DNA from: Rhodoferax sp. TS-BS-61-7
GTDB taxonomy: Bacteria > Pseudomonadota > Gammaproteobacteria > Burkholderiales > Burkholderiaceae_C
Assembly: GCF_002943465.1 (NCBI RefSeq)
Contig: NZ_PTQY01000001.1
Coordinates: 62,001 to 126,000, forward strand
Length of the DNA stretch: 64,000 nucleotides
Reading direction: 5' to 3'
The notes under the pieces were generated by a model. It was not told where the DNA came from, searched no databases, and saw nothing but the letters and a program-made list of their open reading frames with translations. How positions within the stretch are numbered: position 1 is the first letter of the stretch; each line of letters begins with the position of its first letter. Below, piece after piece: positions 1-64,000 of this stretch. A program made the translations under genes and the position numbers.

Positions 1-1984
1 TGCGTACAAAGCGTTTCTGGAAAAAATTGGCTACCTAGTGCCCACACCCAAGAAGGTGAAGATCAGCACCAAAAACGTGGACGCCGAGCTGGCCACCCAA
101 GCCGGCCCACAGTTGGTAGTGCCGGTGCTCAACGCGCGCTACGCCCTCAACGCTGCGAACGCACGCTGGGGCAGCCTATACGACGCGCTGTATGGCACGG
201 ACGTGATCAGCGAAGACAAGGGCTGTGAAAAAGTCGGCCCCAAGGGCTACAACCCCAAGCGCGGCAAGAAGGTCATTGAATACGCACGCCATGTGCTGGA
301 CCGCACCGCACCGCTGAAGAAGGGCTCGCACGTGGGCTCCACGGGCTACCGCATCAAGGGCGGGGATCTGGTGGTGACCTTGAAGGACGGCAGCACCAGC
401 AAACTGGCCGACAAGGCGCAGTTCATCGGCTTCCAGGGCGACGCCAAGGCGCCTTCGTCCGTGCTGCTGCAGCACAACGGCCTGCACTTGGACATCATCA
501 TCAACCGCGCTACGCCCATCGGCAAGAGCGACGCGGCTGGCGTGAGCGACCTGGTGCTGGAAGCGGCCCTCTCCACCATCCTGGATCTGGAAGACTCCGT
601 GGCCGTGGTGGACGCCGAAGACAAGGTGCTGGCCTATGGCAACTGGCTGGGCATTCTGCAAGGCACGCTGGTGGAGCAGTTTGAGAAGGGCGGCAAGACG
701 CTGACCCGTGGCTTGAACGCCGACCGCGTGTACACCGCGCCCGATGGCAAGAAGGACGTGAAGCTGCACGGCCGCAGCCTGATGTTCGTGCGCAACGTGG
801 GCCACCTGATGACCAACCCGGCCATCACCTACACCGCGGCCGATGGCACCACCAAAGAAATCCCCGAAGGCATCATGGACGCCGTGGTCACCACCACCAT
901 CGCCCTGCACGACCTGAAGAAGACCAAGAAGGACGCCATCCGCAACTCGCGCAAGGGCTCGGTCTACATCGTCAAACCCAAGATGCATGGCCCCGCCGAA
1001 GTGGCGTTTGCCGCCGAGCTGTTCACCCGCGTGGAGAAAATGCTGGGCTTGGCGGACAGCACGGTCAAGCTGGGCATCATGGACGAAGAGCGCCGCACCA
1101 GCGTGAACCTGAAGGCCTGCATTGCCGCCGCGCAAAGCCGTGTGGCCTTCATCAACACCGGTTTCCTGGACCGCACGGGCGACGAGATGCACACCAGCAT
1201 GCACGCCGGCCCCATGGTCCGCAAGGGCGACATGAAGGCCAGCGCCTGGATCCACGCCTATGAGAAAAACAACGTGCTGGTGGGCTTGAGCTGCGGCCTG
1301 CGCGGCAAGGCGCAAATCGGCAAGGGCATGTGGGCCATGCCCGATTTAATGCGCGCCATGATGGAGCAGAAAATTGCCCACCCCAAGGCCGGCGCCAACA
1401 CCGCCTGGGTACCCAGCCCCACCGGTGCCACGCTGCACGCCCTGCACTACCACCAGCTGCTGGTGAGCGATGTGCAAAAAGACATCGAAGCCACCCACGC
1501 CAAGCGCGATGCCAAGCAGGAGCACGACGCCCTGCTGGCCGGCCTGCTGCACATCCCCGTGACCACCACGCCCAACTGGACGGACGCCGAGAAACAAGCC
1601 GAGCTGGACAACAACGCCCAAGGCATTCTGGGCTACGTGGTGCGCTGGGTGGACCAGGGCGTGGGCTGCTCCAAGGTGCCCGACATCAACGACATCGGCC
1701 TCATGGAAGACCGCGCCACGCTGCGCATCAGCAGCCAGCACATGGCCAACTGGCTGCACCACGGTGTGGTGACCAAGGAGCAGGTGGAAGAAACCTTTGC
1801 CCGTATGGCCGCCAAGGTGGACAAACAAAACGCCGGTGACAAGCTCTACACCCCCATGGTGGGCAACTTCCAGGGCGCGGCCTACCAGGCAGCGACTGAG
1901 CTGGTATTTAAGGGCTTGGCGCAGCCTAGCGGCTACACCGAGCCACTGTTGCACGCTTGGCGGTTGAAGGTGAAGGCAGCGTAA
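1..1984 (+). CDS. glcB: Malate synthase G, 5' end outside window
   Basis: Condenses glyoxylate with acetyl-CoA to malate in the cytoplasm (glyoxylate bypass, glycolate use). The frame is open from base 2, so the start lies upstream; about 660 of the roughly 725 residues usual for isoform G are present. Visible family motifs include the RSL(M)FVRNVGHLM stretch, [10 protein letters not shown] (metal-binding Glu in the E. coli enzyme), [13 protein letters not shown] (metal-binding Asp), the GCSKVPDI cysteine loop and [13 protein letters not shown], which holds the catalytic Asp. The C-terminus ends [12 protein letters not shown], as in E. coli GlcB. A strong hairpin terminator built partly from a repeat follows at 2040-2076. 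The product call is secure; only the N-terminus is unseen. Confidence 0.97.
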
Positions 1985-2004
1985 GCCCCGACACCCCGCA
2001 CTAC

Positions 2005-2062
2005 GCTCCTAAATTAGGAGCTGTTTGCGCAATATCCATAAGGGTTGGAGGCCAATTAGGCC
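2005..2062 (+). repeat. Dispersed ~60-bp repeat, copy A (intergenic)
   Basis: Begins with the palindrome gctcctaaattaggagc, followed by tgcgcaatatcc and a right arm gttggaggcc. Its right half forms one arm of the glcB terminator. The left end is nearly identical to the copy inside proA at 38111. Confidence 0.8.
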
Positions 2063-2076
2063 TTCAACCCTTTTTT
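2040..2076 (+). terminator. Rho-independent terminator of glcB
   Basis: AAGGGTTGGAGGCC (2040-2053) pairs along its whole length with GGCCTTCAACCCTT (2059-2072), with one G-U pair. The loop is aatta, and the T run reaches 2076. The left arm lies within repeat copy A. Confidence 0.85.
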
Positions 2077-2135
2077 GTCCGGTAAATCCCTGCTTTTCGG
2101 CGCTTCAGTGCCACAGCCCCGCCCTAGCATGGCGC

Positions 2136-2663
2136 ATGATCCGGATCTTCATTGGTTATGACCCGCGCGAAGCCGTGGCTTACCACGTATGTGCCAACAG
2201 CATCGTGCGGCACGCACGGCAGCCCGTGGCCATCACCCCGCTGGCGCTGCACACCCTGCCCGACGAGAGCAAAGCCGTGATGTGTGTGCAACACGACTAC
2301 AAAACCAAGGCCCAGGGCAAGTACCTGGGCTCCAAAAACCAGGACTACCCGCGCAAAAACTGGTCCAGCGTGGTGCTATGGAACTGCGGCCACCCGGCCA
2401 ACCGCGTGGTGACGCCCGCGTTTGTAGAGAACGGCAGCGGCGCCCAGCTGCACCGCTTTACCTGGCTGGCTGACGAACTCATAGGCGCGCTACCGCGCGA
2501 ATGGAACTGGCTGCCACAGGAGCTAGGCCCCAACCCCGACGCCAAACTGCTGCACTGGACGCTGGGCACCCCCTGCTTCCACGAATACGCCGATGACCCC
2601 ATGGCTGCCGAATGGCACCGCGAACGCCTGCTGGCCGACTACTCACAACAACGCCATGGCTGA
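2136..2663 (+). CDS. Glycosyltransferase-like protein, apparently internally shortened
   Basis: The 175-residue product starts MIRIFIGYDPREAVAYHV and continues with KAVMCVQHDY, YPRKNWSSVVLWN and LLHWTLGTPCFHEY. These are landmarks of a small bacterial glycosyltransferase family whose members, as I recall them, run to about 230-250 residues. Between the SITPL-like segment (residues 28-34) and KAVMCV (from about residue 43) the family normally has about 50 residues, including a DxD-type metal/nucleotide-sugar motif. Here only a few residues bridge the gap. The frame is intact, so it looks like an in-frame deletion, or a divergent subfamily. An open frame extends back to 2025, but ATG 2136 matches family starts. 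It overlaps the next gene by 8 bases. Activity is doubtful without the DxD. Confidence 0.7.
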   Translation: MIRIFIGYDPREAVAYHVCANSIVRHARQPVAITPLALHTLPDESKAVMCVQHDYKTKAQGKYLGSKNQDYPRKNWSSVVLWNCGHPANRVVTPAFVENGSGAQLHRFTWLADELIGALPREWNWLPQELGPNPDAKLLHWTLGTPCFHEYADDPMAAEWHRERLLADYSQQRHG

Positions 2664-4185
2664 GGCCACGCCGGGCCTGGACCACGCACTGGCCGGTGAC
2701 CAGTTTCTGGCCCACGGGGAATTTGCACAGGCGCTGGACGCTTATGCCCAGGCGCTGGAAGCGCAGCCCCAGCAGGTGTACTGGCGTTTTTTGGCTGGCG
2801 AATCGCTGTTCCACCTGGGCCGTTATGCCGACTGTGTGGCCCTGCTGCAGGACCTGGACCCGGGCAACGACCAGACCCTGGCCATTGAACATGCGCTGAC
2901 CCTGGGCCGCGCCCTGCAGCTCACCGGGCAAACCACCGCCGCGGAGATGCAGCTCATCAAGGCCTTCATGCTGGACCCCGGCCATGAGGAAGCGGCCTAC
3001 AACCTGGGCGTGTTCTACGAACAGGCGGGCCTGCCCGAACAGGCCGTGACCTTTTTGCAAGCCGCCGCCCAGCGCCACCCCCAGTCGGTGCGCCTGCACT
3101 ACAACCTGGGCAGCAGCCTGGCCCAGTGCGGGCAGACGGCTGCGGCCGAATCCGCATTGCTTGCCACCCTGGCGCTGCAACCCAACCATATAGACGCGCA
3201 CCACAACCTGGCCTTGCTTTGCCTGCGCCAAGGCAAGCTCGCACAGGGCTGGCAACACTACGCTTGGCGCTTCAACCGCCATGCCCACGAAGGCGCACCC
3301 GCGCACTGGGTGCCAAACACCCCAGAGCTGCCCGCCGACTTGCACGGCCACACCGTGCGGGTACAGGGGGAGCAAGGCATTGGCGATGAACTGTTTTTTA
3401 TGCGCTACCTGCCCGCCTTGCAGGCGCGTGGCGCGCAGGTGCACTACCAGCTGTGCAACACCAAGCTGGCGCCCCTGCTCAGCCAGCCCGCGCTTGCATC
3501 GCTCGTGCAGACCCCCGACACACCAGCCTCCATCCGGCTACTGGTCGGTGACCTGCCCTTGGCCCTGGGCGGACCACACGCCCCAACCTGCCCCGTGGCC
3601 GTGCCACTACAAGCCAGCGCCGCCGTGCGCGCACGCCTGCAACAGCAGTACCCGCTGTTGGCCAGCCCGCGCCGCAAGCTGGGCCTGGCCTGGCGCGCAG
3701 GCACGACGCAAGCCCAGCCCCAGGGTTTTGCCACCCAGCGCTGGCTGCAAAAGTCCGCCCCGCTGGACAGCCTGCTGGATGTACTGGCAGCACTGGACGT
3801 GGAGGTGGTGGTCTTGCAGCGGGGGCTGCAGCCCAATGAGTGGGCGCAAGTGCAAGCACGTTTAGGTGCCGACCGCGTACTGAACGCGAGCACCTGCGAC
3901 CAGGACCTGAACGAGCTGCTGGGCCTGCTCTCTTGTCTGGACGGGCTGGTAGGCGTGAGCAACACCAATGTGCATCTGTGCGCAGGGCTAGGTATCGGCG
4001 GGGACGTGCTGGTGCCTGCGCCCACAGAATTTCGCTGGCAAGAGGAAGGCTCCCCCTCGCCCTGGTTTCCCGGTTTTGCGGTACACCGGCAAACCGCCAG
4101 TGCCCCAGACGCTGGGTGGCAAGCCCCCATGGCGGCGCTGGCCGCATCGCTGCAAGCGCGCTACGGCGTGGCCCAGCGACAGTAG
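2656..4185 (+). CDS. TPR-repeat protein with C-terminal glycosyltransferase-like domain
   Basis: The 509-residue protein has TPR units over roughly the first 210 residues (recurrent A-x-x-x-L-G-x-x-L and Y-N-L-G patterns). A GT9/GT41-like region follows: VRVQGEQGIGDELFFMRYLP, LGLAWRAGT, and a terminal DGLVGVSNTNVHLCAGLG motif typical of the nucleotide-sugar-binding half of heptosyltransferase/OGT-like proteins. Such fusions are thought to glycosylate proteins or assemble surface sugars; the substrate is unknown. ATG 2656 lies 8 bases inside the preceding glycosyltransferase, suggesting translational coupling. Its 3' end overlaps the convergent CYTH gene by 25 bases. Confidence 0.85.
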   Translation: MAEATPGLDHALAGDQFLAHGEFAQALDAYAQALEAQPQQVYWRFLAGESLFHLGRYADCVALLQDLDPGNDQTLAIEHALTLGRALQLTGQTTAAEMQLIKAFMLDPGHEEAAYNLGVFYEQAGLPEQAVTFLQAAAQRHPQSVRLHYNLGSSLAQCGQTAAAESALLATLALQPNHIDAHHNLALLCLRQGKLAQGWQHYAWRFNRHAHEGAPAHWVPNTPELPADLHGHTVRVQGEQGIGDELFFMRYLPALQARGAQVHYQLCNTKLAPLLSQPALASLVQTPDTPASIRLLVGDLPLALGGPHAPTCPVAVPLQASAAVRARLQQQYPLLASPRRKLGLAWRAGTTQAQPQGFATQRWLQKSAPLDSLLDVLAALDVEVVVLQRGLQPNEWAQVQARLGADRVLNASTCDQDLNELLGLLSCLDGLVGVSNTNVHLCAGLGIGGDVLVPAPTEFRWQEEGSPSPWFPGFAVHRQTASAPDAGWQAPMAALAASLQARYGVAQRQ

Positions 4186-4628
4186 GGGTGCGCGGCCAGG
4201 TTGGAGTTGAAGTAACGCGCATCCTGCGTCACCTCGTCACCCAGCCAGTCGGGCCGCACAAAGGCTTGGTCTTCGGACTCCAGCTCCACCTCGGCCACGA
4301 CCAGCCCGGCGTTATCGCCGGCAAACACATCCAGCTCCCAGCGCGTGCCCGCGTGGTCCAACAGATAGCGGGTTTTTTCGACCAAAGGGCCATCACACTG
4401 CGCCAACAGGGCTTCTGCGTCAGCCAGGGGAATGGGGTACTCAAACTCGGCACGTGTCGCGCCCACACTCACCCCTTTGATGGTGAGAAATGCGGCCTCG
4501 CCCGCAATACGCACGCGCACTGTGCGGGCCTTGTCCCGGTTCAAGTAGCCCTGGCGATAGGGCACGCCGGGTGTCTCGCGCCAAGGCTGGCCCTTGACCA
4601 AAAATTTACGTTCGATTTCCACGCCCAT
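4161..4628 (-). CDS. CYTH-domain phosphatase (inorganic triphosphatase-like)
   Basis: The 155-residue protein has the CYTH signature EIERKFLV at residues 4-11, then YLNRDKARTVRVRI, AFLTIKG, FEYPIP, LVEKTRYLL, WELDVFAGDNAGLVVAEVEL and the FVRPDWLG tail. These are the acidic and basic strands lining the triphosphate tunnel of the CYTH/triphosphate tunnel metalloenzyme fold. Members usually hydrolyse tripolyphosphate or other triphosphates with a divalent metal. The length matches single-domain bacterial members. It is convergent and overlapping with the TPR gene and stands alone on its strand. The substrate is inferred from the family. Confidence 0.88.
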   Translation of the reverse strand: MGVEIERKFLVKGQPWRETPGVPYRQGYLNRDKARTVRVRIAGEAAFLTIKGVSVGATRAEFEYPIPLADAEALLAQCDGPLVEKTRYLLDHAGTRWELDVFAGDNAGLVVAEVELESEDQAFVRPDWLGDEVTQDARYFNSNLAAHPYCRWATP

Positions 4629-4680
4629 GGGTTTTGCTTTCCTTTGCCAAACAGCAGGCGCTGGCTACACTGTGGACACC

Positions 4681-4905
4681 ATGTCCATGCCACGCTCCAC
4701 CACCCCTGAAGTGTGCCCGCTGTGCGGCCAAGGCAACCAATGCGCCATGGAAATGGAGCGCAGCACCGGCCAAAAGCAACCGCCTTGCTGGTGCACCCAA
4801 GCCAGCTTCAGCGCAGAACTGTTGGCCAGCGTGCCCGCGGCCGACCAGGGAAAGACCTGCATCTGCGCTGCCTGCGCCGCCCGCTCACTCCACCCGGTGC
4901 AATGA
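4681..4905 (+). CDS. Cysteine-rich CWC-family small protein
   Basis: The 74-residue protein shows CPLCGQGNQCAME near the N-terminus, CWC in the centre and CICAACAA near the C-terminus. This arrangement fits the small Cys_rich_CWC family of presumed metal-binding proteins of unknown role. ATG 4681 is chosen because the cysteine motif starts 11 residues later; the upstream open frame is antisense to the CYTH gene. The CYTH start at 4628 is divergent, 52 bases away. The 3' end overlaps the next, convergent gene by 21 bases. Confidence 0.75.
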   Translation: MSMPRSTTPEVCPLCGQGNQCAMEMERSTGQKQPPCWCTQASFSAELLASVPAADQGKTCICAACAARSLHPVQ

Positions 4906-5214
4906 CGCAAGGTTAATCAGGGCAGACAACACTTCGGGCTTGAAGCCCACACGGTTGCGTGTGGTGTCGCTGTAGCCACCACTGAGCACCAGGGTCTGCA
5001 GGTACTCCACGCAGTCGCGGTGGCCCCAAAATTTTTCGATGGCCAGGGCGATGCGAATGTGGTGCTCGGCAATGATGGCCATCTCATGGTCAATGCGGGC
5101 CTGCAGCGGCCGCTCATGGAAAGGCATAGGGCGCGTGGGCAAGTCCTCCTCTTCCCACTGCAGGGAGGGGAAACCGGTTTCGTGAAAACGGGAGTCTTTC
5201 GGGTCTGGCACCAT
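4885..5214 (-). CDS. Conserved hypothetical protein
   Basis: The 109-residue soluble protein has a charged Pro-rich N-terminal third (DLPTRPMPFHERP) and a helical C-terminal part with HHIRIALAIEKFWGHRDCVEYLQTL and a GGYSDTTRNRVGF motif. I do not recognise a named domain. ATG 5214 faces amn (start 5284) across a 69-base divergent promoter region. The 3' end overlaps the cysteine-rich gene. Codon use matches its neighbours, so it looks like a resident lineage gene. Function unknown. Confidence 0.65.
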   Translation of the reverse strand: MVPDPKDSRFHETGFPSLQWEEEDLPTRPMPFHERPLQARIDHEMAIIAEHHIRIALAIEKFWGHRDCVEYLQTLVLSGGYSDTTRNRVGFKPEVLSALINLASLHRVE

Positions 5215-5283
5215 GGGCCTCGTGGTGGTCTTGCCTGCACTCTACCGCATACCGGCGCAACAATCACGCGGCACAATACCCCC

Positions 5284-6777
5284 ATGTCCAGCCTGCCCCC
5301 CTTCATCGCCCCCGCCCGCTTTACCGACCCGGCCGCCGCACTGGCCCAGGTACAACGCATTTACGACAGCAGCATCCAGCATCTGCGCCAGGGCATGCAG
5401 CGTTTTGTGGCGGGTGACGACAGCGCTGGCCATGTCCGGGCCTGCTACCCGCTGGTGCGTATCCACACCGACACCGTGTCCCGCGCCCCCACAGCCGACG
5501 TGTCCCTGCTGAGCTACGGTTTTGTGGCCGGCCCTGGCCGGTTTGAGACCACCCTCACCCGCCCCGACCTCTACAGCGGCTACTACCTGGAGCAGTTCCG
5601 CCTGCTGTTGCAAAACCACGGTGTGGAACTGGAGATTGGCACCAGCAGCCAGCCCATCCCGGTGCATTTTTCGTTTGCCGAACACGACCATGTGGAAGGC
5701 AATATGAGCGCCCAGCGCCGCACCCTGATGCGCGACCTGTTCGACCTGCCCGACCTGGCCGCCATGGACGACGGCATTGCCAATGGCACCTATGTGCCCA
5801 AGGCCGGTGAAGCCCTGCCGCTGGCCCTGTTCACCGCGCCACGCGTGGACTACTCCTTGCACCGCCTGCGCCACTACACAGGCACCGGGCCCGAGCATTT
5901 TCAGAACTTTGTGCTGTTCACCAACTACCAGTTCTACATCGACGAATTCGTGCGCATGGGCCATGCGGCCATGGCCGACCCCAACAGTGAGTACTGCGCG
6001 TTTGTAGAACCCGGCAACGTGATCACCCGCCGCGTAGGCCTGGCGGCCGAGTCCATCGACGCACTGGGCACCGCCCCACCGCGCCTGCCACAAATGCCGG
6101 GCTACCACCTGGTGCGCGCCGACAACGCGGGCATCACCATGGTCAACATCGGCGTGGGCCCGGCCAACGCCAAAAACATCACCGACCACATTGCCGTGCT
6201 GCGCCCCCACGCATGGATCATGGTGGGCCACTGCGCTGGCCTGCGCAACAGCCAGCAACTGGGCGACTACGTACTGGCCCACGGCTATGTGCGCGAGGAC
6301 CACGTGTTGGACGAAGAGCTGCCGCTATGGGTGCCAATCCCTGCCCTGGCCGAAGTGCAAATGGCGCTGGAGCAGGCCGTGGCCGAGGTCACCCAGGTGC
6401 AGGGCATCGCACTCAAAAGCATCATGCGCACCGGCACCGTGGCCAGCACCGACAACCGCAACTGGGAGCTGCTGCCCGACAACCAGCCCCAGCGCCGTTT
6501 CAGCCAGAGCCGCGCCGTGGCGCTGGACATGGAAAGCGCCACCATTGCGGCCAATGGCTTTCGCTTTCGCGTGCCCTACGGCACCTTGCTGTGTGTGAGT
6601 GACAAGCCCTTGCACGGCGAAATCAAGCTGCCCGGCATGGCCAACCACTTCTACCGCGAGCGGGTCGACCAACACCTGCGCATCGGCATTCGCGCGCTGG
6701 AGCTGCTGCGCGCCCAAAGCCTGAACAAGCTGCACAGCCGCAAGCTACGCAGCTTTGCCGAGGTGGCTTTCCAGTAA
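5284..6777 (+). CDS. amn: AMP nucleosidase
   Basis: Cleaves the N-glycosidic bond of AMP to adenine and ribose-5-phosphate, controlling adenylate pools. The 497-residue protein is close to the 484 of E. coli Amn and has the same two-part build. The N-terminal AMP-nucleosidase domain (RACYPLVRIHTDT, LTRPDLYSGYYLEQF, PIPVHFSF) is followed by a phosphorylase-fold catalytic half. That half carries TMVNIGVGPANAKNITDHIAVLRP, MVGHCAGLR and the VALDMESATIAANGFRFRVPYG base-recognition segment. ATG 5284 (MSSLPPF) is preferred over the long upstream open frame. A diguanylate cyclase gene starts 5 bases after its stop and is probably cotranscribed. Confidence 0.95.
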   Translation: MSSLPPFIAPARFTDPAAALAQVQRIYDSSIQHLRQGMQRFVAGDDSAGHVRACYPLVRIHTDTVSRAPTADVSLLSYGFVAGPGRFETTLTRPDLYSGYYLEQFRLLLQNHGVELEIGTSSQPIPVHFSFAEHDHVEGNMSAQRRTLMRDLFDLPDLAAMDDGIANGTYVPKAGEALPLALFTAPRVDYSLHRLRHYTGTGPEHFQNFVLFTNYQFYIDEFVRMGHAAMADPNSEYCAFVEPGNVITRRVGLAAESIDALGTAPPRLPQMPGYHLVRADNAGITMVNIGVGPANAKNITDHIAVLRPHAWIMVGHCAGLRNSQQLGDYVLAHGYVREDHVLDEELPLWVPIPALAEVQMALEQAVAEVTQVQGIALKSIMRTGTVASTDNRNWELLPDNQPQRRFSQSRAVALDMESATIAANGFRFRVPYGTLLCVSDKPLHGEIKLPGMANHFYRERVDQHLRIGIRALELLRAQSLNKLHSRKLRSFAEVAFQ

Positions 6778-6781
6778 CCGA

Positions 6782-7936
6782 ATGGAGAAACTCAACGTCC
6801 TGACCATCCTGGTCCTCACGGCGCTTAACCTGAGCACCGTCTCCGTCGCCCTGCTCCTGATCATGGGCAAAGGCATCAGCCGTGCGGCGCGCCTGGCGCA
6901 GTTCAGCCTGCTAAGCCAAACCCTGGGCTGGGTGGCCATCATCAGCTCTGGCTTTGTGTTTGGCCACTGGCTGGACCCGGTCTTGTCCACCGCCGCGATG
7001 GTGCTGGCCTCGGTGGCCAACTACCTGATGTTTCTGGCCCTGCAGGCCTGGCTGGGGCCGCGCCCCAACCAACGGGCGCTCATCGCCCTGATGGTGCTGA
7101 TGCCGCTGGGCTACGCCCTGAGTTTTGAGCACTACAGCCTGCGGGTGGGTTATGCCAACCTGATGTTTGCGCTACAGCTGACCATCGTGGCACAAGCCGC
7201 ACTTGGGCCGCGCCAGCCGGGCGGGCTGCGCTGGCGCGCCCTGGTCTGCCTGTGTTACGCCGCAGTCGCCTGCGCGTCGCTGGCGCGTGGCGTGCTGGGC
7301 GCGTTTTACCCCGAGCTGTACCCCACCTTCGACGCGCCACACATCGTCAATGTGCTGGCCCAGCTCACCGCCAACATGGCCCTGGTGCTCACCACCGTGG
7401 CGGTGTTGGTGGCCTGGCGCGAAGAGGCCGAAGGCCAGCTGCGCGAACAGGCCTTTACCGACAACATCACCGGCCTGCTCAACCGCCATGGCTGGGACGA
7501 CCGGGCGCCCGCCCTGTTTGACCAGGCCCGGCGCCACAACACGCCGCTGGCCCTGATCCTGCTGGACCTGGACCACTTCAAACGCGTGAACGACACGCAG
7601 GGCCACGAAGTAGGCGACCAGGTGCTGCGCCTGGTGGGCAAGGTGCTGCAGTCCAACCGGCGCAGCAGCGACCTGGCCGCCCGCATTGGTGGCGAAGAAT
7701 TTGCCCTGCTGCTGCCGCAAACCGACAAACGCGCCGCCCTGCACGTAGAGCAACGCCTGCGCCTGGCCTTGCTGGAGGAAGGCATCCAGCAGCCCACCTT
7801 GCGCGTGGGCTACAGCGCAGGCCTGGCCCTGCTACAAGCGGGCGACCGCAAGCTCACCGACTTCATGGTGCGTGCTGACGCCGCGCTGTACCAGGCCAAG
7901 GCGCAAGGTCGCGGCCGCCTGCTGCAAGCCGACTAA
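6782..7936 (+). CDS. Membrane-bound GGDEF diguanylate cyclase
   Basis: The 384-residue protein has about six hydrophobic segments over residues 1-212, then a GGDEF domain. LDLDHFKRVND (261-271) provides metal-binding Asp residues. The active-site motif is GGEEF (303-307), and RSSD (294-297) lies five residues upstream. That is the RxxD spacing of the inhibitory I-site, so c-di-GMP product feedback is expected. It should make c-di-GMP from GTP in response to an unknown membrane cue; the N-terminal half matches no sensor domain I can name. It follows amn by 4 bases and precedes an ABC exporter by 24 bases. Confidence 0.92.
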   Translation: MEKLNVLTILVLTALNLSTVSVALLLIMGKGISRAARLAQFSLLSQTLGWVAIISSGFVFGHWLDPVLSTAAMVLASVANYLMFLALQAWLGPRPNQRALIALMVLMPLGYALSFEHYSLRVGYANLMFALQLTIVAQAALGPRQPGGLRWRALVCLCYAAVACASLARGVLGAFYPELYPTFDAPHIVNVLAQLTANMALVLTTVAVLVAWREEAEGQLREQAFTDNITGLLNRHGWDDRAPALFDQARRHNTPLALILLDLDHFKRVNDTQGHEVGDQVLRLVGKVLQSNRRSSDLAARIGGEEFALLLPQTDKRAALHVEQRLRLALLEEGIQQPTLRVGYSAGLALLQAGDRKLTDFMVRADAALYQAKAQGRGRLLQAD

Positions 7937-7960
7937 GAGGCCCTGCGGCACAATGGCCGC

Positions 7961-8884
7961 ATGAATGCAAAACTGTTTGAAGTGCAGCACTTGCACAAGC
8001 GTTATGGCGACGCCGAAGTGGTCAAAGACCTGTCCTTTGAGATTGCTCCGGGCGAGTGCCTGGGCGTGATTGGGCCCAATGGTGCAGGCAAAACCACCAC
8101 CATCCGCATGTGCCTGGGTCACACCGTGCCCGATGGCGGCAGCATCCACGCGCTGGGCCTGGAAATGCCGCGCGACGCACTGGCCATCAAGGCCGCGCTG
8201 GGCGTGGTCACCCAGTTCGACACGCTGGACCCGGACTTCAGCTGCGCCGAGAACCTGCTGGTCTATGGCCGCTACTTTGGCATGAAGGACGCGGCCATCC
8301 GCGCGCGTATTCCGCAGCTGCTGGAGTTTGCGGCGCTGACCCACAAGGCCAATGCCAAACCCGGCGAACTGTCCGGCGGCATGCGCCGGCGCCTGAGCCT
8401 GGCGCGCGCGCTGGTGAACGACCCCAAGCTTCTGCTGCTGGACGAACCCACCACCGGCCTGGACCCGCAAGCCCGCCACCTGATGTGGGAGCGCCTGCAG
8501 GTGCTGCTGCAGCAAGGCAAGTCCATTTTGCTGACCACCCACTTCATGGACGAGGCCGAACGCTTGTGCAACCGCCTGCTGGTGCTGGACCACGGCAAAA
8601 AGATTGCCGAAGGCACACCGCGCGCCCTGATCGCCCAGCACCTGGAGCCCGATGTGGTGGAGGTGTTTGGCGTGGGCGCGCTGGCGCTGGTGGACGGCCC
8701 ATTGCGCAGCCTAGCGGCCCGCGTGGAAGTGAGCGGCGAGACCGTGTTCTTCTACACACAAGATGCCGGCGCCCTGTTGCAGGGCCTGGCCGCCCACCCG
8801 CAGCTGCGCACCCTGCACCGCCCGGCCAACCTGGAAGATTTGTTTTTGAAACTGACCGGACGTCAGATCCGCGAGGACGCCTGA
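7961..8884 (+). CDS. ABC exporter ATP-binding protein, NodI-like
   Basis: The 307-residue ATPase has Walker A GPNGAGKTT, signature LSGGMRRRLSLARAL, Walker B LLLLDEPTTGLD and the switch His in LLTTHFMDEAERL. A roughly 70-residue C-terminal extension contains LEDLFLKLTGR, typical of the DrrA/NodI subfamily that pairs with ABC-2 permeases. The permease gene follows after one base, so the two form a transporter. NodIJ-type systems in non-symbionts export unknown lipophilic or polysaccharide-like substrates; NodI itself exports Nod factor. ATG 7961 follows the cyclase stop by 24 bases. Confidence 0.93.
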   Translation: MNAKLFEVQHLHKRYGDAEVVKDLSFEIAPGECLGVIGPNGAGKTTTIRMCLGHTVPDGGSIHALGLEMPRDALAIKAALGVVTQFDTLDPDFSCAENLLVYGRYFGMKDAAIRARIPQLLEFAALTHKANAKPGELSGGMRRRLSLARALVNDPKLLLLDEPTTGLDPQARHLMWERLQVLLQQGKSILLTTHFMDEAERLCNRLLVLDHGKKIAEGTPRALIAQHLEPDVVEVFGVGALALVDGPLRSLAARVEVSGETVFFYTQDAGALLQGLAAHPQLRTLHRPANLEDLFLKLTGRQIREDA

Positions 8885-8885
8885 T

Positions 8886-9725
8886 ATGACTACCGCATCC
8901 CCCTACACCCCGCCCAAACCCCAAAGCATCTGGCGCGCGCCAGAGGTGTCCTTGCGCTTCTGGCCCGTGTTTTTGCGCAACCTGCTGGTCTGGCGCAAGC
9001 TGGCCATCCCCAGCCTGGTGGGCAATATTGCCGAACCGCTGATGTGGCTGGTCGCCTTTGGCTACGGCATGGGCGCCTTGGTGGGCGAAGTCAATGTGGC
9101 TGGCCCCACCGGTACCGTGGCCGTGCCCTACATCCTGTTTTTGGCCAGCGGCTCCATCTGCATGAGCGCCATGCAGGCCGCGTCGTTTGAAGCGCTGTAC
9201 TCCGCGTTCAGCCGCATGCACGTGCAAAAGACCTGGGACGGCATCATGAACGCCCCAATCAGCCTGGACAACGTGGTGCTGGCCGAAATGCTCTGGGCCG
9301 CGTTCAAGGCCCTGTTCACTGTCACCGCCATCCTGGGCGTGATGTTGGCGCTGGGCATCAGCCACAGCCCCAAACTGTTCGTCGCCTGGCCCATCTTGTT
9401 TGGCGTGGGCATCACCTTCAGCTGCATCGCGCTGATCTTCAACGCGCTGGCCAAGGGTTACGACTTCTTCACCTACTACTTCACACTCTTCCTTACGCCC
9501 ATGATGTTCCTGAGCGGCGTGTTCTTTCCGCTGGAGCAGCTGCCCACGGTAGTGCGCGTGGTGGCGGACTGGCTACCGCTGTCCAACGCAGTGGCGCTGG
9601 TGCGGCCGCTGTTCATGGACCAATGGCCGGCTGATGCCTTGCGGCATTTGGCGGTGCTGGCGGTGTACGCGGTGGGGTCGTTCTGGATTGCACTGGCGTT
9701 GACGCGCAAGCGGTTTGCGAAGTGA
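8886..9725 (+). CDS. ABC-2 type permease, NodJ-like
   Basis: The 279-residue inner-membrane protein has six predicted hydrophobic spans. It carries ABC-2 landmarks: NLLVWRKLAIPSLVGN at the N-terminus, MQAASFEALYSAFSRM with the coupling region KTWDGIMNAPIS, and FLSGVFFPLEQLP followed by DWLPLSNAVALVRP. This is the NodJ pattern. It forms the membrane half of the exporter with the preceding ATPase (one base between stop and start). Transported substrate unknown. Confidence 0.93.
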   Translation: MTTASPYTPPKPQSIWRAPEVSLRFWPVFLRNLLVWRKLAIPSLVGNIAEPLMWLVAFGYGMGALVGEVNVAGPTGTVAVPYILFLASGSICMSAMQAASFEALYSAFSRMHVQKTWDGIMNAPISLDNVVLAEMLWAAFKALFTVTAILGVMLALGISHSPKLFVAWPILFGVGITFSCIALIFNALAKGYDFFTYYFTLFLTPMMFLSGVFFPLEQLPTVVRVVADWLPLSNAVALVRPLFMDQWPADALRHLAVLAVYAVGSFWIALALTRKRFAK

Positions 9726-9789
9726 GGCGACGTCCGATTTGCAGGGTGCTCGTAGACTCAATCTTTGATTCGACATTTAGGGAGCGCTG

Positions 9790-10224
9790 ATGCACCAAGA
9801 AACAAAGTTCTACAAAGAGCGCGTTGTAAGCATCCTCTCAAATTTTCAACTGCTGGAGCTAGCGTTAAAGATCTACATCGGAAAATCTTACGAACTAATC
9901 CAACATCTTGTCGGAAGTCGTATCCACTTTGATTTTTCCGTTTCAGACGTTGAGAGTTACCCGCTTGAGCGACAGCTAAATCTCTTCGGAAAACTCAATG
10001 ACAACGAAAGCCTGAAGACTCGCCTGAATAAGTTGAAATCAAAGAGAAACTTCGTAGCGCACGAGGCGTTGCTTGTGACGATCAGTGGCAATCCAGATGT
10101 GGGGCTTCTATCGAAGAACGCGATGGACCTCTTCCATTTGGAGGATGAGCTAGTGGAATGCCTCAAACTTCTTACTAAGGAGGGCAAAAACCTTCTGGCG
10201 AGGTTTGCGCAGCGTAGCTCTTAG
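9790..10224 (+). CDS. Hypothetical protein with HEPN-like Rx4H motif, probably acquired
   Basis: The 144-residue, mainly helical, charged protein has RNFVAHEAL at residues 87-95, an R-x4-H spacing like the catalytic/RNA-binding motif of HEPN proteins. N-terminal helices (LSNFQLLELALKIYIGKSYELI) and the C-terminal helix fit a small helical bundle. The gene is visibly AT-richer than its neighbours (many aaa, tta, ctt and agt codons), unlike the GC-biased genes on both sides. AGGGAG at 9779-9784 is a good ribosome site for ATG 9790. No MNT-type nucleotidyltransferase or other antitoxin gene adjoins it, as paired HEPN toxins would have. The HEPN assignment is an inference from one motif. Confidence 0.6.
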   Translation: MHQETKFYKERVVSILSNFQLLELALKIYIGKSYELIQHLVGSRIHFDFSVSDVESYPLERQLNLFGKLNDNESLKTRLNKLKSKRNFVAHEALLVTISGNPDVGLLSKNAMDLFHLEDELVECLKLLTKEGKNLLARFAQRSS

Positions 10225-10364
10225 CCCACAAAGTCTGGTGCCCCTTCCCGGTCAGCCGCGTTGGCCTCTGTGCCAAAAGTCTGTTCGAAGTATGTACAAA
10301 ACAGCTACTTACCCCGCAGCGCTCTCACGCGGCACCCGCATTTGCCATTCACAAGAGAATCTAA

Positions 10365-10422
10365 GCCATATTGGCACCTAGCACACGCGGATATTGCGCA
10401 AGCAGCTACTAAGTAAATAGCA
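10365..10422 (-). repeat. Dispersed repeat, copy B (intergenic)
   Basis: On the minus strand it reads gctatttacttagtagctg, cttgcgcaatatccg and cgtgtgctaggtgccaatat. It fills most of the 199-base gap between the HEPN-like gene and the GMC oxidoreductase stop. The remainder of the gap (10225-10364) shows nothing else I can name. Confidence 0.75.
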
Positions 10423-10423
10423 C

Positions 10424-12025
10424 TCAGTCCATCGCTTTCTGCGCCCCCTTAATCAAATCCGCCGCCTTCTCCGCAATCATGATGGTCGGTGCGTTGGTAT
10501 TGCCGCTGACCACGCGGGGCATGATGGAGGCATCCACCACGCGCAGGCCTTGGATACCGCGCACGCGCAACTCGTGGTCCACCACATCCATTGGCCCCTT
10601 GCCCATGCGGCAGGTGCCTACCGGGTGGTAGACGGTGTCGGCGTTGTCGCGGATGAACTGTTCGATCTCGAAGTCGTTGCGCGCAGCCGCTGAGCGCGGG
10701 CCTTCTTTGCCAGCCAGCGCTGCCAGCGCCGGCTGCTGCAGCACAGTGCGCATGAGTTTGAAGCCGCGCACCAGGCGTTCCACGTCATCCCGCTCGCCCA
10801 GAAAGTTTGGGTCTATCAGCGGCGCCTCCATCGGGTCTTTGCTGGCCAGGCGCACGCTGCCGCGGCTGTAGGGGCGCAGCAAACACACGTGGCACGAATA
10901 ACCATGGCCCAGCACCGTGCTGCGGCCGTGGTTCACCAGCTTGGCAATGGCGAAGTGGAACTGCAAATCGGGGGTGCGCTCACCGGGCTGGCTTTTGATG
11001 AAGCCACCGGCCTCGGCAAAGTTGGTGGTCAATATGCCGGTGCGCTGCTTGCGCCACTCGAAGATGCCGCGCACGGCATTGGCCAAGCCCTTGAACGAAA
11101 TACCAAAGGTTTCGGTCAGGTACGGCGCGTTCACCACCTGCACCACATCCACATGGTCGTGCAGGTTTTGGCCCACACCCGGCAGATCGTGCAGCGTGGC
11201 AATGCCTTTTTCCACCAGATGCTGGTGCGGGCCAATGCCCGACAGCATGAGGATCTGCGGCGACTGCAGCGCGCCCGCACTTAGCAGCACCTCGCGGCTG
11301 CAGCGCAGCTCTTTCATCTCGCCCTCGTGCAGAAACTGCACGCCCACGGCGCGCTTGTGCTCCAGCAGGATGCGCGTGGTGTGCGCGCCGGTAAACACCT
11401 GCAGATTGGGCCGCCCGCGGTTTGGCGTGAGGTAACCCTTGGCGGCGCTGAAACGCTCGCCGTTTTTGTGCGTCACCTGGTAGACGCCCACACCCTCTTG
11501 GCTGGCGCCGTTGAAGTCGGGGTTGAGTGGGTAACCCGCCTGCTGGCCGGCCTGCACAAACACCGGGCCCAGGCGGTTGGGCGTGGTCAGGTCCTGCACA
11601 TGCAGGGGGCCGCCCTGGCCGTGGAAGGCATCGGCGCCACGTGCGTTGTCTTCGGCCTTTTTGAAGTAAGGCAAAACCTCGTCGTAGCTCCAACCGGGGT
11701 TGCCCTCTGCGGCCCAGCTGTCGTAGTCCTCACGCTGGCCACGGATGTAGATCATGGCGTTGACCGAGCTGGAGCCGCCCAGCACCTTGCCGCGTGGCTG
11801 GTAGCCGCGCCGCCCGTTCAGGCCGGGCTGGGCGGTGGTGTCGAACTTCCAGTTGGCATCGCCATTTTTGGCCAGCACGGCCAGCCCCGCAGGACAGTGG
11901 ATCAGCACACTGGTGTCGGCCGGGCCGGCTTCCAGCAGGGCCACGGTTACGGCGGGGTCCTCGCTCAGGCGGGCGGCCAGCACACAGCCAGCCGAGCCAG
12001 CGCCAATGATGATGTAGTCGAACAC
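10424..12025 (-). CDS. GMC-family FAD oxidoreductase (choline/alcohol dehydrogenase-like)
   Basis: FAD-dependent oxidation of an alcohol. The Rossmann FAD motif YIIIGAGSAGCVLAARL stands at the very N-terminus. GMC signature 1 is GKVLGGSSSVNAMIYIRG, and signature 2 lies at SAGALQSPQILMLSGIG. The catalytic His/Asn pair sits in YHPVGTCRMG and NTNAPTIMIAEKAADLI. Length (533 residues) is usual for BetA/AlkJ relatives. An ATG lies at 12040, but GAGGAGA sits 7-12 bases upstream of the GTG at 12025, which gives the normal family start FDYIIIGAG, so GTG is chosen. It diverges from ohrR. No betaine genes are nearby, so the substrate is open. Confidence 0.92.
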   Translation of the reverse strand: MFDYIIIGAGSAGCVLAARLSEDPAVTVALLEAGPADTSVLIHCPAGLAVLAKNGDANWKFDTTAQPGLNGRRGYQPRGKVLGGSSSVNAMIYIRGQREDYDSWAAEGNPGWSYDEVLPYFKKAEDNARGADAFHGQGGPLHVQDLTTPNRLGPVFVQAGQQAGYPLNPDFNGASQEGVGVYQVTHKNGERFSAAKGYLTPNRGRPNLQVFTGAHTTRILLEHKRAVGVQFLHEGEMKELRCSREVLLSAGALQSPQILMLSGIGPHQHLVEKGIATLHDLPGVGQNLHDHVDVVQVVNAPYLTETFGISFKGLANAVRGIFEWRKQRTGILTTNFAEAGGFIKSQPGERTPDLQFHFAIAKLVNHGRSTVLGHGYSCHVCLLRPYSRGSVRLASKDPMEAPLIDPNFLGERDDVERLVRGFKLMRTVLQQPALAALAGKEGPRSAAARNDFEIEQFIRDNADTVYHPVGTCRMGKGPMDVVDHELRVRGIQGLRVVDASIMPRVVSGNTNAPTIMIAEKAADLIKGAQKAMD

Positions 12026-12141
12026 GTGCGGTCTCCTCATTCAGGGTGACGTTAACGTTACCCCATAGGCCACAGGGCTGCCAAGCCGAGGTTTACCCTC
12101 GTGTCGCCCTCAAAAAAGATTTTGCGAATTTATATTGCACA

Positions 12142-12152
12142 CAATTTAATTG
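12142..12152. promoter_or_regulatory. Candidate OhrR operator
   Basis: caatttaattg is a perfect 5+1+5 palindrome, 18 bases upstream of the ohrR start. OhrR operators in other bacteria are built on similar CAATT/AATTG half-sites. It lies in the ohrR/GMC divergent region and could regulate both. Confidence 0.5.
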
Positions 12153-12170
12153 CTAGCTACAATTCAGCCC

Positions 12171-12629
<459 letters not shown>

Positions 12630-12691
12630 GCAACACCACTGAATTACCCACCCCGCTGCAACACACCGCAGCACTTTTTGAAAGAAGCACC

Positions 12692-13120
12692 ATGACCACC
12701 AAGATCGAAAAAGTGATTTACCAAGCCCATGCCACTTCCACCGGTGGCCGCGACGGCACCACCCGCACTTCCGATGGTCTGCTGGACCTCAAGCTGGCCG
12801 TGCCCAAAGAAATGGGCGGCCCCGGCAACGGCGTAAACCCTGAGCAGCTGTTTGCCTCTGGCTACAGCGCTTGTTTCATCGGTGCGATGAAGTTTGTGGC
12901 CGGCACGCAAAAGATTGCCCTGCCTGCGGACACCAGCATCAACGCCACCGTGGGCATTGGCCAGATCCCCGCTGGTTTTGGCATTGAAGTGCAGTTGGAA
13001 GTGTCCATCCCCGGCATGGACAAAGCCGCAGCGCAAGCGCTGGTCGACAAAGCCCACCAGGTGTGCCCCTACTCCAACGCCACCCGCGGCAACATCGACG
13101 TGACCATCACCGTGGTCTAA
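12692..13120 (+). CDS. ohr: Organic hydroperoxide resistance protein
   Basis: Thiol peroxidase reducing organic and lipid hydroperoxides, with lipoylated proteins as usual electron donors. The 142-residue OsmC/Ohr-fold protein has both catalytic cysteines in family context: Cys61 in [10 protein letters not shown] and Cys125 in [11 protein letters not shown]. The arginine-bearing N-terminal region (STGGRDG) is also present. It follows its repressor gene ohrR and ends in a clear terminator at 13161-13195. Confidence 0.96.
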
Positions 13121-13160
13121 ATCGGCAGCGCTGGCAGGGCCCTGCGCCCTGTCACCTCGG

Positions 13161-13195
13161 AGGCCGGTCCCGCTTGGCGGGGCCGGCCTTTTGTC
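13161..13195 (+). terminator. Rho-independent terminator of ohr
   Basis: AGGCCGGTCCCG (13161-13172) pairs with CGGGGCCGGCCT (13178-13189), one G-U pair, loop cttgg, followed by ttttgtctt. Confidence 0.85.
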
Positions 13196-13209
13196 TTATG
13201 GTGCCGCGC

Positions 13210-14319
13210 ATGGACACCACCAACCTCCTCATCCGCAAAACTCAGCTCGGCCAGACCCTGCTGCACACCCACTCCCTGCCTGCGCTGGCCGACGGCCAAG
13301 TGCGCGTGCACATCGACCGCTTTGCCCTCACCTCCAACAACATCACCTACGCCGCCTTTGGCGATGCCATGCAGTACTGGCAGTTTTTTCCGGTGCAGGG
13401 GGTAGAGGACAGCGACCAGTGGGGCCGCATTCCAGTCTGGGGTTTTGCCACGGTGCTGCAAAGCCGTCACCCCGAGGTGCCGGTGGGGGAGCGTGTGTAT
13501 GGCTACTTTCCCATGGCCAGCGCGGTAGACCTGATGCCCGGCAAGGTGCACGCCCATGGCTGGGCCGATGTGGCACCCCACCGCGCCACCCTGCACGCGG
13601 TCTACAACCAGTACACCCGCTGCGCCACCGACCCGTTCTATACCGCCGACACCGAAGACCTGCAGGCCCTGCTGCGGCCGCTGTTCATCACCTCCTGGCT
13701 GATCGACGACTTTCTGGATGACAACGCCTGGTTTGGCGCGGGCGACATTGGCACACCCTGCATCCTGCTCTCCAGTGCCTCCAGCAAAACCGCTTACGGC
13801 ACCGCCTTCCAGCTCGCGCAGCGTGCGGGCATCGAGGTGGTGGGGATCACCTCGGAGCGCAATGTGGCGTTCTGCCAAAGCCTGGGCGTGTACCACCGGG
13901 TGCTGACCTACGCGCAGCTGGACCAGATTGCGCCGGGCACCCCCTCCATCTATGTGGACTTTGCGGGCAACGCGGCGTTTCGCAAGGCGCTGCACACGCA
14001 TTGCACGGCGCTGGTCTACAGCAGTTCCATTGGCGGCACACATGTCTCCGAGCTGGGCGGTGGCAAGGATCTGCCGGGCCCGCGCCCCACGCTGTTTTTT
14101 GCACCCGCGCAGATCAAGAAGCGCAGCAGCGAATGGGGTGGCGCCGAGCTGAACCGGCGCCTGGTGCAGTCCTGGCAGGGCTTTGTGGCGCGGGTGCAGC
14201 TGCCCGCACCCTGGCTGCAGGTGCAGCACCACACGGGGCCAGAGGCGATGCAGGCGGCCTACGCGGCCATTTTGGCGGGCGAGGGCGATCCGCGCGGTGG
14301 CCATACCCTGTCGCTCTAA
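13210..14319 (+). CDS. DUF2855 family protein
   Basis: The 369-residue protein resembles a medium-chain (quinone-type) reductase fold. It has an N-terminal ALTSNNITYAAFGDAMQYWQFFP segment, GFATVLQS and VGERVYGYFPMA. A degenerate nucleotide-binding region follows: LLSSASSKTAYGTAFQLAQ, VVGITS and SIYVDFAGN. This matches the DUF2855 family, whose reaction is unknown. Start options are ATG 13198 and ATG 13210; the second is chosen because 13198 directly abuts the ohr terminator T run and family members start close to the LLIRK segment. No clear ribosome site is visible. Neighbours give no pathway hint. Confidence 0.8.
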   Translation: MDTTNLLIRKTQLGQTLLHTHSLPALADGQVRVHIDRFALTSNNITYAAFGDAMQYWQFFPVQGVEDSDQWGRIPVWGFATVLQSRHPEVPVGERVYGYFPMASAVDLMPGKVHAHGWADVAPHRATLHAVYNQYTRCATDPFYTADTEDLQALLRPLFITSWLIDDFLDDNAWFGAGDIGTPCILLSSASSKTAYGTAFQLAQRAGIEVVGITSERNVAFCQSLGVYHRVLTYAQLDQIAPGTPSIYVDFAGNAAFRKALHTHCTALVYSSSIGGTHVSELGGGKDLPGPRPTLFFAPAQIKKRSSEWGGAELNRRLVQSWQGFVARVQLPAPWLQVQHHTGPEAMQAAYAAILAGEGDPRGGHTLSL

Positions 14320-14439
14320 GGCCACAGCGGCAGGGCCGTATTTGACGCATATCAAGACCCGGCGCAGCAACTCCTGCAAACTTGCCGTCAGGCACCGCAC
14401 GCATGATGGCGGGTTTGCCCCCCTGAACACGGAGACTTG

Positions 14440-15192
14440 ATGAGACTGGCCTTGCTGTCGGACATTCACGGCAATATCCAGGCGCTGGACGCCTGCTTGG
14501 CCCACGCACGCGCACAGCAGGTGCAACGCTTTGCTTTTCTGGGCGATCTGGTGGGTTATGGGGCCAACCCGGCCGAGGTGATAGAGCGGGTCACGTTGCT
14601 CACCGAAGAAGGCGCCATCGTCCTCAAGGGCAACCACGACGACATGGCCGTGCGCCCGCCGGCCACCGTCAAAACCGTGGGCGACAGCACTGCCACCTGG
14701 ACACACCAGCAGCTCAGCCCCGCGCAGCGCCTGTGGATTGACACCCTGCCCTTCACCCACCACCTGGACACGGTGCTGCTGGTGCATGCCAGCGCCGATG
14801 GCCCCGAACTCTGGCGTTATGTCTACGACCAGCGCGCCGCCGCGGCCAGCCTGAATGCCGCCAGCGAATGGCCTGGTGTGCGCTACGTGTTTGGCGGCCA
14901 TGTGCACCTGCAAACTCTGTACTACCGCGGCGCCACCGACGGGTTGATGCTGTTCACCCCGCAGCCCGGCGTGGCCGTGCCGGTGCCCAAACACCGGCAG
15001 TGGCTGGCCACCGTGGGCTCGGTGGGCCAGCCGCGCGACGGCAACCCCCAGGCCATGTACGCGGTGCTGGACACCGAGCGCGCGCAGCTCACCTTCCACC
15101 GCGTGCCCTACGACCACTACAGCGCCGCCGCTGCCATCCGCCGCGCCGGCCTGCCCGAGTTCTTTGCCCACCGGCTGGAGCAAGGACGATGA
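14440..15192 (+). CDS. Metallophosphoesterase (calcineurin-like)
   Basis: The 250-residue enzyme has the full set of dimetal motifs: LSDIHGN (residues 6-12), FLGDLVGYG, KGNHDD (two bridging ligands), a later LVHAS histidine and FGGHVHLQT near residue 150. It resembles YfcE/PrpE-type phosphodiesterases. ATG 14440 has GGAG 6-9 bases upstream and is preferred to the adjacent in-frame TTG at 14437. Its stop overlaps the start of the kinase-UspA gene (ATGA). A phosphatase translated together with a Ser/Thr kinase suggests opposing activities on shared targets; that link is inference. Confidence 0.88.
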   Translation: MRLALLSDIHGNIQALDACLAHARAQQVQRFAFLGDLVGYGANPAEVIERVTLLTEEGAIVLKGNHDDMAVRPPATVKTVGDSTATWTHQQLSPAQRLWIDTLPFTHHLDTVLLVHASADGPELWRYVYDQRAAAASLNAASEWPGVRYVFGGHVHLQTLYYRGATDGLMLFTPQPGVAVPVPKHRQWLATVGSVGQPRDGNPQAMYAVLDTERAQLTFHRVPYDHYSAAAAIRRAGLPEFFAHRLEQGR

Positions 15193-16721
15193 AACTGCTA
15201 GAGCCCGGCGCCACGCTGGATGGATTCACCATCGAGGAGTGCATCCACTCCGGCGGCATGGCCCACATCTACCGTGTGGTGTATGCCGATGGTCGGCCTG
15301 GCCCGGGCTTTGCCATGGCCATGAAAATCCCGCGCATGACGGCGGGCGACGGGGCCGAAAACATCGTCAGTTTTGAGGTGGAATGCCAAATCATGCAGGC
15401 CCTGCACGGCAGCACCACGCCGCGTTTTGTGGCCGCGGGCGACCTGCAACACACGCCCTACCTGGTGATGGAGTACGTGAACGGCCACACACTGCAGCAC
15501 TGGCTGGACGGCCCGCAGCCCGTGGCGGTGGACACCATTGTCAGTCTGGGCGTTGCCATGGCCCGCGCGGCGCACGCGCTGCACCAGCAAAACACCGTGC
15601 ACCTGGACCTGAAACCCGCCAACGTGCTGCTGCGTGATGATGGCAGCGCGGTGCTGCTGGACTTTGGCCTGTCGTGCCACGCGCACTACCCCGACCTGCT
15701 GGCCGAGCAGTTGCGCAAGGCGGTGGGCTCGCCCGCATGGATTGCCCCCGAGCAGGTGGTGGGCGTGCGCGGCGACCCGCGCAGCGACGTGTTTGCGATT
15801 GGTGTGATGCTCTACCAGCTGTGCACCGGTGCGCTGCCGTTTGGCACCCCACAAACCGCAGCCGGCCTGCGCCAGCGCCTGTGGGTGGACCCAACCCCGC
15901 CACGCAAGCTACGTGCGGACATTCCGGCCTGGCTGCAAGAGGTGGTGCTGCGCTGCCTGGAACCCGAAGCCGCCAAGCGTTACCCCTCTGCCGCCCACCT
16001 GGCCTTTGACCTGAGCCACCCCACCCAGGTGCATGTCACGGCACGTGGCACCAACACCGTGGGCACGCCGTTTCGCACCCATTTCAAGCGCTGGTTCAAG
16101 GCCGCGGGCATGCACTACCAGCCCAGCCCCCTGCCCGCGCGGCAGCTGCAAGAGGTGCCCATCGTCATGGTGGCCGTGCCGCACAAAGACGTGACGGACG
16201 CCACGCTGTACTCGCTGCGCGAGGCCGTGGCCCGCGCACTGGGCACCCGCCCCGGTGCCCGCCTGGCCTGCGTCACCGTGATCAGCAGCAGCCAGACCAG
16301 TGCCTCGGACGAAGACAAAAGCGAGACCAATGTGCACCGCCGCTACCTCACCACGCTACGCCAGTGGGCCCAGCCGCTGGACCACCCGGGCCACCAAACC
16401 TCTTGCCATGTGCTGGAGAGCGGTGACGTGGCCCAGGCCCTGCTGGACTACGCACGCGGCAACCACGTCAGTGTCATCGTGATGGGTGCCGCCACGCATG
16501 GCCTGATGACCCAGCGTTTTGTCGCCACCGTGCCGATCAAGGTGGCCATGGACGCGCCCTGCACCATCATTCTGGTCAAGCAAAGCCTGCCGTTTGCACA
16601 GCTGGGCAGCGGCTCGCCCTATGCCCACCTCCCCCCAGCGGGCTATTCGGACTCGGATGCCGACAGCGCGGCGGCCCCCACTGCGCCGCTCTACGGAGAC
16701 GACTTGGGGCCGCTGGGCTAA
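15189..16721 (+). CDS. Ser/Thr protein kinase fused to a UspA-like domain
   Basis: The 510-residue fusion starts with a Hanks-type kinase (residues 12-280). It has a glycine loop CIHSGGMAHIYRV, VAIK-equivalent AMAMKIP, catalytic loop HLDLKPANVLL, DFGLS, activation-segment end GSPAWIAPEQ and subdomain IX DVFAIGVMLYQLCTG. The HRD arginine is replaced by Leu, a non-RD form common in bacteria; Asp, Lys and Asn are retained. Residues 318-470 form a universal stress protein-like domain ending VIVMGAATHGLMTQRF and CTIILVK. There is no transmembrane segment, so it is cytosolic. It overlaps the phosphoesterase by 4 bases and precedes srkA by 53 bases. Confidence 0.9.
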   Translation: MKLLEPGATLDGFTIEECIHSGGMAHIYRVVYADGRPGPGFAMAMKIPRMTAGDGAENIVSFEVECQIMQALHGSTTPRFVAAGDLQHTPYLVMEYVNGHTLQHWLDGPQPVAVDTIVSLGVAMARAAHALHQQNTVHLDLKPANVLLRDDGSAVLLDFGLSCHAHYPDLLAEQLRKAVGSPAWIAPEQVVGVRGDPRSDVFAIGVMLYQLCTGALPFGTPQTAAGLRQRLWVDPTPPRKLRADIPAWLQEVVLRCLEPEAAKRYPSAAHLAFDLSHPTQVHVTARGTNTVGTPFRTHFKRWFKAAGMHYQPSPLPARQLQEVPIVMVAVPHKDVTDATLYSLREAVARALGTRPGARLACVTVISSSQTSASDEDKSETNVHRRYLTTLRQWAQPLDHPGHQTSCHVLESGDVAQALLDYARGNHVSVIVMGAATHGLMTQRFVATVPIKVAMDAPCTIILVKQSLPFAQLGSGSPYAHLPPAGYSDSDADSAAAPTAPLYGDDLGPLG

Positions 16722-16774
16722 ACCGGGGAAGCCACCCGCCCAGCAGGGGCAAGCCCGCAGAGGACAATCGGGCC

Positions 16775-17824
16775 ATGCACAGCACTGCGGGCACAGCCCT
16801 TCACCCCTTTGAATCCCTGACCCCCGACCTGGTGCTGGACGCACTGGACAGCGTGGGCCTGCGCGGCGATGGCCGCCTGACCGCCCTGTCGTCGTACGAA
16901 AACCGCGTCTACCAGGTGCAGCTCGAAGACGGCGCGCCGGTGGTGGCCAAGTTCTACCGGCCCGCACGCTGGACGGATGCGCAGATCCAGGAAGAACACG
17001 ACTTTGCCGCCGAGCTGATGGCTGATGAAATTCCGGCCGTGGGGCCACTGGTGTTGGAGGGTGCCACGCTTCACCACTTTGGCGGCTTTGCGTTTTCGGT
17101 AAGCCCACGCCGTGGCGGCCGCCCGCCCGAGCTGGACGACGGCGAGGTGCTGGAGTGGATAGGCCGCTTTCTGGCCCGCATCCACGCCGTGGGCGCCAAG
17201 CGCCCGTTTGTGCACCGCCCGGCGCTGGATGTGCAGACCTTTGCGATTGAGCCCATGCAGTGGCTGCTGGCCAACAACATGGTGCCGCTGGACGTGCAAA
17301 GTGCCTGGACCACCGCCTGCCAAAGCGCTATAGATTTAATAGCTGCTCGCGCAGATATGGCGGGCGCTACAGGCCAAAATAAGTCCAATTCCAGCGGTAT
17401 ACTCCAGTTGCGCCTGCATGGCGACTGCCACCCCGGCAACATTCTGTGGACGCCCACCGATGTGGCCGCCGCTGCCGGCCCCGGCCCGCACTTTGTGGAC
17501 CTGGACGACGCGCGCACCGGCCCCGCCGTGCAAGACCTGTGGATGCTGCTGAGCGGCGACCGCCAGCAACAAACCCGCCAGCTCGGCATGCTGGTGGACG
17601 GCTACGAGCAGTTCCGCGAATTTGACCGTGCCGAGCTGGCCCTGATCGAGCCGCTGCGCACGCTGCGCCTGATCCACTACAGCGCCTGGCTGGCCCGGCG
17701 CTGGAGTGACCCGACCTTCCCCGCTAACTTTCCATGGTTTGGCAGCAGCGACTACTGGAAGGGCCAGGTGCAGATGCTGCAAGACCAGTGCGAAGCCATG
17801 CAGGAAGACCCGCTGGTCGTATGA
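16775..17824 (+). CDS. srkA: Stress response kinase A (YihE/RdoA), with repeat-derived insert
   Basis: APH-fold Ser/Thr kinase that counters stress-induced death in E. coli. Signatures: LSSYENRVYQVQLEDG, VAKFYRP, FAFSVSPRRGGRPPELDD, catalytic LRLHGDCHPGNILW, metal-binding FVDLDDARTGPAVQDLWMLL, and the NFPWFGSSDYW tail. Its 349 residues exceed the 328 of E. coli. Most of the excess is at residues 184-203, AIDLIAARADMAGATGQNK, encoded exactly by a copy of the dispersed repeat just before the catalytic loop. The frame continues cleanly, so the kinase is probably active. Its stop overlaps the next start (ATGA). Confidence 0.93.
   Translation: MHSTAGTALHPFESLTPDLVLDALDSVGLRGDGRLTALSSYENRVYQVQLEDGAPVVAKFYRPARWTDAQIQEEHDFAAELMADEIPAVGPLVLEGATLHHFGGFAFSVSPRRGGRPPELDDGEVLEWIGRFLARIHAVGAKRPFVHRPALDVQTFAIEPMQWLLANNMVPLDVQSAWTTACQSAIDLIAARADMAGATGQNKSNSSGILQLRLHGDCHPGNILWTPTDVAAAAGPGPHFVDLDDARTGPAVQDLWMLLSGDRQQQTRQLGMLVDGYEQFREFDRAELALIEPLRTLRLIHYSAWLARRWSDPTFPANFPWFGSSDYWKGQVQMLQDQCEAMQEDPLVV
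17325..17383 (+). repeat. Dispersed repeat, copy C (inside srkA, sense)
   Basis: Contains gctatagatttaatagctg, gctgctcgcgca, ggcgggcgct and aggccaaaat. It reads through srkA in frame as an Ala-rich insert. Confidence 0.85.
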
Positions 17825-18486
17825 GCGGGGATGTGAACAACGCGCCTGCGGTGGCGCCGGTGTGGTGGCTGATCACGCACCTGGGATCGTCCAGCCTGCT
17901 GCTGCCCGCCTTTGGGCTGCTGGTGTGGGGCCTGTGGCGCAGCGGTGCGCAAACAGCGGCGCGCCACTATGTGCTGGCCATGGCCGGGGCGGTGCTGGTG
18001 ACGGTGGTGAGCAAGTGCCTGTTTTACGGCTGGGGCATCGGTATAGCCGCGCTGGACTTTACGGGTGTCAGTGGCCACGGCCTGTTGGCCAGCGCCATTT
18101 TGCCGCTGCTCTTGCGCGGCCTGCCCGGTGGCAGCGCGCACCGCTGGGGGCCTGCACTGGGCGCAGGCTTGGCCTTGCTGGTGGGCGTGTCGCGCGTGAT
18201 GGTGGGCGCCCACAGCGTGAGCGAAGTGCTGGCCGCCTGGCTGCTGGGCCTGGCGGTAAGCTGGCCCGTGGTGCAGCGCCTGCGCACGGCAACGGTGGTG
18301 CATTGGAGCACCCGCTGGGCGCCGCTGCTGCTGGTGCTGGCACTCAACACCTCTACCGCCACCTACTTGCCCACGCACGCCCTGGAGGTGCGCATCGCCT
18401 TGTGGCTGTCGGGGCAGGTCCAGCCGTTCACACGGCACCAGTTGCACCAGCCCCCTGCGGCGCCGCCTACGCCAACACGTCCTTGA
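17821..18486 (+). CDS. PAP2-family membrane phosphatase
   Basis: The 221-residue integral membrane protein has several hydrophobic spans and degenerate PAP2 motifs: SKCLFYGWGIG (motif 1 region), GVSGHGLLASAILP (PSGH-like, with V-S-G-H) and GVSRVMVGAHSVSEVLAAWL (SRx5Hx3D with Glu for Asp). The family dephosphorylates lipid pyrophosphates or phosphatidic acid. ATG 17821 overlaps the srkA stop by 4 bases, indicating coupling. The weak motif 1 and the Glu substitution make the substrate uncertain. Its end overlaps the convergent SDR gene by 20 bases. Confidence 0.8.
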   Translation: MSGDVNNAPAVAPVWWLITHLGSSSLLLPAFGLLVWGLWRSGAQTAARHYVLAMAGAVLVTVVSKCLFYGWGIGIAALDFTGVSGHGLLASAILPLLLRGLPGGSAHRWGPALGAGLALLVGVSRVMVGAHSVSEVLAAWLLGLAVSWPVVQRLRTATVVHWSTRWAPLLLVLALNTSTATYLPTHALEVRIALWLSGQVQPFTRHQLHQPPAAPPTPTRP

Positions 18487-19321
18487 CGCCAAACTGCGGC
18501 GCGTAGCCCAAGAGGCGCGCGGCTTTGGCGTGTGAGATGAGCGGGTCGGTGCCCGCAAAACCGGGCGCAAACTCTGTCACCTCGGGCCAAAACTCGGCCA
18601 ACAACTTGCGACCGTCCTGCCCCGTCCAGTTGTGCGGGCCGGTGATGAAGAAGGCCTCGTGTTTGTGCTCCAACTCCACCTCCAGCGCTAGGCGGTGCGC
18701 CGTGGCCACATCACGCGCGTCCACAAAGGTCCAGAGGTTTTTGTGCCAGTTGGCGTACTCGGCCACCAGCGTTCGGTAGAAGGGGCGCTGCGCATCGTCA
18801 GGCAGCCAGACCCAGGGCATGCGCAGGCACACGGTGCGCATGCCGTAACGCTCGGTGTAGGTCTTGCAGATCTGCTCGCTCACCACCTTGCTCAGGCCGT
18901 ACGGGTCTTGCGGGCGGGCGGCATGGGCTTCGTCCACGGGGATGTACAACGGCGCCAGCCGATGCGTAGCAAACGCAAAGCCCATGGTCGATTCGCTGGA
19001 GGTGAACACCACCTTGCTTATGCCATGCTGCGCCGCCGCTTCCAGCACATTGAATGTGCCGTTCACGTTGACATCGAACACGCGCTTGGCCGGGTCGTTG
19101 AGCGGGTGCGGGATGCCGGCCACGTGCATGACGGCGTCGTAGCCGGCCATGGCCTGCAGCACCGCGTCCAGCTGCAGCACATCCACCGCGTGGTGCACCA
19201 CGTCGCTGCGCGCAGGCGCCGCCAGGTCCAGCACACCCACCTGGTAGCCGTGCTGCACCAGATCGTCCACAATGTATTTGCCAACGGCACCCGTGCCGCC
19301 TGTAACCAGTATTTTTTTCAT
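18467..19321 (-). CDS. NAD-dependent epimerase/dehydratase (extended SDR)
   Basis: The 284-residue protein has the Rossmann motif VTGGTGAVGKYIV at residues 6-18, then VMHVAGIPHP, VNVNGTFNVLEAA and VFTSSESTMG. The catalytic YGLSK supplies the Tyr-x-x-x-Lys pair, and a CLRMPWVW stretch follows. This is the extended short-chain dehydrogenase layout of sugar-nucleotide epimerases and uronate dehydrogenase-like enzymes. No sugar gene cluster adjoins it, so the substrate cannot be named. It is convergent with the PAP2 gene and divergent from the DUF2520 gene. Confidence 0.88.
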   Translation of the reverse strand: MKKILVTGGTGAVGKYIVDDLVQHGYQVGVLDLAAPARSDVVHHAVDVLQLDAVLQAMAGYDAVMHVAGIPHPLNDPAKRVFDVNVNGTFNVLEAAAQHGISKVVFTSSESTMGFAFATHRLAPLYIPVDEAHAARPQDPYGLSKVVSEQICKTYTERYGMRTVCLRMPWVWLPDDAQRPFYRTLVAEYANWHKNLWTFVDARDVATAHRLALEVELEHKHEAFFITGPHNWTGQDGRKLLAEFWPEVTEFAPGFAGTDPLISHAKAARLLGYAPQFGVKDVLA

Positions 19322-19380
19322 GGCGCCATGGTAGCGGCGCCAAGTCCTTTTTGCGATCCCTCCACCCGCCTCTTCTTCCC

Positions 19381-20223
19381 GTGACCACCCTCAACCTTCT
19401 TGGCAGCGGCCGCGTCGGCCAGACCCTGGCTACGCTGTGGCAGCGCCAGGCCACCTTCCAGATCCAGGACGTGCGCACCCGCACACTGGCCAGCGCGCAG
19501 CAGGCCTGCGCCAGCATTGGTGCGGGCACCCCGGTGGATGCGCTGGCGGCCATGCGCCCGGCCGAGGTCTGGATGCTGGCCGTGCCCGACGCGCAGATTG
19601 CCACCGCCGCTCAGGCGCTGGCCGATGCCGTAGCAACCTGGCCGCGCGAGGCACAGCAGCCCAGTCCCATCGTCTTTCATTGCAGCGGCGCGCAAAGTGC
19701 AGCCTCGCTGGCGCCCCTGGCGGCGCTGGGCTGGCGCACGGCCAGTGCGCATTGCATCCTGAGTTTTGCCACGCCGCAGGCCGCCATCGCGCAATTTGCC
19801 GGCACTGCCTGCGCGCTGGAGGGCGATGCCGCGGCCCGCGCCGTGCTGGAGCCCGCCTTTGCCGCCATTGGCGCCCAGTGTTTTGCCGTGGCCAGCAAAG
19901 ACAAGGTGCTGTACCACGCAGCGGCCGTGTTTGCCACCAACTTTTTGCCGGTGCTACAAGCCGTGGCCGAAGACGCCTGGCAGGCCACGGGCGTGCCCGC
20001 ACACCTGCTGCCCCAGCTGCGCGCCAGCCTGCTGCGCAACGCGGTGGACAACATCACCCGCCTGGGCCCGGCCGGCGCACAAACCGGCCCCGCCCAGCGC
20101 GGTGACCGGCCGGCCATCGCCCGGCAGGCGCAGGTGGTGCACGACTGGGACCCGCTGGCCGGCGAGGCCTACCAGGCCCTGAGCGCGCTGGCGCTGCGGC
20201 TGGCGGGGCATTCGGCACCTTAG
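19381..20223 (+). CDS. Rossmann-like/DUF2520 protein
   Basis: The 280-residue protein has an N-terminal dinucleotide-binding fold (LNLLGSGRVGQTLATLW) with AEVWMLAVPDAQI and IVFHCSGAQSA. A helical DUF2520 C-terminal domain carries HCILSFATP, DKVLYHAAAVFATNFLPVL and the NITRLGPAGAQTGPAQRGD motif. This resembles the F420/NADP reductase-like family whose substrate is unknown. GTG 19381 fits family starts; a TTG at 19351 is the only alternative upstream. The 59-base gap to the SDR gene is a divergent promoter region. Confidence 0.85.
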   Translation: MTTLNLLGSGRVGQTLATLWQRQATFQIQDVRTRTLASAQQACASIGAGTPVDALAAMRPAEVWMLAVPDAQIATAAQALADAVATWPREAQQPSPIVFHCSGAQSAASLAPLAALGWRTASAHCILSFATPQAAIAQFAGTACALEGDAAARAVLEPAFAAIGAQCFAVASKDKVLYHAAAVFATNFLPVLQAVAEDAWQATGVPAHLLPQLRASLLRNAVDNITRLGPAGAQTGPAQRGDRPAIARQAQVVHDWDPLAGEAYQALSALALRLAGHSAP

Positions 20224-20224
20224 C

Positions 20225-20291
20225 GCGCTATCAAATCAAGAGCTACTTGCGCAGTATCTACGTGGCCTAGGGGCCTATTTGATGCATAAAT
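20225..20291 (+). repeat. Dispersed repeat, copy D (overlaps PepSY gene end)
   Basis: Reads gctatcaaatcaagagctac, ttgcgcagtatc and ggggcctatttgatgcat. Its right end, read on the minus strand, supplies the last codons (Cys-Ile-Lys) and the TAG stop of the PepSY gene. Confidence 0.8.
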
Positions 20292-21576
20292 TGGCTGGCG
20301 GGACGGCTACGCGGGTGGCCACTACCTGTCGGGCCCGGCGTTTTTTCCACCAAATGTAGACCCCGGTGACGCTGAGCATGGCCACCACCACGCCCAACAG
20401 CGAAATCAGGATGCGCCCCGGCAAGCCCAGAATGCGCCCGCTGTGCAGCGGAAACTGCGCCTGCAGAAAGATGTCGGCGACCGAGCCCGTCCACAACAGG
20501 CGCTCCCCGACAAAACGGCCGTCTTTGCCGTCGTAGTACAGGCGCTTGTTGATGGAGCCCGGCGTGGTGTCAGGCTGAAAAAAGTCAATGCCATAGATGC
20601 CCAGGCTCTGGCTGTAAAACACACTGCCCGGGGGCTCGGGCCAGCCTTTGGCCTGGGCATCGGCCGTGGCCTGCGCCAGGGCCTGCGCATAGTCCAGCAC
20701 GGGAAGGATGGGCTGGTGTTTGGGCGCAGGTTTGCGCTGCGTGAAGGGGTTGGGAGACACCTGCGAAAAGGTGGTGAGGAGCGGGCGGAAGATCTCGCGA
20801 TTCAGGTTGAGCGAGAACGCCGTGAAGGCCACAATGAACAGCAGCCCCCAGGTCCACAAACTCACGGCCCGGTGCATATCAAAGTTGAGTTTGTAGGCAC
20901 CGGCGCGGCTGCGAATCTTCCATGCGGGCGCCCATAGTTGCCACCAGCCTTTGCCCGTTTTCAAAGCGCCCACTGCGTCACCGGCCAGACCATCGCCCGG
21001 CTGGGGCTTGGCCTTTCTGCGCACCGGCAGCGTCAGGTAGGCGCCTACAAAACAGTCCAGCGTCCACAGAATCGCCACCCCCCCAAGCAGCCAGGTGCCC
21101 CAGCGGTCTATGCCCCACATCTCGGGCAGGTGCAGCGTGTGGTGGAACTTGTAGAGAAAGGAGACAAAGGTTTCTCTGCTGATGGGCCAGACGGCCCCCC
21201 ACTGGCGCTGGCCCAGTTCTTGGCCACTCACCGGATCGACAAAGACCTGGTTAAAGCCGGGTTCGTGCAATTTTTGGGTGGCGGGGTTGACCCTGGGCGC
21301 CACGCCGAAGGCCACGCTGCGGCCCGGCTCCACGTGCAGCGGTATAAAACGCACGGTCACCGTGGGGTGGCGCTGCTCGATCTGGCGCGCCAGCTCCAGC
21401 GTGGAGGTACCTGGCAGCCCCTCGGGGTTAGGCTGGGCAGCGGTCAAGTGCGGGTTGAGCCAGGCGTCCAGCTCGTGGTCCCACGAGATGACCGCACCGG
21501 TCACCCCCGTGAGGAACAAGAACACGGCGGTGCCCAGCCCTACCCAGCGGTGCAAAAAGGTCCAGAAGGGGCGCAT
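20275..21576 (-). CDS. PepSY-associated membrane protein (putative siderophore/heme-iron reductase)
   Basis: The 433-residue inner-membrane protein has an N-terminal span FLHRWVGLGTAVFLFLTGVTG and PepSY-TM landmarks: HPTVTVRFIP, FLYKFHHTLHLPE, GGVAILWTLDCFVGAYL, FDMHRAVSLWTWGLLF, RFVGERLLWTGS, PLHSGRILGLPGR and VTGVYIWWKKR. Paired histidines in the helices suggest heme binding. Such genes follow TonB receptors and are thought to reduce imported ferric complexes. ATG 21576 lies 10 bases after the receptor stop, with AAGGG as ribosome site. The final residues and stop come from repeat copy D. Confidence 0.85.
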   Translation of the reverse strand: MRPFWTFLHRWVGLGTAVFLFLTGVTGAVISWDHELDAWLNPHLTAAQPNPEGLPGTSTLELARQIEQRHPTVTVRFIPLHVEPGRSVAFGVAPRVNPATQKLHEPGFNQVFVDPVSGQELGQRQWGAVWPISRETFVSFLYKFHHTLHLPEMWGIDRWGTWLLGGVAILWTLDCFVGAYLTLPVRRKAKPQPGDGLAGDAVGALKTGKGWWQLWAPAWKIRSRAGAYKLNFDMHRAVSLWTWGLLFIVAFTAFSLNLNREIFRPLLTTFSQVSPNPFTQRKPAPKHQPILPVLDYAQALAQATADAQAKGWPEPPGSVFYSQSLGIYGIDFFQPDTTPGSINKRLYYDGKDGRFVGERLLWTGSVADIFLQAQFPLHSGRILGLPGRILISLLGVVVAMLSVTGVYIWWKKRRARQVVATRVAVPPANLCIK

Positions 21577-21586
21577 CGACAAGCCC

Positions 21587-24022
21587 TTAGAACTCCGTGC
21601 TGACCGAGAACAAGGCCGTGCGGGGCGTGCTGCGGGTCAGGAAGCCCGTGCGCACCGCAAGCCAGTGGGACGAATCGGTCACGTTCTCGATGGAAACGCG
21701 GAACACCGTCGACTTGCCCGCCACGCGGGTGCTGTAGCGCAAGCCCAGGTCATAGGTGTCAAAAGCGGGGATGCTCTGCGTGTTGTCCGCACTGGCGTAC
21801 TGCTTGTCCACCTTGGTGTAACGCCCCGTCAGGGTCAGGCCCGGCCAGGCGCGCACATCCCACTCACCGCCCAGCACCAGGCTGTAGTCCGGAATGCCGA
21901 TGGCTTTTTTGCCATCGTTGGCAGCGTTCAGGGTTTTGGATTGCAGCGCGTCAAACAGGGCCAGCCCCGCATTCAGGCGCATGCCTTTGGCCACCTCGCC
22001 AAACACCGACAACTCCACGCCACGGTTGACCTGCTCGCCATCCATCACCAGGTAGTTGGCACTGTTGACAAAGGACACCGGCTGCAGAATCTGGAACAGC
22101 GCTGCACTGGCACCAAACGCACCCGCGTCGTATTTCAGGCCGGCCTCGACTTGTTTGCCCTTGAACGGCGGGAAGACCTCGCCCTTGTTGGCCGTAGTGC
22201 CGCCCGCCACCGGCCCTTGCGAGAGGCCTTCGGCATAGTTGGCGTACACCGACGTGGTGGGCATCAGCTTGTAACTGGCGCCCACCGAGGGGGCCATGGC
22301 CGACTGCATGAACCGGCGCACTTCCACCCCCGAGGCGTACTCGCCAATGTCCAGCTTCTGGTAGCGCAGCCCGGCCACCAGGTGCAGGCGGTCGTCCAGC
22401 AGGTGCATGGAGTCCACCACACTCACGCTGTCCGAGGTCGTGTCCTGAAAACGCAGAAACGGCAACCCGGTGGGCGGTGTGGGCGCTGCCACAAACACCG
22501 GGTTGTACAGGTTGCTGGTGAAGGCACTGCCAATCGTGCGGGTCAGGCTTTGCCCATCGCCGGTGAAGCGTGAATACCCCAGCACCATCTGGTGTTTGAC
22601 CTGGCCGGTGTTGAACCGCACCCGCCAGCCCAGCTCCCCGGAACGCATGTTGGAACCCGTGGCGAAGACGCTGGGCTGGGCGGTGAAGTTGCCATTGGCC
22701 GCGATCAGGCGGGTGCTGCCCGCATTGAGGTTGGATTCTTTGTAGTTCACGCCCCCCAGCACACCAAACACCGTGGAGTCGGGCGTGAGGTCGTACTCCA
22801 GCCGGGTCACGAGGGACACGCTTTCGGTGTCGCTGCTGTCCCATGCCTGGCTGATGGCCTGTGTGGTGGGCGGCGGCGCGGGGAGTTCGAAGCCGGCGTT
22901 GAACCGGTGAAACTGCGGAAACCCATCGAACTGGCGGCGGTTTTGGGCCACGTCCACACTGGCACGCAGCTTGTCGCCGGCGTAGTCCAGTGCCACCGAC
23001 AGATGCTCGGTGCCCACTTTTTCTGCCACCACGCCGGTCGCGCCTTCTCGCTTGGCCGCGTTGATGCGCAGCCCCCACTCGTGCTCCTCGCCAAACCGGC
23101 GGCCCACATCCACATGCCCGCCGGCCTGGCCGTGGGAAGAGCCGGCGAGGGTCAGCCGGGTCAGGGGAACATCGGTCCCGCGCTTGGGCACCAGGTTGAT
23201 GGCGCCGCCATTGGTGGTGCTATTCGGACTGATGCCATTGAGCAGCGCACTGGGGCCCTTCAGCACTTCCACGCGCTCGAACTGCTCCATCGCAATGCGC
23301 CGTGTATCGACCACCGCAAAGGTTTCGTTGAAAGACACGTCGGCACTCAGCAGGTACTGGCCGCGCAAAAACAGCACATCGACCGCGTTACTTTCCGAGT
23401 TGGTGGACCGCACGGCCGGGTCGACCGCCAGCACGTCAATCAGGCGCCGGGCCTGCACGTCGCGCACCGCCTGCTCGGTGTAGCCGCTGATGGCAAAGGG
23501 GGCGTCCAGCAGCTCGGTATTGCCCAGTGCACCCAGGCGTGCACCTTTGGCAACCTGCCCGCCGGCGAAAGGTTTGTACAGCGAATTGGGGTCCCGCGTG
23601 CCGGCCACCGTGACTTCGGCCAGGCTTTTCACCCCACCGGCAGCGGGCTCGCTGTTCGCGCCCCGCAAGCCATAGGTTCCTGGCGCCTGCGCCACGGCGC
23701 TGATGCCGCTGCCAAGCAGCAGCGCCGCAAAACCCTCGGCCACGCTGTACTGGCCGGCCAGCGCCGGTGCACGTTTGCCACTGACCAACGCAGGGTTGAA
23801 GGAGAGCGTGACACCGGCCTGGCGCGAGAAGGCGTTGAGCGCGTCCTCCAGGCTGGCGGCGGGCAGGTTGTAGGGCTTGCGCACAGGCTGGGCAGCCCGG
23901 CTGGCATCACCGGGGGCGGGTGCCTCGGGCACGCCAGGTGTGGCGGCGGCTGCAGCGCCAACCAACGCGCCGTGGATGAGCAAGGCGTGGATGAGTGAGG
24001 CAAGGGGATGACGGGTAGGCAT
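21587..24022 (-). CDS. TonB-dependent siderophore receptor with STN signalling domain
   Basis: The 811-residue outer-membrane receptor starts with a signal peptide ending near GAAAAATPG. An STN domain (YNLPAASLEDALNAFSRQAGV) follows at residues 50-125, then a TonB box region LAEVTVAGT. The plug contains FERVEVLKGPSALLNG and GGAINLVPK, and the beta-barrel ends in aromatic ALFSVSTEF. The STN domain plus upstream fecI/fecR indicates cell-surface signalling of the FecA/FpvA kind: ligand binding activates the sigma factor. ATG 24022 is chosen for the signal peptide. The ligand is not predictable; no siderophore synthesis genes are nearby. Confidence 0.95.
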   Translation of the reverse strand: MPTRHPLASLIHALLIHGALVGAAAAATPGVPEAPAPGDASRAAQPVRKPYNLPAASLEDALNAFSRQAGVTLSFNPALVSGKRAPALAGQYSVAEGFAALLLGSGISAVAQAPGTYGLRGANSEPAAGGVKSLAEVTVAGTRDPNSLYKPFAGGQVAKGARLGALGNTELLDAPFAISGYTEQAVRDVQARRLIDVLAVDPAVRSTNSESNAVDVLFLRGQYLLSADVSFNETFAVVDTRRIAMEQFERVEVLKGPSALLNGISPNSTTNGGAINLVPKRGTDVPLTRLTLAGSSHGQAGGHVDVGRRFGEEHEWGLRINAAKREGATGVVAEKVGTEHLSVALDYAGDKLRASVDVAQNRRQFDGFPQFHRFNAGFELPAPPPTTQAISQAWDSSDTESVSLVTRLEYDLTPDSTVFGVLGGVNYKESNLNAGSTRLIAANGNFTAQPSVFATGSNMRSGELGWRVRFNTGQVKHQMVLGYSRFTGDGQSLTRTIGSAFTSNLYNPVFVAAPTPPTGLPFLRFQDTTSDSVSVVDSMHLLDDRLHLVAGLRYQKLDIGEYASGVEVRRFMQSAMAPSVGASYKLMPTTSVYANYAEGLSQGPVAGGTTANKGEVFPPFKGKQVEAGLKYDAGAFGASAALFQILQPVSFVNSANYLVMDGEQVNRGVELSVFGEVAKGMRLNAGLALFDALQSKTLNAANDGKKAIGIPDYSLVLGGEWDVRAWPGLTLTGRYTKVDKQYASADNTQSIPAFDTYDLGLRYSTRVAGKSTVFRVSIENVTDSSHWLAVRTGFLTRSTPRTALFSVSTEF

Positions 24023-24117
24023 GGCAGTGGGGTTCACAAGACGTTCGGTTAAAAAGGTTGCTGTCCCCTCTATGCCGAACAGGCCCCGCAAAACCCGTAA
24101 CCCTGAGCGCAATTTTT

Positions 24118-25119
24118 TTAACGGCGCAGGATCGTCAGCGGCCCTTGGGGGCTACTGCCAATGCGCACCGGCAGCGTGCTCGCCAGCGCGTCCAGCGCAC
24201 GGGGCACGGCCTGGGGGCCGTCGAGCTGGAACACGCCTGACACGCGCAGGCCCGCCACATCGGCTGCGCAGTGCACTGGGGCCCCGTGGTAACGCGACAG
24301 TGCCGCGGCAAGCGCGTCCAGCCGCATTTGTTTGGCCACCAGCACGCCGTCCATCCAGGCGGTGGGGTCGGCGTCGGGCTGCAGCACACGGGTAATGGGG
24401 GTCGTGCCCTGCCCGTCCAGGCGGTAGGTTTCGCCAGCCTGCACCCGCAGCGGCGCCTTGCCGTCCAGGTAGATGGCCACGGTGCCCTCGCGCACATGCA
24501 ACTGGGTGCTGGCGAGCGGCGCACCACGGGTGGGCAACGTGTGCCGCACGGCAAACGCGGTGCCAATGGCCTGCATGCGCACTTGCTGTGCCTGCACCCA
24601 GAACGGGCGCTTGCCGCCTAGGGCATCGGCGTCGGCACCGGTGTCGATAAAAATCTCGCCTTCGCGCAGCACCAAGAGGCGCTGCAGCGGCGTAAACACC
24701 ACATCCACCGCCGTGCCTGCGTTGAGCTGCAGGTGGGTTCCGTCGGCCAGCAGCACCTTGCGCCGTTCACCGGGGCGGCTGGCATAACTGGCCTCCTCGC
24801 GCCATGGGGCCAGCCGCGCCACCAATGCGGCCGATGCCGCACTCAGTGCCCCCACACCCAGCAAGCTGAGGGCACGCCGGCGCGACGCGATTTTGCCGCT
24901 GGCCTGCGCGGCATCCAGCGTCTGGCGGGCCATGCGGGCGCTGCCCGTGGGGATGGCGCCAAACGCCTGTTCGACCCCTTGCACCTGCGTCCAGGCTTGT
25001 TCGTGCTGCGGGCTGGCGTGGCGCCAGGCGGCACAGGCCTGGCGTTCGGCCTCCCCCGCAGTGCCAGACTGCAGGCACACGGCCCATTGCACCGCCTGGT
25101 CCAGAGCGCTCAGGCCCAT
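24118..25119 (-). CDS. fecR: FecR-family anti-sigma/sigma regulator
   Basis: The 333-residue inner-membrane regulator has a cytoplasmic DUF4880-like N-terminus (ALDQAVQWAVCLQSG, AWRHASPQHEQAW), one hydrophobic span near residues 82-105 and a periplasmic FecR domain. The latter carries RKVLLADGTHLQLNAGTAVDV, LREGEIFIDTG and VRMQAIGTAFAVR. The C-terminal secretin/STN-like segment ends VRIGSSPQGPLTI. It carries the receptor signal to the sigma factor. Its start overlaps the sigma gene by 10 bases; the receptor follows after 95 bases. Confidence 0.93.
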   Translation of the reverse strand: MGLSALDQAVQWAVCLQSGTAGEAERQACAAWRHASPQHEQAWTQVQGVEQAFGAIPTGSARMARQTLDAAQASGKIASRRRALSLLGVGALSAASAALVARLAPWREEASYASRPGERRKVLLADGTHLQLNAGTAVDVVFTPLQRLLVLREGEIFIDTGADADALGGKRPFWVQAQQVRMQAIGTAFAVRHTLPTRGAPLASTQLHVREGTVAIYLDGKAPLRVQAGETYRLDGQGTTPITRVLQPDADPTAWMDGVLVAKQMRLDALAAALSRYHGAPVHCAADVAGLRVSGVFQLDGPQAVPRALDALASTLPVRIGSSPQGPLTILRR

Positions 25120-25628
25120 GGCAGCTCGGCCCGCATGGCCATGCAGTGGCGCAGCGCGGTGGCCATGTGTTTCTCTACCGTGCTCAGGCTCACGCCCATC
25201 TGCTGGGCAATGGCCACGTAGCCCAGTCCATCAAGCCGCGACAGCAGCAGCACGGTGCGCGCCTTGGGGTGCAGGCCGTCCAGCATGGCGTCAATGCGAG
25301 CCAAGCAGTTGATCAGCATGGCCTGGTCCTCGGTGCTGGGAGTGTGGCTCTCGGGCAGGCCCGCCAAGGCTTCGAGGTAGGCGCGTTCCAGGGTCTGGCG
25401 GCGTGCCTGGTCTACCGCCAGGCCGCGTGCAATGGTGGTGAGCCAGGCGCGCGGCTCGCGCACCTGGGCCAGCGCTTGTGGCTGCCCCAGCACGCGCACA
25501 AAGGTGTCGTGGCTGAGGTCGGCCGCGTTGTGCGGGCAGCCCAACTTGCGGCGCAGCCAACCCAGCAACCAGGGGTGGTGCTCCAGGTAGAGGGTGCTGA
25601 CGGTCTGCATGGGAGGGGCGACGGACAT
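25110..25628 (-). CDS. fecI: ECF sigma factor, FecI-like
   Basis: The 172-residue sigma-70 family protein has region 2 (LGCPHNAADLSHDTFVRVL, with REPRAWLTTIARGLAVDQARR) and region 4 (LHPKARTVLLLSRLDGLGYVAIAQQMGVSLSTVEKHMATAL). This is the iron-uptake ECF group. ATG 25628 is the most plausible start; TTG 25649 and ATG 25610 are alternatives, none with a strong ribosome site. It heads the operon with fecR, receptor and PepSY gene, downstream of a candidate Fur box, as expected for iron repression. Confidence 0.92.
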   Translation of the reverse strand: MSVAPPMQTVSTLYLEHHPWLLGWLRRKLGCPHNAADLSHDTFVRVLGQPQALAQVREPRAWLTTIARGLAVDQARRQTLERAYLEALAGLPESHTPSTEDQAMLINCLARIDAMLDGLHPKARTVLLLSRLDGLGYVAIAQQMGVSLSTVEKHMATALRHCMAMRAELPWA

Positions 25629-25693
25629 GGAGGCGTGGGCCAGGCACAACCATCCGGGCTCGGACAGCAGGCAGGCAGGAGGCAGTGGAATAA

Positions 25694-25720
25694 TCTAAAT
25701 GCGAATTATTACTAATTAGA
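25694..25720 (-). promoter_or_regulatory. Candidate Fur box upstream of fecI
   Basis: The AT-rich stretch contains aatgcgaattatta, the form of many Bordetella/Burkholderia Fur boxes, with flanking tct and aga. It lies 66-92 bases before the fecI start in an otherwise GC-rich region. The rest of the 25629-25804 gap shows nothing else. Confidence 0.6.
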
Positions 25721-25804
25721 TCCATCGCCGCAAGCGCATGGCCTCTGCCTGTGGTGTATCCGGAACGGGAGCGCACCCTGGCGCTGCGACTCACACCACC
25801 ACGG

Positions 25805-26407
25805 CTAAGCCAGCCAGCCGCTCCACACGCCCGGCAACCACTGGGCGCCACTCACCACCAGGGCCGCCAGGGCCAGGGCCCACGCGACACCCAGTGTGGC
25901 ACCTGCCAGCACGGCCAAGCCATCTTCAAACACCAGCCCCAAACCGATGAGGAGCAAGGCCACCGCAGGCACCACGTTGCCAAACGGAATGGGGAGAAAA
26001 ATGGCCCAGGCCATGGCCGCCACCAAAGGCGCCAGCCACACGCGGTGGCCGGGCTGCACCCACCAGCGCAAGCGGGCACGCATCACCCGCGCGGCCTGCT
26101 CGTAAAGCCAGGCCAGGGTGTGCAGGGCCCGGCGTGCCATGGGCGCCGACAACTGCAGCCGCCCCACCCTGCGGGGCATGACCAGCCGCGGAAAGTAGCA
26201 CCAGATCATCCAGGCCAGCGCGGCCAGGCCCAGGGACATCAGGGTGCCTGCGCCCGGCAGGGGCAGCAGACACGGCACCGCCAGCACCACCAACAGGGCC
26301 CCCGGCCCCGCCCGGCCGTGCAGCCGGAACAGCTGCTGCAGGCGCATGGGCTGGTCCTCCAGCGCCTCGGCCGCAGCCCGCAGGCGCCGGGCTTGCTGCT
26401 GGCCCAC
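25805..26407 (-). CDS. ExoD-family exopolysaccharide synthesis membrane protein
   Basis: The roughly 200-residue membrane protein contains LQQLFRLHGRAGPGALLVVLAVPCLLPLPGAGTL. Several hydrophobic spans follow, with FLPIPFGNVVPAVALLLIGLGL and FEDGLAVLAG. This is the ExoD family, linked to exopolysaccharide export and alkaline tolerance in rhizobia; the biochemical role is unclear. GTG 26407 follows the terC stop by two bases and keeps the whole family domain; ATG 26347 would cut into it. Probably cotranscribed with terC. Confidence 0.75.
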   Translation of the reverse strand: MGQQQARRLRAAAEALEDQPMRLQQLFRLHGRAGPGALLVVLAVPCLLPLPGAGTLMSLGLAALAWMIWCYFPRLVMPRRVGRLQLSAPMARRALHTLAWLYEQAARVMRARLRWWVQPGHRVWLAPLVAAMAWAIFLPIPFGNVVPAVALLLIGLGLVFEDGLAVLAGATLGVAWALALAALVVSGAQWLPGVWSGWLA

Positions 26408-26409
26408 GG

Positions 26410-27369
26410 TCAAACGCTGCTGCGTGTGCTGCTGGAGCGCACACTCAGCCACATGGTGATGGCCAGAATGCCCACCACTACACCCAGAGACACGCCCACC
26501 GGGATTTTGTAGATATCGATCAGGCACATCTTGGACCCAATGAACACCAGAATCACCGCCAGGCCGTAGTTCAGCAGGTGGAACTTGTTGGCCACTGCCG
26601 CCAGCAGGAAGTACATGGCACGCAGACCCAGGATGGCAAACACGTTGCTGGTCAGCACGATGAAGGGGTCGCTGGTGATGGCAAAGATCGCGGGGATGGA
26701 GTCCACCGCAAAAATCACGTCGGTCAGCGCCACCAGGCAGATCACCATGAACAAAGGCGTGGCGATCTTCTTGCCGTTTTCCACAGTCCAGAAGTTTTCA
26801 CCGTCGTAGTGCTTGCTCACGGGCAAGAGCTTGCGCAAAAGTTTGAGCGCGGGGTTGTCGTCCAGGCTGGGCTCCTGGCCGGCCGCCCACCACATCTTCA
26901 CGCCGGTGAGGATCAGGAAGGCACCGAACACGTACAGGATCCAGTGGAACTCGGCCAGCAACCAGCCGCCCACCAGAATCATGAGGGTGCGCAGCACGAT
27001 GGCACCGATGATGCCGATCATCAGCACCCGCTTCTGGTAGTGCGTGGGCACCGCAAAGTAGGTGAAGATCATCAGGAACACAAAGATGTTGTCCACCGCC
27101 AGCGACTTCTCGATGAGGTAACCCGTCAAAAATTCGAGTGACTTGGTGTTGGCCAGCTCGGTGGAGCCCGTGCTGTCTTTGACGGCCCACCAAAACAGGC
27201 CGTTGAACAAGAAGCTCAAGGCGACCCAAATGAGTGACCAATTGAGCGCTTCTTTGACGCCGATGTCGTGGGCGCCCTGTTTTTTGAGGACGACAAAGTC
27301 CACGAAGAGTGACACCAGAACGATGCCGACGAAGGTGGCCCATAGCCACAGGGGTGCAATAGTTTGCAT
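26410..27369 (-). CDS. TerC-family membrane protein (manganese exporter type)
   Basis: The 319-residue integral membrane protein has the TerC core. LVSLFVDFVVL and GYLIEKSLAVDNIFVFLMIF lie in the first half. LVALTDVIFAVDSIPAIFAIT holds the acidic pair, and ILGLRAMYFLLAA follows. It is closest in layout to the Alx type. Alx/TerC proteins export manganese, and metalation of exported enzymes has been proposed. The ATG at 27369 is preceded by GAGGT and by a leader with a yybP-ykoY riboswitch, which supports a Mn2+ role directly. The upstream open frame belongs to the leader. Confidence 0.92.
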   Translation of the reverse strand: MQTIAPLWLWATFVGIVLVSLFVDFVVLKKQGAHDIGVKEALNWSLIWVALSFLFNGLFWWAVKDSTGSTELANTKSLEFLTGYLIEKSLAVDNIFVFLMIFTYFAVPTHYQKRVLMIGIIGAIVLRTLMILVGGWLLAEFHWILYVFGAFLILTGVKMWWAAGQEPSLDDNPALKLLRKLLPVSKHYDGENFWTVENGKKIATPLFMVICLVALTDVIFAVDSIPAIFAITSDPFIVLTSNVFAILGLRAMYFLLAAVANKFHLLNYGLAVILVFIGSKMCLIDIYKIPVGVSLGVVVGILAITMWLSVRSSSTRSSV

Positions 27370-27372
27370 AAA

Positions 27373-27412
27373 CAAGACCTCGAAATGGTTGAAACATTTC
27401 CTGTAGGTCTTG
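27373..27412 (-). promoter_or_regulatory. Expression-platform hairpin over the terC ribosome site
   Basis: CAAGACCT (27373-27380) pairs with AGGTCTTG (27405-27412), with an inner stem GAAATG (27382-27387)/CATTTC (27395-27400). The minus-strand GAGGT ribosome site lies in this stem, 3 bases before the ATG. Opening it would permit translation. Confidence 0.7.
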
Positions 27413-27545
27413 CGGGAGAGCGCACTGGTGGCGCCTCTGCATGTTCCGGCCGGGGCAATGGCAACGCACCACCCGCGACGTACTGACGAAACATGCAATC
27501 CCGGCACCTGCGCGCCGGGTTTGCTACTCCCCTAAAGGTGCGCGG
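27405..27545 (-). promoter_or_regulatory. yybP-ykoY manganese riboswitch
   Basis: The minus-strand leader of terC carries the conserved loop GGGGAGTAGC (27524-27533) and, after a GC-rich hairpin, the second conserved loop with TTTCGTCAGTACG. These are the two Mn2+-binding loops of the yybP-ykoY class. The class is known upstream of alx, mntP and terC genes, where Mn2+ raises expression. Outer limits are approximate. Confidence 0.85.
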
Positions 27546-27602
27546 ATCATGGCAGAAATCACAATGCCCCCGCAAACCAGATTGACTTGTGGCGCGTCAA
27601 TT

Positions 27603-27664
27603 AGCTATCAATTTAATAGCTGCTTGCGCATATTCCACGAAGGCTACAGCCCTATTTCGCATTA
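27603..27664 (+). repeat. Dispersed repeat, copy E (overlaps PAP2 gene end)
   Basis: Reads agctatcaatttaatagctg, cttgcgcatattcc and ggctacagccctatttcgc. It supplies the last residues (Asn-Ala-Lys) and the TAG stop of the minus-strand PAP2 gene. Confidence 0.8.
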
Positions 27665-28467
27665 AATTTGCCGCGCAGCACACGCCAGGCGTACGCCAGC
27701 AGGCTCCCCATGGCCACCACCGCCAGCACCTGCTGCGCGACGTGGTTTTCCGCAAAATCCAGCTCCTCGGTGAGCAGGTGGTAAACCGACAAGGCCACCA
27801 GCGCCGCGGCCATGCGCAGCCACCAGGCCGAGGGCGCAAACTGTCTTTCGGGCAAACGCATCCACAGCTGGTGCCCCAGCAAACCCGAGAGCAGGCCCAG
27901 GCTGGCACCCACCGCCACATCGCCCGGCCAATGCGCGCCCACGGCAATGCGCGACACGCCGGCACCAGCCGCCAGCACCAGCAGCCACCAATGGCGGCGG
28001 CGCTGGGCCACAGTGAGTGCAAAGTAAATGCCAGACGCCACCGCAAACGCCGTCAGCGTGTGGCCCGATGGCATGGACACGTTGTGCAGCAGCTCGCCCA
28101 CCACCCGCATCTGCGTGTTGTCCACCACCGCAGCGGGGCGCGGGCTTTCAATGAAAAACTTGCCGGTGCGGGCAAACAACACCGCAAAGGGCGCCGCGCA
28201 CAGCCACGCCACCATCAGGCGGGGCGCCAGCACCAGCAAGGGCGCGGTCACCGCCAACAGGCCCCAGCCATTGCCCAGCAGCGACAGGCCGGTCCAAAAC
28301 TCCGCAGCCAGCGGCGCGCACCACTGGTTGATGGTGATGAAGAGGCTCGGCTCCCACAGTTGCAGCCACAAGGGAGTGCCCAGCACAAAGATCACCAGCG
28401 GCCACCACCAGGTGCGGGCGGCGACCGGGCTGGCTAGGGCATGGGGCGTGGTGGGTGGGGTCAACAT
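27652..28467 (-). CDS. PAP2-family membrane phosphatase
   Basis: The 271-residue protein has canonical PAP2 motifs in order: KFFIESPRP (KxxxxxxRP), SMPSGHT (PSGH) and SRIAVGAHWPGDV (SRx5Hx3D), with about six hydrophobic spans. It probably dephosphorylates undecaprenyl pyrophosphate or phosphatidic acid on the periplasmic side. ATG 28467 is chosen; an in-frame TTG at 28479 would overlap the upstream stop. It lies 8 bases after the GT39 gene, suggesting joint work in lipid-carrier or envelope glycan metabolism. The end is formed by repeat copy E. Confidence 0.9.
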   Translation of the reverse strand: MLTPPTTPHALASPVAARTWWWPLVIFVLGTPLWLQLWEPSLFITINQWCAPLAAEFWTGLSLLGNGWGLLAVTAPLLVLAPRLMVAWLCAAPFAVLFARTGKFFIESPRPAAVVDNTQMRVVGELLHNVSMPSGHTLTAFAVASGIYFALTVAQRRRHWWLLVLAAGAGVSRIAVGAHWPGDVAVGASLGLLSGLLGHQLWMRLPERQFAPSAWWLRMAAALVALSVYHLLTEELDFAENHVAQQVLAVVAMGSLLAYAWRVLRGKFNAK

Positions 28468-28475
28468 GGGGCGTA

Positions 28476-29978
28476 TCAAGAGGTGGGCGCGAGTGTAAGC
28501 CGGGGCTGCGGCTGGCCGGACCAGCCTCGGCAGTCGTAAAAGCGGAAGCGGGCCAGTGGCCGGCCCCAGTGCGTGGCCTGCTGGGTGTCCAGCAGCGTGC
28601 AGCTGGCAAAACCTTGGGCGCCCAGCGGCACCTCATAGGCCAGGTGGGACCAGTCCACCAGCAAGGTGTTGCCACCCACCGGCAGGTCGCCAGCCCAGAA
28701 GCGGAACTGGGTTTCGCGGTCTTCCAGCACATACACGGGCAGCGGCCGCGCGTACCAGCCCAGGCGGCTGGCCAGGGTCCAGTTTTGTACGGCCACACTG
28801 CCCAGGCCGTGTTGCGCGGCCAGGGTCTGGGCACGGGCGCCTGCGGCCTCCCAGCCATGCAGGTCGGCAAAGGGGTTGGGCTGCTTGGCCACCGCGGCAT
28901 CACTGCCAGGCAACACCGGCCAGCCGGCGCTGAGCATCAGGCCCAACAGGCCAGCACAGGCCAGCGCCTGCAACCCCCCCAGGCCCAGCACCAGCCAGCG
29001 CGCGGCCCGATGGCTGGATTGCCAGGCGCGCGCCAGGCCCAAACCGGCCAGCGGTGCCAGTGCCACCCAGGCCGGGGCCGTCCAGTGCGGCAGGCTGGAG
29101 CCACCGCCCGCCATGTAGGCAAAGATGGCAAAGGGCAGGGCAAACACGCCCCACAACCAGGCCGCGCGCCGCGCGCCGCGCGCCCAGGCCGCGGCCAGCA
29201 ACAGCGGGCCAAAAGCCAACAGCTGCAGCAGCCCAAACCGCAGCACATGCAGCACCTGCCACTGGCTGCCTTTGCCATGGGCCAGTTGATAGACAAACGA
29301 GGCCCACTGGTGCTGTGCATTCCACACCAGCACCGGCAACACCAGCACTACGGCCAGCGCCAGCGCGGCCCACAGCCAGGGCTTGCGCAGCAGGCGCAGG
29401 CCATGCACCCACAGCAAGACCAGGCCCAGCGCCAGCGCGGTGAACACGGCCGTGTATTTGGCCAGCCCGGCCAGCCCCAGCAAAGCGCCCATGAGCAGCC
29501 AGGCCGCCGGGCGGTCCAGCGCCTCGGGGTCCATCAGCGTGGTGGTTTGCCACAGCAGCGCCACGGTCAGCGCCATCAGCAAGGTATCGGGTAACAGACC
29601 AATGCCCAGGATGTGCAGCAGCGGCGCCAGCGCCAATGCCAGCACGGCGCCCAGCGCAGCCGGCTGGGCCAGCGCATGGCTAGCCAGCAGGCGCAGGCTC
29701 AGGCGGTATGCACCCCACACCGTGGCCAGCCACAGCAAGCCGGGGATGAGGCGCAACACGCCGGTGGGCGCACTCAGTGCCACCAGTGGCCACTGCACCC
29801 AGCCCACCAGCGGCGGGTGGTCAAAATAGCTCAGTGCCGGGTGCGCGGCGTACAACAGGTAGTGCGCCTCGTCCACCGACAGGCCCAGCGCCGCGCCCAG
29901 CAGGGCGTGCAGGCCAAACACCAGCGCCAACACCCCGCGGGCACGGCCATGCAAAGAAGACGGGAACAAAAATTGCAA
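28476..29978 (-). CDS. GT39-type membrane glycosyltransferase (ArnT/PMT-like)
   Basis: The 500-residue protein has at least ten hydrophobic segments. The family loop DEAHYLLYAAHPALSYFDHPP at residues 36-56 contains the catalytic acidic residue and the YxDHPP metal-site motif. AGLAKYTAVF, WNAQHQWASF and SLPHWTAPAW follow. Such enzymes transfer sugars from polyprenyl-phosphate donors to lipid A or proteins on the periplasmic face. The start is uncertain: 29978 is TTG with no clear ribosome site, and another TTG lies at 29969. The PAP2 phosphatase follows directly and might recycle the polyprenyl carrier. Confidence 0.85.
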   Translation of the reverse strand: MQFLFPSSLHGRARGVLALVFGLHALLGAALGLSVDEAHYLLYAAHPALSYFDHPPLVGWVQWPLVALSAPTGVLRLIPGLLWLATVWGAYRLSLRLLASHALAQPAALGAVLALALAPLLHILGIGLLPDTLLMALTVALLWQTTTLMDPEALDRPAAWLLMGALLGLAGLAKYTAVFTALALGLVLLWVHGLRLLRKPWLWAALALAVVLVLPVLVWNAQHQWASFVYQLAHGKGSQWQVLHVLRFGLLQLLAFGPLLLAAAWARGARRAAWLWGVFALPFAIFAYMAGGGSSLPHWTAPAWVALAPLAGLGLARAWQSSHRAARWLVLGLGGLQALACAGLLGLMLSAGWPVLPGSDAAVAKQPNPFADLHGWEAAGARAQTLAAQHGLGSVAVQNWTLASRLGWYARPLPVYVLEDRETQFRFWAGDLPVGGNTLLVDWSHLAYEVPLGAQGFASCTLLDTQQATHWGRPLARFRFYDCRGWSGQPQPRLTLAPTS

Positions 29979-30054
29979 GGGGAAGTCAGAGGAAAATGGA
30001 AACCCCCGCAGTCTAATCTGCGCCTTCTATATCCTCCCCACCCCAAGGAACCCC

Positions 30055-30246
30055 ATGCCCACCTACCATGTTGAATTGCTGGAAGGCCGCACCCAGGAGC
30101 AGAAGAAAAAGCTCGTGGACGAAGTGACCCGCGTGACCGTCGAAACCTTGGGCTGCTCGCCCGAAGCAGTGGACATCATCATCACCGACGTGAAACGCGA
30201 CAACTGGGCCACGGGCGGCAAGTTCTGGAGTGAGCCGCGCGCATAA
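30055..30246 (+). CDS. 4-oxalocrotonate tautomerase family enzyme
   Basis: The 63-residue protein has catalytic Pro as second residue (Met removed), the PTYHVELLEGRTQEQKKKLV start, and the VETLGCSPEAVDIIITDV middle. The C-terminal NWATGGKFWSE gives the residues contacting the substrate. Size and motifs match the hexameric 4-OT family that moves double bonds in 2-hydroxymuconate-like acids. No aromatic catabolic operon adjoins it, so the physiological substrate is unknown. It stands alone between divergent GT39 and the downstream YafJ gene. Confidence 0.9.
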   Translation: MPTYHVELLEGRTQEQKKKLVDEVTRVTVETLGCSPEAVDIIITDVKRDNWATGGKFWSEPRA

Positions 30247-30309
30247 GCGTTGGCCGATTTCGCATAACGCCCAGCTCCCCTTGCCACCACCCCGGAGTAA
30301 ACTGTTTCC

Positions 30310-31200
30310 ATGTGCCAATTGCTTGGAATGAACAGCCATTTGCCGGCCAGCTTGACGCTGAGTTTCACCGGTTTTTCGCAGCGCGGCGGCTGCACCGACC
30401 ACCATGCGGACGGCTGGGGCATCGCCTTCTTCGAGAGCGAAGGCGACCTGCCCGGCAAGGCGGCACGGCACTTTGTGGACAAGGAAAGTGCATCCACCTC
30501 GCCGATTGCGAAGATGCTCAAGTCCTACCCCATCAAGAGCCACAACGTGGTGGCCCATGTGCGCAAAGCCACGGTGGGCGCGGTCACGCTGGAAAACTGC
30601 CATCCCTTCACGCGCGAACTCTGGGGCCGCTACTGGGTGTTTGCCCACAACGGCGACCTGAAAGAATTCAACCCGCCGCTGCATGGCAGCTTCAAACCCG
30701 TGGGCACGACCGACAGCGAGCTCGCCTTTTGCTGGCTGCTGCAAGAGCTCAACAAATCCCACGCTTCGGTACCGTCGGTCGAAGAACTCACCCACACCCT
30801 GGCCGAGCTGGTACCCAAAATTGCCCGCCACGGCACCTTCAACTTTTTACTGAGCAACGGCCAGGCCCTGTGGGCCCACGCCAGCACCAAACTTTGCTAC
30901 GTGGTGCGCCAGCACCCCTTCAGCCATGTGCAGCTCAAGGACGAAGACGTGACGGTGGACCTGTCAGAACTCAACGGCCCGGAAGACCGGCTGGTGATTG
31001 TGGTGACCGAACCGCTCACCACCAACGAGGCCTGGGTGGCCATGGAATCCGGCGAGTTGCACGCCTTTGTGGACGGCCAGCCGCTAACCCGCACCGTGTG
31101 CAAGGCCACACTGATCGCCGCAGCCGCTGCGGCCGCTGCCCTGCGCGAAACAGAAGAGGCTGCCAAAGCCGCAGCCCTGGCAGCCCCAGCTGCGGTTTAG
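30310..31200 (+). CDS. yafJ: Class II glutamine amidotransferase, YafJ-like
   Basis: The 296-residue protein has an Ntn-type nucleophile Cys2 (MCQLLGMN), GFSQRGGCTDHHADGWGIAFF, VAHVRKATVGAV, NCHPFTRELWGRYWVFAHNGDL and GTTDSELAFCWLL. These are the glutaminase-domain motifs of YafJ/DUG3-type proteins. DUG3-like members act in glutathione breakdown, but the bacterial role is unproven. It exceeds E. coli YafJ (255 residues) through an alanine-rich tail (ATLIAAAAAAAALRETEE onwards) of no recognised function. Glutathione synthesis genes gshB and gshA lie a few genes downstream on the other strand. Confidence 0.9.
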   Translation: MCQLLGMNSHLPASLTLSFTGFSQRGGCTDHHADGWGIAFFESEGDLPGKAARHFVDKESASTSPIAKMLKSYPIKSHNVVAHVRKATVGAVTLENCHPFTRELWGRYWVFAHNGDLKEFNPPLHGSFKPVGTTDSELAFCWLLQELNKSHASVPSVEELTHTLAELVPKIARHGTFNFLLSNGQALWAHASTKLCYVVRQHPFSHVQLKDEDVTVDLSELNGPEDRLVIVVTEPLTTNEAWVAMESGELHAFVDGQPLTRTVCKATLIAAAAAAAALRETEEAAKAAALAAPAAV

Positions 31201-31230
31201 CGTTGCAGCGGGCACTCGGCCCGCCAGCCT

Positions 31231-31797
31231 TTACGGCTTGCAGCCGTACTGGCCTTTTTTCACGTTCTCAAAGTAGCTCAGGTCGCCGCTGCAGACCGGC
31301 TTGTCGGCAGGCAGGGCGGTGCCAGCTTTGGCCGCGCAGGTGAAGGTACCGGTTTTGGGGTTGAGCTTGCCGGACAGCTTCCAGCCTTTGGCACACACCT
31401 CGGACGCCTTCAGCGCCGCGGGCTTGGCCGCCACGGCCGCACCGGTCACGGTGATGTCCACGGCGCGCTCGGGGCCACCGCAGTTGGGGTGGTTCTGCAC
31501 ATTTTTGCCGCCCAGGGTCACGTGGTAGGTGCCGGGTTTGTCGTAGCTGCGGGTCACCACCAGAGGTACGGGGGTGCTCACATCACTCACGGCGTCTTTG
31601 AAGGTGCCGTCACCAAAGCCGACCACAAAGCCGCAGTAGTTGGCATTGAGCACATCGATGTTGGCCGTGATGGTGACGGACTCGCCGACCTTGACGGTGG
31701 TGTTGGATGCGGTGATGGTGCCGAGCACCTGGGCGTGGGCCGCACCGGCAAAAAGGCTGGCGGCCAGCAGGGCTGCACATTGCATGCGTGTTGTCAT
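31231..31797 (-). CDS. Secreted PKD-like protein with C-terminal cysteine modules
   Basis: The 188-residue protein has a signal peptide ending LFAGAAHAQ. A beta-sandwich PKD-like domain follows (VKVGESVTITANID, FVVGFGDGTFKDAV, TRSYDKPGTYHVTLGG). The C-terminal region has two cysteine modules, VCAKGWKLSGKLNPKTGTF-TC and VCSGDLSYFENVKKGQYGC. The six mature cysteines probably pair in the periplasm or outside. ATG 31797 places the signal peptide correctly; the upstream extension is noise. Function unknown; it resembles secreted proteins common in Burkholderiales. The 172-base gap to gshB shows nothing clear. Confidence 0.7.
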   Translation of the reverse strand: MTTRMQCAALLAASLFAGAAHAQVLGTITASNTTVKVGESVTITANIDVLNANYCGFVVGFGDGTFKDAVSDVSTPVPLVVTRSYDKPGTYHVTLGGKNVQNHPNCGGPERAVDITVTGAAVAAKPAALKASEVCAKGWKLSGKLNPKTGTFTCAAKAGTALPADKPVCSGDLSYFENVKKGQYGCKP

Positions 31798-31969
31798 GGG
31801 ATGGTCTCTCCGTTGTTTCGTGCCGCTGCACCAACCGTGGCAGCGGACCACGCAGCGCGATTGTGCGCCGCTGGCGGCGGCACAACACACTATTCAGGCT
31901 GATCTGCCGCAATAAAGCGGCAATGTGTGAACTATGCCGCGCACCCCCATGCCAACCGCAAGCGGCCTA

Positions 31970-32923
31970 TTAGCGCCCTGCGGACTGGGCGGTTTCGAGC
32001 GCGTCCACAAACATGGCGGCCACATCAAACCCGGTCTGGTCGGTGATTTCCTGAAAGCAAGTCGGGCTGGTAACGTTGATCTCGGTGAGCGAGTCACCAA
32101 TCACGTCCAGCCCCACCAGCAGCAGGCCACGCGCGGCCAAGACGGGGCCCAGTGCCTCGGCAATCGCGCGGTCGCTGTCGCTCAGCGGCCGGGCCACGCC
32201 CTTGCCACCGGCCGCCAGGTTGCCCCGCACCTCGCCACCCTGCGGAATGCGCGCCAGGCAGTAGGGCACGGGTTTGCCACCAATCACCAGCACACGTTTG
32301 TCGCCTTCGCTGATGGCCGGCAAAAACTTCTGCACCATCAGGGTCTGGGCGCCGTCCTTGTTCAGCGTCTCGATGATGCCGCCCAGGTTCAGGCCGTCGT
32401 CCTTCACACGGAAGATGCCCATGCCGCCCATGCCGTCCAGCGGTTTCAGGATGATGTCGCGGTGTTCGGCGTGGAAGGCGCGCACGGCATCGGCATCCCG
32501 CGTGACCAGCGTGGGGCCGATGAACTGGGGAAACTCCAGAATCGCCAGCTTCTCGGGGTGGTCGCGCAGGGCGCGGGGTTTGTTGAAGACCTGGGCGCCC
32601 TCGCGCTCGGCCTGCTCCAGCAGGTGGGTGGCGTAGAAAAACTCACTGTCAAACGGCGGGTCCTTGCGCATGACGATGGCGTCAAAGTCCTTCAGCGCCA
32701 CAGTGGTCGGCTCGGCTTCGGTGAACCAAGCATCGGATTGACCGGTGAGCGTGATGCGACGCACCGCCGCCTGTACCACGCCGCCACGTTGCCACACCAG
32801 GTGGCGGGGCTCGCAGGCAATGATGCGGTGGCCGCGTTTCTGGGCCTCGCGCATCATGGCAAAGGTGGTGTCCTTGTAAATCTTGAAGGATTCCAGTGGG
32901 TCGGCAACAAACAAAATGTCCAT
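31970..32923 (-). CDS. gshB: Glutathione synthetase
   Basis: ATP-grasp ligase joining gamma-glutamylcysteine and glycine. The 317-residue protein has the N-terminal ILFVADPLESFKIYKDTTFAMM, MRKDPPFDSEFFYATHLL, NKPRALRDHPEKL, KPLDGMGGMGIFRV (ATP-binding loop), SEGDKRVLVIGG and the GLDVIGDSLTEINVTSPT metal-binding end. All are typical of proteobacterial GshB. It is last in the minus-strand set gshA-kup-benE-gshB; the benE stop lies 29 bases upstream of its start. Confidence 0.97.
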   Translation of the reverse strand: MDILFVADPLESFKIYKDTTFAMMREAQKRGHRIIACEPRHLVWQRGGVVQAAVRRITLTGQSDAWFTEAEPTTVALKDFDAIVMRKDPPFDSEFFYATHLLEQAEREGAQVFNKPRALRDHPEKLAILEFPQFIGPTLVTRDADAVRAFHAEHRDIILKPLDGMGGMGIFRVKDDGLNLGGIIETLNKDGAQTLMVQKFLPAISEGDKRVLVIGGKPVPYCLARIPQGGEVRGNLAAGGKGVARPLSDSDRAIAEALGPVLAARGLLLVGLDVIGDSLTEINVTSPTCFQEITDQTGFDVAAMFVDALETAQSAGR

Positions 32924-32952
32924 GGGGTTCTTTCTCGGTCAGGGGCCGCAGT

Positions 32953-34170
32953 TCAAGTGCCTGCAGGCTGGGTGCGGCCGTAGTGTTGCACCAAAAGCGC
33001 AATCCCGCCTGCCACCACGCCCCAAAACGCCGAACCGACTCCGGCTATTACGACGCCACTGAGCGTGACCAAGAAAGTGATGAGCGCGGCTTCACGGTGG
33101 GTGTCGTCTTTGAGCGCCGCCGACAGGGCGCCGCCAATGGTGCCCAACAAGGCCAGCCCTGCGATAGCGGCCACCAGCTCCTTGGGGAAGGCGGTGAGCA
33201 CACCGGTGATGGCGGCGCCAAACAGGCCAATCACCACATAAATAGCGCCGCAGGCCGCCGCCGCGGTGTAGCGCCGCGCGGGGTTGCTGTGTGCCTCGGG
33301 CCCCATACAAATGGCGGCGGTGATGGCGCTGAGGTTGAGCGCAAACGCGCCAAACGGCGCCAGCAGCAGCGTGACCAGGCCCGTGAGGGTGATGACCTTG
33401 GAGATGGGAATACCGGCGTCACCGCCCTCTGCGCGGCGGTCGGCATAACCCGCGGCCTGGATGGCAGCCACACCGGGCAGGTTTTGCGAGGCCATGGTGA
33501 CGACGAACAGTGGCAGCGACATGCTGATGAACGCGGCCAGTGAAAAGGTAGGCGTGACCCAGACCGGCATCGTCAAGCCCAATTGGATGTTAGCGCCCGT
33601 GAATTCTGCGCGAGCAGCTACAAAAACAATAGCAACCAACAACGTCAGCGGCACCGCGTAACGGGGCACCAGGCGCTTGCCCAGCAGGTAGGTCAGCAGC
33701 ATCAGCACCACCAGCGGCAGCGCCGTCTGCGCCGCGGCAAAACCCGACAGGCCAAACCGTGCCAACACTCCCGCCAGCAGGGCCGAGGCCAGCGCCAGCG
33801 GAATGCGGTTCATGACGCGCTCGAACCAGCCGGTGGCACCTGCCACGGTAATGAGTACCGCACACAGAATGAACGCGCCCACGCCTTCGGCCATGCCAAA
33901 ACCGCCGGCCGTGGCGGCCGTGGCCAGCACCGCAGCGCCGGGCGTGCTCCAGGCCACCATGACCGGTTTTTTAAGCCACAGCGAGGGAATGAGCGAACAC
34001 AAGCCCATGCCAATGCCCAGCGCCCACATCCACGAGGCCACCATGGCCGGCGTGGCGCCCAGCGCGAGCGCAGCCTGGAAGACGATGGCCACCGAACTGG
34101 TGAAGCCCACCAGCACGGCTACAAAACCGGCCGTGAAGGCCGAGAGACTCAGGTCTTTGAAAAAATGCAT
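32953..34170 (-). CDS. benE: Benzoate/H+ symporter family protein, with repeat-derived segment
   Basis: The 405-residue protein has about eleven hydrophobic spans and BenE-family landmarks: FVAVLVGFTSSVAIVFQAA, SLWLKKPVMVAWSTPGAAVLA, NRIPLALASALLAGVL, FVVTMASQNLPGVAAIQAAGY, PFGAFALNLSAITAAICMG and FPKELVAAIAGLALLGTIGGAL. ATG 34170 gives the family start. Residues 180-198 (AIVFVAARAEFTGANIQ) are encoded by a recognisable copy of the dispersed repeat in sense orientation. No benzoate catabolic genes are near, so the substrate may differ. Confidence 0.88.
   Translation of the reverse strand: MHFFKDLSLSAFTAGFVAVLVGFTSSVAIVFQAALALGATPAMVASWMWALGIGMGLCSLIPSLWLKKPVMVAWSTPGAAVLATAATAGGFGMAEGVGAFILCAVLITVAGATGWFERVMNRIPLALASALLAGVLARFGLSGFAAAQTALPLVVLMLLTYLLGKRLVPRYAVPLTLLVAIVFVAARAEFTGANIQLGLTMPVWVTPTFSLAAFISMSLPLFVVTMASQNLPGVAAIQAAGYADRRAEGGDAGIPISKVITLTGLVTLLLAPFGAFALNLSAITAAICMGPEAHSNPARRYTAAAACGAIYVVIGLFGAAITGVLTAFPKELVAAIAGLALLGTIGGALSAALKDDTHREAALITFLVTLSGVVIAGVGSAFWGVVAGGIALLVQHYGRTQPAGT
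33578..33633 (-). repeat. Dispersed repeat, copy F (inside benE, sense)
   Basis: The minus strand reads gctattgtttttgtagctg, gctgctcgcgca and cacgggcgct, then caattgggc. It uses the same reading frame as the srkA and leuS copies. Confidence 0.75.
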
Positions 34171-34281
34171 GGCAACATTGTCAGCGACGACTGTGGCACT
34201 ACAAGGGAACGAGGGCAATTTGCCGCCGGGCCGCCCCAAGGCCTCTGGACCGCTTGGCGGCCAGCGGCGATAGCCAAATTA

Positions 34282-34315
34282 GCCCCCGACCCGCGCAGCG
34301 GCGGAGCGTGGGGGC
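34282..34315 (-). repeat. GC-rich inverted-repeat element, copy 1
   Basis: The element is bounded by gccccc and gggggc, able to pair. The minus-strand core cccccacgctccgccgct is followed by gcgcgggtcg. It matches the element at 40272 with one difference in the core. It lies in the 149-base gap between kup and benE. Confidence 0.6.
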
Positions 34316-34319
34316 TTGA

Positions 34320-36188
34320 TTAGATTTCGATTTTGGAGCCCAGCTCCACCACCGAGTTGTTCGGTAGATTCAAAAAATCTGCCGCAGCACTGGCATTGTG
34401 GTGCATCTGGGCAAACAGCTTTTCGCGCCAGGGTGCCATGCCTTCGCCCAGCGTAGGCACCACGGTGTCACGCGAGAGGAAGTAGCTGGTACTCATAGGC
34501 TCCAGGTCACAGCCGCGGCCCTTGATCTGTTCCAGCGCCTTGGGCACATCGGGGTCGTTTTTGAAACCGTAGTGGATCACCACCTGCCAGCAGTCGTGAC
34601 CCAGGGAGTCGATCTGCAGACGTTTGTCCAGCCCGATCCAGGGCACCTCGTGGTTCTTCACGGTGACAAACAGGTTGCTGGTGTGCAGTACTTTGTTGTG
34701 TTTGAGGTTGTGCAACAGCGCATTGGGCACGGTGCCCATCTCGGAGGTGAGGAACACCGCCGTGCCCTCCACGCGTGCGGGTGGGCTCACAAACACGGCT
34801 TCCAGAAAACTGGGCAGGTCCAGCGCGTCGGCACGCAGCTTGTCATTGAGCAGGCGTCGGCCGTCCTTCCAGGTCATCATGAGCGTGAACACCGCGCCAC
34901 CAATGGCCAGTGGGAACCAGCCGCCGTCAAATAGCTTGAGCAGGTTGGAGGCCCAGAACGCAAAGTCGACGATGAAGAAAAAGCCGGTGGCGGCAATACA
35001 CAGCCACAGTGGGTACTTCCAGCCATGGCGGATGACGTAGAAGGTCAGGATGGTGGTAATCAACATGTCGGTACACACCGCAATGCCGTAAGCAGCCGCC
35101 AGATTGCTGGACGACTTGAACATCACCACCGCCAACACGATCGCCACAAACAGGCCCCAGTTCACAAACGGCATGTAGATCTGGCCGGTGTCTTTGACAC
35201 TGGTGTGCTCAATCTGCAGGCGCGGCAAATACCCCAGCTGAATCACCTGTTTGGTGACCGAAAAAGCGCCCGAGATCAGGGCTTGCGAAGCAATCACCGT
35301 GGCCATGGTGGCCAGGCCCACCAGGGGCAGCAGGGCCCAATCGGGCGCCATCATGAAGAAGGGGTTTTTGACGGCGGCAGGGTTGGCGAGCAACAGGGCG
35401 CCTTGGCCAAAGTAGTTGATCACCAGCGCGGGCATGACCACCGAAAACCAGGCCAGGCGCACCGGCTTTTTGCCGAAGTGCCCCAGGTCGGCGTACAAGG
35501 CCTCTGCACCGGTGACACACAGCACCACCGCCCCCAGGATGATGAAGGTGGTGCCCGGGTTGTTCCACATAAAGCCCAGCGCATAGTGCGGGCTGATGGC
35601 CCACAAAATCTCGGGGTGGTCCACGATGTGGCTCACGCCCAGCACCGCCAAGACAGCAAACCAGACCACGGTGATGGGCCCAAAAAACTTGCCGATACCG
35701 GTGGTGCCACGTTTCTGCACTGCAAACAAACCGAACAGGATGACCAGGGTGATGGGGATCACATACCGCTTGAAAGCCGGGGAGATGACCTCCAGGCCTT
35801 CGACTGCCGAGAGTACCGAAATGGCCGGGGTGATGACGCCGTCGCCATAAAACAGGCAGGTGCCGAAGATGCCGATGATGAGCAAGACGCGGCGCAGCTC
35901 GGGCCGGTGTTTGACCGACTGCGACGCCAGCGCCAGCATGGCCACCAGGCCGCCTTCGCCGTGGTTGTCGGCCCGCAGCACCAGCACCACGTATTTGATG
36001 GAGACAATGACCGTCAGGGTCCAGAAGAAGATGGAAAGGATGCCGTAGACGTTGTCCGGGGTGAAAGGCACGTGGCCGGAGCCAAACACTTCTTTCATGG
36101 CGTACAGCACGCTGGTGCCAATGTCGCCGTATACAACGCCGATGGCGCCCAGGGTGAGCGCCGCAAGAGACGATTTTGATGCTGACAC
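34320..36188 (-). CDS. kup: Low-affinity potassium/proton symporter Kup
   Basis: The 622-residue inner-membrane K+ transporter starts [76 protein letters not shown] and [10 protein letters not shown] follow, with a cytoplasmic tail of about 170 residues. These are diagnostic Kup motifs, with about twelve spans. GTG 36188 is chosen because it gives the usual family N-terminus and length; ATG 36224 would add 12 residues and has its purine stretch too close. It lies between gshA and benE on the same strand. Confidence 0.95.
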
Positions 36189-36348
36189 GAGATCACCCGG
36201 CGCGCAGAAGCCGCCGGGTTCCATTCCTGAAGGGACCGCTATTTTGCTCCTGACGCCTCAGGCCGCAAGCCACAAATCAGCAATTTGCGTGGAATTTGAA
36301 ACCGTGTTGCAGCGCAGCAACTTGGCGGCAATACTGGGTTGACGTACC

Positions 36349-37635
36349 TCAGTCGTAGCGCTCAGCGTCGGGGTCAGTGGCCTCCAGCTCATAACTACCG
36401 GCCAGCATGGCCAAGCGGCCGATGACGCCATACATGTAGAAGCGGTTGGGCGCGCTAGCCCCGGGGCGCACGCCGGGCTGAGGTAAGTGCGTACTCTCGG
36501 CAAACGCCAGTGGCACATAGGCAGAACCAGGGGCGCTGAGGTTTTCGTCCTGGCCGCGCTCGGCGTGCATGCGATAAAAACCGCCCACCACATACCGGTC
36601 CATCAGGTACACCACGGGCTCGGCCACGGCGTCGTTGACGCGTTCGTTGGTCAACACACCCTCTTGCAGAATCAGCTCCAGCGGCGCGGGTGCGGCCTCC
36701 AGGCCGGCGCCCATTTTGCGCAGCTTGGCTTCCAGGTCCTTGGTGTCGCGCACGGAGAGGATGGCGTTGCCGCTGGTGCGGTTGTCGGCCTTGACGACGA
36801 CAAAGGGTCGTTCCTTGATGCCGTATTCCTTGTACTTCTTCTTCACCTTGGTGAGCATAGCGTCCACACGCTGCACCAGGGCGTCAATACCGGCCGGTGT
36901 GACCAGGTCCACCACGCCATATTTGTCAAACATCGGGTTAATCAGCCAGGGGTCCACGCCGATGAGCTTGCCAAACCGCTTGGCCACTTCTTCGTAGGCC
37001 TTGAAGTGGGTGCTCTTGCGCCGCGTGGTCCAGCTGGCGTGCAACGGGGGCAGCAGGTACTGCTCGTGCACCTCTTCCAGAATGCCGGGCACACCGGCGC
37101 GCAGGTCGTTATTGAGCAGGATGGTGCAGGGGTCAAAGTCCTTCAAGCCCAGGCGACCCTTGGTACGGATGATGGGCTCAATGGTGATGGACTCACCACC
37201 GGGCAGCTCCAGGGTGGTGCTTTTTTTGATCTCGGGACTGATGGAGCCAATGCGCACATTGAGGCCGGCCATGTGGAAGATGCGGCGCAGCTGGGCCAGG
37301 TTGCTCAGGTGGAAGGTGCTGCGCGCGTTGTTCTCGGGCACGATGAGCAGGTTGCGCGCCTCGGGGCAGATCTTCTCAATCGCGGCCTGCGCAGCCTGCA
37401 CCGCCAGCGGCAGCATGGCGGGCGTCAGGTTGTTCCAGCCGCCGGGGTAAAAGTTGGTGTCCACCGGCGCCAGCTTGAAACCCGCATTGCGCACATCGAC
37501 CGCGGTGTAGAAGGGCGGTGTGTGCTCCATCCACTCCAGGCGGAACCAGCGCTCGATGGCGGGCATGGAGTCCAGAACCCGTTGTTCGAGTTCATTGATG
37601 GGGCCCGTCAGGGCGGTAACAAGATGCGGAACCAT
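36349..37635 (-). CDS. gshA: Glutamate-cysteine ligase, proteobacterial type
   Basis: Makes gamma-glutamylcysteine, the committed step of glutathione synthesis. The 428-residue protein has YTAVDVRNAGFKLAPVDTNFYPGGWNNL near the N-terminus, LIVPENNARSTFHLSN, TKGRLGLKDFDPCTILLNNDL, WTTRRKSTHFKAYEEVA, FVVVKADNRTSGNAIL and the Met-Asp-Arg-Tyr end. This is the beta-proteobacterial gshA type, unrelated in sequence to E. coli GshA. It heads a four-gene minus-strand group ending in gshB, with kup and benE between. Confidence 0.95.
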   Translation of the reverse strand: MVPHLVTALTGPINELEQRVLDSMPAIERWFRLEWMEHTPPFYTAVDVRNAGFKLAPVDTNFYPGGWNNLTPAMLPLAVQAAQAAIEKICPEARNLLIVPENNARSTFHLSNLAQLRRIFHMAGLNVRIGSISPEIKKSTTLELPGGESITIEPIIRTKGRLGLKDFDPCTILLNNDLRAGVPGILEEVHEQYLLPPLHASWTTRRKSTHFKAYEEVAKRFGKLIGVDPWLINPMFDKYGVVDLVTPAGIDALVQRVDAMLTKVKKKYKEYGIKERPFVVVKADNRTSGNAILSVRDTKDLEAKLRKMGAGLEAAPAPLELILQEGVLTNERVNDAVAEPVVYLMDRYVVGGFYRMHAERGQDENLSAPGSAYVPLAFAESTHLPQPGVRPGASAPNRFYMYGVIGRLAMLAGSYELEATDPDAERYD

Positions 37636-37752
37636 GCGACGCTTTCAAAGAGGACTGCCCATTCTAGGGGGCTCCTTCAGGTGGAGAAGTTCCCCGAAAT
37701 TTCAAGTCCTTTGCCGCAAACCGCCAGAAAAACAGCAGCCCAAGTATTCAGC

Positions 37753-39075
37753 TCAGCCGCGCACTTCGCCCTCGCCCAGCACCACGTACTTCAAGGACGT
37801 CAGCCCCTCAATGCCCACCGGCCCGCGGGCGTGGAACTTGTCGGTGCTGATGCCGATTTCGGCGCCCAGCCCGTACTCAAACCCATCGGCGAAGCGCGTG
37901 CTGGCATTCACCATCACACTGGCCGAATCCACCTCGCGCAAAAAGCGCTGGGCGTGCACATGGTTGGTGGTCAGGATGGCGTCGGTGTGGTGGCTGCTGT
38001 ACTGGTTGATGTGGGCAATGGCCTCGTCCACACCGGCCACCACTTTCACGCTGACGATGGGTGCGAGGTACTCCTCGTACCAGTCCTGCTCGGTAGCAGG
38101 CACCAGCTTTGCTCCTGAATTAGGAGCTATTTGCGCAATATCCACGGGGGCTAGAGGCAGATTTGACGTCAAAATGGCCAATGCTTCGGGGTCGCAGCGC
38201 ATCTCCACGCCCTTGGCCGCATAGACCGCGCCGATGCGCGGCAAAAACGCGGCCGCCACGCCCCGCGCCACCAGCAGGCCTTCGGTCGCGTTACAGGGGC
38301 TGTACTTGTTGGTCTTGGCGTTGTCCGCCACCTTGACGGCCATGGCGATGTCACAGGGGTCGTCCACATAGGTGTGGCAGTTGCCGTCCAGGTGTTTGAT
38401 GACGGGCACCTTGGCATCGCGGCTGATGCGCTCGATCAGCCCCTTGCCGCCGCGCGGAATGATCACATCCACAAACTGCGGCATGGCAATGAGCTGCCCC
38501 ACCACTTCGCGGTCGGTGGTCTGCACCAGCTGCACCGCGTCGGCAGGCAGGCCACTCTCGGTTAAAGCTTGCTGTACCAACCGAGCCAGCGCCTTGTTGG
38601 AGTCAATTGCCTCCGAGCCACCACGCAAGATGCAGGCATTGCCGCTCTTGATAGACAGGCTGGCCGCCTCGATCGTTACATTCGGCCGGCTCTCGAAAAT
38701 CATGCCAAACACGCCAATCGGCACCCGCATCTGGCCCACGCGGATGCCGCTGGGCTGCTGCTTCATGCCGATGATCTCGCCAATCACGTCCGCCATGGCC
38801 GCCAGCTGCTCGCAGCCTTCGGCACAGGTTTCCAGCACCTTTGGCGTCAATTTCAGCCGGTCCACCATGGGCGCGGCCAGGCCGTTGGCGATGGCACGCT
38901 CAATGTCCTTGGCATTGTCCACCTGCAAGGCCGCCGTGTTTTCGCGCAGCAGCCTTGCCAAGGCCCGAAGCGCTACGTTTTTAGTAGCTGCTGGTGCACG
39001 CGCCATAAGGGCGGATGCCACTTTGGCCTGAGAACCGAGGGCCAGGGTGTATTCGGTGGTGTTGGTCGCGTTCAT
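37753..39075 (-). CDS. proA: Gamma-glutamyl phosphate reductase, with repeat-derived insert
   Basis: Second step of proline synthesis: NADPH reduction of glutamyl-5-phosphate to the semialdehyde. The 440-residue protein has ALDH-like motifs: [55 protein letters not shown], catalytic-cysteine segment [12 protein letters not shown] and [19 protein letters not shown]. It exceeds E. coli ProA (417 residues) by about 23. Residues about 302-322 ([19 protein letters not shown]) are encoded by an antisense copy of the dispersed repeat. The frame and downstream motifs are intact. ATG 39075 (MNATNTTEY) is chosen. Confidence 0.94.
38111..38172 (+). repeat. Dispersed repeat, copy G (inside proA, antisense)
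   Basis: The plus strand reads gctcctgaattaggagctat, ttgcgcaatatcc and cgggggctagaggcagattt. It is almost identical to intergenic copy A at 2005. proA reads it on the opposite strand. Confidence 0.85.
38970..39015 (+). repeat. Possible degenerate repeat copy (inside proA 5' region)
   Basis: gcgctacgtttttagtagctg followed by ctggtgcacgcgcc and ataagggcgg resembles copy I at 53793. The encoded residues ([16 protein letters not shown]) are plausible ordinary ProA sequence, so this may be chance. Confidence 0.35.
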
Positions 39076-39145
39076 GGGGGGATTTTCGCAGATTGCGCAG
39101 GGGGCGACCAACGTGCAGGGCCGGTACCCACATCCCAGGGCCGCC

Positions 39146-40255
39146 TTAGCGCCTGGCGTAGGCCGGGGCGGCGGCTTTGGGGGCAGCCCCGCACAAGCCA
39201 CACAACTGCAACGCCAGCCGGTGCAGCGCCTGCCAGCCGGTGGTGGGCCAATCGGGTTGTTTGAGGCCTTTGACGATGCCGTCCACCACGTGGGCGGATT
39301 GCAGCAGCTCGGCCAGTTTGGATTCGGAGAGTTTGGGTAACACGCGCTCGAACAAGCGCTCTTTCACACCCCAGATACGGTTCTCGCGCAGGGCCATGGG
39401 CAGGGGGCGGCCTTGGGCCATGGCGTCTTTCACGCGCTTGAGGGCGCGGATGTCTTCGGCCAGCGTGTAATGCACCAGCACCTCGGCCTCGCCCTCGGCC
39501 TGCAGGCCGTCCAGCATGCGCTGCACGCGCACTGCCTGACCGGCCAAGACCGCTTCACTGAGTTTGAACACGTCGTAGCGGGCCACATTCAGCACGGCGC
39601 TTTCGACCTGCTCCAACGTCAGCACGCCGCCCGTGTCTCCTGATGCTGCATCGACGGGGAACAGCAGTCCGAGTTTTTGAATTTCCTGGTGCGCGGCCAG
39701 CAGGTTGCCCTCCACGCGGTCGGCAAAAAACTGCAGCGTGCGCTGGCCTTCTTCGCCAGCTTCCACGCGCTGGCCCTGCGCGCCCAAACGCTGGGCGATC
39801 CACTGTGGCAAGGCACCGCGTTCCACCGGGCTGACTTCCAGCGTGATGCCGTTGGCATCCAAAGCCGCAAACCAGGCGGTGGACTTGGTCATCTTGTCCA
39901 GACGCGGCAGCAAAACGATGGTGAGCGTGGAATCGTTGCCCTGTGCGCCTTCGGCAAGCTGTTGCAGCGCCACGCTGCCGTCCTTGCCGGGCTTGCCGCT
40001 GGGGATGCGGATTTCGACGATCTGCTTGTCAGCAAACAGGCTCAGCGAGCCGCCAGCCGCCAACACCTCGCTCCAGTCAAAGTGGGCACCTGCCACGGTG
40101 TGCGAGGTGCGCTCGGTATAGCCTTTGGCGCGGGCATGGGCGCGGATCGCGTCCAGCGCCTCTTGCTGCAGCAGCGGCTCATCCCCGTGCAAGGTGTACA
40201 GGCTCTTGAGCCCGCGCTGCAGGTGGTTGCTGAGTTGATTCGCCGCGAGTTGCAT
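39146..40255 (-). CDS. holA: DNA polymerase III delta subunit
   Basis: Clamp-loader subunit that opens the beta clamp. The 369-residue protein has the N-terminal [20 protein letters not shown] segment, [59 protein letters not shown] and [14 protein letters not shown]. These are typical of HolA domains I to III. ATG 40255 (MQLAANQL) is chosen; the earlier in-frame codons lie in a GC-rich repeat element. proA follows after 70 bases. Confidence 0.94.
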
Positions 40256-40271
40256 AGGGGGCAAGTTTAAG

Positions 40272-40317
40272 GCCCCCACGCTCCGCCGCTACGCGGGTCG
40301 CTGCCCCCCCAAGGGGG
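40272..40317 (+). repeat. GC-rich inverted-repeat element, copy 2
   Basis: The core cccccacgctccgccgct followed by acgcgggtcg matches copy 1 at 34282 apart from one base. It ends in ccccccc-aa-ggggg, another short hairpin. It fills most of the gap between rocF and holA. Confidence 0.6.
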
Positions 40318-40369
40318 TGCGTTTCAGCTTGGGACGGCCCGGCGCTGAAACTAAAGCCCCAGGCTGCGC

Positions 40370-41278
40370 TCAGGCCGCCAGCCCCAGTGCTGTGGCTTCA
40401 GGCGCCAACACCGCACACACCAAGTCCGTCGCCGCCTGGGCGGTTTGGCCACCAAAGTCACGCAGCGGGTTGTATTCGGTTAGTTCCAGCGCCATAAACC
40501 GCGAGTCCTGGCTGCAACCAGTCAGCACCTGCAGGGCGTCGGCCAAGCGAATACCCTGCTCTACCGGCGTGCCCGTGCCCGGCGCATCGCGCGGGTCCAG
40601 GCCGTCCAAGTCAAAACTAATGCCCCAGCCTACAGTGCCGGCCTGCACACGGGCGCGGGCCTCATCAAAGCAAGCCGCAAAACCGCGCTCCAGTACTTCG
40701 GGCATGTACATCACACGCACACCCAGGCTGTCGAGCAAGGCCCTCTCAGCTGGCTCGTAGCTGCGTGCGCCAATGATGACCAGATGCTCGGGCCGCAGCT
40801 TGTGGCGCCAGCCGAAGAGATCTGTCATGCCCTCCGAACCATGGCCCAGCAGGGCCGCCACGGGCATGCCGTGCGGGGCCTGGCTGTCCGATGTCTCGGG
40901 GGTGTGGGCATCCAGATGCGCGTCGATCCACACCAACCCCAGCGCGCCTTGCGGGCGCAGGTGGTCAGCCACCGCGCTCCAGGTACCCACGGCGCAGGAA
41001 TGGTCACCACCCAGCACCAGCGGCTGCTGGTTCTGGCGCAGCACTTGGGCCACCGTGCCGGCCAAACGTTCGGAAAAACCTTCGATGGCGTTCAGCCGAC
41101 TCGTGGCCAGCATGGGCTGGGCAGTCACGGTGTCGCCCCAGATGGCAGTGCGGCCCGTAGCGGCCAGCGCATTGGCGATGCCATGCTCGCGCAGCGCCGC
41201 GGCGCCCCACTTGCAACCGCCATCGCTAGCGCCCTCGCCCACGGCGGCGCCGATCAGGTGCAGAACAGAGGTGTTCAT
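40370..41278 (-). CDS. rocF: Arginase
   Basis: Hydrolyses arginine to ornithine and urea with a dimanganese centre. The 302-residue ureohydrolase has all three metal motifs: GGDHSCA, DAHLDAHTP and SFDLDGLDP. The substrate segment APGTGTPV and the C-terminal ALELTEYNPLRD are also present. Its start overlaps the ocd stop (ATGA), so the two are co-translated and act in sequence. Agmatinase is a less likely alternative given the ocd partner. Confidence 0.93.
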   Translation of the reverse strand: MNTSVLHLIGAAVGEGASDGGCKWGAAALREHGIANALAATGRTAIWGDTVTAQPMLATSRLNAIEGFSERLAGTVAQVLRQNQQPLVLGGDHSCAVGTWSAVADHLRPQGALGLVWIDAHLDAHTPETSDSQAPHGMPVAALLGHGSEGMTDLFGWRHKLRPEHLVIIGARSYEPAERALLDSLGVRVMYMPEVLERGFAACFDEARARVQAGTVGWGISFDLDGLDPRDAPGTGTPVEQGIRLADALQVLTGCSQDSRFMALELTEYNPLRDFGGQTAQAATDLVCAVLAPEATALGLAA

Positions 41279-42327
41279 GCGGCTTTGCGCAACACAGGGC
41301 GAGCTGCGGTGGCGCAGGCAAACAGGTCTTTGGGGTCTGGCAGATCGGGCACCAGTTGCACCGTGCTACCCACGCCCAGCTTTTGTGACAAGGCATGCAC
41401 ATAACGCAGGGCCGACAGGTCTTCCAGCGCAAAACCGACTGAGTCAAACAGCGTGACCTGGGCGGCGTTGTCGCGGCCCACATCCGTGCTAGCCAGCACC
41501 TGCCAGAGCGGGTGCGTCACAAAATCGGCCGGCATTTGCTGCAGCTCGCCCTCGATGCGGGTTTGCGGCTCGAACTCCACAAACACTTTGGCGTGGTTCA
41601 GGATTTCGGCCTGCAGCTCGGTCTTGCCGGGGCAGTCTCCCCCCACGGCGTTCAGGTGCATGCCGGGCTCGACCATATCGGCGGTCAGGATGGTGGCGTT
41701 GGTTTTGTCGGCCGTCACCGTGGTCACGATGTCAGCGCCGCGCACGGCTTCGCGCGTGGAGGAGCAGCGGACGATGGTGAGGTTGCCCGCCTCGGTGTAG
41801 GGGCGCAGGTTGGCGACCAGCTTGTCGGTGGCCTTGGTGTCCACGTCAAACACACGCAGCGTGGTAATGCCCAGCTGGGTCATAAAGGCAATCGCCTGGA
41901 ATTCGCTTTGCGAACCATTGCCGATCAAGGCCATAGTCTTGCTCTCAGGCCGGGCCAGCACCTTGGCCGCCATGGCGGAGGTGGCCGCAGTGCGCAATGC
42001 GGTGGTGATGGTCAGCTCACTCAGCAGCTCGGGGTAGCCGGTGGCCACATCGGCCAGCACACCAAAGGCCATGACGGTGGACAGGCCTTGCAGCGGGTTT
42101 TTGGGGTGGCCGTTGACGTACTTGAAGGCATAGAGCGCGTTGTCGGACACGGGCATCAACTCGATCACGCCGTTGGTGCTGTGGTTGGCGGTGCGGGGGG
42201 ATTTGTCAAAGTCTTCCCAGCGCAGAAAGTCTTCACGGATGGTCTGGGCCATCTCGGACATCATGGGGGCCAGGCCGTGCTGGCGCACCAGCTCTTGCAT
42301 GTCGTGGACGTCGATATAGCGGGTCAT
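41275..42327 (-). CDS. ocd: Ornithine cyclodeaminase
   Basis: Converts ornithine to proline and ammonia using NAD. The 350-residue protein of the OCD/mu-crystallin family contains FKYVNGHPKNPLQGLSTV, TALRTAATSAMAAKVLA, IGNGSQSEFQAIAF (dinucleotide loop), DIVTTVTADKTNATIL, and HLNAVGGDCPGKTELQ with the catalytic Asp. GGAGAGACCCC precedes ATG 42327. It is translationally coupled with arginase downstream, giving arginine-to-proline catabolism. An Lrp-type regulator gene lies 181 bases upstream. Confidence 0.95.
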   Translation of the reverse strand: MTRYIDVHDMQELVRQHGLAPMMSEMAQTIREDFLRWEDFDKSPRTANHSTNGVIELMPVSDNALYAFKYVNGHPKNPLQGLSTVMAFGVLADVATGYPELLSELTITTALRTAATSAMAAKVLARPESKTMALIGNGSQSEFQAIAFMTQLGITTLRVFDVDTKATDKLVANLRPYTEAGNLTIVRCSSTREAVRGADIVTTVTADKTNATILTADMVEPGMHLNAVGGDCPGKTELQAEILNHAKVFVEFEPQTRIEGELQQMPADFVTHPLWQVLASTDVGRDNAAQVTLFDSVGFALEDLSALRYVHALSQKLGVGSTVQLVPDLPDPKDLFACATAARPVLRKAA

Positions 42328-42447
42328 GGGGTCTCTCCTCAGGTGGCCGGGAGAGGTGCGGAATCCGCAGGCCCTGAAGGACCGCCCGGCATACCAAGAA
42401 GTTTAGGCTGGAGGTGGGCGCTGTAAGCGCCGAAGCGTTAGAGGTAA

Positions 42448-42463
42448 AGCACGCAAAAGTGCT
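42448..42463. promoter_or_regulatory. Inverted repeat, candidate Lrp-type operator
   Basis: AGCAC-GCAAAA-GTGCT is a symmetrical site in the 181-base gap between the Lrp-family gene and ocd. Position and symmetry suit control of ocd-rocF. It is not a close match to the E. coli Lrp consensus. Confidence 0.35.
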
Positions 42464-42508
42464 GAATTGACAGCAAGTTACTTCCGTTTCGGAATCGCCA
42501 AAGACGAC

Positions 42509-42988
42509 CTAGCTGTCGTCGCGCACCATGAGCGGAAAGCCCGCAAATTCCTTGACCGTCTGCAGCTCGGTGCTGGTCACCACCTTGTCGATGCCCAGGC
42601 CCACGTCGTCGATCCAGGTGTTGGTGAGGTCGCGGTAGTGCGCCAGGTCGCGGCAGGCCAGGCGCACCAGGTAGTCGTAACGGCCGCTGACCAGGTGGCA
42701 GGCAATCACCTCGGGGCAGGCCACCATGGCCGCCTCGAAGCGCTGCACTGTGGCCTGGCGCTGGTCCTTGAGCGCGATCTCGGCAAACACCGACACATGC
42801 TCGCCCAGCGCCTTACGCGCCAGCAGCGCGCGGTAGCCGGCGATCAGGCCGTCGTCTTCGAGCCTGCGGATGCGGTTCAGCGTGGCCCGGGCCGAGAGGT
42901 TTACTTCTTCGGACAGGGCCTGCGCGCTCATGCGCCCGTCGCGCTGCAGCAGCTCCAGCAGGGTTTGGTCCACGCGGTCCAGTGCCAT
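42509..42988 (-). CDS. Lrp/AsnC-family transcriptional regulator
   Basis: The 159-residue regulator has an N-terminal winged helix (LDRVDQTLLELLQRDGRMSA, LSARATLNRIRRLEDDGLIAGY) and a RAM ligand-binding domain (VFAEIALKDQ, ACHLVSGRYDYLVRLAC, VTSTELQTVKEF). Upstream of ocd-rocF, it probably senses arginine or ornithine and controls that pair, as PutR/BkdR-like regulators do. ATG 42988 follows the lptE stop by only two bases, so it is likely transcribed from the leuS-lptE promoter, which is unusual for a catabolic regulator. Confidence 0.9.
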   Translation of the reverse strand: MALDRVDQTLLELLQRDGRMSAQALSEEVNLSARATLNRIRRLEDDGLIAGYRALLARKALGEHVSVFAEIALKDQRQATVQRFEAAMVACPEVIACHLVSGRYDYLVRLACRDLAHYRDLTNTWIDDVGLGIDKVVTSTELQTVKEFAGFPLMVRDDS

Positions 42989-42990
42989 GC

Positions 42991-43485
42991 TCAGTCCAGG
43001 GTTTTGACCGCAGCAATGCGGCGCAGCAGCTGCTGCACGATGTCGGACTGCATGTCGCGGTACAGCAGCGCCTCTTCGGCCTCCTTGGCCAGCACGGCGG
43101 ATTCGTTGAAGCTGATGTCGCGCTGCTGGATGATTTCGGTCTCGTCAATCAGGTCGCGCCCCTGCGATGTACGCATGCGGAACTTGACGCGGATACGCAG
43201 CTGGAACTCGCGCACCTGGCCCGAGGTATTGACGCCCACCACGGTTTTCTCGCGCAGCTCCTGCAGAATGTCCACGATCACCTGGGGCGGCTGGCCGCCC
43301 GCAGGCGGCACCAGCGGACGCACGGCGCTGCCCAGATAGCGGGCCAACTCGGACGCGACCGCACCACCACGCTCGGGCGTGACAGCAACGGTTTCGAACG
43401 CAAAGGTCTGCTGGCCACGCAGCTTGAAGCCGCAACTGGCCAGCAGGGCCGCTGCGGGCAGGGCAAACAGGTGGCGGCGTTGCAT
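42991..43485 (-). CDS. lptE: LPS assembly lipoprotein LptE
   Basis: The 164-residue outer-membrane lipoprotein plugs LptD in lipopolysaccharide export. A short signal peptide ends in lipobox LLASC, followed by GFKLRGQQTFAFETV, the family start, and a C-terminal DMQSDIVQQLLRRIAAV helix. ATG 43485 (MQRRHLF) is chosen; upstream codons lie inside leuS. It follows leuS by 7 bases, the conserved proteobacterial arrangement. Confidence 0.92.
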   Translation of the reverse strand: MQRRHLFALPAAALLASCGFKLRGQQTFAFETVAVTPERGGAVASELARYLGSAVRPLVPPAGGQPPQVIVDILQELREKTVVGVNTSGQVREFQLRIRVKFRMRTSQGRDLIDETEIIQQRDISFNESAVLAKEAEEALLYRDMQSDIVQQLLRRIAAVKTLD

Positions 43486-43492
43486 CACAGCC

Positions 43493-46273
43493 TTACACCA
43501 CCACATTGACCAAGCGGCCGGGCACCACGATGACCTTCTTGGCCGTGGCACCAGCCGCGTGGCTCAGGAAGGCCTCGCTGGCCAGGGCGGCGGCTTCGAT
43601 GGCCTCCTTGCTGGCGCCAGCAGGCACACGCACCGCGCCGCGCAGCTTGCCGTTGACCTGCAGCACCAGCTCGATCTCGTCCTGCACCAGGGCAGAGGCA
43701 TCGACCAAGGGCCAGGGCGCATCCAGCAGGTCGCCCAGCGTGCCGGCATAGCCCAGCTCAGACCAGAGCGCGTGCGCCAGGTGCGGTGTGGCCGGGTACA
43801 GCACGCGCAGCAAAATGCTGAAGCCTTCGATCAGCGCCACCTGGGCGCCCGCGCTGTCCAGGGCCTTGAAGCCCTCCAGCGCATTGATCATCTTCATGGT
43901 GCCGGAGACCACGGTGTTGTACTGCATGCGCTGGTAGTCAAAGTCCACCTGCTTGAGCACGGTGTGCATCTCCAGGCGCAGGGCTTTGGCCTCTTTGCCA
44001 AATTCAACGTCTTTTAAGCTGCTAGCCCCCGCCACACTTGCGCGAGCAGCTACGGAATCCATAGCAGATAACTTGTAGCCAAAGTTCCAGACGCGGCGCA
44101 AGAAGCGGTAGCTGCCTTCCACTGCGGCGTCGTTCCACTCCAGCGTGGCCTCGGGCGGTGCGGTGAACATGGTGTAGATGCGGGCCGTGTCGGCGCCGTA
44201 TTTGGCGATCAGCGCCTGCGGGTCCACACCGTTGTTCTTGGACTTGGACATGGTGCCCACGCCCTCGTAATCGATGGCAGTGCCCACGGGCAACCGGCCA
44301 TCGCCGCTGTCGGCTTCGTTCTTGAGCTTGGCGCCCACCACCTTGCCGGCTTCGTCCAGTACATGCTCCACGTCATGCGGCCAGAAGTAGTCCTTGCCAC
44401 CCTTGGCGGTGCGGCGGCTGTAGATGTGGTTCAGCACCATGCCCTGTGTCAGCAGCTTGGTGAAGGGTTCGTCCACCTTCACCAGCCCCAGGTCGCGCAT
44501 CACCTTGGTCCAGAAGCGGGCGTACAGCAAGTGCAGGATGGCGTGCTCGATGCCACCGATGTACTGGTCCATGCCGCTGCCACCGGTAGCCAGCTGTTGG
44601 TCCCGCATCCAGTAGTCGGTGCCGCCGGCCACCATGGCCTCTGCGTTCTTGGGATCGCAGTAGCGCATGAAGTACCAGGACGAATCCACAAAGGTATCCA
44701 TGGTGTCTGTCTCGCGCCGCGCGGCCTTGCCGCACACCGGGCAGACCACGCCGGCGTGGAAGCCTTCGTGCTTGTGCAGCGGGTTGCCCGAGCCATCGGG
44801 CACGCAGTCCTGCGGCAGCACCACGGGCAAGTCTTTTTCTGGCACGGGCACCGCGCCGTGTTCCTCGCAATGGATGATGGGGATGGGTGTGCCCCAATAG
44901 CGCTGGCGGCTCACGCCCCAGTCACGCAGGCGCCAGGTGGTTTTCTTCTCGCCCAGGCCTTTGGCGGCCAGGTCGGCTGCCACCGCGTCCACGGCGGCCT
45001 TGTAGGCCAGGCCGTCGTACTTACCGGAGTTAACGGCAATACCGTGCCCTTTAATGCCGTACCACTCTTGCCAACGCTCCGTAGTGAAGCCATCGCCAAC
45101 AACGCCTTGACCCGACGTGTTGACTACGCGAGCCTCAACGACTTGCTTCATGGGCAAGTCATATTTATTGGCAAACGCGAAGTCGCGCTCGTCGTGCGCG
45201 GGCACGCCCATCACGGCGCCATCGCCATAGCCGATGAGCACGTAGTTGCCCACCCACACCGGCACTTGCGCGCCGGTCAGTGGATGCGTGACAAACAGGC
45301 CCGTAGGCTGGCCTTTTTTCTCCTGCGTGGCCAGCTCGGCCTCGGTGGTGCCACCGTGCTTGCACTCTTCAATGAAAGCGGCCAGCTCGGCGTTGCCCAC
45401 CGCCGCGTGCGCGGCCAACGGGTGCTCGGGCGCCACGGCGCAGAAGGTCACGCCCATGATGGTGTCGGCGCGCGTGGTGAACACATACATGCGGCCGTCG
45501 CCAATCAGCGCGCCAGTCGTGTCCTTAATGTCGTGCGGAAACGCAAAGCGCACACCTTCGCTCTTGCCAATCCAGTTTTCCTGCATCAAGCGCACGCGGT
45601 CGGGCCAGCCGTTCAGCGTGGCTTTCTCGTTGCCCATCTGCACATGGTCCAGCAGCTCTTGTGCGTAGTCAGTGATCTTGAGGTAGTAGCCGGGGATCTC
45701 GCGCTTCTCCACCACGGCGCCGGTGCGCCAGCCCTTGCCGTCAATCACCTGCTCGTTGGCCAGCACGGTCTGGTCCACCGGGTCCCAGTTCACCACCTGG
45801 GTCTTGCGATAAGCAATGCCTTTTTCCAGCATCTTGAGGAACAGCCACTGGTTCCACTTGTAATAGTCCGGGTCGCAGGTGGCGACCTCACGGCTCCAGT
45901 CGATGGCCAAGCCCATGGCCTGCATCTGGCCCTTCATGTAGGCGATGTTCTCAAAAGTCCACTGGGCCGGTGGCACCTTGTTCTTCAGCGCGGCGTTCTC
46001 GGCCGGCAGTCCAAACGCGTCCCAGCCCATGGGCATGAGCACGTTGTAGCCGTTCATGCGCAGGTAGCGCGTGAGCATGTCGTTGATGGTGTAGTTGCGC
46101 ACATGGCCCATGTGCAGCTTGCCGCTGGGGTAGGGCAGCATGGAGCAGGCGTAGAACTTCTTTTTGCCCTCGTCCTCGGTCACGCGGTAGGCGTTCTGGC
46201 CGTTCCATAAGGGCTGGGACCAATGGTCCTGGGCCGATTTTTCTACGTCGAGGTGCTGGTACTTGTCTTGCAT
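43493..46273 (-). CDS. leuS: Leucyl-tRNA synthetase, with repeat-derived insert
   Basis: The 926-residue class I synthetase has HIGH-type HMGHVRN in [16 protein letters not shown], editing-domain [12 protein letters not shown] and [20 protein letters not shown] zinc-like [25 protein letters not shown] segment and KMSKS-type [11 protein letters not shown] follow. Residues about 736-752 ([17 protein letters not shown]), in the linker after [12 protein letters not shown], are encoded by a sense copy of the dispersed repeat. Known LeuRS sequences have only a short variable loop there. The gene is otherwise intact and presumably essential. ATG 46273 ([12 protein letters not shown]) is chosen. Confidence 0.97.
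44016..44067 (-). repeat. Dispersed repeat, copy H (inside leuS, sense)
   Basis: The minus strand reads gctatggattccgtagctg, gctgctcgcgca, and gcgggggctagcagctt. Same frame as the srkA and benE copies. Confidence 0.8.
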
Positions 46274-46354
46274 GGGGATGGGGCAGCGCCGGGCTGCCAA
46301 TGGAAAAGGCGTGAAAGGATTTTAGGCGCTGCGCCAGCGCAGGCGATTCGGGGG

Positions 46355-46782
<428 letters not shown>

Positions 46783-46786
<4 letters not shown>

Positions 46787-47424
46787 ATTTGCTGCGTCAA
46801 CAGAAGCTCGCGCAGGTCGCGGGCAAAGCCTTCCAGGTCCGCCTCGATACGGCTAATCAGGCGGCCGAGGATGTTGTAGCCCAACACGGCAGGGATGGCG
46901 ACCGCCAGGCCTGCTGCGGTCATGATCAAGGCCTCGCCCACGGGGCCGGATATCTTGTCGATGCTGACCTGGCCAGAACCCGCAATGCCCATGAGGGCGT
47001 GGTAAATGCCCCAGACCGTCCCCAGCAAACCCACAAAGGGCGCGGTGGACCCGACCGTGGCCAACAGCACCTGACCGGCCTGCAACTGGCGCAACACCCC
47101 ATGCAGAGCGTCGCGCAACACACGGGTCAGTTGCTGGGAGCGGTCGCCGCTGGCGCCCAGGGTGCCGGGCAACGTTTGCTGGGTCGCCTCCACCAACGGG
47201 CTGACCAAAAGTTCGCGGTCAAATGCCCGCACGGCCACTTGGGCTTGTGCCAAGTCGGGCGCCTGCCAAAACGCAGCGGTGCTGCGGCCTACATCGCGCA
47301 CCGCGCGCTGCAGCAACCAGCCTTTCCACAAAATCACCACCCAACTGCACACCGACATGCCCAGCAGCACCACGGACACCGTGGTGCTGACCGCATCGCC
47401 CTGGAACAGCGGGATAGCGCTCAT
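46783..47424 (-). CDS. exbB: ExbB/TolQ/MotA-family proton-channel subunit
   Basis: The 213-residue protein has three hydrophobic spans: near residues 14-35, then [24 protein letters not shown] (the family signature) and [21 protein letters not shown]. It pairs with ExbD in the inner membrane. Its start overlaps the dapB stop (ATGA), giving a dapB-exbB-exbD co-translated run. The window's TonB receptor at 21.6 kb is one possible client. Confidence 0.92.
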
Positions 47425-48224
47425 TTCAGGTTAAGCACATCAAACATGTCGAACAGGCCCGCCTTGCGCCCGGCCAGAAAACGCGCGGCACGCAAGCTGC
47501 CCTGGGCGTAAGTGACACGGCTGGAGGACTTGTGGCTGATCTCGATACGCTCACCGGTACCGGCAAACAGCACGGTGTGGTCACCCACGATGTCGCCCCC
47601 GCGGATGGTGGCAAAACCAATGCTGGACGGATCGCGCTCGCCGGTCACGCCATAACGTTCGTAGACAGCGCACTCTTTCAAGTCGCGGCCCAAGGCGTCG
47701 GCAATCACTTCGCCCATCTTCAGGGCCGTGCCCGAGGGGGCATCGACCTTGTGGCGGTGGTGGGCTTCGACGATTTCGATGTCGTAGCCAGTAGACAGGG
47801 CCTTGGCAGCCATTTCCAGCAGCTTGAGGGTGACGTTGACGCCCACGCTCATGTTGGGCGCCATCATGATGGCAATGTGTTGGGACGCCTCGGCAATCTC
47901 GACCTTTTGTGCATCGCTAAACCCGGTGGTGCCAATGACGGCCGACACTCCCAGCTCACGGCACACACGCAGATGCTCCAGCGTGCCTTCGGGGCGCGTG
48001 AAGTCGATCAGCACATCGCAGCCCTTCAGGCCTTGGCGCAGGTCCGAGGTGATCAGCACACCGGCTGCCTGGCCCGAGAACGCACCAGCGTCCTGGCCCA
48101 GGGCGGGGCTACCGGCCATGTCCAACGCGCCGCCCAGGCGGCAGTCGTCGGCCGCACGCACGGCCTCAATCAACATCTGGCCCATGCGGCCGGAAGCGCC
48201 AGCAATGGCGATGGTGTGGGTCAT
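47421..48224 (-). CDS. dapB: 4-hydroxy-tetrahydrodipicolinate reductase
   Basis: Lysine/diaminopimelate pathway, NAD(P)H-dependent. The 267-residue protein has the Rossmann motif [15 protein letters not shown] at residues 7-21, [21 protein letters not shown], and [10 protein letters not shown]. The catalytic segment [20 protein letters not shown] contains the paired histidines and lysine. Length matches the family. bamE ends 24 bases upstream on the same strand; exbB overlaps downstream. Confidence 0.96.
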
Positions 48225-48248
48225 GTCCCTGTCCTGTAGAGAAAAACG

Positions 48249-48806
48249 TTATTGCGCCGCAGGCTCCAGTGGCGGATAGGCCACCGGAGCGTTGGAGGCA
48301 GGGGCCGCGGAGCCCGTCGCAGTGCTGGCGGGTGCGGGGAATTTCTGTAACTTGTCTTCCGGCGCGCTCAGGGCAGGCAGCGGGCCCTTGACAGGAGAGG
48401 ACTTGAGCGTGGCCACAAACTCCGACTCGCTGGGGAGATCGTCCGCCTCGACACGCTCCAGCGCGTCGTTCGTAAAAAACACCGTCACACGGCGCGACTG
48501 GGGTTCTGCGCCCTGACGCTTGAGGGTGAACACATAGTCCCAGCGGTTGGCATGGAACACACTGGCCAACAGGGACGAGCCCAACACGTCCTGCACCATG
48601 GCACGCGGCATGCCGGGGCGCAGCACCGCGAGTTGCTCTCGTGTCACCACATTGCCCTGCACGATGTCGATTTTGTAGGGCCGCACGCTTTGTGCTGCCT
48701 TGGCGACCGTATCTCCTGTGCTGCTCAGCGTGCTGCAGCCAGCCAAGGCAGCCAGGGCCAAAACGACCAAGGGAAAACGGGTGCTGCGCAGCAGGTTGTT
48801 GGGCAT
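48249..48806 (-). CDS. bamE: Outer membrane assembly lipoprotein BamE
   Basis: The 185-residue lipoprotein has a signal peptide with lipobox LAGC at residues 21-24. The SmpA/OmlA domain carries [44 protein letters not shown] and VTVFFTND. It stabilises the BAM beta-barrel assembly complex. It is longer than E. coli BamE through a Pro/Ala-rich tail of about 50 residues, seen in many betaproteobacteria. It diverges from fur across 82 bases, a widely conserved pairing. Confidence 0.93.
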
Positions 48807-48888
48807 GAAGAGTCAGGAACGATATGATCACGCGATTGTAGCGGCTGGCCTGTGCCAGCCCGACTTGCGTTCGCGCCGGGAGAATGCC

Positions 48889-49326
48889 ATGAGCAACATC
48901 AACGAACTGAAAAATACAGGCCTCAAAGCAACCGTTCCGCGCCTGAAAATTCTGGAGGTTTTCCAACGCGGAACGCAACGCCACATGACCGCCGAAGACG
49001 TGTTTCGCGTCTTGCTGCAAGAGCGCTCAGACGTGGGCCTAGCCACGGTATACCGGGTGCTCACGCAATTTGAGCAAGCCAGCATCCTGAGCCGCAGCCA
49101 CTTTGAGAGCGGCAAGGCGGTGTACGAACTCAACGAAGGCCAGCACCACGACCATTTGGTGTGCCTGGACTGCGGACGGGTAGAAGAGTTTTACGACGCG
49201 GAAATTGAGAAGCGCCAGCACGCCGTGGCCAAGGCCAAAGGCTTCACGATTGCAGACCACGCGCTGAGCCTGTACGCCACCTGCACCAAGGACAAGTGCC
49301 CCCACCGCAATAGCCCATCCGCCTGA
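48889..49326 (+). CDS. fur: Ferric uptake regulator Fur
   Basis: Fe2+-dependent repressor of iron uptake. The 145-residue protein has the N-terminal winged helix ([36 protein letters not shown]) and metal-binding [21 protein letters not shown] with the HHDH and CxxC sets. The tail is [10 protein letters not shown]. It should act on the fecI box at 25694. ATG 48889 is chosen (MSNINELK). An ATCCGC-ctga-GCGGAT hairpin spans its stop (49317-49332), between it and convergent hprK. Confidence 0.97.
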
Positions 49327-49339
49327 GCGGATCGTCCCG

Positions 49340-50287
49340 TCAGCCTTGCGACATCGCCTTGCGATGGCGCTCGACGAACTCCTGGTAGGTGTCGATACCG
49401 CGCAGCTGCAGGATGGTGTTGCGTACGGCGGCCTCGACCAGCACCGCAATGTTGCGGCCGGCCACCACCTGGATCACCACCTTGCGCACCGGAATGCCCA
49501 ACACATCCTGGGTGAGCGGCTCGTAGGGGATACGCTCGTATTCACGCTCCAGGGTCTCGCGCCGCACAAGGTGCACGATGAGTTTCAGGCGCATACGGCG
49601 GCGCACCGCGGTCTCGCCAAAAATGCCGCGGATGTCGAGCAGGCCAATACCGCGCACTTCGAGCAGGTTTTGCAGCAACTCCGGGCAACGGCCCTCGATC
49701 GTGGTCTGGTTGATGCGGTACAAATCCACAGCGTCGTCGGCCACCAAGCCGTTACCACGCGAAATCAGCTCCAGACCCAGCTCGCTCTTGCCCAGGCCGG
49801 ATTCGCCGGTGATGAGCACTCCCAAACCAAGAATGTCCATGAACACGCCGTGCATGGACATGCGTTCAGCAAAGTGTTTGGACAAGTAGGCCCGCAACAC
49901 GTCAATGACAAAGGCCGATGATTCCTTGGTGGCAAACATCGGAATTTGCGCCCGCTCACACATGGACAGCAGGGCCTGCGGCGCCGCCTGGCCATCGGCC
50001 AAGACCAACACCGGGGGCTCCAGTGTCACGATGCGGGAAATGCGGCGCGCACAGTCCTCGGGCGTGGCATTGGTGATGTAGGTGATTTCGCGCTCACCCA
50101 GAATCTGGACGCGGTAGGGATGGATGTAGTTGAGGTAACCCACCAAATCGGCCCCGGATCGGGCGGCGCTGATGGCAACTTCGTCAAAACGGCGCTCCGA
50201 GGCGCCCAGTCCGGCCACCCACTCCCAGCGCAGGTAGGCCCGGAACTCTTCAAACAGGGCGTCTGCGCTGACCGCGGTGGGTTTCAC
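49340..50287 (-). CDS. hprK: HPr kinase/phosphorylase
   Basis: Phosphorylates and dephosphorylates a serine of HPr/NPr. The 315-residue protein has an N-terminal domain, then Walker [19 protein letters not shown] (residues 160-177). The family signature [17 protein letters not shown] appears as [16 protein letters not shown], and the C-terminal [20 protein letters not shown] contains the phosphorylase motif. It belongs to the nitrogen-PTS cluster with ptsN and hpf. Convergent with fur, 13 bases apart. Confidence 0.96.
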
Positions 50288-50309
50288 GACACGCCTCGAC
50301 TACAGAAAT

Positions 50310-50777
50310 TCAGGCAGCACGTGCCGACTGCCAACCGGTGATCAGGCCGTGCAGTTGGCCGGCATCGTCACAGGCGGTGAGTTGCTCGCGCAGGCTCGCA
50401 TCGCTGAGCAATTCGGCAATTTCGGAGAGGATTTCGAGGTGTTTCTGCGTGGCCGCCTCGGGCACCAGCAGAAAAATCAGCAAACTGACCGGCACATCGT
50501 CCGGGGCATCAAACCCAATCGGTTTGGCCAACTGAAACACCGCCGCCATGGGGGCCTTGAGGCCCTTGATACGGCCATGGGGAATCGCCACGCCATGCCC
50601 CAGGCCCGTCGAGCCCAGGCGTTCCCGGGAAAACAGGCTGTCGGTGACCAGCGCACGGCTGAGGCCATGCAGGTTCTCGAACAGCAGGCCCGCTTCTTCA
50701 AAAGCGCGCTTTTTGCTGGTGACATCGACTTGCGCAAGAACTTGCGAAGCGGAGAGGATGGACGCGAGTCGGTTCAT
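50310..50777 (-). CDS. ptsN: Nitrogen PTS enzyme IIA
   Basis: The 155-residue EIIA-Ntr carries the active-site histidine in GLGHGVAIPHGRIKGL (PTS EIIA type 2 signature). LIFLLVPEAATQKHLEILSEIAELL follows. It regulates potassium uptake, nitrogen and other processes through its phosphorylation state. ATG 50777 (MNRLASIL) is chosen over an upstream ATG at 50798. It lies between hpf and hprK; a terminator stands between hpf and ptsN, so ptsN may have its own promoter or be read through. Confidence 0.94.
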   Translation of the reverse strand: MNRLASILSASQVLAQVDVTSKKRAFEEAGLLFENLHGLSRALVTDSLFSRERLGSTGLGHGVAIPHGRIKGLKAPMAAVFQLAKPIGFDAPDDVPVSLLIFLLVPEAATQKHLEILSEIAELLSDASLREQLTACDDAGQLHGLITGWQSARAA

Positions 50778-50800
50778 GGTGTGAGGCGGATTATGCACAC

Positions 50801-50830
50801 AAAAAAACCGCCCGTGAAAGGGCGGTTTTT
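50801..50830 (-). terminator. Rho-independent terminator after hpf
   Basis: On the minus strand AAAAACCGCCC pairs with GGGCGGTTTTT (50803-50813 against 50820-50830), loop of six, T run of seven. Confidence 0.85.
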
Positions 50831-50868
50831 GGGTGGCAGTCCCTAGGGCTTTGGGACTACAGCGGGCC

Positions 50869-51198
50869 TTACATCAAACGCTTGGGGGCCTCATGGTGGT
50901 GGTTTTGGAGCCGGTCCTTGTGGCGAACCACCTGGCGGTCCAGCTTGTCGACCAAGTCATCCACGGCAGCGTACAGGTCCTCGTGGGCGCTTTCGGCAAA
51001 CATGTCGCTGCCCTTGACGTGGATGTTGCACTCGGCGCGTTGCCGTCGCTCCTTCTCCTTTTGCTTCTCAACGGTAAGTAGTACCTTGACATCGACCACT
51101 TGGTCGAAATGCCGCATGATGCGATCGAGCTTGGTCGTGACATAACTGCGCAGGGCGGGGGTAACTTCAAGGTGATGACCGCTGATCGTCAAATTCAT
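50869..51198 (-). CDS. hpf: Ribosome hibernation promoting factor, short form
   Basis: The 109-residue protein starts [20 protein letters not shown] and continues [10 protein letters not shown] and [36 protein letters not shown], ending in a histidine-rich tail. This is the short HPF/YfiA fold that binds the 30S subunit in stationary phase. ATG 51198 is chosen on family starts. In many proteobacteria rpoN lies just upstream; here an MFS gene occupies that place. Confidence 0.94.
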
Positions 51199-51375
51199 AA
51201 ATAGCCTCCAGTTGCTCTCAGGGTTGACAAAGCCTTCCATTTGCGGTGGTCGGCGCTCACACTAAAAATCCGAAATTTCTGAACCCTATTTGCGGTCGTC
51301 TTGAGAATGACTATGCGCCCGTTTGGTGGCGATTGCAATCGGTTTTTGTAATGCAATGCAACATGCAGGGGCTCT

Positions 51376-52599
51376 TTACTTGGGTGCTGGCGCAGCCATT
51401 TGGTGCAGCCGCAAACGCGCACCCACCACAATGGTGAGCAGGCTGGCGACACCCCCCACCACGGCGGCAACCCCATAGTTTTGCACCATACCCGCCGCAT
51501 CCCGGCTGATGATGTAACCACCCACTAAGGCGGCCAGACCCATGGCACCGGACTGGACGGCGGAATTGAGGGTCATGAACGTCCCGCGCAACGCGGGGTT
51601 GGCAGCCGAGGTGAGCATGGCCATGCCGGGGATCATGCGCCCGCTCATACACACAAAAAACAAGGTGGAGACCAGCAGTACCCAACCCATGGCCACCTGC
51701 CCCAGCTGCGTGATGGCCAGCATGGGCACCAGGACGACGGCAGCCATTACCCGAAAGGCTTTGAATTTGCCCCAGCCATCGGCCAGGCGCCCCACCACAC
51801 GCGCGGTAAGCAAGGTGGCCACTCCGCCGCACAGGTAGATGTACGGAATCTGGTCTGCGCGCATGCCCACATTGGCCTGCATGTAGATGGTGATGTAGGG
51901 GATGACAGTAAATCCCGCAAACATCAGCAGGGCCGAAAACACAAATGCGCGCTGGTGGTTGCGGTCCACCACCACATCGCGGATACGGCTCCAGGATGAG
52001 GTATGCACCTGGGCGGCCACATGGTCTTTCAAAGAAGGCATGGTCACTTGGGCAAACACCATGAACAACACACTGAGTACGGCAATCAGAATAAAAGGCA
52101 GGTGCCAGCCAAAGTGAGCCGCCAGAAACAAGCCCAGGGGCACACCTGCCACGGTAGACACGGAAAACGAGGTCATGACCACCCCCATGGCGCGGCCACG
52201 GCGCTCGTAGGGGATCACGTCGCCCACAATGGTCTGACTCAAGGCCGAAAGCACGCCACCAAAAATGCCGGCCGCGATGCGGGCCACCATCAGGCTGCCA
52301 TAGGTCGGCGCCAGGCCACAGGCCAGTGTGGACAGGGCAAACAAGCCGTACAACACCATGAGCAGGCGCTTGCGGTCAAACCGGTCGATGTAGGTGGAAG
52401 CAACCAAGCCCGAAGCGCCCGCCGCCAGGGTGTAGGCCGACACCAGCAGGCCGAACTGGGCGTCACTGATCTGGAACAGCGCGGTCAGCGCAGGCCCCAG
52501 GGGCATCATGATCATGAAGTCCAGGATGTTGGTGAACTGGATACCTGCAAGGGTGATCAAGAGCCAAAGTTCGCGGCGCGGCGAGAGTGCAGTGGACAT
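51376..52599 (-). CDS. MFS transporter (drug/metabolite efflux type)
   Basis: The 407-residue protein has twelve predicted spans: ITLAGIQFTNILDFMIMMPLGPAL at span 1, the loop DRFDRKRLLMVLYGLF between spans 2 and 3, and RIAAGIFGGVLSALSQTIVGDVIPYERRGRAMG. These are DHA1-type MFS features. Substrate unknown. ATG 52599 is chosen because upstream codons run into the corA promoter region. The 177-base gap to hpf (51199-51375) shows no gene or clear site. Confidence 0.88.
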   Translation of the reverse strand: MSTALSPRRELWLLITLAGIQFTNILDFMIMMPLGPALTALFQISDAQFGLLVSAYTLAAGASGLVASTYIDRFDRKRLLMVLYGLFALSTLACGLAPTYGSLMVARIAAGIFGGVLSALSQTIVGDVIPYERRGRAMGVVMTSFSVSTVAGVPLGLFLAAHFGWHLPFILIAVLSVLFMVFAQVTMPSLKDHVAAQVHTSSWSRIRDVVVDRNHQRAFVFSALLMFAGFTVIPYITIYMQANVGMRADQIPYIYLCGGVATLLTARVVGRLADGWGKFKAFRVMAAVVLVPMLAITQLGQVAMGWVLLVSTLFFVCMSGRMIPGMAMLTSAANPALRGTFMTLNSAVQSGAMGLAALVGGYIISRDAAGMVQNYGVAAVVGGVASLLTIVVGARLRLHQMAAPAPK

Positions 52600-52663
52600 G
52601 GAAAAAGACAAAAAAGAAGTGCGGCGGAATGGCCAGCGGGACACTCTACCACCCCGTTCTCGG

Positions 52664-52672
52664 TGCGATAAT
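52664..52672 (+). promoter_or_regulatory. Candidate extended -10 promoter of corA
   Basis: TGcGATAAT fits an extended -10 element. It lies 132 bases before the corA start, which would give a leader of about 125 bases containing the hairpin at 52726-52761. Confidence 0.4.
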
Positions 52673-52725
52673 TTGTGCAACGTCACTATCGGAGAACGCT
52701 CCTTGGAAACCTACCCTAGTCGGTA

Positions 52726-52798
52726 GCTTTCAACTCCCAGCACTGCATCGGGGTTGAAAGCACCCAGCCCGCAATGCAGACAACACCACATCGGGAGT
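52726..52798 (+). promoter_or_regulatory. Structured corA leader with alternative pairings
   Basis: GCTTTCAACTCC (52726-52737) pairs with GGGGTTGAAAGC (52750-52761). Within the same left arm, ACTCCC (52733-52738) is also exactly complementary to GGGAGT (52793-52798), the ribosome site of corA. The two pairings exclude each other. Function as a switch is inference. Confidence 0.5.
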
Positions 52799-52803
52799 GA
52801 GCC

Positions 52804-53790
52804 ATGCTCAATATCTTTACGCTCGCCAACGGTCGACTCTTTCAGGAAGAAATCGAGTCGCTGGAAGAGCTTTCCAAATTCCAGCCCATCTGGGTGGACC
52901 TCGAATCCCCCACGCTCGAAGAAAAGCGCTGGGTCAAACAGTACTACGGCCTGTCCATCCCGGAAGACGCGATGGACGAGGACATTGAAGAATCCGCCCG
53001 CTTTTACGCCGAAGACAATGGCGATGTCCATATCCGCAGCGACTTCTTGGTGGCCGACGACAACGAGCCCCGCACGGTACGCGTGGCCTTTATCCTGAAC
53101 CTGGTCAACGCCAACCTCAAAAGCAAGGGTGTGCTGTTCTCCATCCACGACGAAGACGTGCCAGTGTTCCGCCTGCTGCGCATGCGCGCGCGCCGCGCGC
53201 CAGGCCTGATTGAAGATGCCAAAGAAGTGCTGCTCAAGCTGTTTGACGCCGACGCCGAGTACTCGGCCGACACGCTGGAAGGCATTTACGATGAGCTGGA
53301 GAAGGTCAGCAATAAGGTGTTGTCGGGCGACGTGACCGATGCCATGGCCGGCGAAGTGCTGGGCGCGATTGCCCGCCACGAGGACATGAATGGCCGCATC
53401 CGCCGCAACGTGATGGACACGCGCCGCGCCGTGAGTTTCATGATGCGCAGCAAGATGCTCAATGCCGAGCAGTTTGAAGAGGCGCGGCAGATTCTGCGCG
53501 ACATCGACTCGCTAGACTCCCACACGGCCTTCCTGTTCGACAAGATCAACTTCTTGATGGATGCCACCGTCGGTTTCATCAACATCAACCAGAACAAGAT
53601 CATCAAGATCTTCTCGGTGGCCAGCGTCGCCCTGCTGCCCCCCACACTGATTGCCAGCCTGTATGGCATGAACTTCCAGTACATGCCCGAGTTGAGTGCC
53701 AAGTGGGGCTACCCGTATGCACTGGCCTTGATGGTGGCCAGCGCGCTGGTGCCCATGTGGTACTTCCGCAAACGCGGTTGGCTCAAATAA
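52804..53790 (+). CDS. corA: CorA-family magnesium/cobalt transporter
   Basis: The 328-residue protein has a large acidic cytoplasmic domain (WVDLESPTLEEKRWVKQYYGL, LFDADAEYSADTLEGIYDELE) and two C-terminal spans. The signature YGMNFQYMPEL lies at the end of the first span (GMN at about residues 287-289), and a basic RKRGWLK tail follows. It forms pentameric Mg2+ channels gated by cytosolic Mg2+. GGGAG at 52793 serves ATG 52804. It is followed by repeat copy I and convergent mtnN. Confidence 0.95.
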   Translation: MLNIFTLANGRLFQEEIESLEELSKFQPIWVDLESPTLEEKRWVKQYYGLSIPEDAMDEDIEESARFYAEDNGDVHIRSDFLVADDNEPRTVRVAFILNLVNANLKSKGVLFSIHDEDVPVFRLLRMRARRAPGLIEDAKEVLLKLFDADAEYSADTLEGIYDELEKVSNKVLSGDVTDAMAGEVLGAIARHEDMNGRIRRNVMDTRRAVSFMMRSKMLNAEQFEEARQILRDIDSLDSHTAFLFDKINFLMDATVGFININQNKIIKIFSVASVALLPPTLIASLYGMNFQYMPELSAKWGYPYALALMVASALVPMWYFRKRGWLK

Positions 53791-53792
53791 TT

Positions 53793-53853
53793 CAAGCCAA
53801 ATCGGGCCTCCGCCCTTATGGAATATGCGCAAGCAGCTATTATTTCGATAGCG
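53793..53853 (-). repeat. Dispersed repeat, copy I (between corA and mtnN)
   Basis: The minus strand reads gctatcgaaataatagctg, cttgcgcatattcc and aagggcggaggcccgatttg. It overlaps the last codons and TAA stop of mtnN and abuts the corA stop at 53790. Its gggc/gccc arm could serve as a weak bidirectional terminator. Confidence 0.8.
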
Positions 53854-54592
53854 TTTTGAGCAGATTTTCAACAATGCCCAGGGCGTACACACTCGCGACT
53901 TCCTGCACAAACGTGCGGAAGTCCCCATGGGCGGTGTCGTCCGCCCGGTCGGAGATGGTGCGCACCGCGGCAAACGGCACGTCGTAGTCGGCGCACACCT
54001 GGGCCACGGCGGCGCCTTCCATCTCCACCGCCAACGGCACATGGCCCGCCGCGCGGAGCTGCCCCACCAGCGCCGCCACTTCGGCAGCACTATTCACAAA
54101 ACGGTCCCCACTGGCGATCAGGCCGCGATGGACCACGGGAGCACGTCCCTGGTGGCGGATGCCGGCCAATGCGGCGTCGCTGGCCATCTGCAAGGCACCA
54201 CACAGATCCACATCCCCCGCAAACACGGCTTGGCCATACAGCGGAATCTCGTAACGCGGGAACAGCGGCGAGGCGTCCATGTCGTGCTGCAGATAAGACG
54301 TGCCCACCACCACATCCCCCACCTGCACACCGTCCCCCACACCCCCGGCCACACCGGTGAATACCACCCGATCCACGCCCAGATGGGCAATCAGCGCGGT
54401 GGCGGTGGTGGCGGCCGCCACCTTGCCAATACGCGACAGGGCCAGCACCACCGGTTGGCCCCACAAGTTGCCGCACCAGACCGTGCGCCCGGCCAGCACC
54501 ACGTCGCGCGCCCCCTGCATGTGCTGCAACAAACCGGCCTGCTCTTCGGCCAGGGCACTCAGGATGGCAATGGGGGCGGCAGTGACGGGCAT
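53840..54592 (-). CDS. mtnN: 5'-methylthioadenosine/S-adenosylhomocysteine nucleosidase
   Basis: Releases adenine from methylthioadenosine and S-adenosylhomocysteine. The 250-residue phosphorylase-fold protein has IAILSALAEEQAGLL, VVFTGVAGGVGDGVQVGDVVV, LIASGDRFVN, VEMEGAAVAQVC (substrate Glu) and AVRTISDRADDTAHGDF (catalytic Asp). ATG 54592 is chosen over TTG 54607. The last residues (Leu-Ser-Lys) and stop come from repeat copy I. Convergent with corA. Confidence 0.94.
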   Translation of the reverse strand: MPVTAAPIAILSALAEEQAGLLQHMQGARDVVLAGRTVWCGNLWGQPVVLALSRIGKVAAATTATALIAHLGVDRVVFTGVAGGVGDGVQVGDVVVGTSYLQHDMDASPLFPRYEIPLYGQAVFAGDVDLCGALQMASDAALAGIRHQGRAPVVHRGLIASGDRFVNSAAEVAALVGQLRAAGHVPLAVEMEGAAVAQVCADYDVPFAAVRTISDRADDTAHGDFRTFVQEVASVYALGIVENLLKTLSK

Positions 54593-54629
54593 AGGTGCAA
54601 CGTTCAAAAGACGTTAGCGTAGCAGGCAC

Positions 54630-54656
54630 AAAAAAGCGGCCCGCAGGCCGCTTTTT
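54630..54656 (-). terminator. Rho-independent terminator after the fadD-type gene
   Basis: The minus strand gives AAAAAGCGGCC, a TGCG loop, GGCCGCTTTTTT; the stem is 54631-54641 with 54646-54656. It lies 40 bases past the ligase stop. Confidence 0.85.
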
Positions 54657-54695
54657 CACACCAACCGCTTTGTAGCGGCCGGTGGCAACACCGTA

Positions 54696-56369
54696 TCACT
54701 TGTCGCGCAACTCGCGCCGCAGGATCTTGCCCACCGGGGTTTTGGGCAAGTCGGCGCGGAATTCGATCACCTTGGGCTGTTTGTAGCCGGTGAGGTTTTC
54801 CTTGCAGAAATGGCGCACCGCCTCTTCGCTGAGGTTGGGGTCTTTCTTGACGATGACCAGCTTCACGGCCTCGCCCGTTTTGGCATCGGCCACACCCACA
54901 CACGCACATTCCATGACGCCAGGCATCTGGGCTACCACGTCTTCCAGCTCGGTGGGGAACACATTGAAGCCGCTGACCAGGATCATGTCCTTCTTGCGGT
55001 CCACGATCTTGAAGAAGCCCTTCTCGTCCACCACCCCGATGTCGCCAGACTTGAAGAAACCGTCCGAGGTCATGACCTTGGCAGTTTCGTCGGGACGCTG
55101 CCAATACCCCGCCATCACCTGCGGGCCCTTGATGGCGATCTCGCCACTCTGGCCGGCGGGCACTTCGTTGCCATCGTCGTCCAGGAGTTTCATGTAGGTG
55201 CTGGAAACAGGCACGCCAATGGTGCCGGTGTACTCGTTGGAGGTGATGGGGTTGCAACTCGCGATGGGCGATGTCTCGCTCAAGCCATACCCCTCGCAAA
55301 TCGGACAGCCGGTTTTTTCAAACCACAGTTTTGCCACCGCGCTCTGCACGGCAGTGCCGCCGCCGACCGAAACCTTCAAATGGCTCCAGTCCACGGTGTT
55401 GAAGTCGGGGTGGTTGGCCAGACCGTTAAACAGGGTGTTGACCGCAGGGAAGCTGTGGATGGTGTGCTTGGAAAGCTCCTTGAGCACGCCCGGAATGTCC
55501 CGTGGGTTGGGGATCAGGATAAGCTTGCCGCCGGTGCGCATGGACAACATCATGCCCACGGTAAAAGCGAAGATGTGATACAGCGGCAAAGCACACACCG
55601 ATGTGGGCTGCACCCCGGAGGGGACCTTGGCCATGGCGGGGCCATACCAGGCCTCGGCCTGCAGCGCGTTGGCGATCACGTTGCGGTGCAAGAGCACGGC
55701 GCCCTTGGACACGCCGGTAGTGCCGCCCGTGTACTGCAACACGGCCACATCGTCCGCCTTGATGTCAGGCTTCTTGAACGGAGCCTTGGTGCCGCGGGCG
55801 ATAGCTTCATTAAAACGCACCGCACCGATCAGGCTAAACGCGGGCACCATCTTCTTGACGTTGCGCACGACATAGTTCACCAGCGCGCCCTTGAGCAGGC
55901 CCAACTGGTCACCCATGGCACACAGCACCACATGTTTGACCGGCGTGGCGGCGATGCATTTTTCCAGCGTAGTGGCAAAGTTCTCAATGATGACGATGGC
56001 TTTGGCGCCCGAGTCCTTGAGCTGGTGTTCCAGTTCGCGCGGGGTGTAGAGCGGGTTCACGTTCACGACCACAAAACCGGCGCGCAAGATGCCGGCTACG
56101 GCCACCGGGTACTGGGGCACGTTGGGCATCATGATGGCCACGCGGTCCCCCTTGACCAGGCCCAGACCCTGCAGGTAGGCGGCAAAGGCCTGGCTCAGGC
56201 TGTCGGTCTGGGCGTAGGTCACGTCCTTGCCCATGAAGTTGTAGGCCACGCTGCCGGCGTGTTTCTGGAAGCTCTCTTCCATCAACCCCACCAGCGAGGG
56301 GTACATCGCGGTATTGATGTCTGCCGGAACTCCCTTGGGGTAGCTGCCCAGCCAAATGCGATCTGTCAT
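54696..56369 (-). CDS. fadD: Long-chain-fatty-acid-CoA ligase
   Basis: The 557-residue AMP-forming enzyme has P-loop LQYTGGTTGVSKGAVL, ALPLYHIFAFTVG, the FACS motif region DGFFKSGDIGVVDEKGFFKIVDRKKDMI, GFNVFPTELEDVV and the C-terminal catalytic lysine in KTPVGKILRRELR. Size and motifs match FadD. It activates fatty acids as acyl-CoA for beta-oxidation or lipid synthesis. ATG 56369 (MTDRIWLGSYP) is the family start. The gap of 99 bases to pntB holds no recognisable site. Confidence 0.95.
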   Translation of the reverse strand: MTDRIWLGSYPKGVPADINTAMYPSLVGLMEESFQKHAGSVAYNFMGKDVTYAQTDSLSQAFAAYLQGLGLVKGDRVAIMMPNVPQYPVAVAGILRAGFVVVNVNPLYTPRELEHQLKDSGAKAIVIIENFATTLEKCIAATPVKHVVLCAMGDQLGLLKGALVNYVVRNVKKMVPAFSLIGAVRFNEAIARGTKAPFKKPDIKADDVAVLQYTGGTTGVSKGAVLLHRNVIANALQAEAWYGPAMAKVPSGVQPTSVCALPLYHIFAFTVGMMLSMRTGGKLILIPNPRDIPGVLKELSKHTIHSFPAVNTLFNGLANHPDFNTVDWSHLKVSVGGGTAVQSAVAKLWFEKTGCPICEGYGLSETSPIASCNPITSNEYTGTIGVPVSSTYMKLLDDDGNEVPAGQSGEIAIKGPQVMAGYWQRPDETAKVMTSDGFFKSGDIGVVDEKGFFKIVDRKKDMILVSGFNVFPTELEDVVAQMPGVMECACVGVADAKTGEAVKLVIVKKDPNLSEEAVRHFCKENLTGYKQPKVIEFRADLPKTPVGKILRRELRDK

Positions 56370-56468
56370 GTCCTTGTCTCCATCCTCTTTTTTTAAACCC
56401 AACCCAGTATTTTCACGGTCCCGGGGGCGGCACATGTGTGTGCTTTCCCTAGGTTTTGTCGGCAGCAC

Positions 56469-57881
56469 TCAGGCTTTTAACGCCCCCAGCACCTCGTCCA
56501 ACATCTTCTTCGCGTCGCCAAACAACATGCGGTTGTTGTCTTTGTAGAACAGGGGGTTGTCCACACCCGCGTAACCCGAGGCCATGCTGCGCTTCATCAC
56601 GATGGAGGTCTTGGCCTTCCAGACTTCGAGCACCGGCATGCCGGCGATCGGGCTGGTGGGGTCGTCCTGCGCCGACGGATTTACGATGTCATTGGCGCCA
56701 ATCACCATCACCACATCGGTCTCGGGGAAATCGTCGTTGATCTCTTCCATCTCGAACACGATGTCGTACGGCACTTTGGCCTCGGCCAGCAGCACGTTCA
56801 TGTGGCCCGGCATGCGCCCTGCCACGGGGTGGATGCCAAAACGCACATTGACACCTTTTTCGCGCAGCGTGCGCGTAATCTCGAATACCGTGTGCTGGGC
56901 CTGCGCCACCGCCATGCCGTAACCGGGAACAATGATCACACCCTTGGCTTCACGCAGCAGCTCGGCAGTTTCACTCGCGTTCACGGCAATCACTTCACCG
57001 GCTGGTTGGGCAGCGCCTGCGGCGGGTTTGGCTGCGGCAGGGGCAGTACCAAAGCCGCCCGCAATCACGCTGATGAAACTGCGGTTCATGGCATTACACA
57101 TGATGTAAGACAGGATGGCACCGCTGGAGCCGACCAGCGCACCGGTCACGATCAGCAAGTCGTTGGACAACATAAAACCGGTAGCCGCGGCGGCCCAGCC
57201 GGAGTAGCTGTTGAGCATGGACACCACCACGGGCATGTCGGCGCCGCCAATGGCCATCACCATGTGTACACCAAACAGCAGGGCCACCACGGTCATCACG
57301 ATCAGCGGGGTCATGCCATCGGCCACCGATGTTGCGTGGATGAACTCGCGCCCAAACCAGACCACCACCAGCAGACCGGCCAGGTTCAACAAATGGCGAC
57401 CCGGCAGCAGCAGCGGCTTGCCGCCAATCTTGCCGTTGAGCTTGCCAAACGCGATCAGCGAACCGGAGAAGGTGACCGCACCGATCAGGATGCCGATGTA
57501 GATCTCCACTTCGTGAATCACCTTTTCAGCACCGGTGTGCTGGATGGAGGTATCGACATAACTGGCAAACCCGACCAAACAGGCAGCCAGACCCACCATG
57601 CTGTGCATCAGCGCCACCAGCTCGGGCATCTGGGTCATTTGCACCGTGCGGGCCGCGTACAGGCCTACCCCACCGCCCAGCACCATGGCGCCGGCGATCC
57701 AGGGAAGGCCGGCGGCAGTGACGGTCGGGCCAAACACCGTGGCCAGCACGGCCAGCGCCATGCCCACCATGCCGTACAGGTTGCCGCGTAATGCGGTGGA
57801 CTGGTTGGACAGGCCGCCCAGGCTCAGGATAAACAGAATGGTCGCGCCAATGTAGGAGACCGTAGCCAAACTTGCAGACAT
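56469..57881 (-). CDS. pntB: NAD(P) transhydrogenase subunit beta
   Basis: The 470-residue proton-pumping subunit has about eight spans in its first 270 residues ([45 protein letters not shown]). After an Ala/Pro-rich linker comes the NADP(H)-binding dIII domain. It carries [45 protein letters not shown] and [11 protein letters not shown]. With PntA it makes NADPH at the expense of the proton gradient. It follows pntA by 12 bases. Confidence 0.96.
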
Positions 57882-57893
57882 CTTCAGGTCTCC

Positions 57894-59504
57894 TTACTTG
57901 CGGAACATGGCCAGCATGCGCTGGGTGACGGCAAAGCCGCCAAACATATTGATGGCGGTCAGCACAATGGCCGCCGCTGCCAGCCAGGTGATCAGGCTGT
58001 CCGGGCGCCCCACGGCACCGGCAATCGGCGAAATCTGCACCAGCGCACCGATGGCGATGATGCTGCTGATGGCATTGGTCACGCTCATCAACGGTGTGTG
58101 CAGCGCGGGCTTGACGTTCCACACCACCATGTAGCCCACAAAACAGGCCAACACAAACACCGTGAAGTGGCCCAGGAAGGCGGCAGGTGCGTAGCTGCCG
58201 ATGAGCCAGAACAGCACGGCCGCCACGGCCATCAGGATGGCCAGGCTCTTGGCCGACATGGGCTCGCTCGCACCGCCGTGGCCGTGCGCAGGCTTCTTCA
58301 CCGCCACGGGCGCTGCCTTAGCCGCAGCGGCAGGGGCCGCTGGCAGCTTGGGCGGGGGGGCCGGCCAGGTCACGCTGCCTTCCTTGATGACGGTCAGGCC
58401 GCGGATGGCGTCATCTTCCATATTGATGTTGGCCACACCGTCCTTGGCCTTGCACAGTTCCTCGCTGAGGCGGAACAGGTTGTTGGCATACAGGGTGGAC
58501 GACTGCTTGGACAGGCGGGAAGCCAGGTCGGTGTAGCCCACGATGGTGACACCGTGCTTCACCACGGCCTGGCCGGGCTCGGTCAGCTCGCAGTTGCCGC
58601 CCTGCTCGGCCGCCATGTCCACGATCACGCTGCCGGGCTTCATGGAACGCACCATCTCGGCGGTGATGAGCTTGGGTGCGGGTTTGCCGGGGATCAGCGC
58701 GGTGGTGATGATGATGTCGACCTCGCGGGCCTGCTTGGCGTACATGGCGCGTTGCGCTTGCTGGAAGCCCTCGCTCATGACCTTGGCGTAACCGCCGCCG
58801 CCGCCGCCTTCTTCCTCATAGTCCACCTTGACGAACTCGCCGCCCAGGGAAGTAACTTGGTCGGCCACTTCGGCGCGGGTGTCATTGGCGCGCACGATGG
58901 CACCCAGGCTGGCCGCGGTGCCGATGGCTGCCAAACCGGCCACGCCGGCGCCGGCGATGAACACCTTGGCCGGAGGCACTTTGCCCGCGGCCGTGATCTG
59001 GCCGTTGAAGAAACGGCCAAACGCGTTTGCGGCTTCGATGACCGCGCGGTAACCGCTGACGCCGGCCATGGACGTGAGCGCATCCATCTTCTGGGCACGG
59101 CTCAGGGTACGCGGTAGCGCGTCAATGGCCAGCACGGTGGCCTTGCGGGCCGCCAGCTGTTGCAGCAGATCGGGGTTTTGCGCGGGCCAGATAAAGCTGA
59201 TGAGGGTGCCGCCTTCACGCAGCAGGCCCACTTCGTCGCTGGAGGGGCCACGCACCTTGAAGACGATGTCGGACTGGGCCCAGAGCTCGACAGCCGTGGC
59301 CACCACCTCCGCGCCGGCAGCGCGGTAGCTGTCGTCGTCACAGTTGGCTAACGCCCCTGCGCCCGACTCCACACTGACCCGGAAGCCCAGCTTGATCAGC
59401 TTCTCCACAACTTCCGGAACCGTGGCAACGCGTTTCTCCCCAGGGAATATCTCCTTGGGAACACCAATACGCTGTCCTGTTTCAGTGGGAACACTGGTCT
59501 GCAT
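57894..59504 (-). CDS. pntA: NAD(P) transhydrogenase subunit alpha (fused form)
   Basis: The 536-residue protein has the NAD(H)-binding dI domain ([66 protein letters not shown]). A hexaglycine stretch follows EEE near residue 230, a variable loop. An Ala/Pro/Lys-rich linker and four C-terminal spans complete the E. coli-like fused arrangement. GAGGAG lies 8-13 bases before ATG 59504, which decides it over upstream codons. pntB follows. The 179-base gap to nudJ holds only promoter-type sequence I cannot define. Confidence 0.96.
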
Positions 59505-59683
59505 CAAGCAACTCCTCAACGTGGATGGGGCCTAGCCCTGGGGCGTGTTTCGCGGCGGTAAGGTTCGCGAAAGGTATCTGGGCGGCAACTTTAACTGAAT
59601 TTCCCTGCGCAACTGCCCGTCTGGCGCGGCGTGCGCAACGGCCCCGCGCAAAACAGCCCAACCTTGCATGCCCATAATCCCGC

Positions 59684-60181
59684 ATGACCCAACGATGGAA
59701 ACCCAGTGTGACGGTAGCCGCCGTCATTGAGCAGCAGGGCCGCTTCCTGCTGGTGGAAGAACACACGCCCGAAGGCCTGCGCCTGAACAACCCGGCCGGC
59801 CACCTGGACCCGGCGGAGTCGCCCGCTCAGGGTTGTTCCCGAGAGGTATTAGAGGAAACGGCCTATGCCTTCACGCCCACCTACCTGGTGGGCCTGTACC
59901 TGTCGCGCTTTCAGCGCCAGCGCGCCGATGTGCTGGAGGATGTGACCTACCTGCGCTTTGCCTACGCGGGCTCCCTGGGTGCCTTTGACGCGGCGCGCAC
60001 GCTGGACACCGGCATTGAGCGCACCGTGTGGCTAACCGCCGACGAACTGCGTGCCAGCCAGGACCGCCACCGCAGCCCGCTGGTGCTGCAGTGTATGGAG
60101 GACTACCTGCGTGGCCAGCGCTACCCGCTGGAGCTGGTGTATGCCGATGCCAGCATTTGGACCCCGGCCACATCGCTATAA
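59684..60181 (+). CDS. nudJ: NUDIX phosphatase NudJ-like
   Basis: The 165-residue hydrolase has the Nudix box GHLDPAESPAQGCSREVLEETAY (G-x5-E-x7-REVLEE), preceded by VTVAAVIEQQGRFLLVEEHT and followed by a YLRFAYAG strand. NudJ hydrolyses thiamine pyrophosphate-related and nucleoside di/triphosphates. It stands directly upstream of mnmA, as in E. coli and many proteobacteria. The stop codon TAA is the beginning of repeat copy J. Confidence 0.92.
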   Translation: MTQRWKPSVTVAAVIEQQGRFLLVEEHTPEGLRLNNPAGHLDPAESPAQGCSREVLEETAYAFTPTYLVGLYLSRFQRQRADVLEDVTYLRFAYAGSLGAFDAARTLDTGIERTVWLTADELRASQDRHRSPLVLQCMEDYLRGQRYPLELVYADASIWTPATSL

Positions 60182-60239
60182 AAACAGGAGCTGCTCGCGC
60201 AATACCAACGGGCTTCAAGGGCATTTTTGATACATAAAT
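60174..60239 (+). repeat. Dispersed repeat, copy J (between nudJ and mnmA)
   Basis: Reads cgctataaaaacaggagctg, ctgctcgcgcaatacc and ggcatttttgatacataaat. It provides the nudJ stop and lies 33 bases before mnmA, separating two genes usually close together. Confidence 0.8.
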
Positions 60240-60271
60240 CACACCCTCTCCTGCCTAGCTAAAATTAAGGG

Positions 60272-61390
60272 ATGAGCAAGCAACGCATCGTGGTCGGGTT
60301 GAGCGGAGGGGTGGATTCCGCCGTCACCGCCCACCTACTAAAACAACAAGGCCACGAGGTGGTCAGCATCTTCATGAAAAACTGGGAAGATGACGACGAC
60401 AGCGAGTACTGCTCCTCCAACATCGACTTTGTGGACGCTGCGGCCGTGGCCGATGTGTTGGGCATCGAGATCGAACACGTCAACTTTGCGGCCGACTACC
60501 GCGACCGCGTGTTTGCCGAATTCCTGCGCGAATACCAGGCCGGGCGCACGCCCAACCCCGACATCCTGTGCAACGCCGAGATCAAGTTCAAGGCTTTTCT
60601 GGACCACGCCATGCGCCTGGGTGCGGAGAAGATCGCGACCGGCCACTACGCCCGCGTGCGCCTGAACGATGCCACCGGCACGCACGAACTGCTCAAGGGC
60701 CTGGACCCCGCCAAAGACCAAAGCTACTTTCTGCACCGGCTGAACCAGGCGCAGCTGTCCAAGACGCTATTCCCCGTCGGCGAGCTGCACAAGACCGAGG
60801 TGCGCCGCATTGCCGACGAGATTGGCCTGCCCAACGCCAAGAAGAAGGACTCCACGGGCATTTGTTTCATTGGCGAACGCCCGTTCCGCGAGTTTCTGAA
60901 CCGCTATATCTCCAAGGAACCCGGTCCCATCAAAAATGCCAAGGGCCACACCATTGGTGAACATGTGGGCCTGTCCTTCTACACCCTGGGTCAGCGCCAA
61001 GGCTTGGGCATTGGCGGGCTCAAGGCCAAAGGCGCACAACGCGGTGGCGGGGACCACGCCCCCTGGTTTGTGGCGCGCAAGGACATGGAGGCCAATACCC
61101 TGTGGGTGGTGCAGGGGCACGACCACCCCTGGCTGCAGTCCGCCGCCCTGGATGCCCAAGATGCGAGCTGGGTGGCCGGACACCCGCCCACTGACGGCCC
61201 GCTGGCTTCCAAAACCCGCTACCGGCAGACCGATGCACCCTGCACATTAAGCGCTGCGCCAGATGCACGCTTTCACCTCGACTTTCCCGACGCCCAGTGG
61301 GCCGTGACCCCGGGTCAATCGGCCGTGCTCTACGACGGCGAGGTCTGCTTGGGCGGCGGGGTGATCGCCGCGGCCACACCGAGGCCCTGA
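60272..61390 (+). CDS. mnmA: tRNA-specific 2-thiouridylase MnmA
   Basis: Puts sulfur on U34 of tRNAs for Lys, Glu and Gln. The 372-residue protein has the PP-loop [45 protein letters not shown] with the first catalytic cysteine, [19 protein letters not shown], and [17 protein letters not shown] with the second cysteine. A beta-barrel C-terminal domain follows. AAGGG precedes ATG 60272 closely. A TAAAAT at about 60257 may be a -10 element, giving a very short leader. Confidence 0.97.
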
Positions 61391-61410
61391 GCCTCACCAC
61401 ACGCGGAACC

Positions 61411-61449
61411 ATGCCAAGAAAATGCGCTGTTTCATGACATTTTTGGCAT
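61411..61449. promoter_or_regulatory. Inverted repeat between mnmA and the small conserved gene
   Basis: ATGCCAAGAAAATG (61411-61424) pairs with CATTTTTGGCAT (61438-61449) apart from a two-base bulge. No T run follows, so a protein-binding site or weak terminator are both possible. Confidence 0.35.
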
Positions 61450-61532
61450 ATCGCCCACCGAAGCCGGTGCTAACATCGTTTGTGATGCGAATTGCATACA
61501 GTTCGCCAGGGACCACTTGAAAGCCCATCGCC

Positions 61533-61856
61533 ATGTTCCACGTATTACGCAACAGCGACGGATCGATCGCCTCACTGGCCCGGAACGAACGGCCGGGCGG
61601 CGAGATGCTGGCAGATGAGCACCCCGATATTCAGCGCTTCCTGGACAGCAAGGGCGGCGCCTCCGGCTTCAACGCAGCAGATGCGGAATTTGTGCGAGTG
61701 CTGGAAGACCTGATTGATACGCTCATCATGAAAAACGTCATTCGCCACACGGACCTGCCCGATGCGGCCCAGCGCAAGCTGATGCTGCGCAAGGGGCTGC
61801 GCAACCGCATGCAAGGCGCGCTGAACCTGCTGGGTGGTGACGAGCGAATTCTCTAA
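61533..61856 (+). CDS. Small conserved protein next to type I secretion genes
   Basis: The 107-residue protein starts MFHVLRNSDGSIASLAR and continues EHPDIQRFLDS, DAEFVRVLEDLIDTLIMKNVIRHTDLPDAAQRKLMLRK and LNLLGGDERIL. It resembles small proteins that databases sometimes label, on weak grounds, as tryptophan synthase beta-like; no such catalytic residues are visible. The ATG of the transporter gene follows 4 bases after its stop, so the two are cotranscribed. Helical, cytosolic, function unknown. Confidence 0.7.
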   Translation: MFHVLRNSDGSIASLARNERPGGEMLADEHPDIQRFLDSKGGASGFNAADAEFVRVLEDLIDTLIMKNVIRHTDLPDAAQRKLMLRKGLRNRMQGALNLLGGDERIL

Positions 61857-61860
61857 ACCC

Positions 61861-64000
61861 ATGGTGACCCAGCCTAGCCCGACACCACCGCCTGCCAAAC
61901 CCGCCGCCTGGCGGTTGGGTGAACACGGCATCCACTTTGACCCGCTGCTGGACAGTGTGGTGGCGATTGCCCGACTCTTTGGCATTGCGACCACCCAAGA
62001 GGCCTTGTCGGCAGGCCTGCCCCTAGAGGGCAATCTGGTCACCCCCGCACTGCTGCCACGTGCGGCAGCGCGTGCCGGCCTGACCGCACGCCTGGCGCGC
62101 CGCGAACTCTCCGACCTGCGCCCCGGTTTGCTGCCGGCCATCTTGTTACTCAAGGACAAGCAAGCCTGCTTGCTGCTGGAGTGGACAGAGGACGGCCAGG
62201 CACGCGTGCGTTTTCCGGAAAGCGGCGAGTCCAGTGACGTGCTGCCCAAGGCGGAGCTGGAAGCTTTGTTTGGCGGCGTGGTTTTTTTTGTGCGTCCGGT
62301 GTTCAAGTTCGACCCCCGCAGCCCACAAACCGGCGAGGTCAAATCGGGGCATTGGTTTTGGGGTGTGGTGTTCCAAAACTGGCGCCTGTACCGCGACAGC
62401 CTGCTGGCGGCTTTGCTGATCAATGTCTTCGCGCTGGCCATGCCCATGTTCTCCATGACGGTGTACGACCGCGTGGTGCCCAACCGGGCCGAGGAGACCT
62501 TGTGGGTTCTTTCCACCGGCGTCTTGTTGATGATGGGTTTTGACATGGCCTTGCGCATCCTGCGCGCCCATATTCTGGACACCGCGGGCAAACGCATCGA
62601 CGTCACACTGTCATCGCGCATCATGGAGCGGGTCCTAGGCTTGCGCATGGCGGACCGCCCTGCATCGGTGGGGTCGTTTGCCGCCAACCTTCGGGCCTTT
62701 GAGGCCGTGCGAGATTTTGTGGCCTCCGCCTCCATCACCACCCTGGTGGACCTCCCCTTTGTGCTGGTCTTCCTTGTGGTGATTGCCTGGATCTCGCCCT
62801 GGCTGCTGATCCCACCGCTGGTCTGCATCGCGCTGCTGTTGCTGGCCTCCCTGGTGGTGCAGCAAAAAATGCAGGAACTGGTGGAAGTGACGCAAAGAGC
62901 GTCTGCCCAGCGCAATGCGTCACTGGTGGAAAGCCTGGTGGGCATCGAAACCATCAAATTCATGGTGGCGGAGAGCGCTTTTCAACGCAAATGGGAGCAG
63001 TCCACCGTGTTCCTGGCGCAGCACGGCGCGAAACTCAAACTGCTCTCCAGCGGTACGCTCAATTTTGCGCAAATGTTGCAGCAGCTGGTGTCGGTCACCA
63101 CCGTCATTGTGGGCGTGTACCTGCTGATGTCCAACCAGATCAGCATGGGCGCCATCATCGCCGCCTCCATGTTGGCCGGGCGGGCCATGGCACCGTTTGG
63201 CCAGGTGGCAGGGCTGCTTATGCAGTACCACAGCGCCAAGAGTGGCTTGGCCTCGGTAGATGCGCATATGCAGACCCAGCCGGAACGGGCCGACGATGCT
63301 GCCTTTTTGCACCGCAGCGGCTTCCAGGGCACCATCGAATTCAAGAACGTCAGCTTCACCTACCCAGGCCAGCAACAGGCGGTACTGAGCCGCGTGTCGT
63401 TCAAGATCCATGCGGGCGAAAAGGTCGCGTTCATCGGGCGCGTGGGCTCGGGCAAATCCACCATCCAACGCCTCATTCTGGGCCTGCACCAGCCAACCGA
63501 AGGTGCCATCCTGATTGACGGTATCGATTCGCGCCAGATTGACCCGGCCGAGCTGCGCCGGGCCGCAGGGTTTGTGTCGCAAGACGTGAGCCTGTTCTAT
63601 GGCACGCTGAAAGAGAACATTGCACTGGGTGCTCCATTTGCCGACGACCAGGACGTGATCGCAGCGGCAGAGATTGCAGGCGTGACCGAATTTGCCAATC
63701 GCCACCCCCGCGGCTTTGACATGCCGATTGGCGAGCGTGGCGAATCGCTCTCTGGCGGACAACGCCAGGCCGTGGGCATTGCCCGCGCGGTGCTCAATGA
63801 CTCCCCCATTTTGTTGCTGGACGAACCGAGCAGCGCCATGGACCACCAGAGCGAAGACCAACTCAAGGCGCGCTTGCGCCGCTTCAGCATAGGCAAGACC
63901 GTGGTGCTGGTCACCCACCGCACCTCGTTGCTGGAGTTGATCGATCGGTTGATCGTGATCGACAACGGCCAGATCATGGCCGATGGCCCCAAGGCACAAG
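61861..64000 (+). CDS. Type I secretion ABC transporter, LapB-like (3' end outside window)
   Basis: At least 713 residues, open at the window edge. The N-terminal C39-like domain (residues 25-150) has no peptidase cysteine in the usual place, as in transporters of RTX adhesins. Six spans follow (LLAALLINVFALAMPMFSMTVYDRVVPN is characteristic). The ATPase has Walker A GRVGSGKST near residue 527, signature SLSGGQRQAVGIARAV near 630, Walker B ILLLDEPSSAMD and VVLVTHRTS. It should export a large RTX-type protein with a membrane-fusion partner presumably encoded downstream. ATG 61861 follows the small gene closely. Confidence 0.93.
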   Translation, partial: MVTQPSPTPPPAKPAAWRLGEHGIHFDPLLDSVVAIARLFGIATTQEALSAGLPLEGNLVTPALLPRAAARAGLTARLARRELSDLRPGLLPAILLLKDKQACLLLEWTEDGQARVRFPESGESSDVLPKAELEALFGGVVFFVRPVFKFDPRSPQTGEVKSGHWFWGVVFQNWRLYRDSLLAALLINVFALAMPMFSMTVYDRVVPNRAEETLWVLSTGVLLMMGFDMALRILRAHILDTAGKRIDVTLSSRIMERVLGLRMADRPASVGSFAANLRAFEAVRDFVASASITTLVDLPFVLVFLVVIAWISPWLLIPPLVCIALLLLASLVVQQKMQELVEVTQRASAQRNASLVESLVGIETIKFMVAESAFQRKWEQSTVFLAQHGAKLKLLSSGTLNFAQMLQQLVSVTTVIVGVYLLMSNQISMGAIIAASMLAGRAMAPFGQVAGLLMQYHSAKSGLASVDAHMQTQPERADDAAFLHRSGFQGTIEFKNVSFTYPGQQQAVLSRVSFKIHAGEKVAFIGRVGSGKSTIQRLILGLHQPTEGAILIDGIDSRQIDPAELRRAAGFVSQDVSLFYGTLKENIALGAPFADDQDVIAAAEIAGVTEFANRHPRGFDMPIGERGESLSGGQRQAVGIARAVLNDSPILLLDEPSSAMDHQSEDQLKARLRRFSIGKTVVLVTHRTSLLELIDRLIVIDNGQIMADGPKAQ

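What the first reader, a model, noticed from the sequence alone, without database searches (positions are those of the whole stretch)
2005..60239. A ~60-bp dispersed repeat in at least ten copies, four of them inside intact genes
Copies at 2005, 10365, 17325, 20225, 27603, 33578, 38111, 44016, 53793 and 60174 share a layout: a short palindromic left end (gctat or gctcct ... rtagc/gagc), the core gctgctYgcgca or ttgcgca, an atatcc-type segment, and a right end near gggcttgaggcc followed by atttg. Four lie within srkA, benE, proA and leuS without breaking the frame. No transposase is present. This looks like a mobilised miniature element or selfish palindrome tolerated in essential genes such as leuS.
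Basis: partly seen in the sequence, partly recalled or inferred. Interest (0 to 1): 0.75.

Follow-up and report, generated by a model that had tools for sequence, protein, structure and literature searches.

The report
Ancient 64-bp repeat inside bacterial genes
Several hundred copies of an old 64-letter DNA element are scattered through this bacterial genome, many lying in frame inside working genes, and they appear to belong to a resident transposase gene whose own end carries a related copy.

Summary
The repeat is real. All ten reported copies match a model built from this genome, and an eleventh lies at 38970. The unit is 64 bp. The model finds 75 matches in 464 kb, roughly 650 per genome by extrapolation; the 14-mer core occurs 211 times against 0 for its reversal. 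Copies inside genes (31 of 71) sit in the one open frame of each orientation in 28 of 31 cases; the rest crowd gene ends. High copy numbers were seen only in one family, very unevenly. I found no sign of recent movement: the best pair among 72 copies is 84% identical, and leuS and srkA copies recur in other genera. The core changes three to four times more slowly than the rest of the unit, outside genes too. A tyrosine transposase of TIRYT/RAYT type, usually single-copy, carries a related copy between its stop codon and its terminal repeat in several genera. Best reading: an ancient, largely fossil REP-like family of that transposase with a DNA-constrained core. In one group of near relatives the transposase has lost catalytic residues, yet in the two tested the core stays constrained.

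The parts
2003..2069 (+). element copy, downstream of a malate synthase G gene (38-1984)
   Evidence: 63.4 bits; gene name
10357..10423 (-). element copy directly after the stop of the gene at 10424-12025 (-)
   Evidence: 68.4 bits
17325..17391 (+). element copy inside srkA (16775-17824 +), sense, open frame
   Evidence: 61.5 bits
20225..20291 (+). element copy in a 51-bp convergent gap, overlapping the next gene's end
   Evidence: 67.1 bits
27602..27668 (+). element copy supplying the stop codon of the gene at 27652-28467 (-)
   Evidence: 72.2 bits
33569..33635 (-). element copy inside benE (32953-34170 -), sense, open frame
   Evidence: 63.9 bits
38109..38175 (+). element copy inside proA (37753-39075 -), antisense, open frame
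   Evidence: 71.9 bits; absent from the orthologue in G217 and G287
   Evidence: 31.9 bits
44001..44067 (-). element copy inside leuS (43493-46273 -), sense, open frame
   Evidence: 59.6 bits
53788..53854 (-). element copy in a convergent gap, supplying the stop codon of the gene at 53840-54592 (-)
   Evidence: 66.1 bits
60173..60239 (+). element copy supplying the stop codon of the gene at 59708-60181 (+)
   Evidence: 55.8 bits

Best explanation
A REP-like dispersed element family of Comamonadaceae, cognate to a resident, usually single-copy, vertically inherited HUH tyrosine transposase of the TIRYT/RAYT kind. Shown: the 64-bp family; high copy numbers in one family only; old, orthologously shared copies; in-frame residence in genes; slower evolution of the core; and a related copy between the transposase stop codon and its terminal repeat in several genera. 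Inferred: that the transposase once copied such units round the genome, as RAYTs are thought to do for REPs; that spread had largely ceased before the present species split; and that the core is now kept because a protein binds it, most simply the transposase itself.
For: Genome-wide excess; about 73 full or near-full matches in 464 kb. Orthologous sharing: 12 of 27 G331 copies at the same site with equal length in G217, 3 more within 23 nt; leuS and srkA copies in other genera. Core constraint: 13/288 and 10/284 changes against 63/389 and 42/367 elsewhere in the unit; outside genes 11/162 and 5/156 against 52/237 and 31/216. Transposase link: NF047646 match; model hits lying antisense across the transposase stop codon in 14 of 147 scanned loci, in five genera or more; a looser end motif in 31 of 78 named loci against 44 of 13,400 shuffles; more cores where the motif is present (median 92, n=32) than absent (median 7, n=16); the base after GCGC beside the transposase agrees with the majority of dispersed copies in 12 of 12 genomes with an intact gene.
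Against: G270 (one contig, 84 cores) and G141 (128 cores) have no Y1_Tnp match; genomes with no cores keep an intact gene (G145, G229, G298, G332, G265, G284). Rich genomes without the end motif exist (G200, G294, G128, G142). The tetranucleotide of classical REPs, GTAG, is only partly kept. Nine genera-level comparisons are few, kinship was not corrected, and 31 of 71 copies lie inside genes, whereas most known REPs are intergenic. The unit as a whole is not more conserved than its flanks (0.81 against 0.86), and the core contrast inside genes is weak in one direction (5/128 against 11/151).
Confidence: 0.6

Rival explanations
1. The core is a genome-wide binding site for some other system (a nucleoid protein, or a DNA-uptake receptor as with DUS/USS), and copies are kept or spread by it; the transposase is only one of many genes with a copy at its end.
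For: Core constraint on DNA, in and out of genes; no strand bias; complete genome G270 with 84 cores and no Y1_Tnp; constraint persists where the transposase is broken.
Against: Weaker conservation extends over 64 bp, which suggests copying of a unit rather than sites arising by mutation; SrkA and LeuS linkers grew relative to outgroups; the copy beside the transposase recurs in several genera. No uptake or binding data; competence genes were not searched.
Confidence: 0.25
2. An active MITE-like or selfish palindrome now spreading.
For: Copy number varies from 0 to 250 exact cores within one genus; copies lie in genes without breaking them.
Against: Best pair 84% identical among 72 copies here; no pair above 79% in pieces of G331, G120 and G243 (one identical pair in G015 extends through its flanks); orthologous sharing; decayed copies at the same sites in copy-poor genomes; no terminal repeats with target duplication seen.
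Confidence: 0.08
3. Chance resemblance of a common protein helix (A-x-x-L-I-A-A-x-A) rather than a DNA element.
For: In SrkA the element-encoded helix lines up without a gap with the helix of copy-poor relatives.
Against: 40 of 71 copies are not inside a gene, and copies in genes are read in both orientations with different peptides; srkA copies of G004 and G243 keep the non-helix tail at DNA level.
Confidence: 0.02

Closest known systems
REP elements with RAYT (TnpA-REP) transposases (PMC3733652, PMC6006769, passages and named sections read)
   Same: Hundreds of short imperfect palindromes per genome, crowding convergent and tandem gene ends, supplying stop codons, some lying in frame inside genes; a Y1 tyrosine transposase gene flanked by a related copy.
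   Different: No fixed GTAG head (positions 15-18 are R, T/G, A, G); the unit is 64 bp with an extra left arm and an A/T-rich tail; 31 of 71 copies inside genes; mostly singletons.
TIRYT, terminal-inverted-repeat tyrosine transposases, subclass 2.1 (PMC6006769 section 20 read; PMC3733652 passages)
   Same: The transposase here has HFH, WE and YIDLNP motifs and is flanked by GGGACA and GGGTCAG repeats fitting the published GGGGWSAS motif.
   Different: Subclass 2.1 is reported without REP-like sequences nearby; here a dispersed family has a relative wedged between gene and terminal repeat.
Rickettsia palindromic elements (RPE; passages of PMC3733652, rest recalled)
   Same: In-frame residence in protein genes, old and shared by orthology.
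   Different: No sequence relation was tested; different phylum-level host; a transposase link is proposed here.
BRE, betaproteobacterial repeat element (PMC3110155, passages read)
   Same: Repeat reported from Comamonadaceae and Bordetella, mostly intergenic, some copies inside genes.
   Different: BRE is about 90 bp, 69% G+C, often tandem, at most 29 copies per genome; this unit is 64 bp, 34-64% G+C per full copy and dispersed.

Membership tests
REP / RAYT system | hundreds of dispersed short copies per genome | tested here: met
REP / RAYT system | GTAG or GTGG tetranucleotide 0-2 nt before a hairpin | tested here: not met
   Only part of the copies read GTAG there; column counts
REP / RAYT system | stable imperfect hairpin supported by compensating changes | tested here: inconclusive
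   No covariation within this genome for the left arms; between genera consensus arms change in step (GCGCTTG/CAAGCGC in G015, G120; GCGCAGGT/ACCTGCGC suggested in G243)
REP / RAYT system | Y1 tyrosine transposase gene flanked by a copy | tested here: met
   but absent in G270 and G141
REP / RAYT system | transposase binds or cleaves the element | not testable with these tools
   needs protein
TIRYT (for the transposase gene) | Y1 transposase flanked by GGGGWSAS terminal repeats | tested here: met
   end repeat pattern found downstream in 76 of 78 named loci; upstream side not surveyed
MITE | terminal inverted repeats and target-site duplication at insertions | tested here: not met
   no such ends in the aligned copies; no clean empty site found
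BRE | about 90 bp, high G+C, tandem arrays | tested here: not met
   sequence identity itself not testable
DNA uptake sequence | short motif recognised in DNA uptake | not testable with these tools
   core constraint is compatible; no uptake data, competence genes not searched

The most novel reading that the evidence does not exclude
In these bacteria a transposase has become a resident DNA-binding protein, and hundreds of its old target sites, many inside genes, are kept by selection as working sites. In G217, G331, G341, G354, G355 and G326 the protein has lost both the catalytic tyrosine and the following asparagine (in G299, G327, G317 and G348 the asparagine only), so it could bind but not move DNA; in G331 and G217, the two tested, the site core is still constrained.
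Probability: 0.2. Interest if true: 0.85.

Novelty: new variant of a known kind. Interest (0 to 1): 0.6.

Why it matters
It ties a widespread but obscure group of tyrosine transposases (TIRYT, subclass 2.1, reported without REP-like partners) to a large repeat family that lives in frame in genes such as leuS. Because copies are shared by orthology for long periods while the core resists change, and because one group of species carries a catalytically broken transposase, the old question whether such repeats are mere fossils or kept for a function becomes directly testable by binding and gene deletion in ordinary environmental bacteria.

Tried and rejected
Rfam scan of the window: no family at gathering score. 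RNA-hairpin reading: no covariation within this genome and no sense-strand bias, so set aside. Copy number explained by presence of any Y1_Tnp gene: no, the gene is near-universal (54 of 61 genomes; 46 of 50 chosen genomes). Plasmid and phage collections: no match with one copy as query, a weak test for a diverged 67-bp query. Clean insertion boundaries were not obtained: in SrkA, LeuS and ProA the net gain is below the 22 codons of the unit where I could measure it (except SrkA of G121, +19, whose element DNA I did not print in full); I do not know why.

Literature searches that showed no description of this element: core string (0 papers), Comamonadaceae with repeat terms, RAYT/REPIN/Comamonadaceae, REP-associated tyrosine transposase with genus names, domesticated transposases. 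The library lacks most subscription papers. Seen: PMC3110155, PMC3733652, PMC2817692 as passages; PMC6006769 as passages plus sections 13 and 20; all others only as search listings.

Limits. Genes come from my own simple gene finder. One search used 71 of the 75 hits (the two weakest full hits and two partial antisense hits were left out); one search used 72 of 75. Searches used 51 of the 65 hits (the weaker 14 were not entered). Searches run both directions over mostly the same copies, so the two lines are not independent. In one search, 4 of 56 loci gave no reading frame to my pattern, and the end motif is a loose regular expression written after seeing the sequences. In one search the base beside the transposase was read by eye for 20 genomes, those with a readable core among the segments printed; G121 (52% T) is borderline. 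NCBIfam cut-off is passed by this genome's transposase only; those of G217 (42.7) and G312's second (69.5) are below 80. Counts of genomes with 20 or more cores were made by me from the table.

Full report
What is there. Aligning 36 copies found by a core regex gives a unit from 14 bases before to 49 bases after the start of the core, 64 bp, with the sequence outside it at background. In words: a GCTAT arm, seven variable A/T-rich bases, ATAGC or GTAGC, then TGCTTGCGCA, a TATCCACG-like stretch, GGGCTAGAGGCC and an ATTTG-like tail ending in AAA. TAGCTGCTYGCGCA occurs 211 times in the 4.19 Mb genome and its reversal 0 times. A covariance model from 35 copies finds 75 matches in 464 kb, roughly 650 per genome by extrapolation. 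The whole-genome run scored only 150 of 2,654 candidates, and 150 matches were listed.

Where copies sit. With my own gene finder, 31 of 71 copies lie inside genes and 40 do not. Inside genes the orientation is even, 15 sense and 16 antisense, and the frame nearly fixed: 13 of 15 sense and 15 of 16 antisense copies use the one frame of each orientation that has no stop in the consensus; the three exceptions score 20.9 to 37.0 bits. Outside genes 15 copies lie in convergent gaps (4.5 kb of sequence in all), 21 in tandem gaps (23 kb) and 4 in divergent gaps (10 kb). In the window the copies at 27602, 53788 and 60173 supply a neighbour's stop codon. This is what selection against damage would leave, and it resembles what is printed for REPs (PMC3733652, passages).

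Range. With the 13-mer TAGCTGCTNGCGC, 41 of 299 genomes of the family, in 21 of 141 genera, hold 20 or more cores, up to 449 (counted by me). The reversed control reaches 49 in two genomes that hold at most one true match, so only high counts are read. Within the window's genus the counts run from 0 to 250 over 61 genomes. Of 291 genomes of other families of the order none exceeds 4. Titles of loci related to the transposase name Rhodoferax, Curvibacter, Variovorax, Acidovorax, Polaromonas and Hydrogenophaga among others, so I take the family for the Comamonadaceae group; the window's own record is unnamed.

Age. Among 72 copies of this genome the mean pairwise identity is 57% and the maximum 84%. 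Pieces of G331, G120 and G243 show no pair above 79%; G015 has one pair identical over 80 nt including flanks, which I take for a segmental duplication. Between G331 and G217 (92% identical around leuS), of 27 G331 copies 12 are at the same site with equal length, 3 within 23 nt, one (in proA) is 42 nt shorter in G217, 4 sites are longer in G217, one maps oddly and 6 lack a flank. Of the window's 11 copies, by my reading 7 are at the same site in G217, 6 in G125 and 3 in G287. G125 and G287 hold only 8 and 5 exact cores, and their shared copies score 21 to 52 bits: they have decayed.

leuS and srkA. In leuS the core is intact in six of 30 aligned genomes of the genus and recognisable in others, while several copy-poor genomes keep a similar peptide but other codons. 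Element-like leuS segments recur in other genera, for example G121, G141 and G004. Outgroups G005, G096 and G177 have linkers 9 to 12 residues shorter, but G018, with one core, is as long as this genome, and rich G010 and G072 have lost the element codons. In srkA element-like DNA is at the same place in G243, G255 and G004. The linker has 25 residues in eight of eight outgroup proteins (five other families plus G005, G046, G096), 24 to 31 in seven copy-poor relatives, 35 in this genome and 30 to 44 in five rich genomes. So the insertions look older than the genera, and the net gain is smaller than the 22 codons of the unit in the cases I measured. That is unexplained.

Constraint. For orthologous copies in G331 and G217, taking only bases equal to the consensus in the genome where the copy was called, strongly conserved positions changed in 13 of 288 and 10 of 284 cases, the other positions in 63 of 389 and 42 of 367 (16 copies each way). 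Positions 3-7, 16-20 and 40 show no change. Outside genes alone the figures are 11/162 and 5/156 against 52/237 and 31/216, with non-coding flanks near 0.15; inside genes the contrast is 2/126 against 11/152 and 5/128 against 11/151, the last not significant. The unit as a whole is not more conserved than its flanks (0.81 against 0.86). So the core, not the unit, is held at the DNA level. The GCTAT..RTAGC arms do not covary within the genome, so pairing as such is unsupported there; between genera the consensus of a second arm pair seems to change in step.

The transposase. The genome has one Y1_Tnp match, a REP-associated tyrosine transposase by NCBIfam (84.9 bits, cut-off 80). The gene is present in 54 of 61 genomes of the genus, mostly once, and in 46 of 50 chosen genomes of the family. 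Its HFH, WE and YIDLNP motifs and its flanking GGGACA and GGGTCAG repeats fit the TIRYT group, subclass 2.1, for which PMC6006769 (section 20) reports no REP-like sequences nearby. Between the stop codon and the downstream repeat lies, in antisense, a relative of the element: in this genome GATAGCTGCTTGCGCAGTATCCATAAGG fused to the repeat. The model recognises such copies across the stop codon in 14 of 147 scanned loci, including G120, G243, G146 and G255 of other genera; the weakest two have E-values of 0.010 and 0.018. A looser end motif is present in 31 of 78 named loci against 44 of 13,400 shuffles; genomes with the motif hold more cores (median 92, n=32) than those without (median 7, n=16), kinship not corrected. 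The base after GCGC beside the transposase agrees with the majority of dispersed copies in 12 of 12 genomes with an intact active site and in 4 of 8 with a changed one. A second transposase type has copies on both sides in G312 (L183) but none in G309 (L228).

Against the link. G270, one contig with 84 cores, and G141 with 128 have no Y1_Tnp match; six genomes with no cores keep an intact gene; four rich genomes lack the end motif.

A broken transposase. In ten genomes among the near relatives of this one the active-site asparagine is histidine, and in six of them (G217, G331, G341, G354, G355, G326) the tyrosine is also phenylalanine; this genome's own gene is intact; G128 and G304 have lost the tyrosine only; 79 of 80 named loci are intact. 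The core constraint above was measured in two of the double mutants. Either the constraint has another cause, or the protein is kept as a binder; I give the second 0.2.

Verdict. A real, large, ancient repeat family of a known general kind (REP-like) in a new variant: linked by position to a TIRYT, with 31 of 71 copies inside genes and a constrained core. In-frame intragenic REPs as such are already in print (PMC3733652).

Noticed in passing
window 34287-34315 and 40272-40349: A second, G+C-rich repeat of about 75 bp (one inverted pair 97% complementary over 29 nt) has many further matches in G217 and some in G125. It may be the BRE of PMC3110155; not tested.
   Followed up: no
L097 (G315 leuS): The leuS of G315 carries a different in-frame stretch, VSSLPPEGALAARGGPSP, possibly a reading of that second repeat.
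   Followed up: no
L188, L189, L190, L192, L242, L246; L191, L234, L243, L244: Transposase orthologues that lost the catalytic tyrosine and asparagine (first six) or the asparagine only (last four), while HFH and W are kept.
   Followed up: partly
L183:1334-2282 (G312): A second type of REP-associated transposase gene has element copies on both sides, 61.9 and 46.9 bits.
   Followed up: partly
G226:C1:1278277-1278313; G341:C30:19683-19719: Two cores face each other about ten bases apart, giving long near-perfect palindromes.
   Followed up: no
G015: The genome with most cores (449) also has 20 Y1_Tnp matches, several of them identical in score.
   Followed up: no
G348, G317, G354, G355, G326 leuS: DNA alignments to this leuS break around query 1473-1679, suggesting a further variable or inserted stretch.
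   Followed up: no
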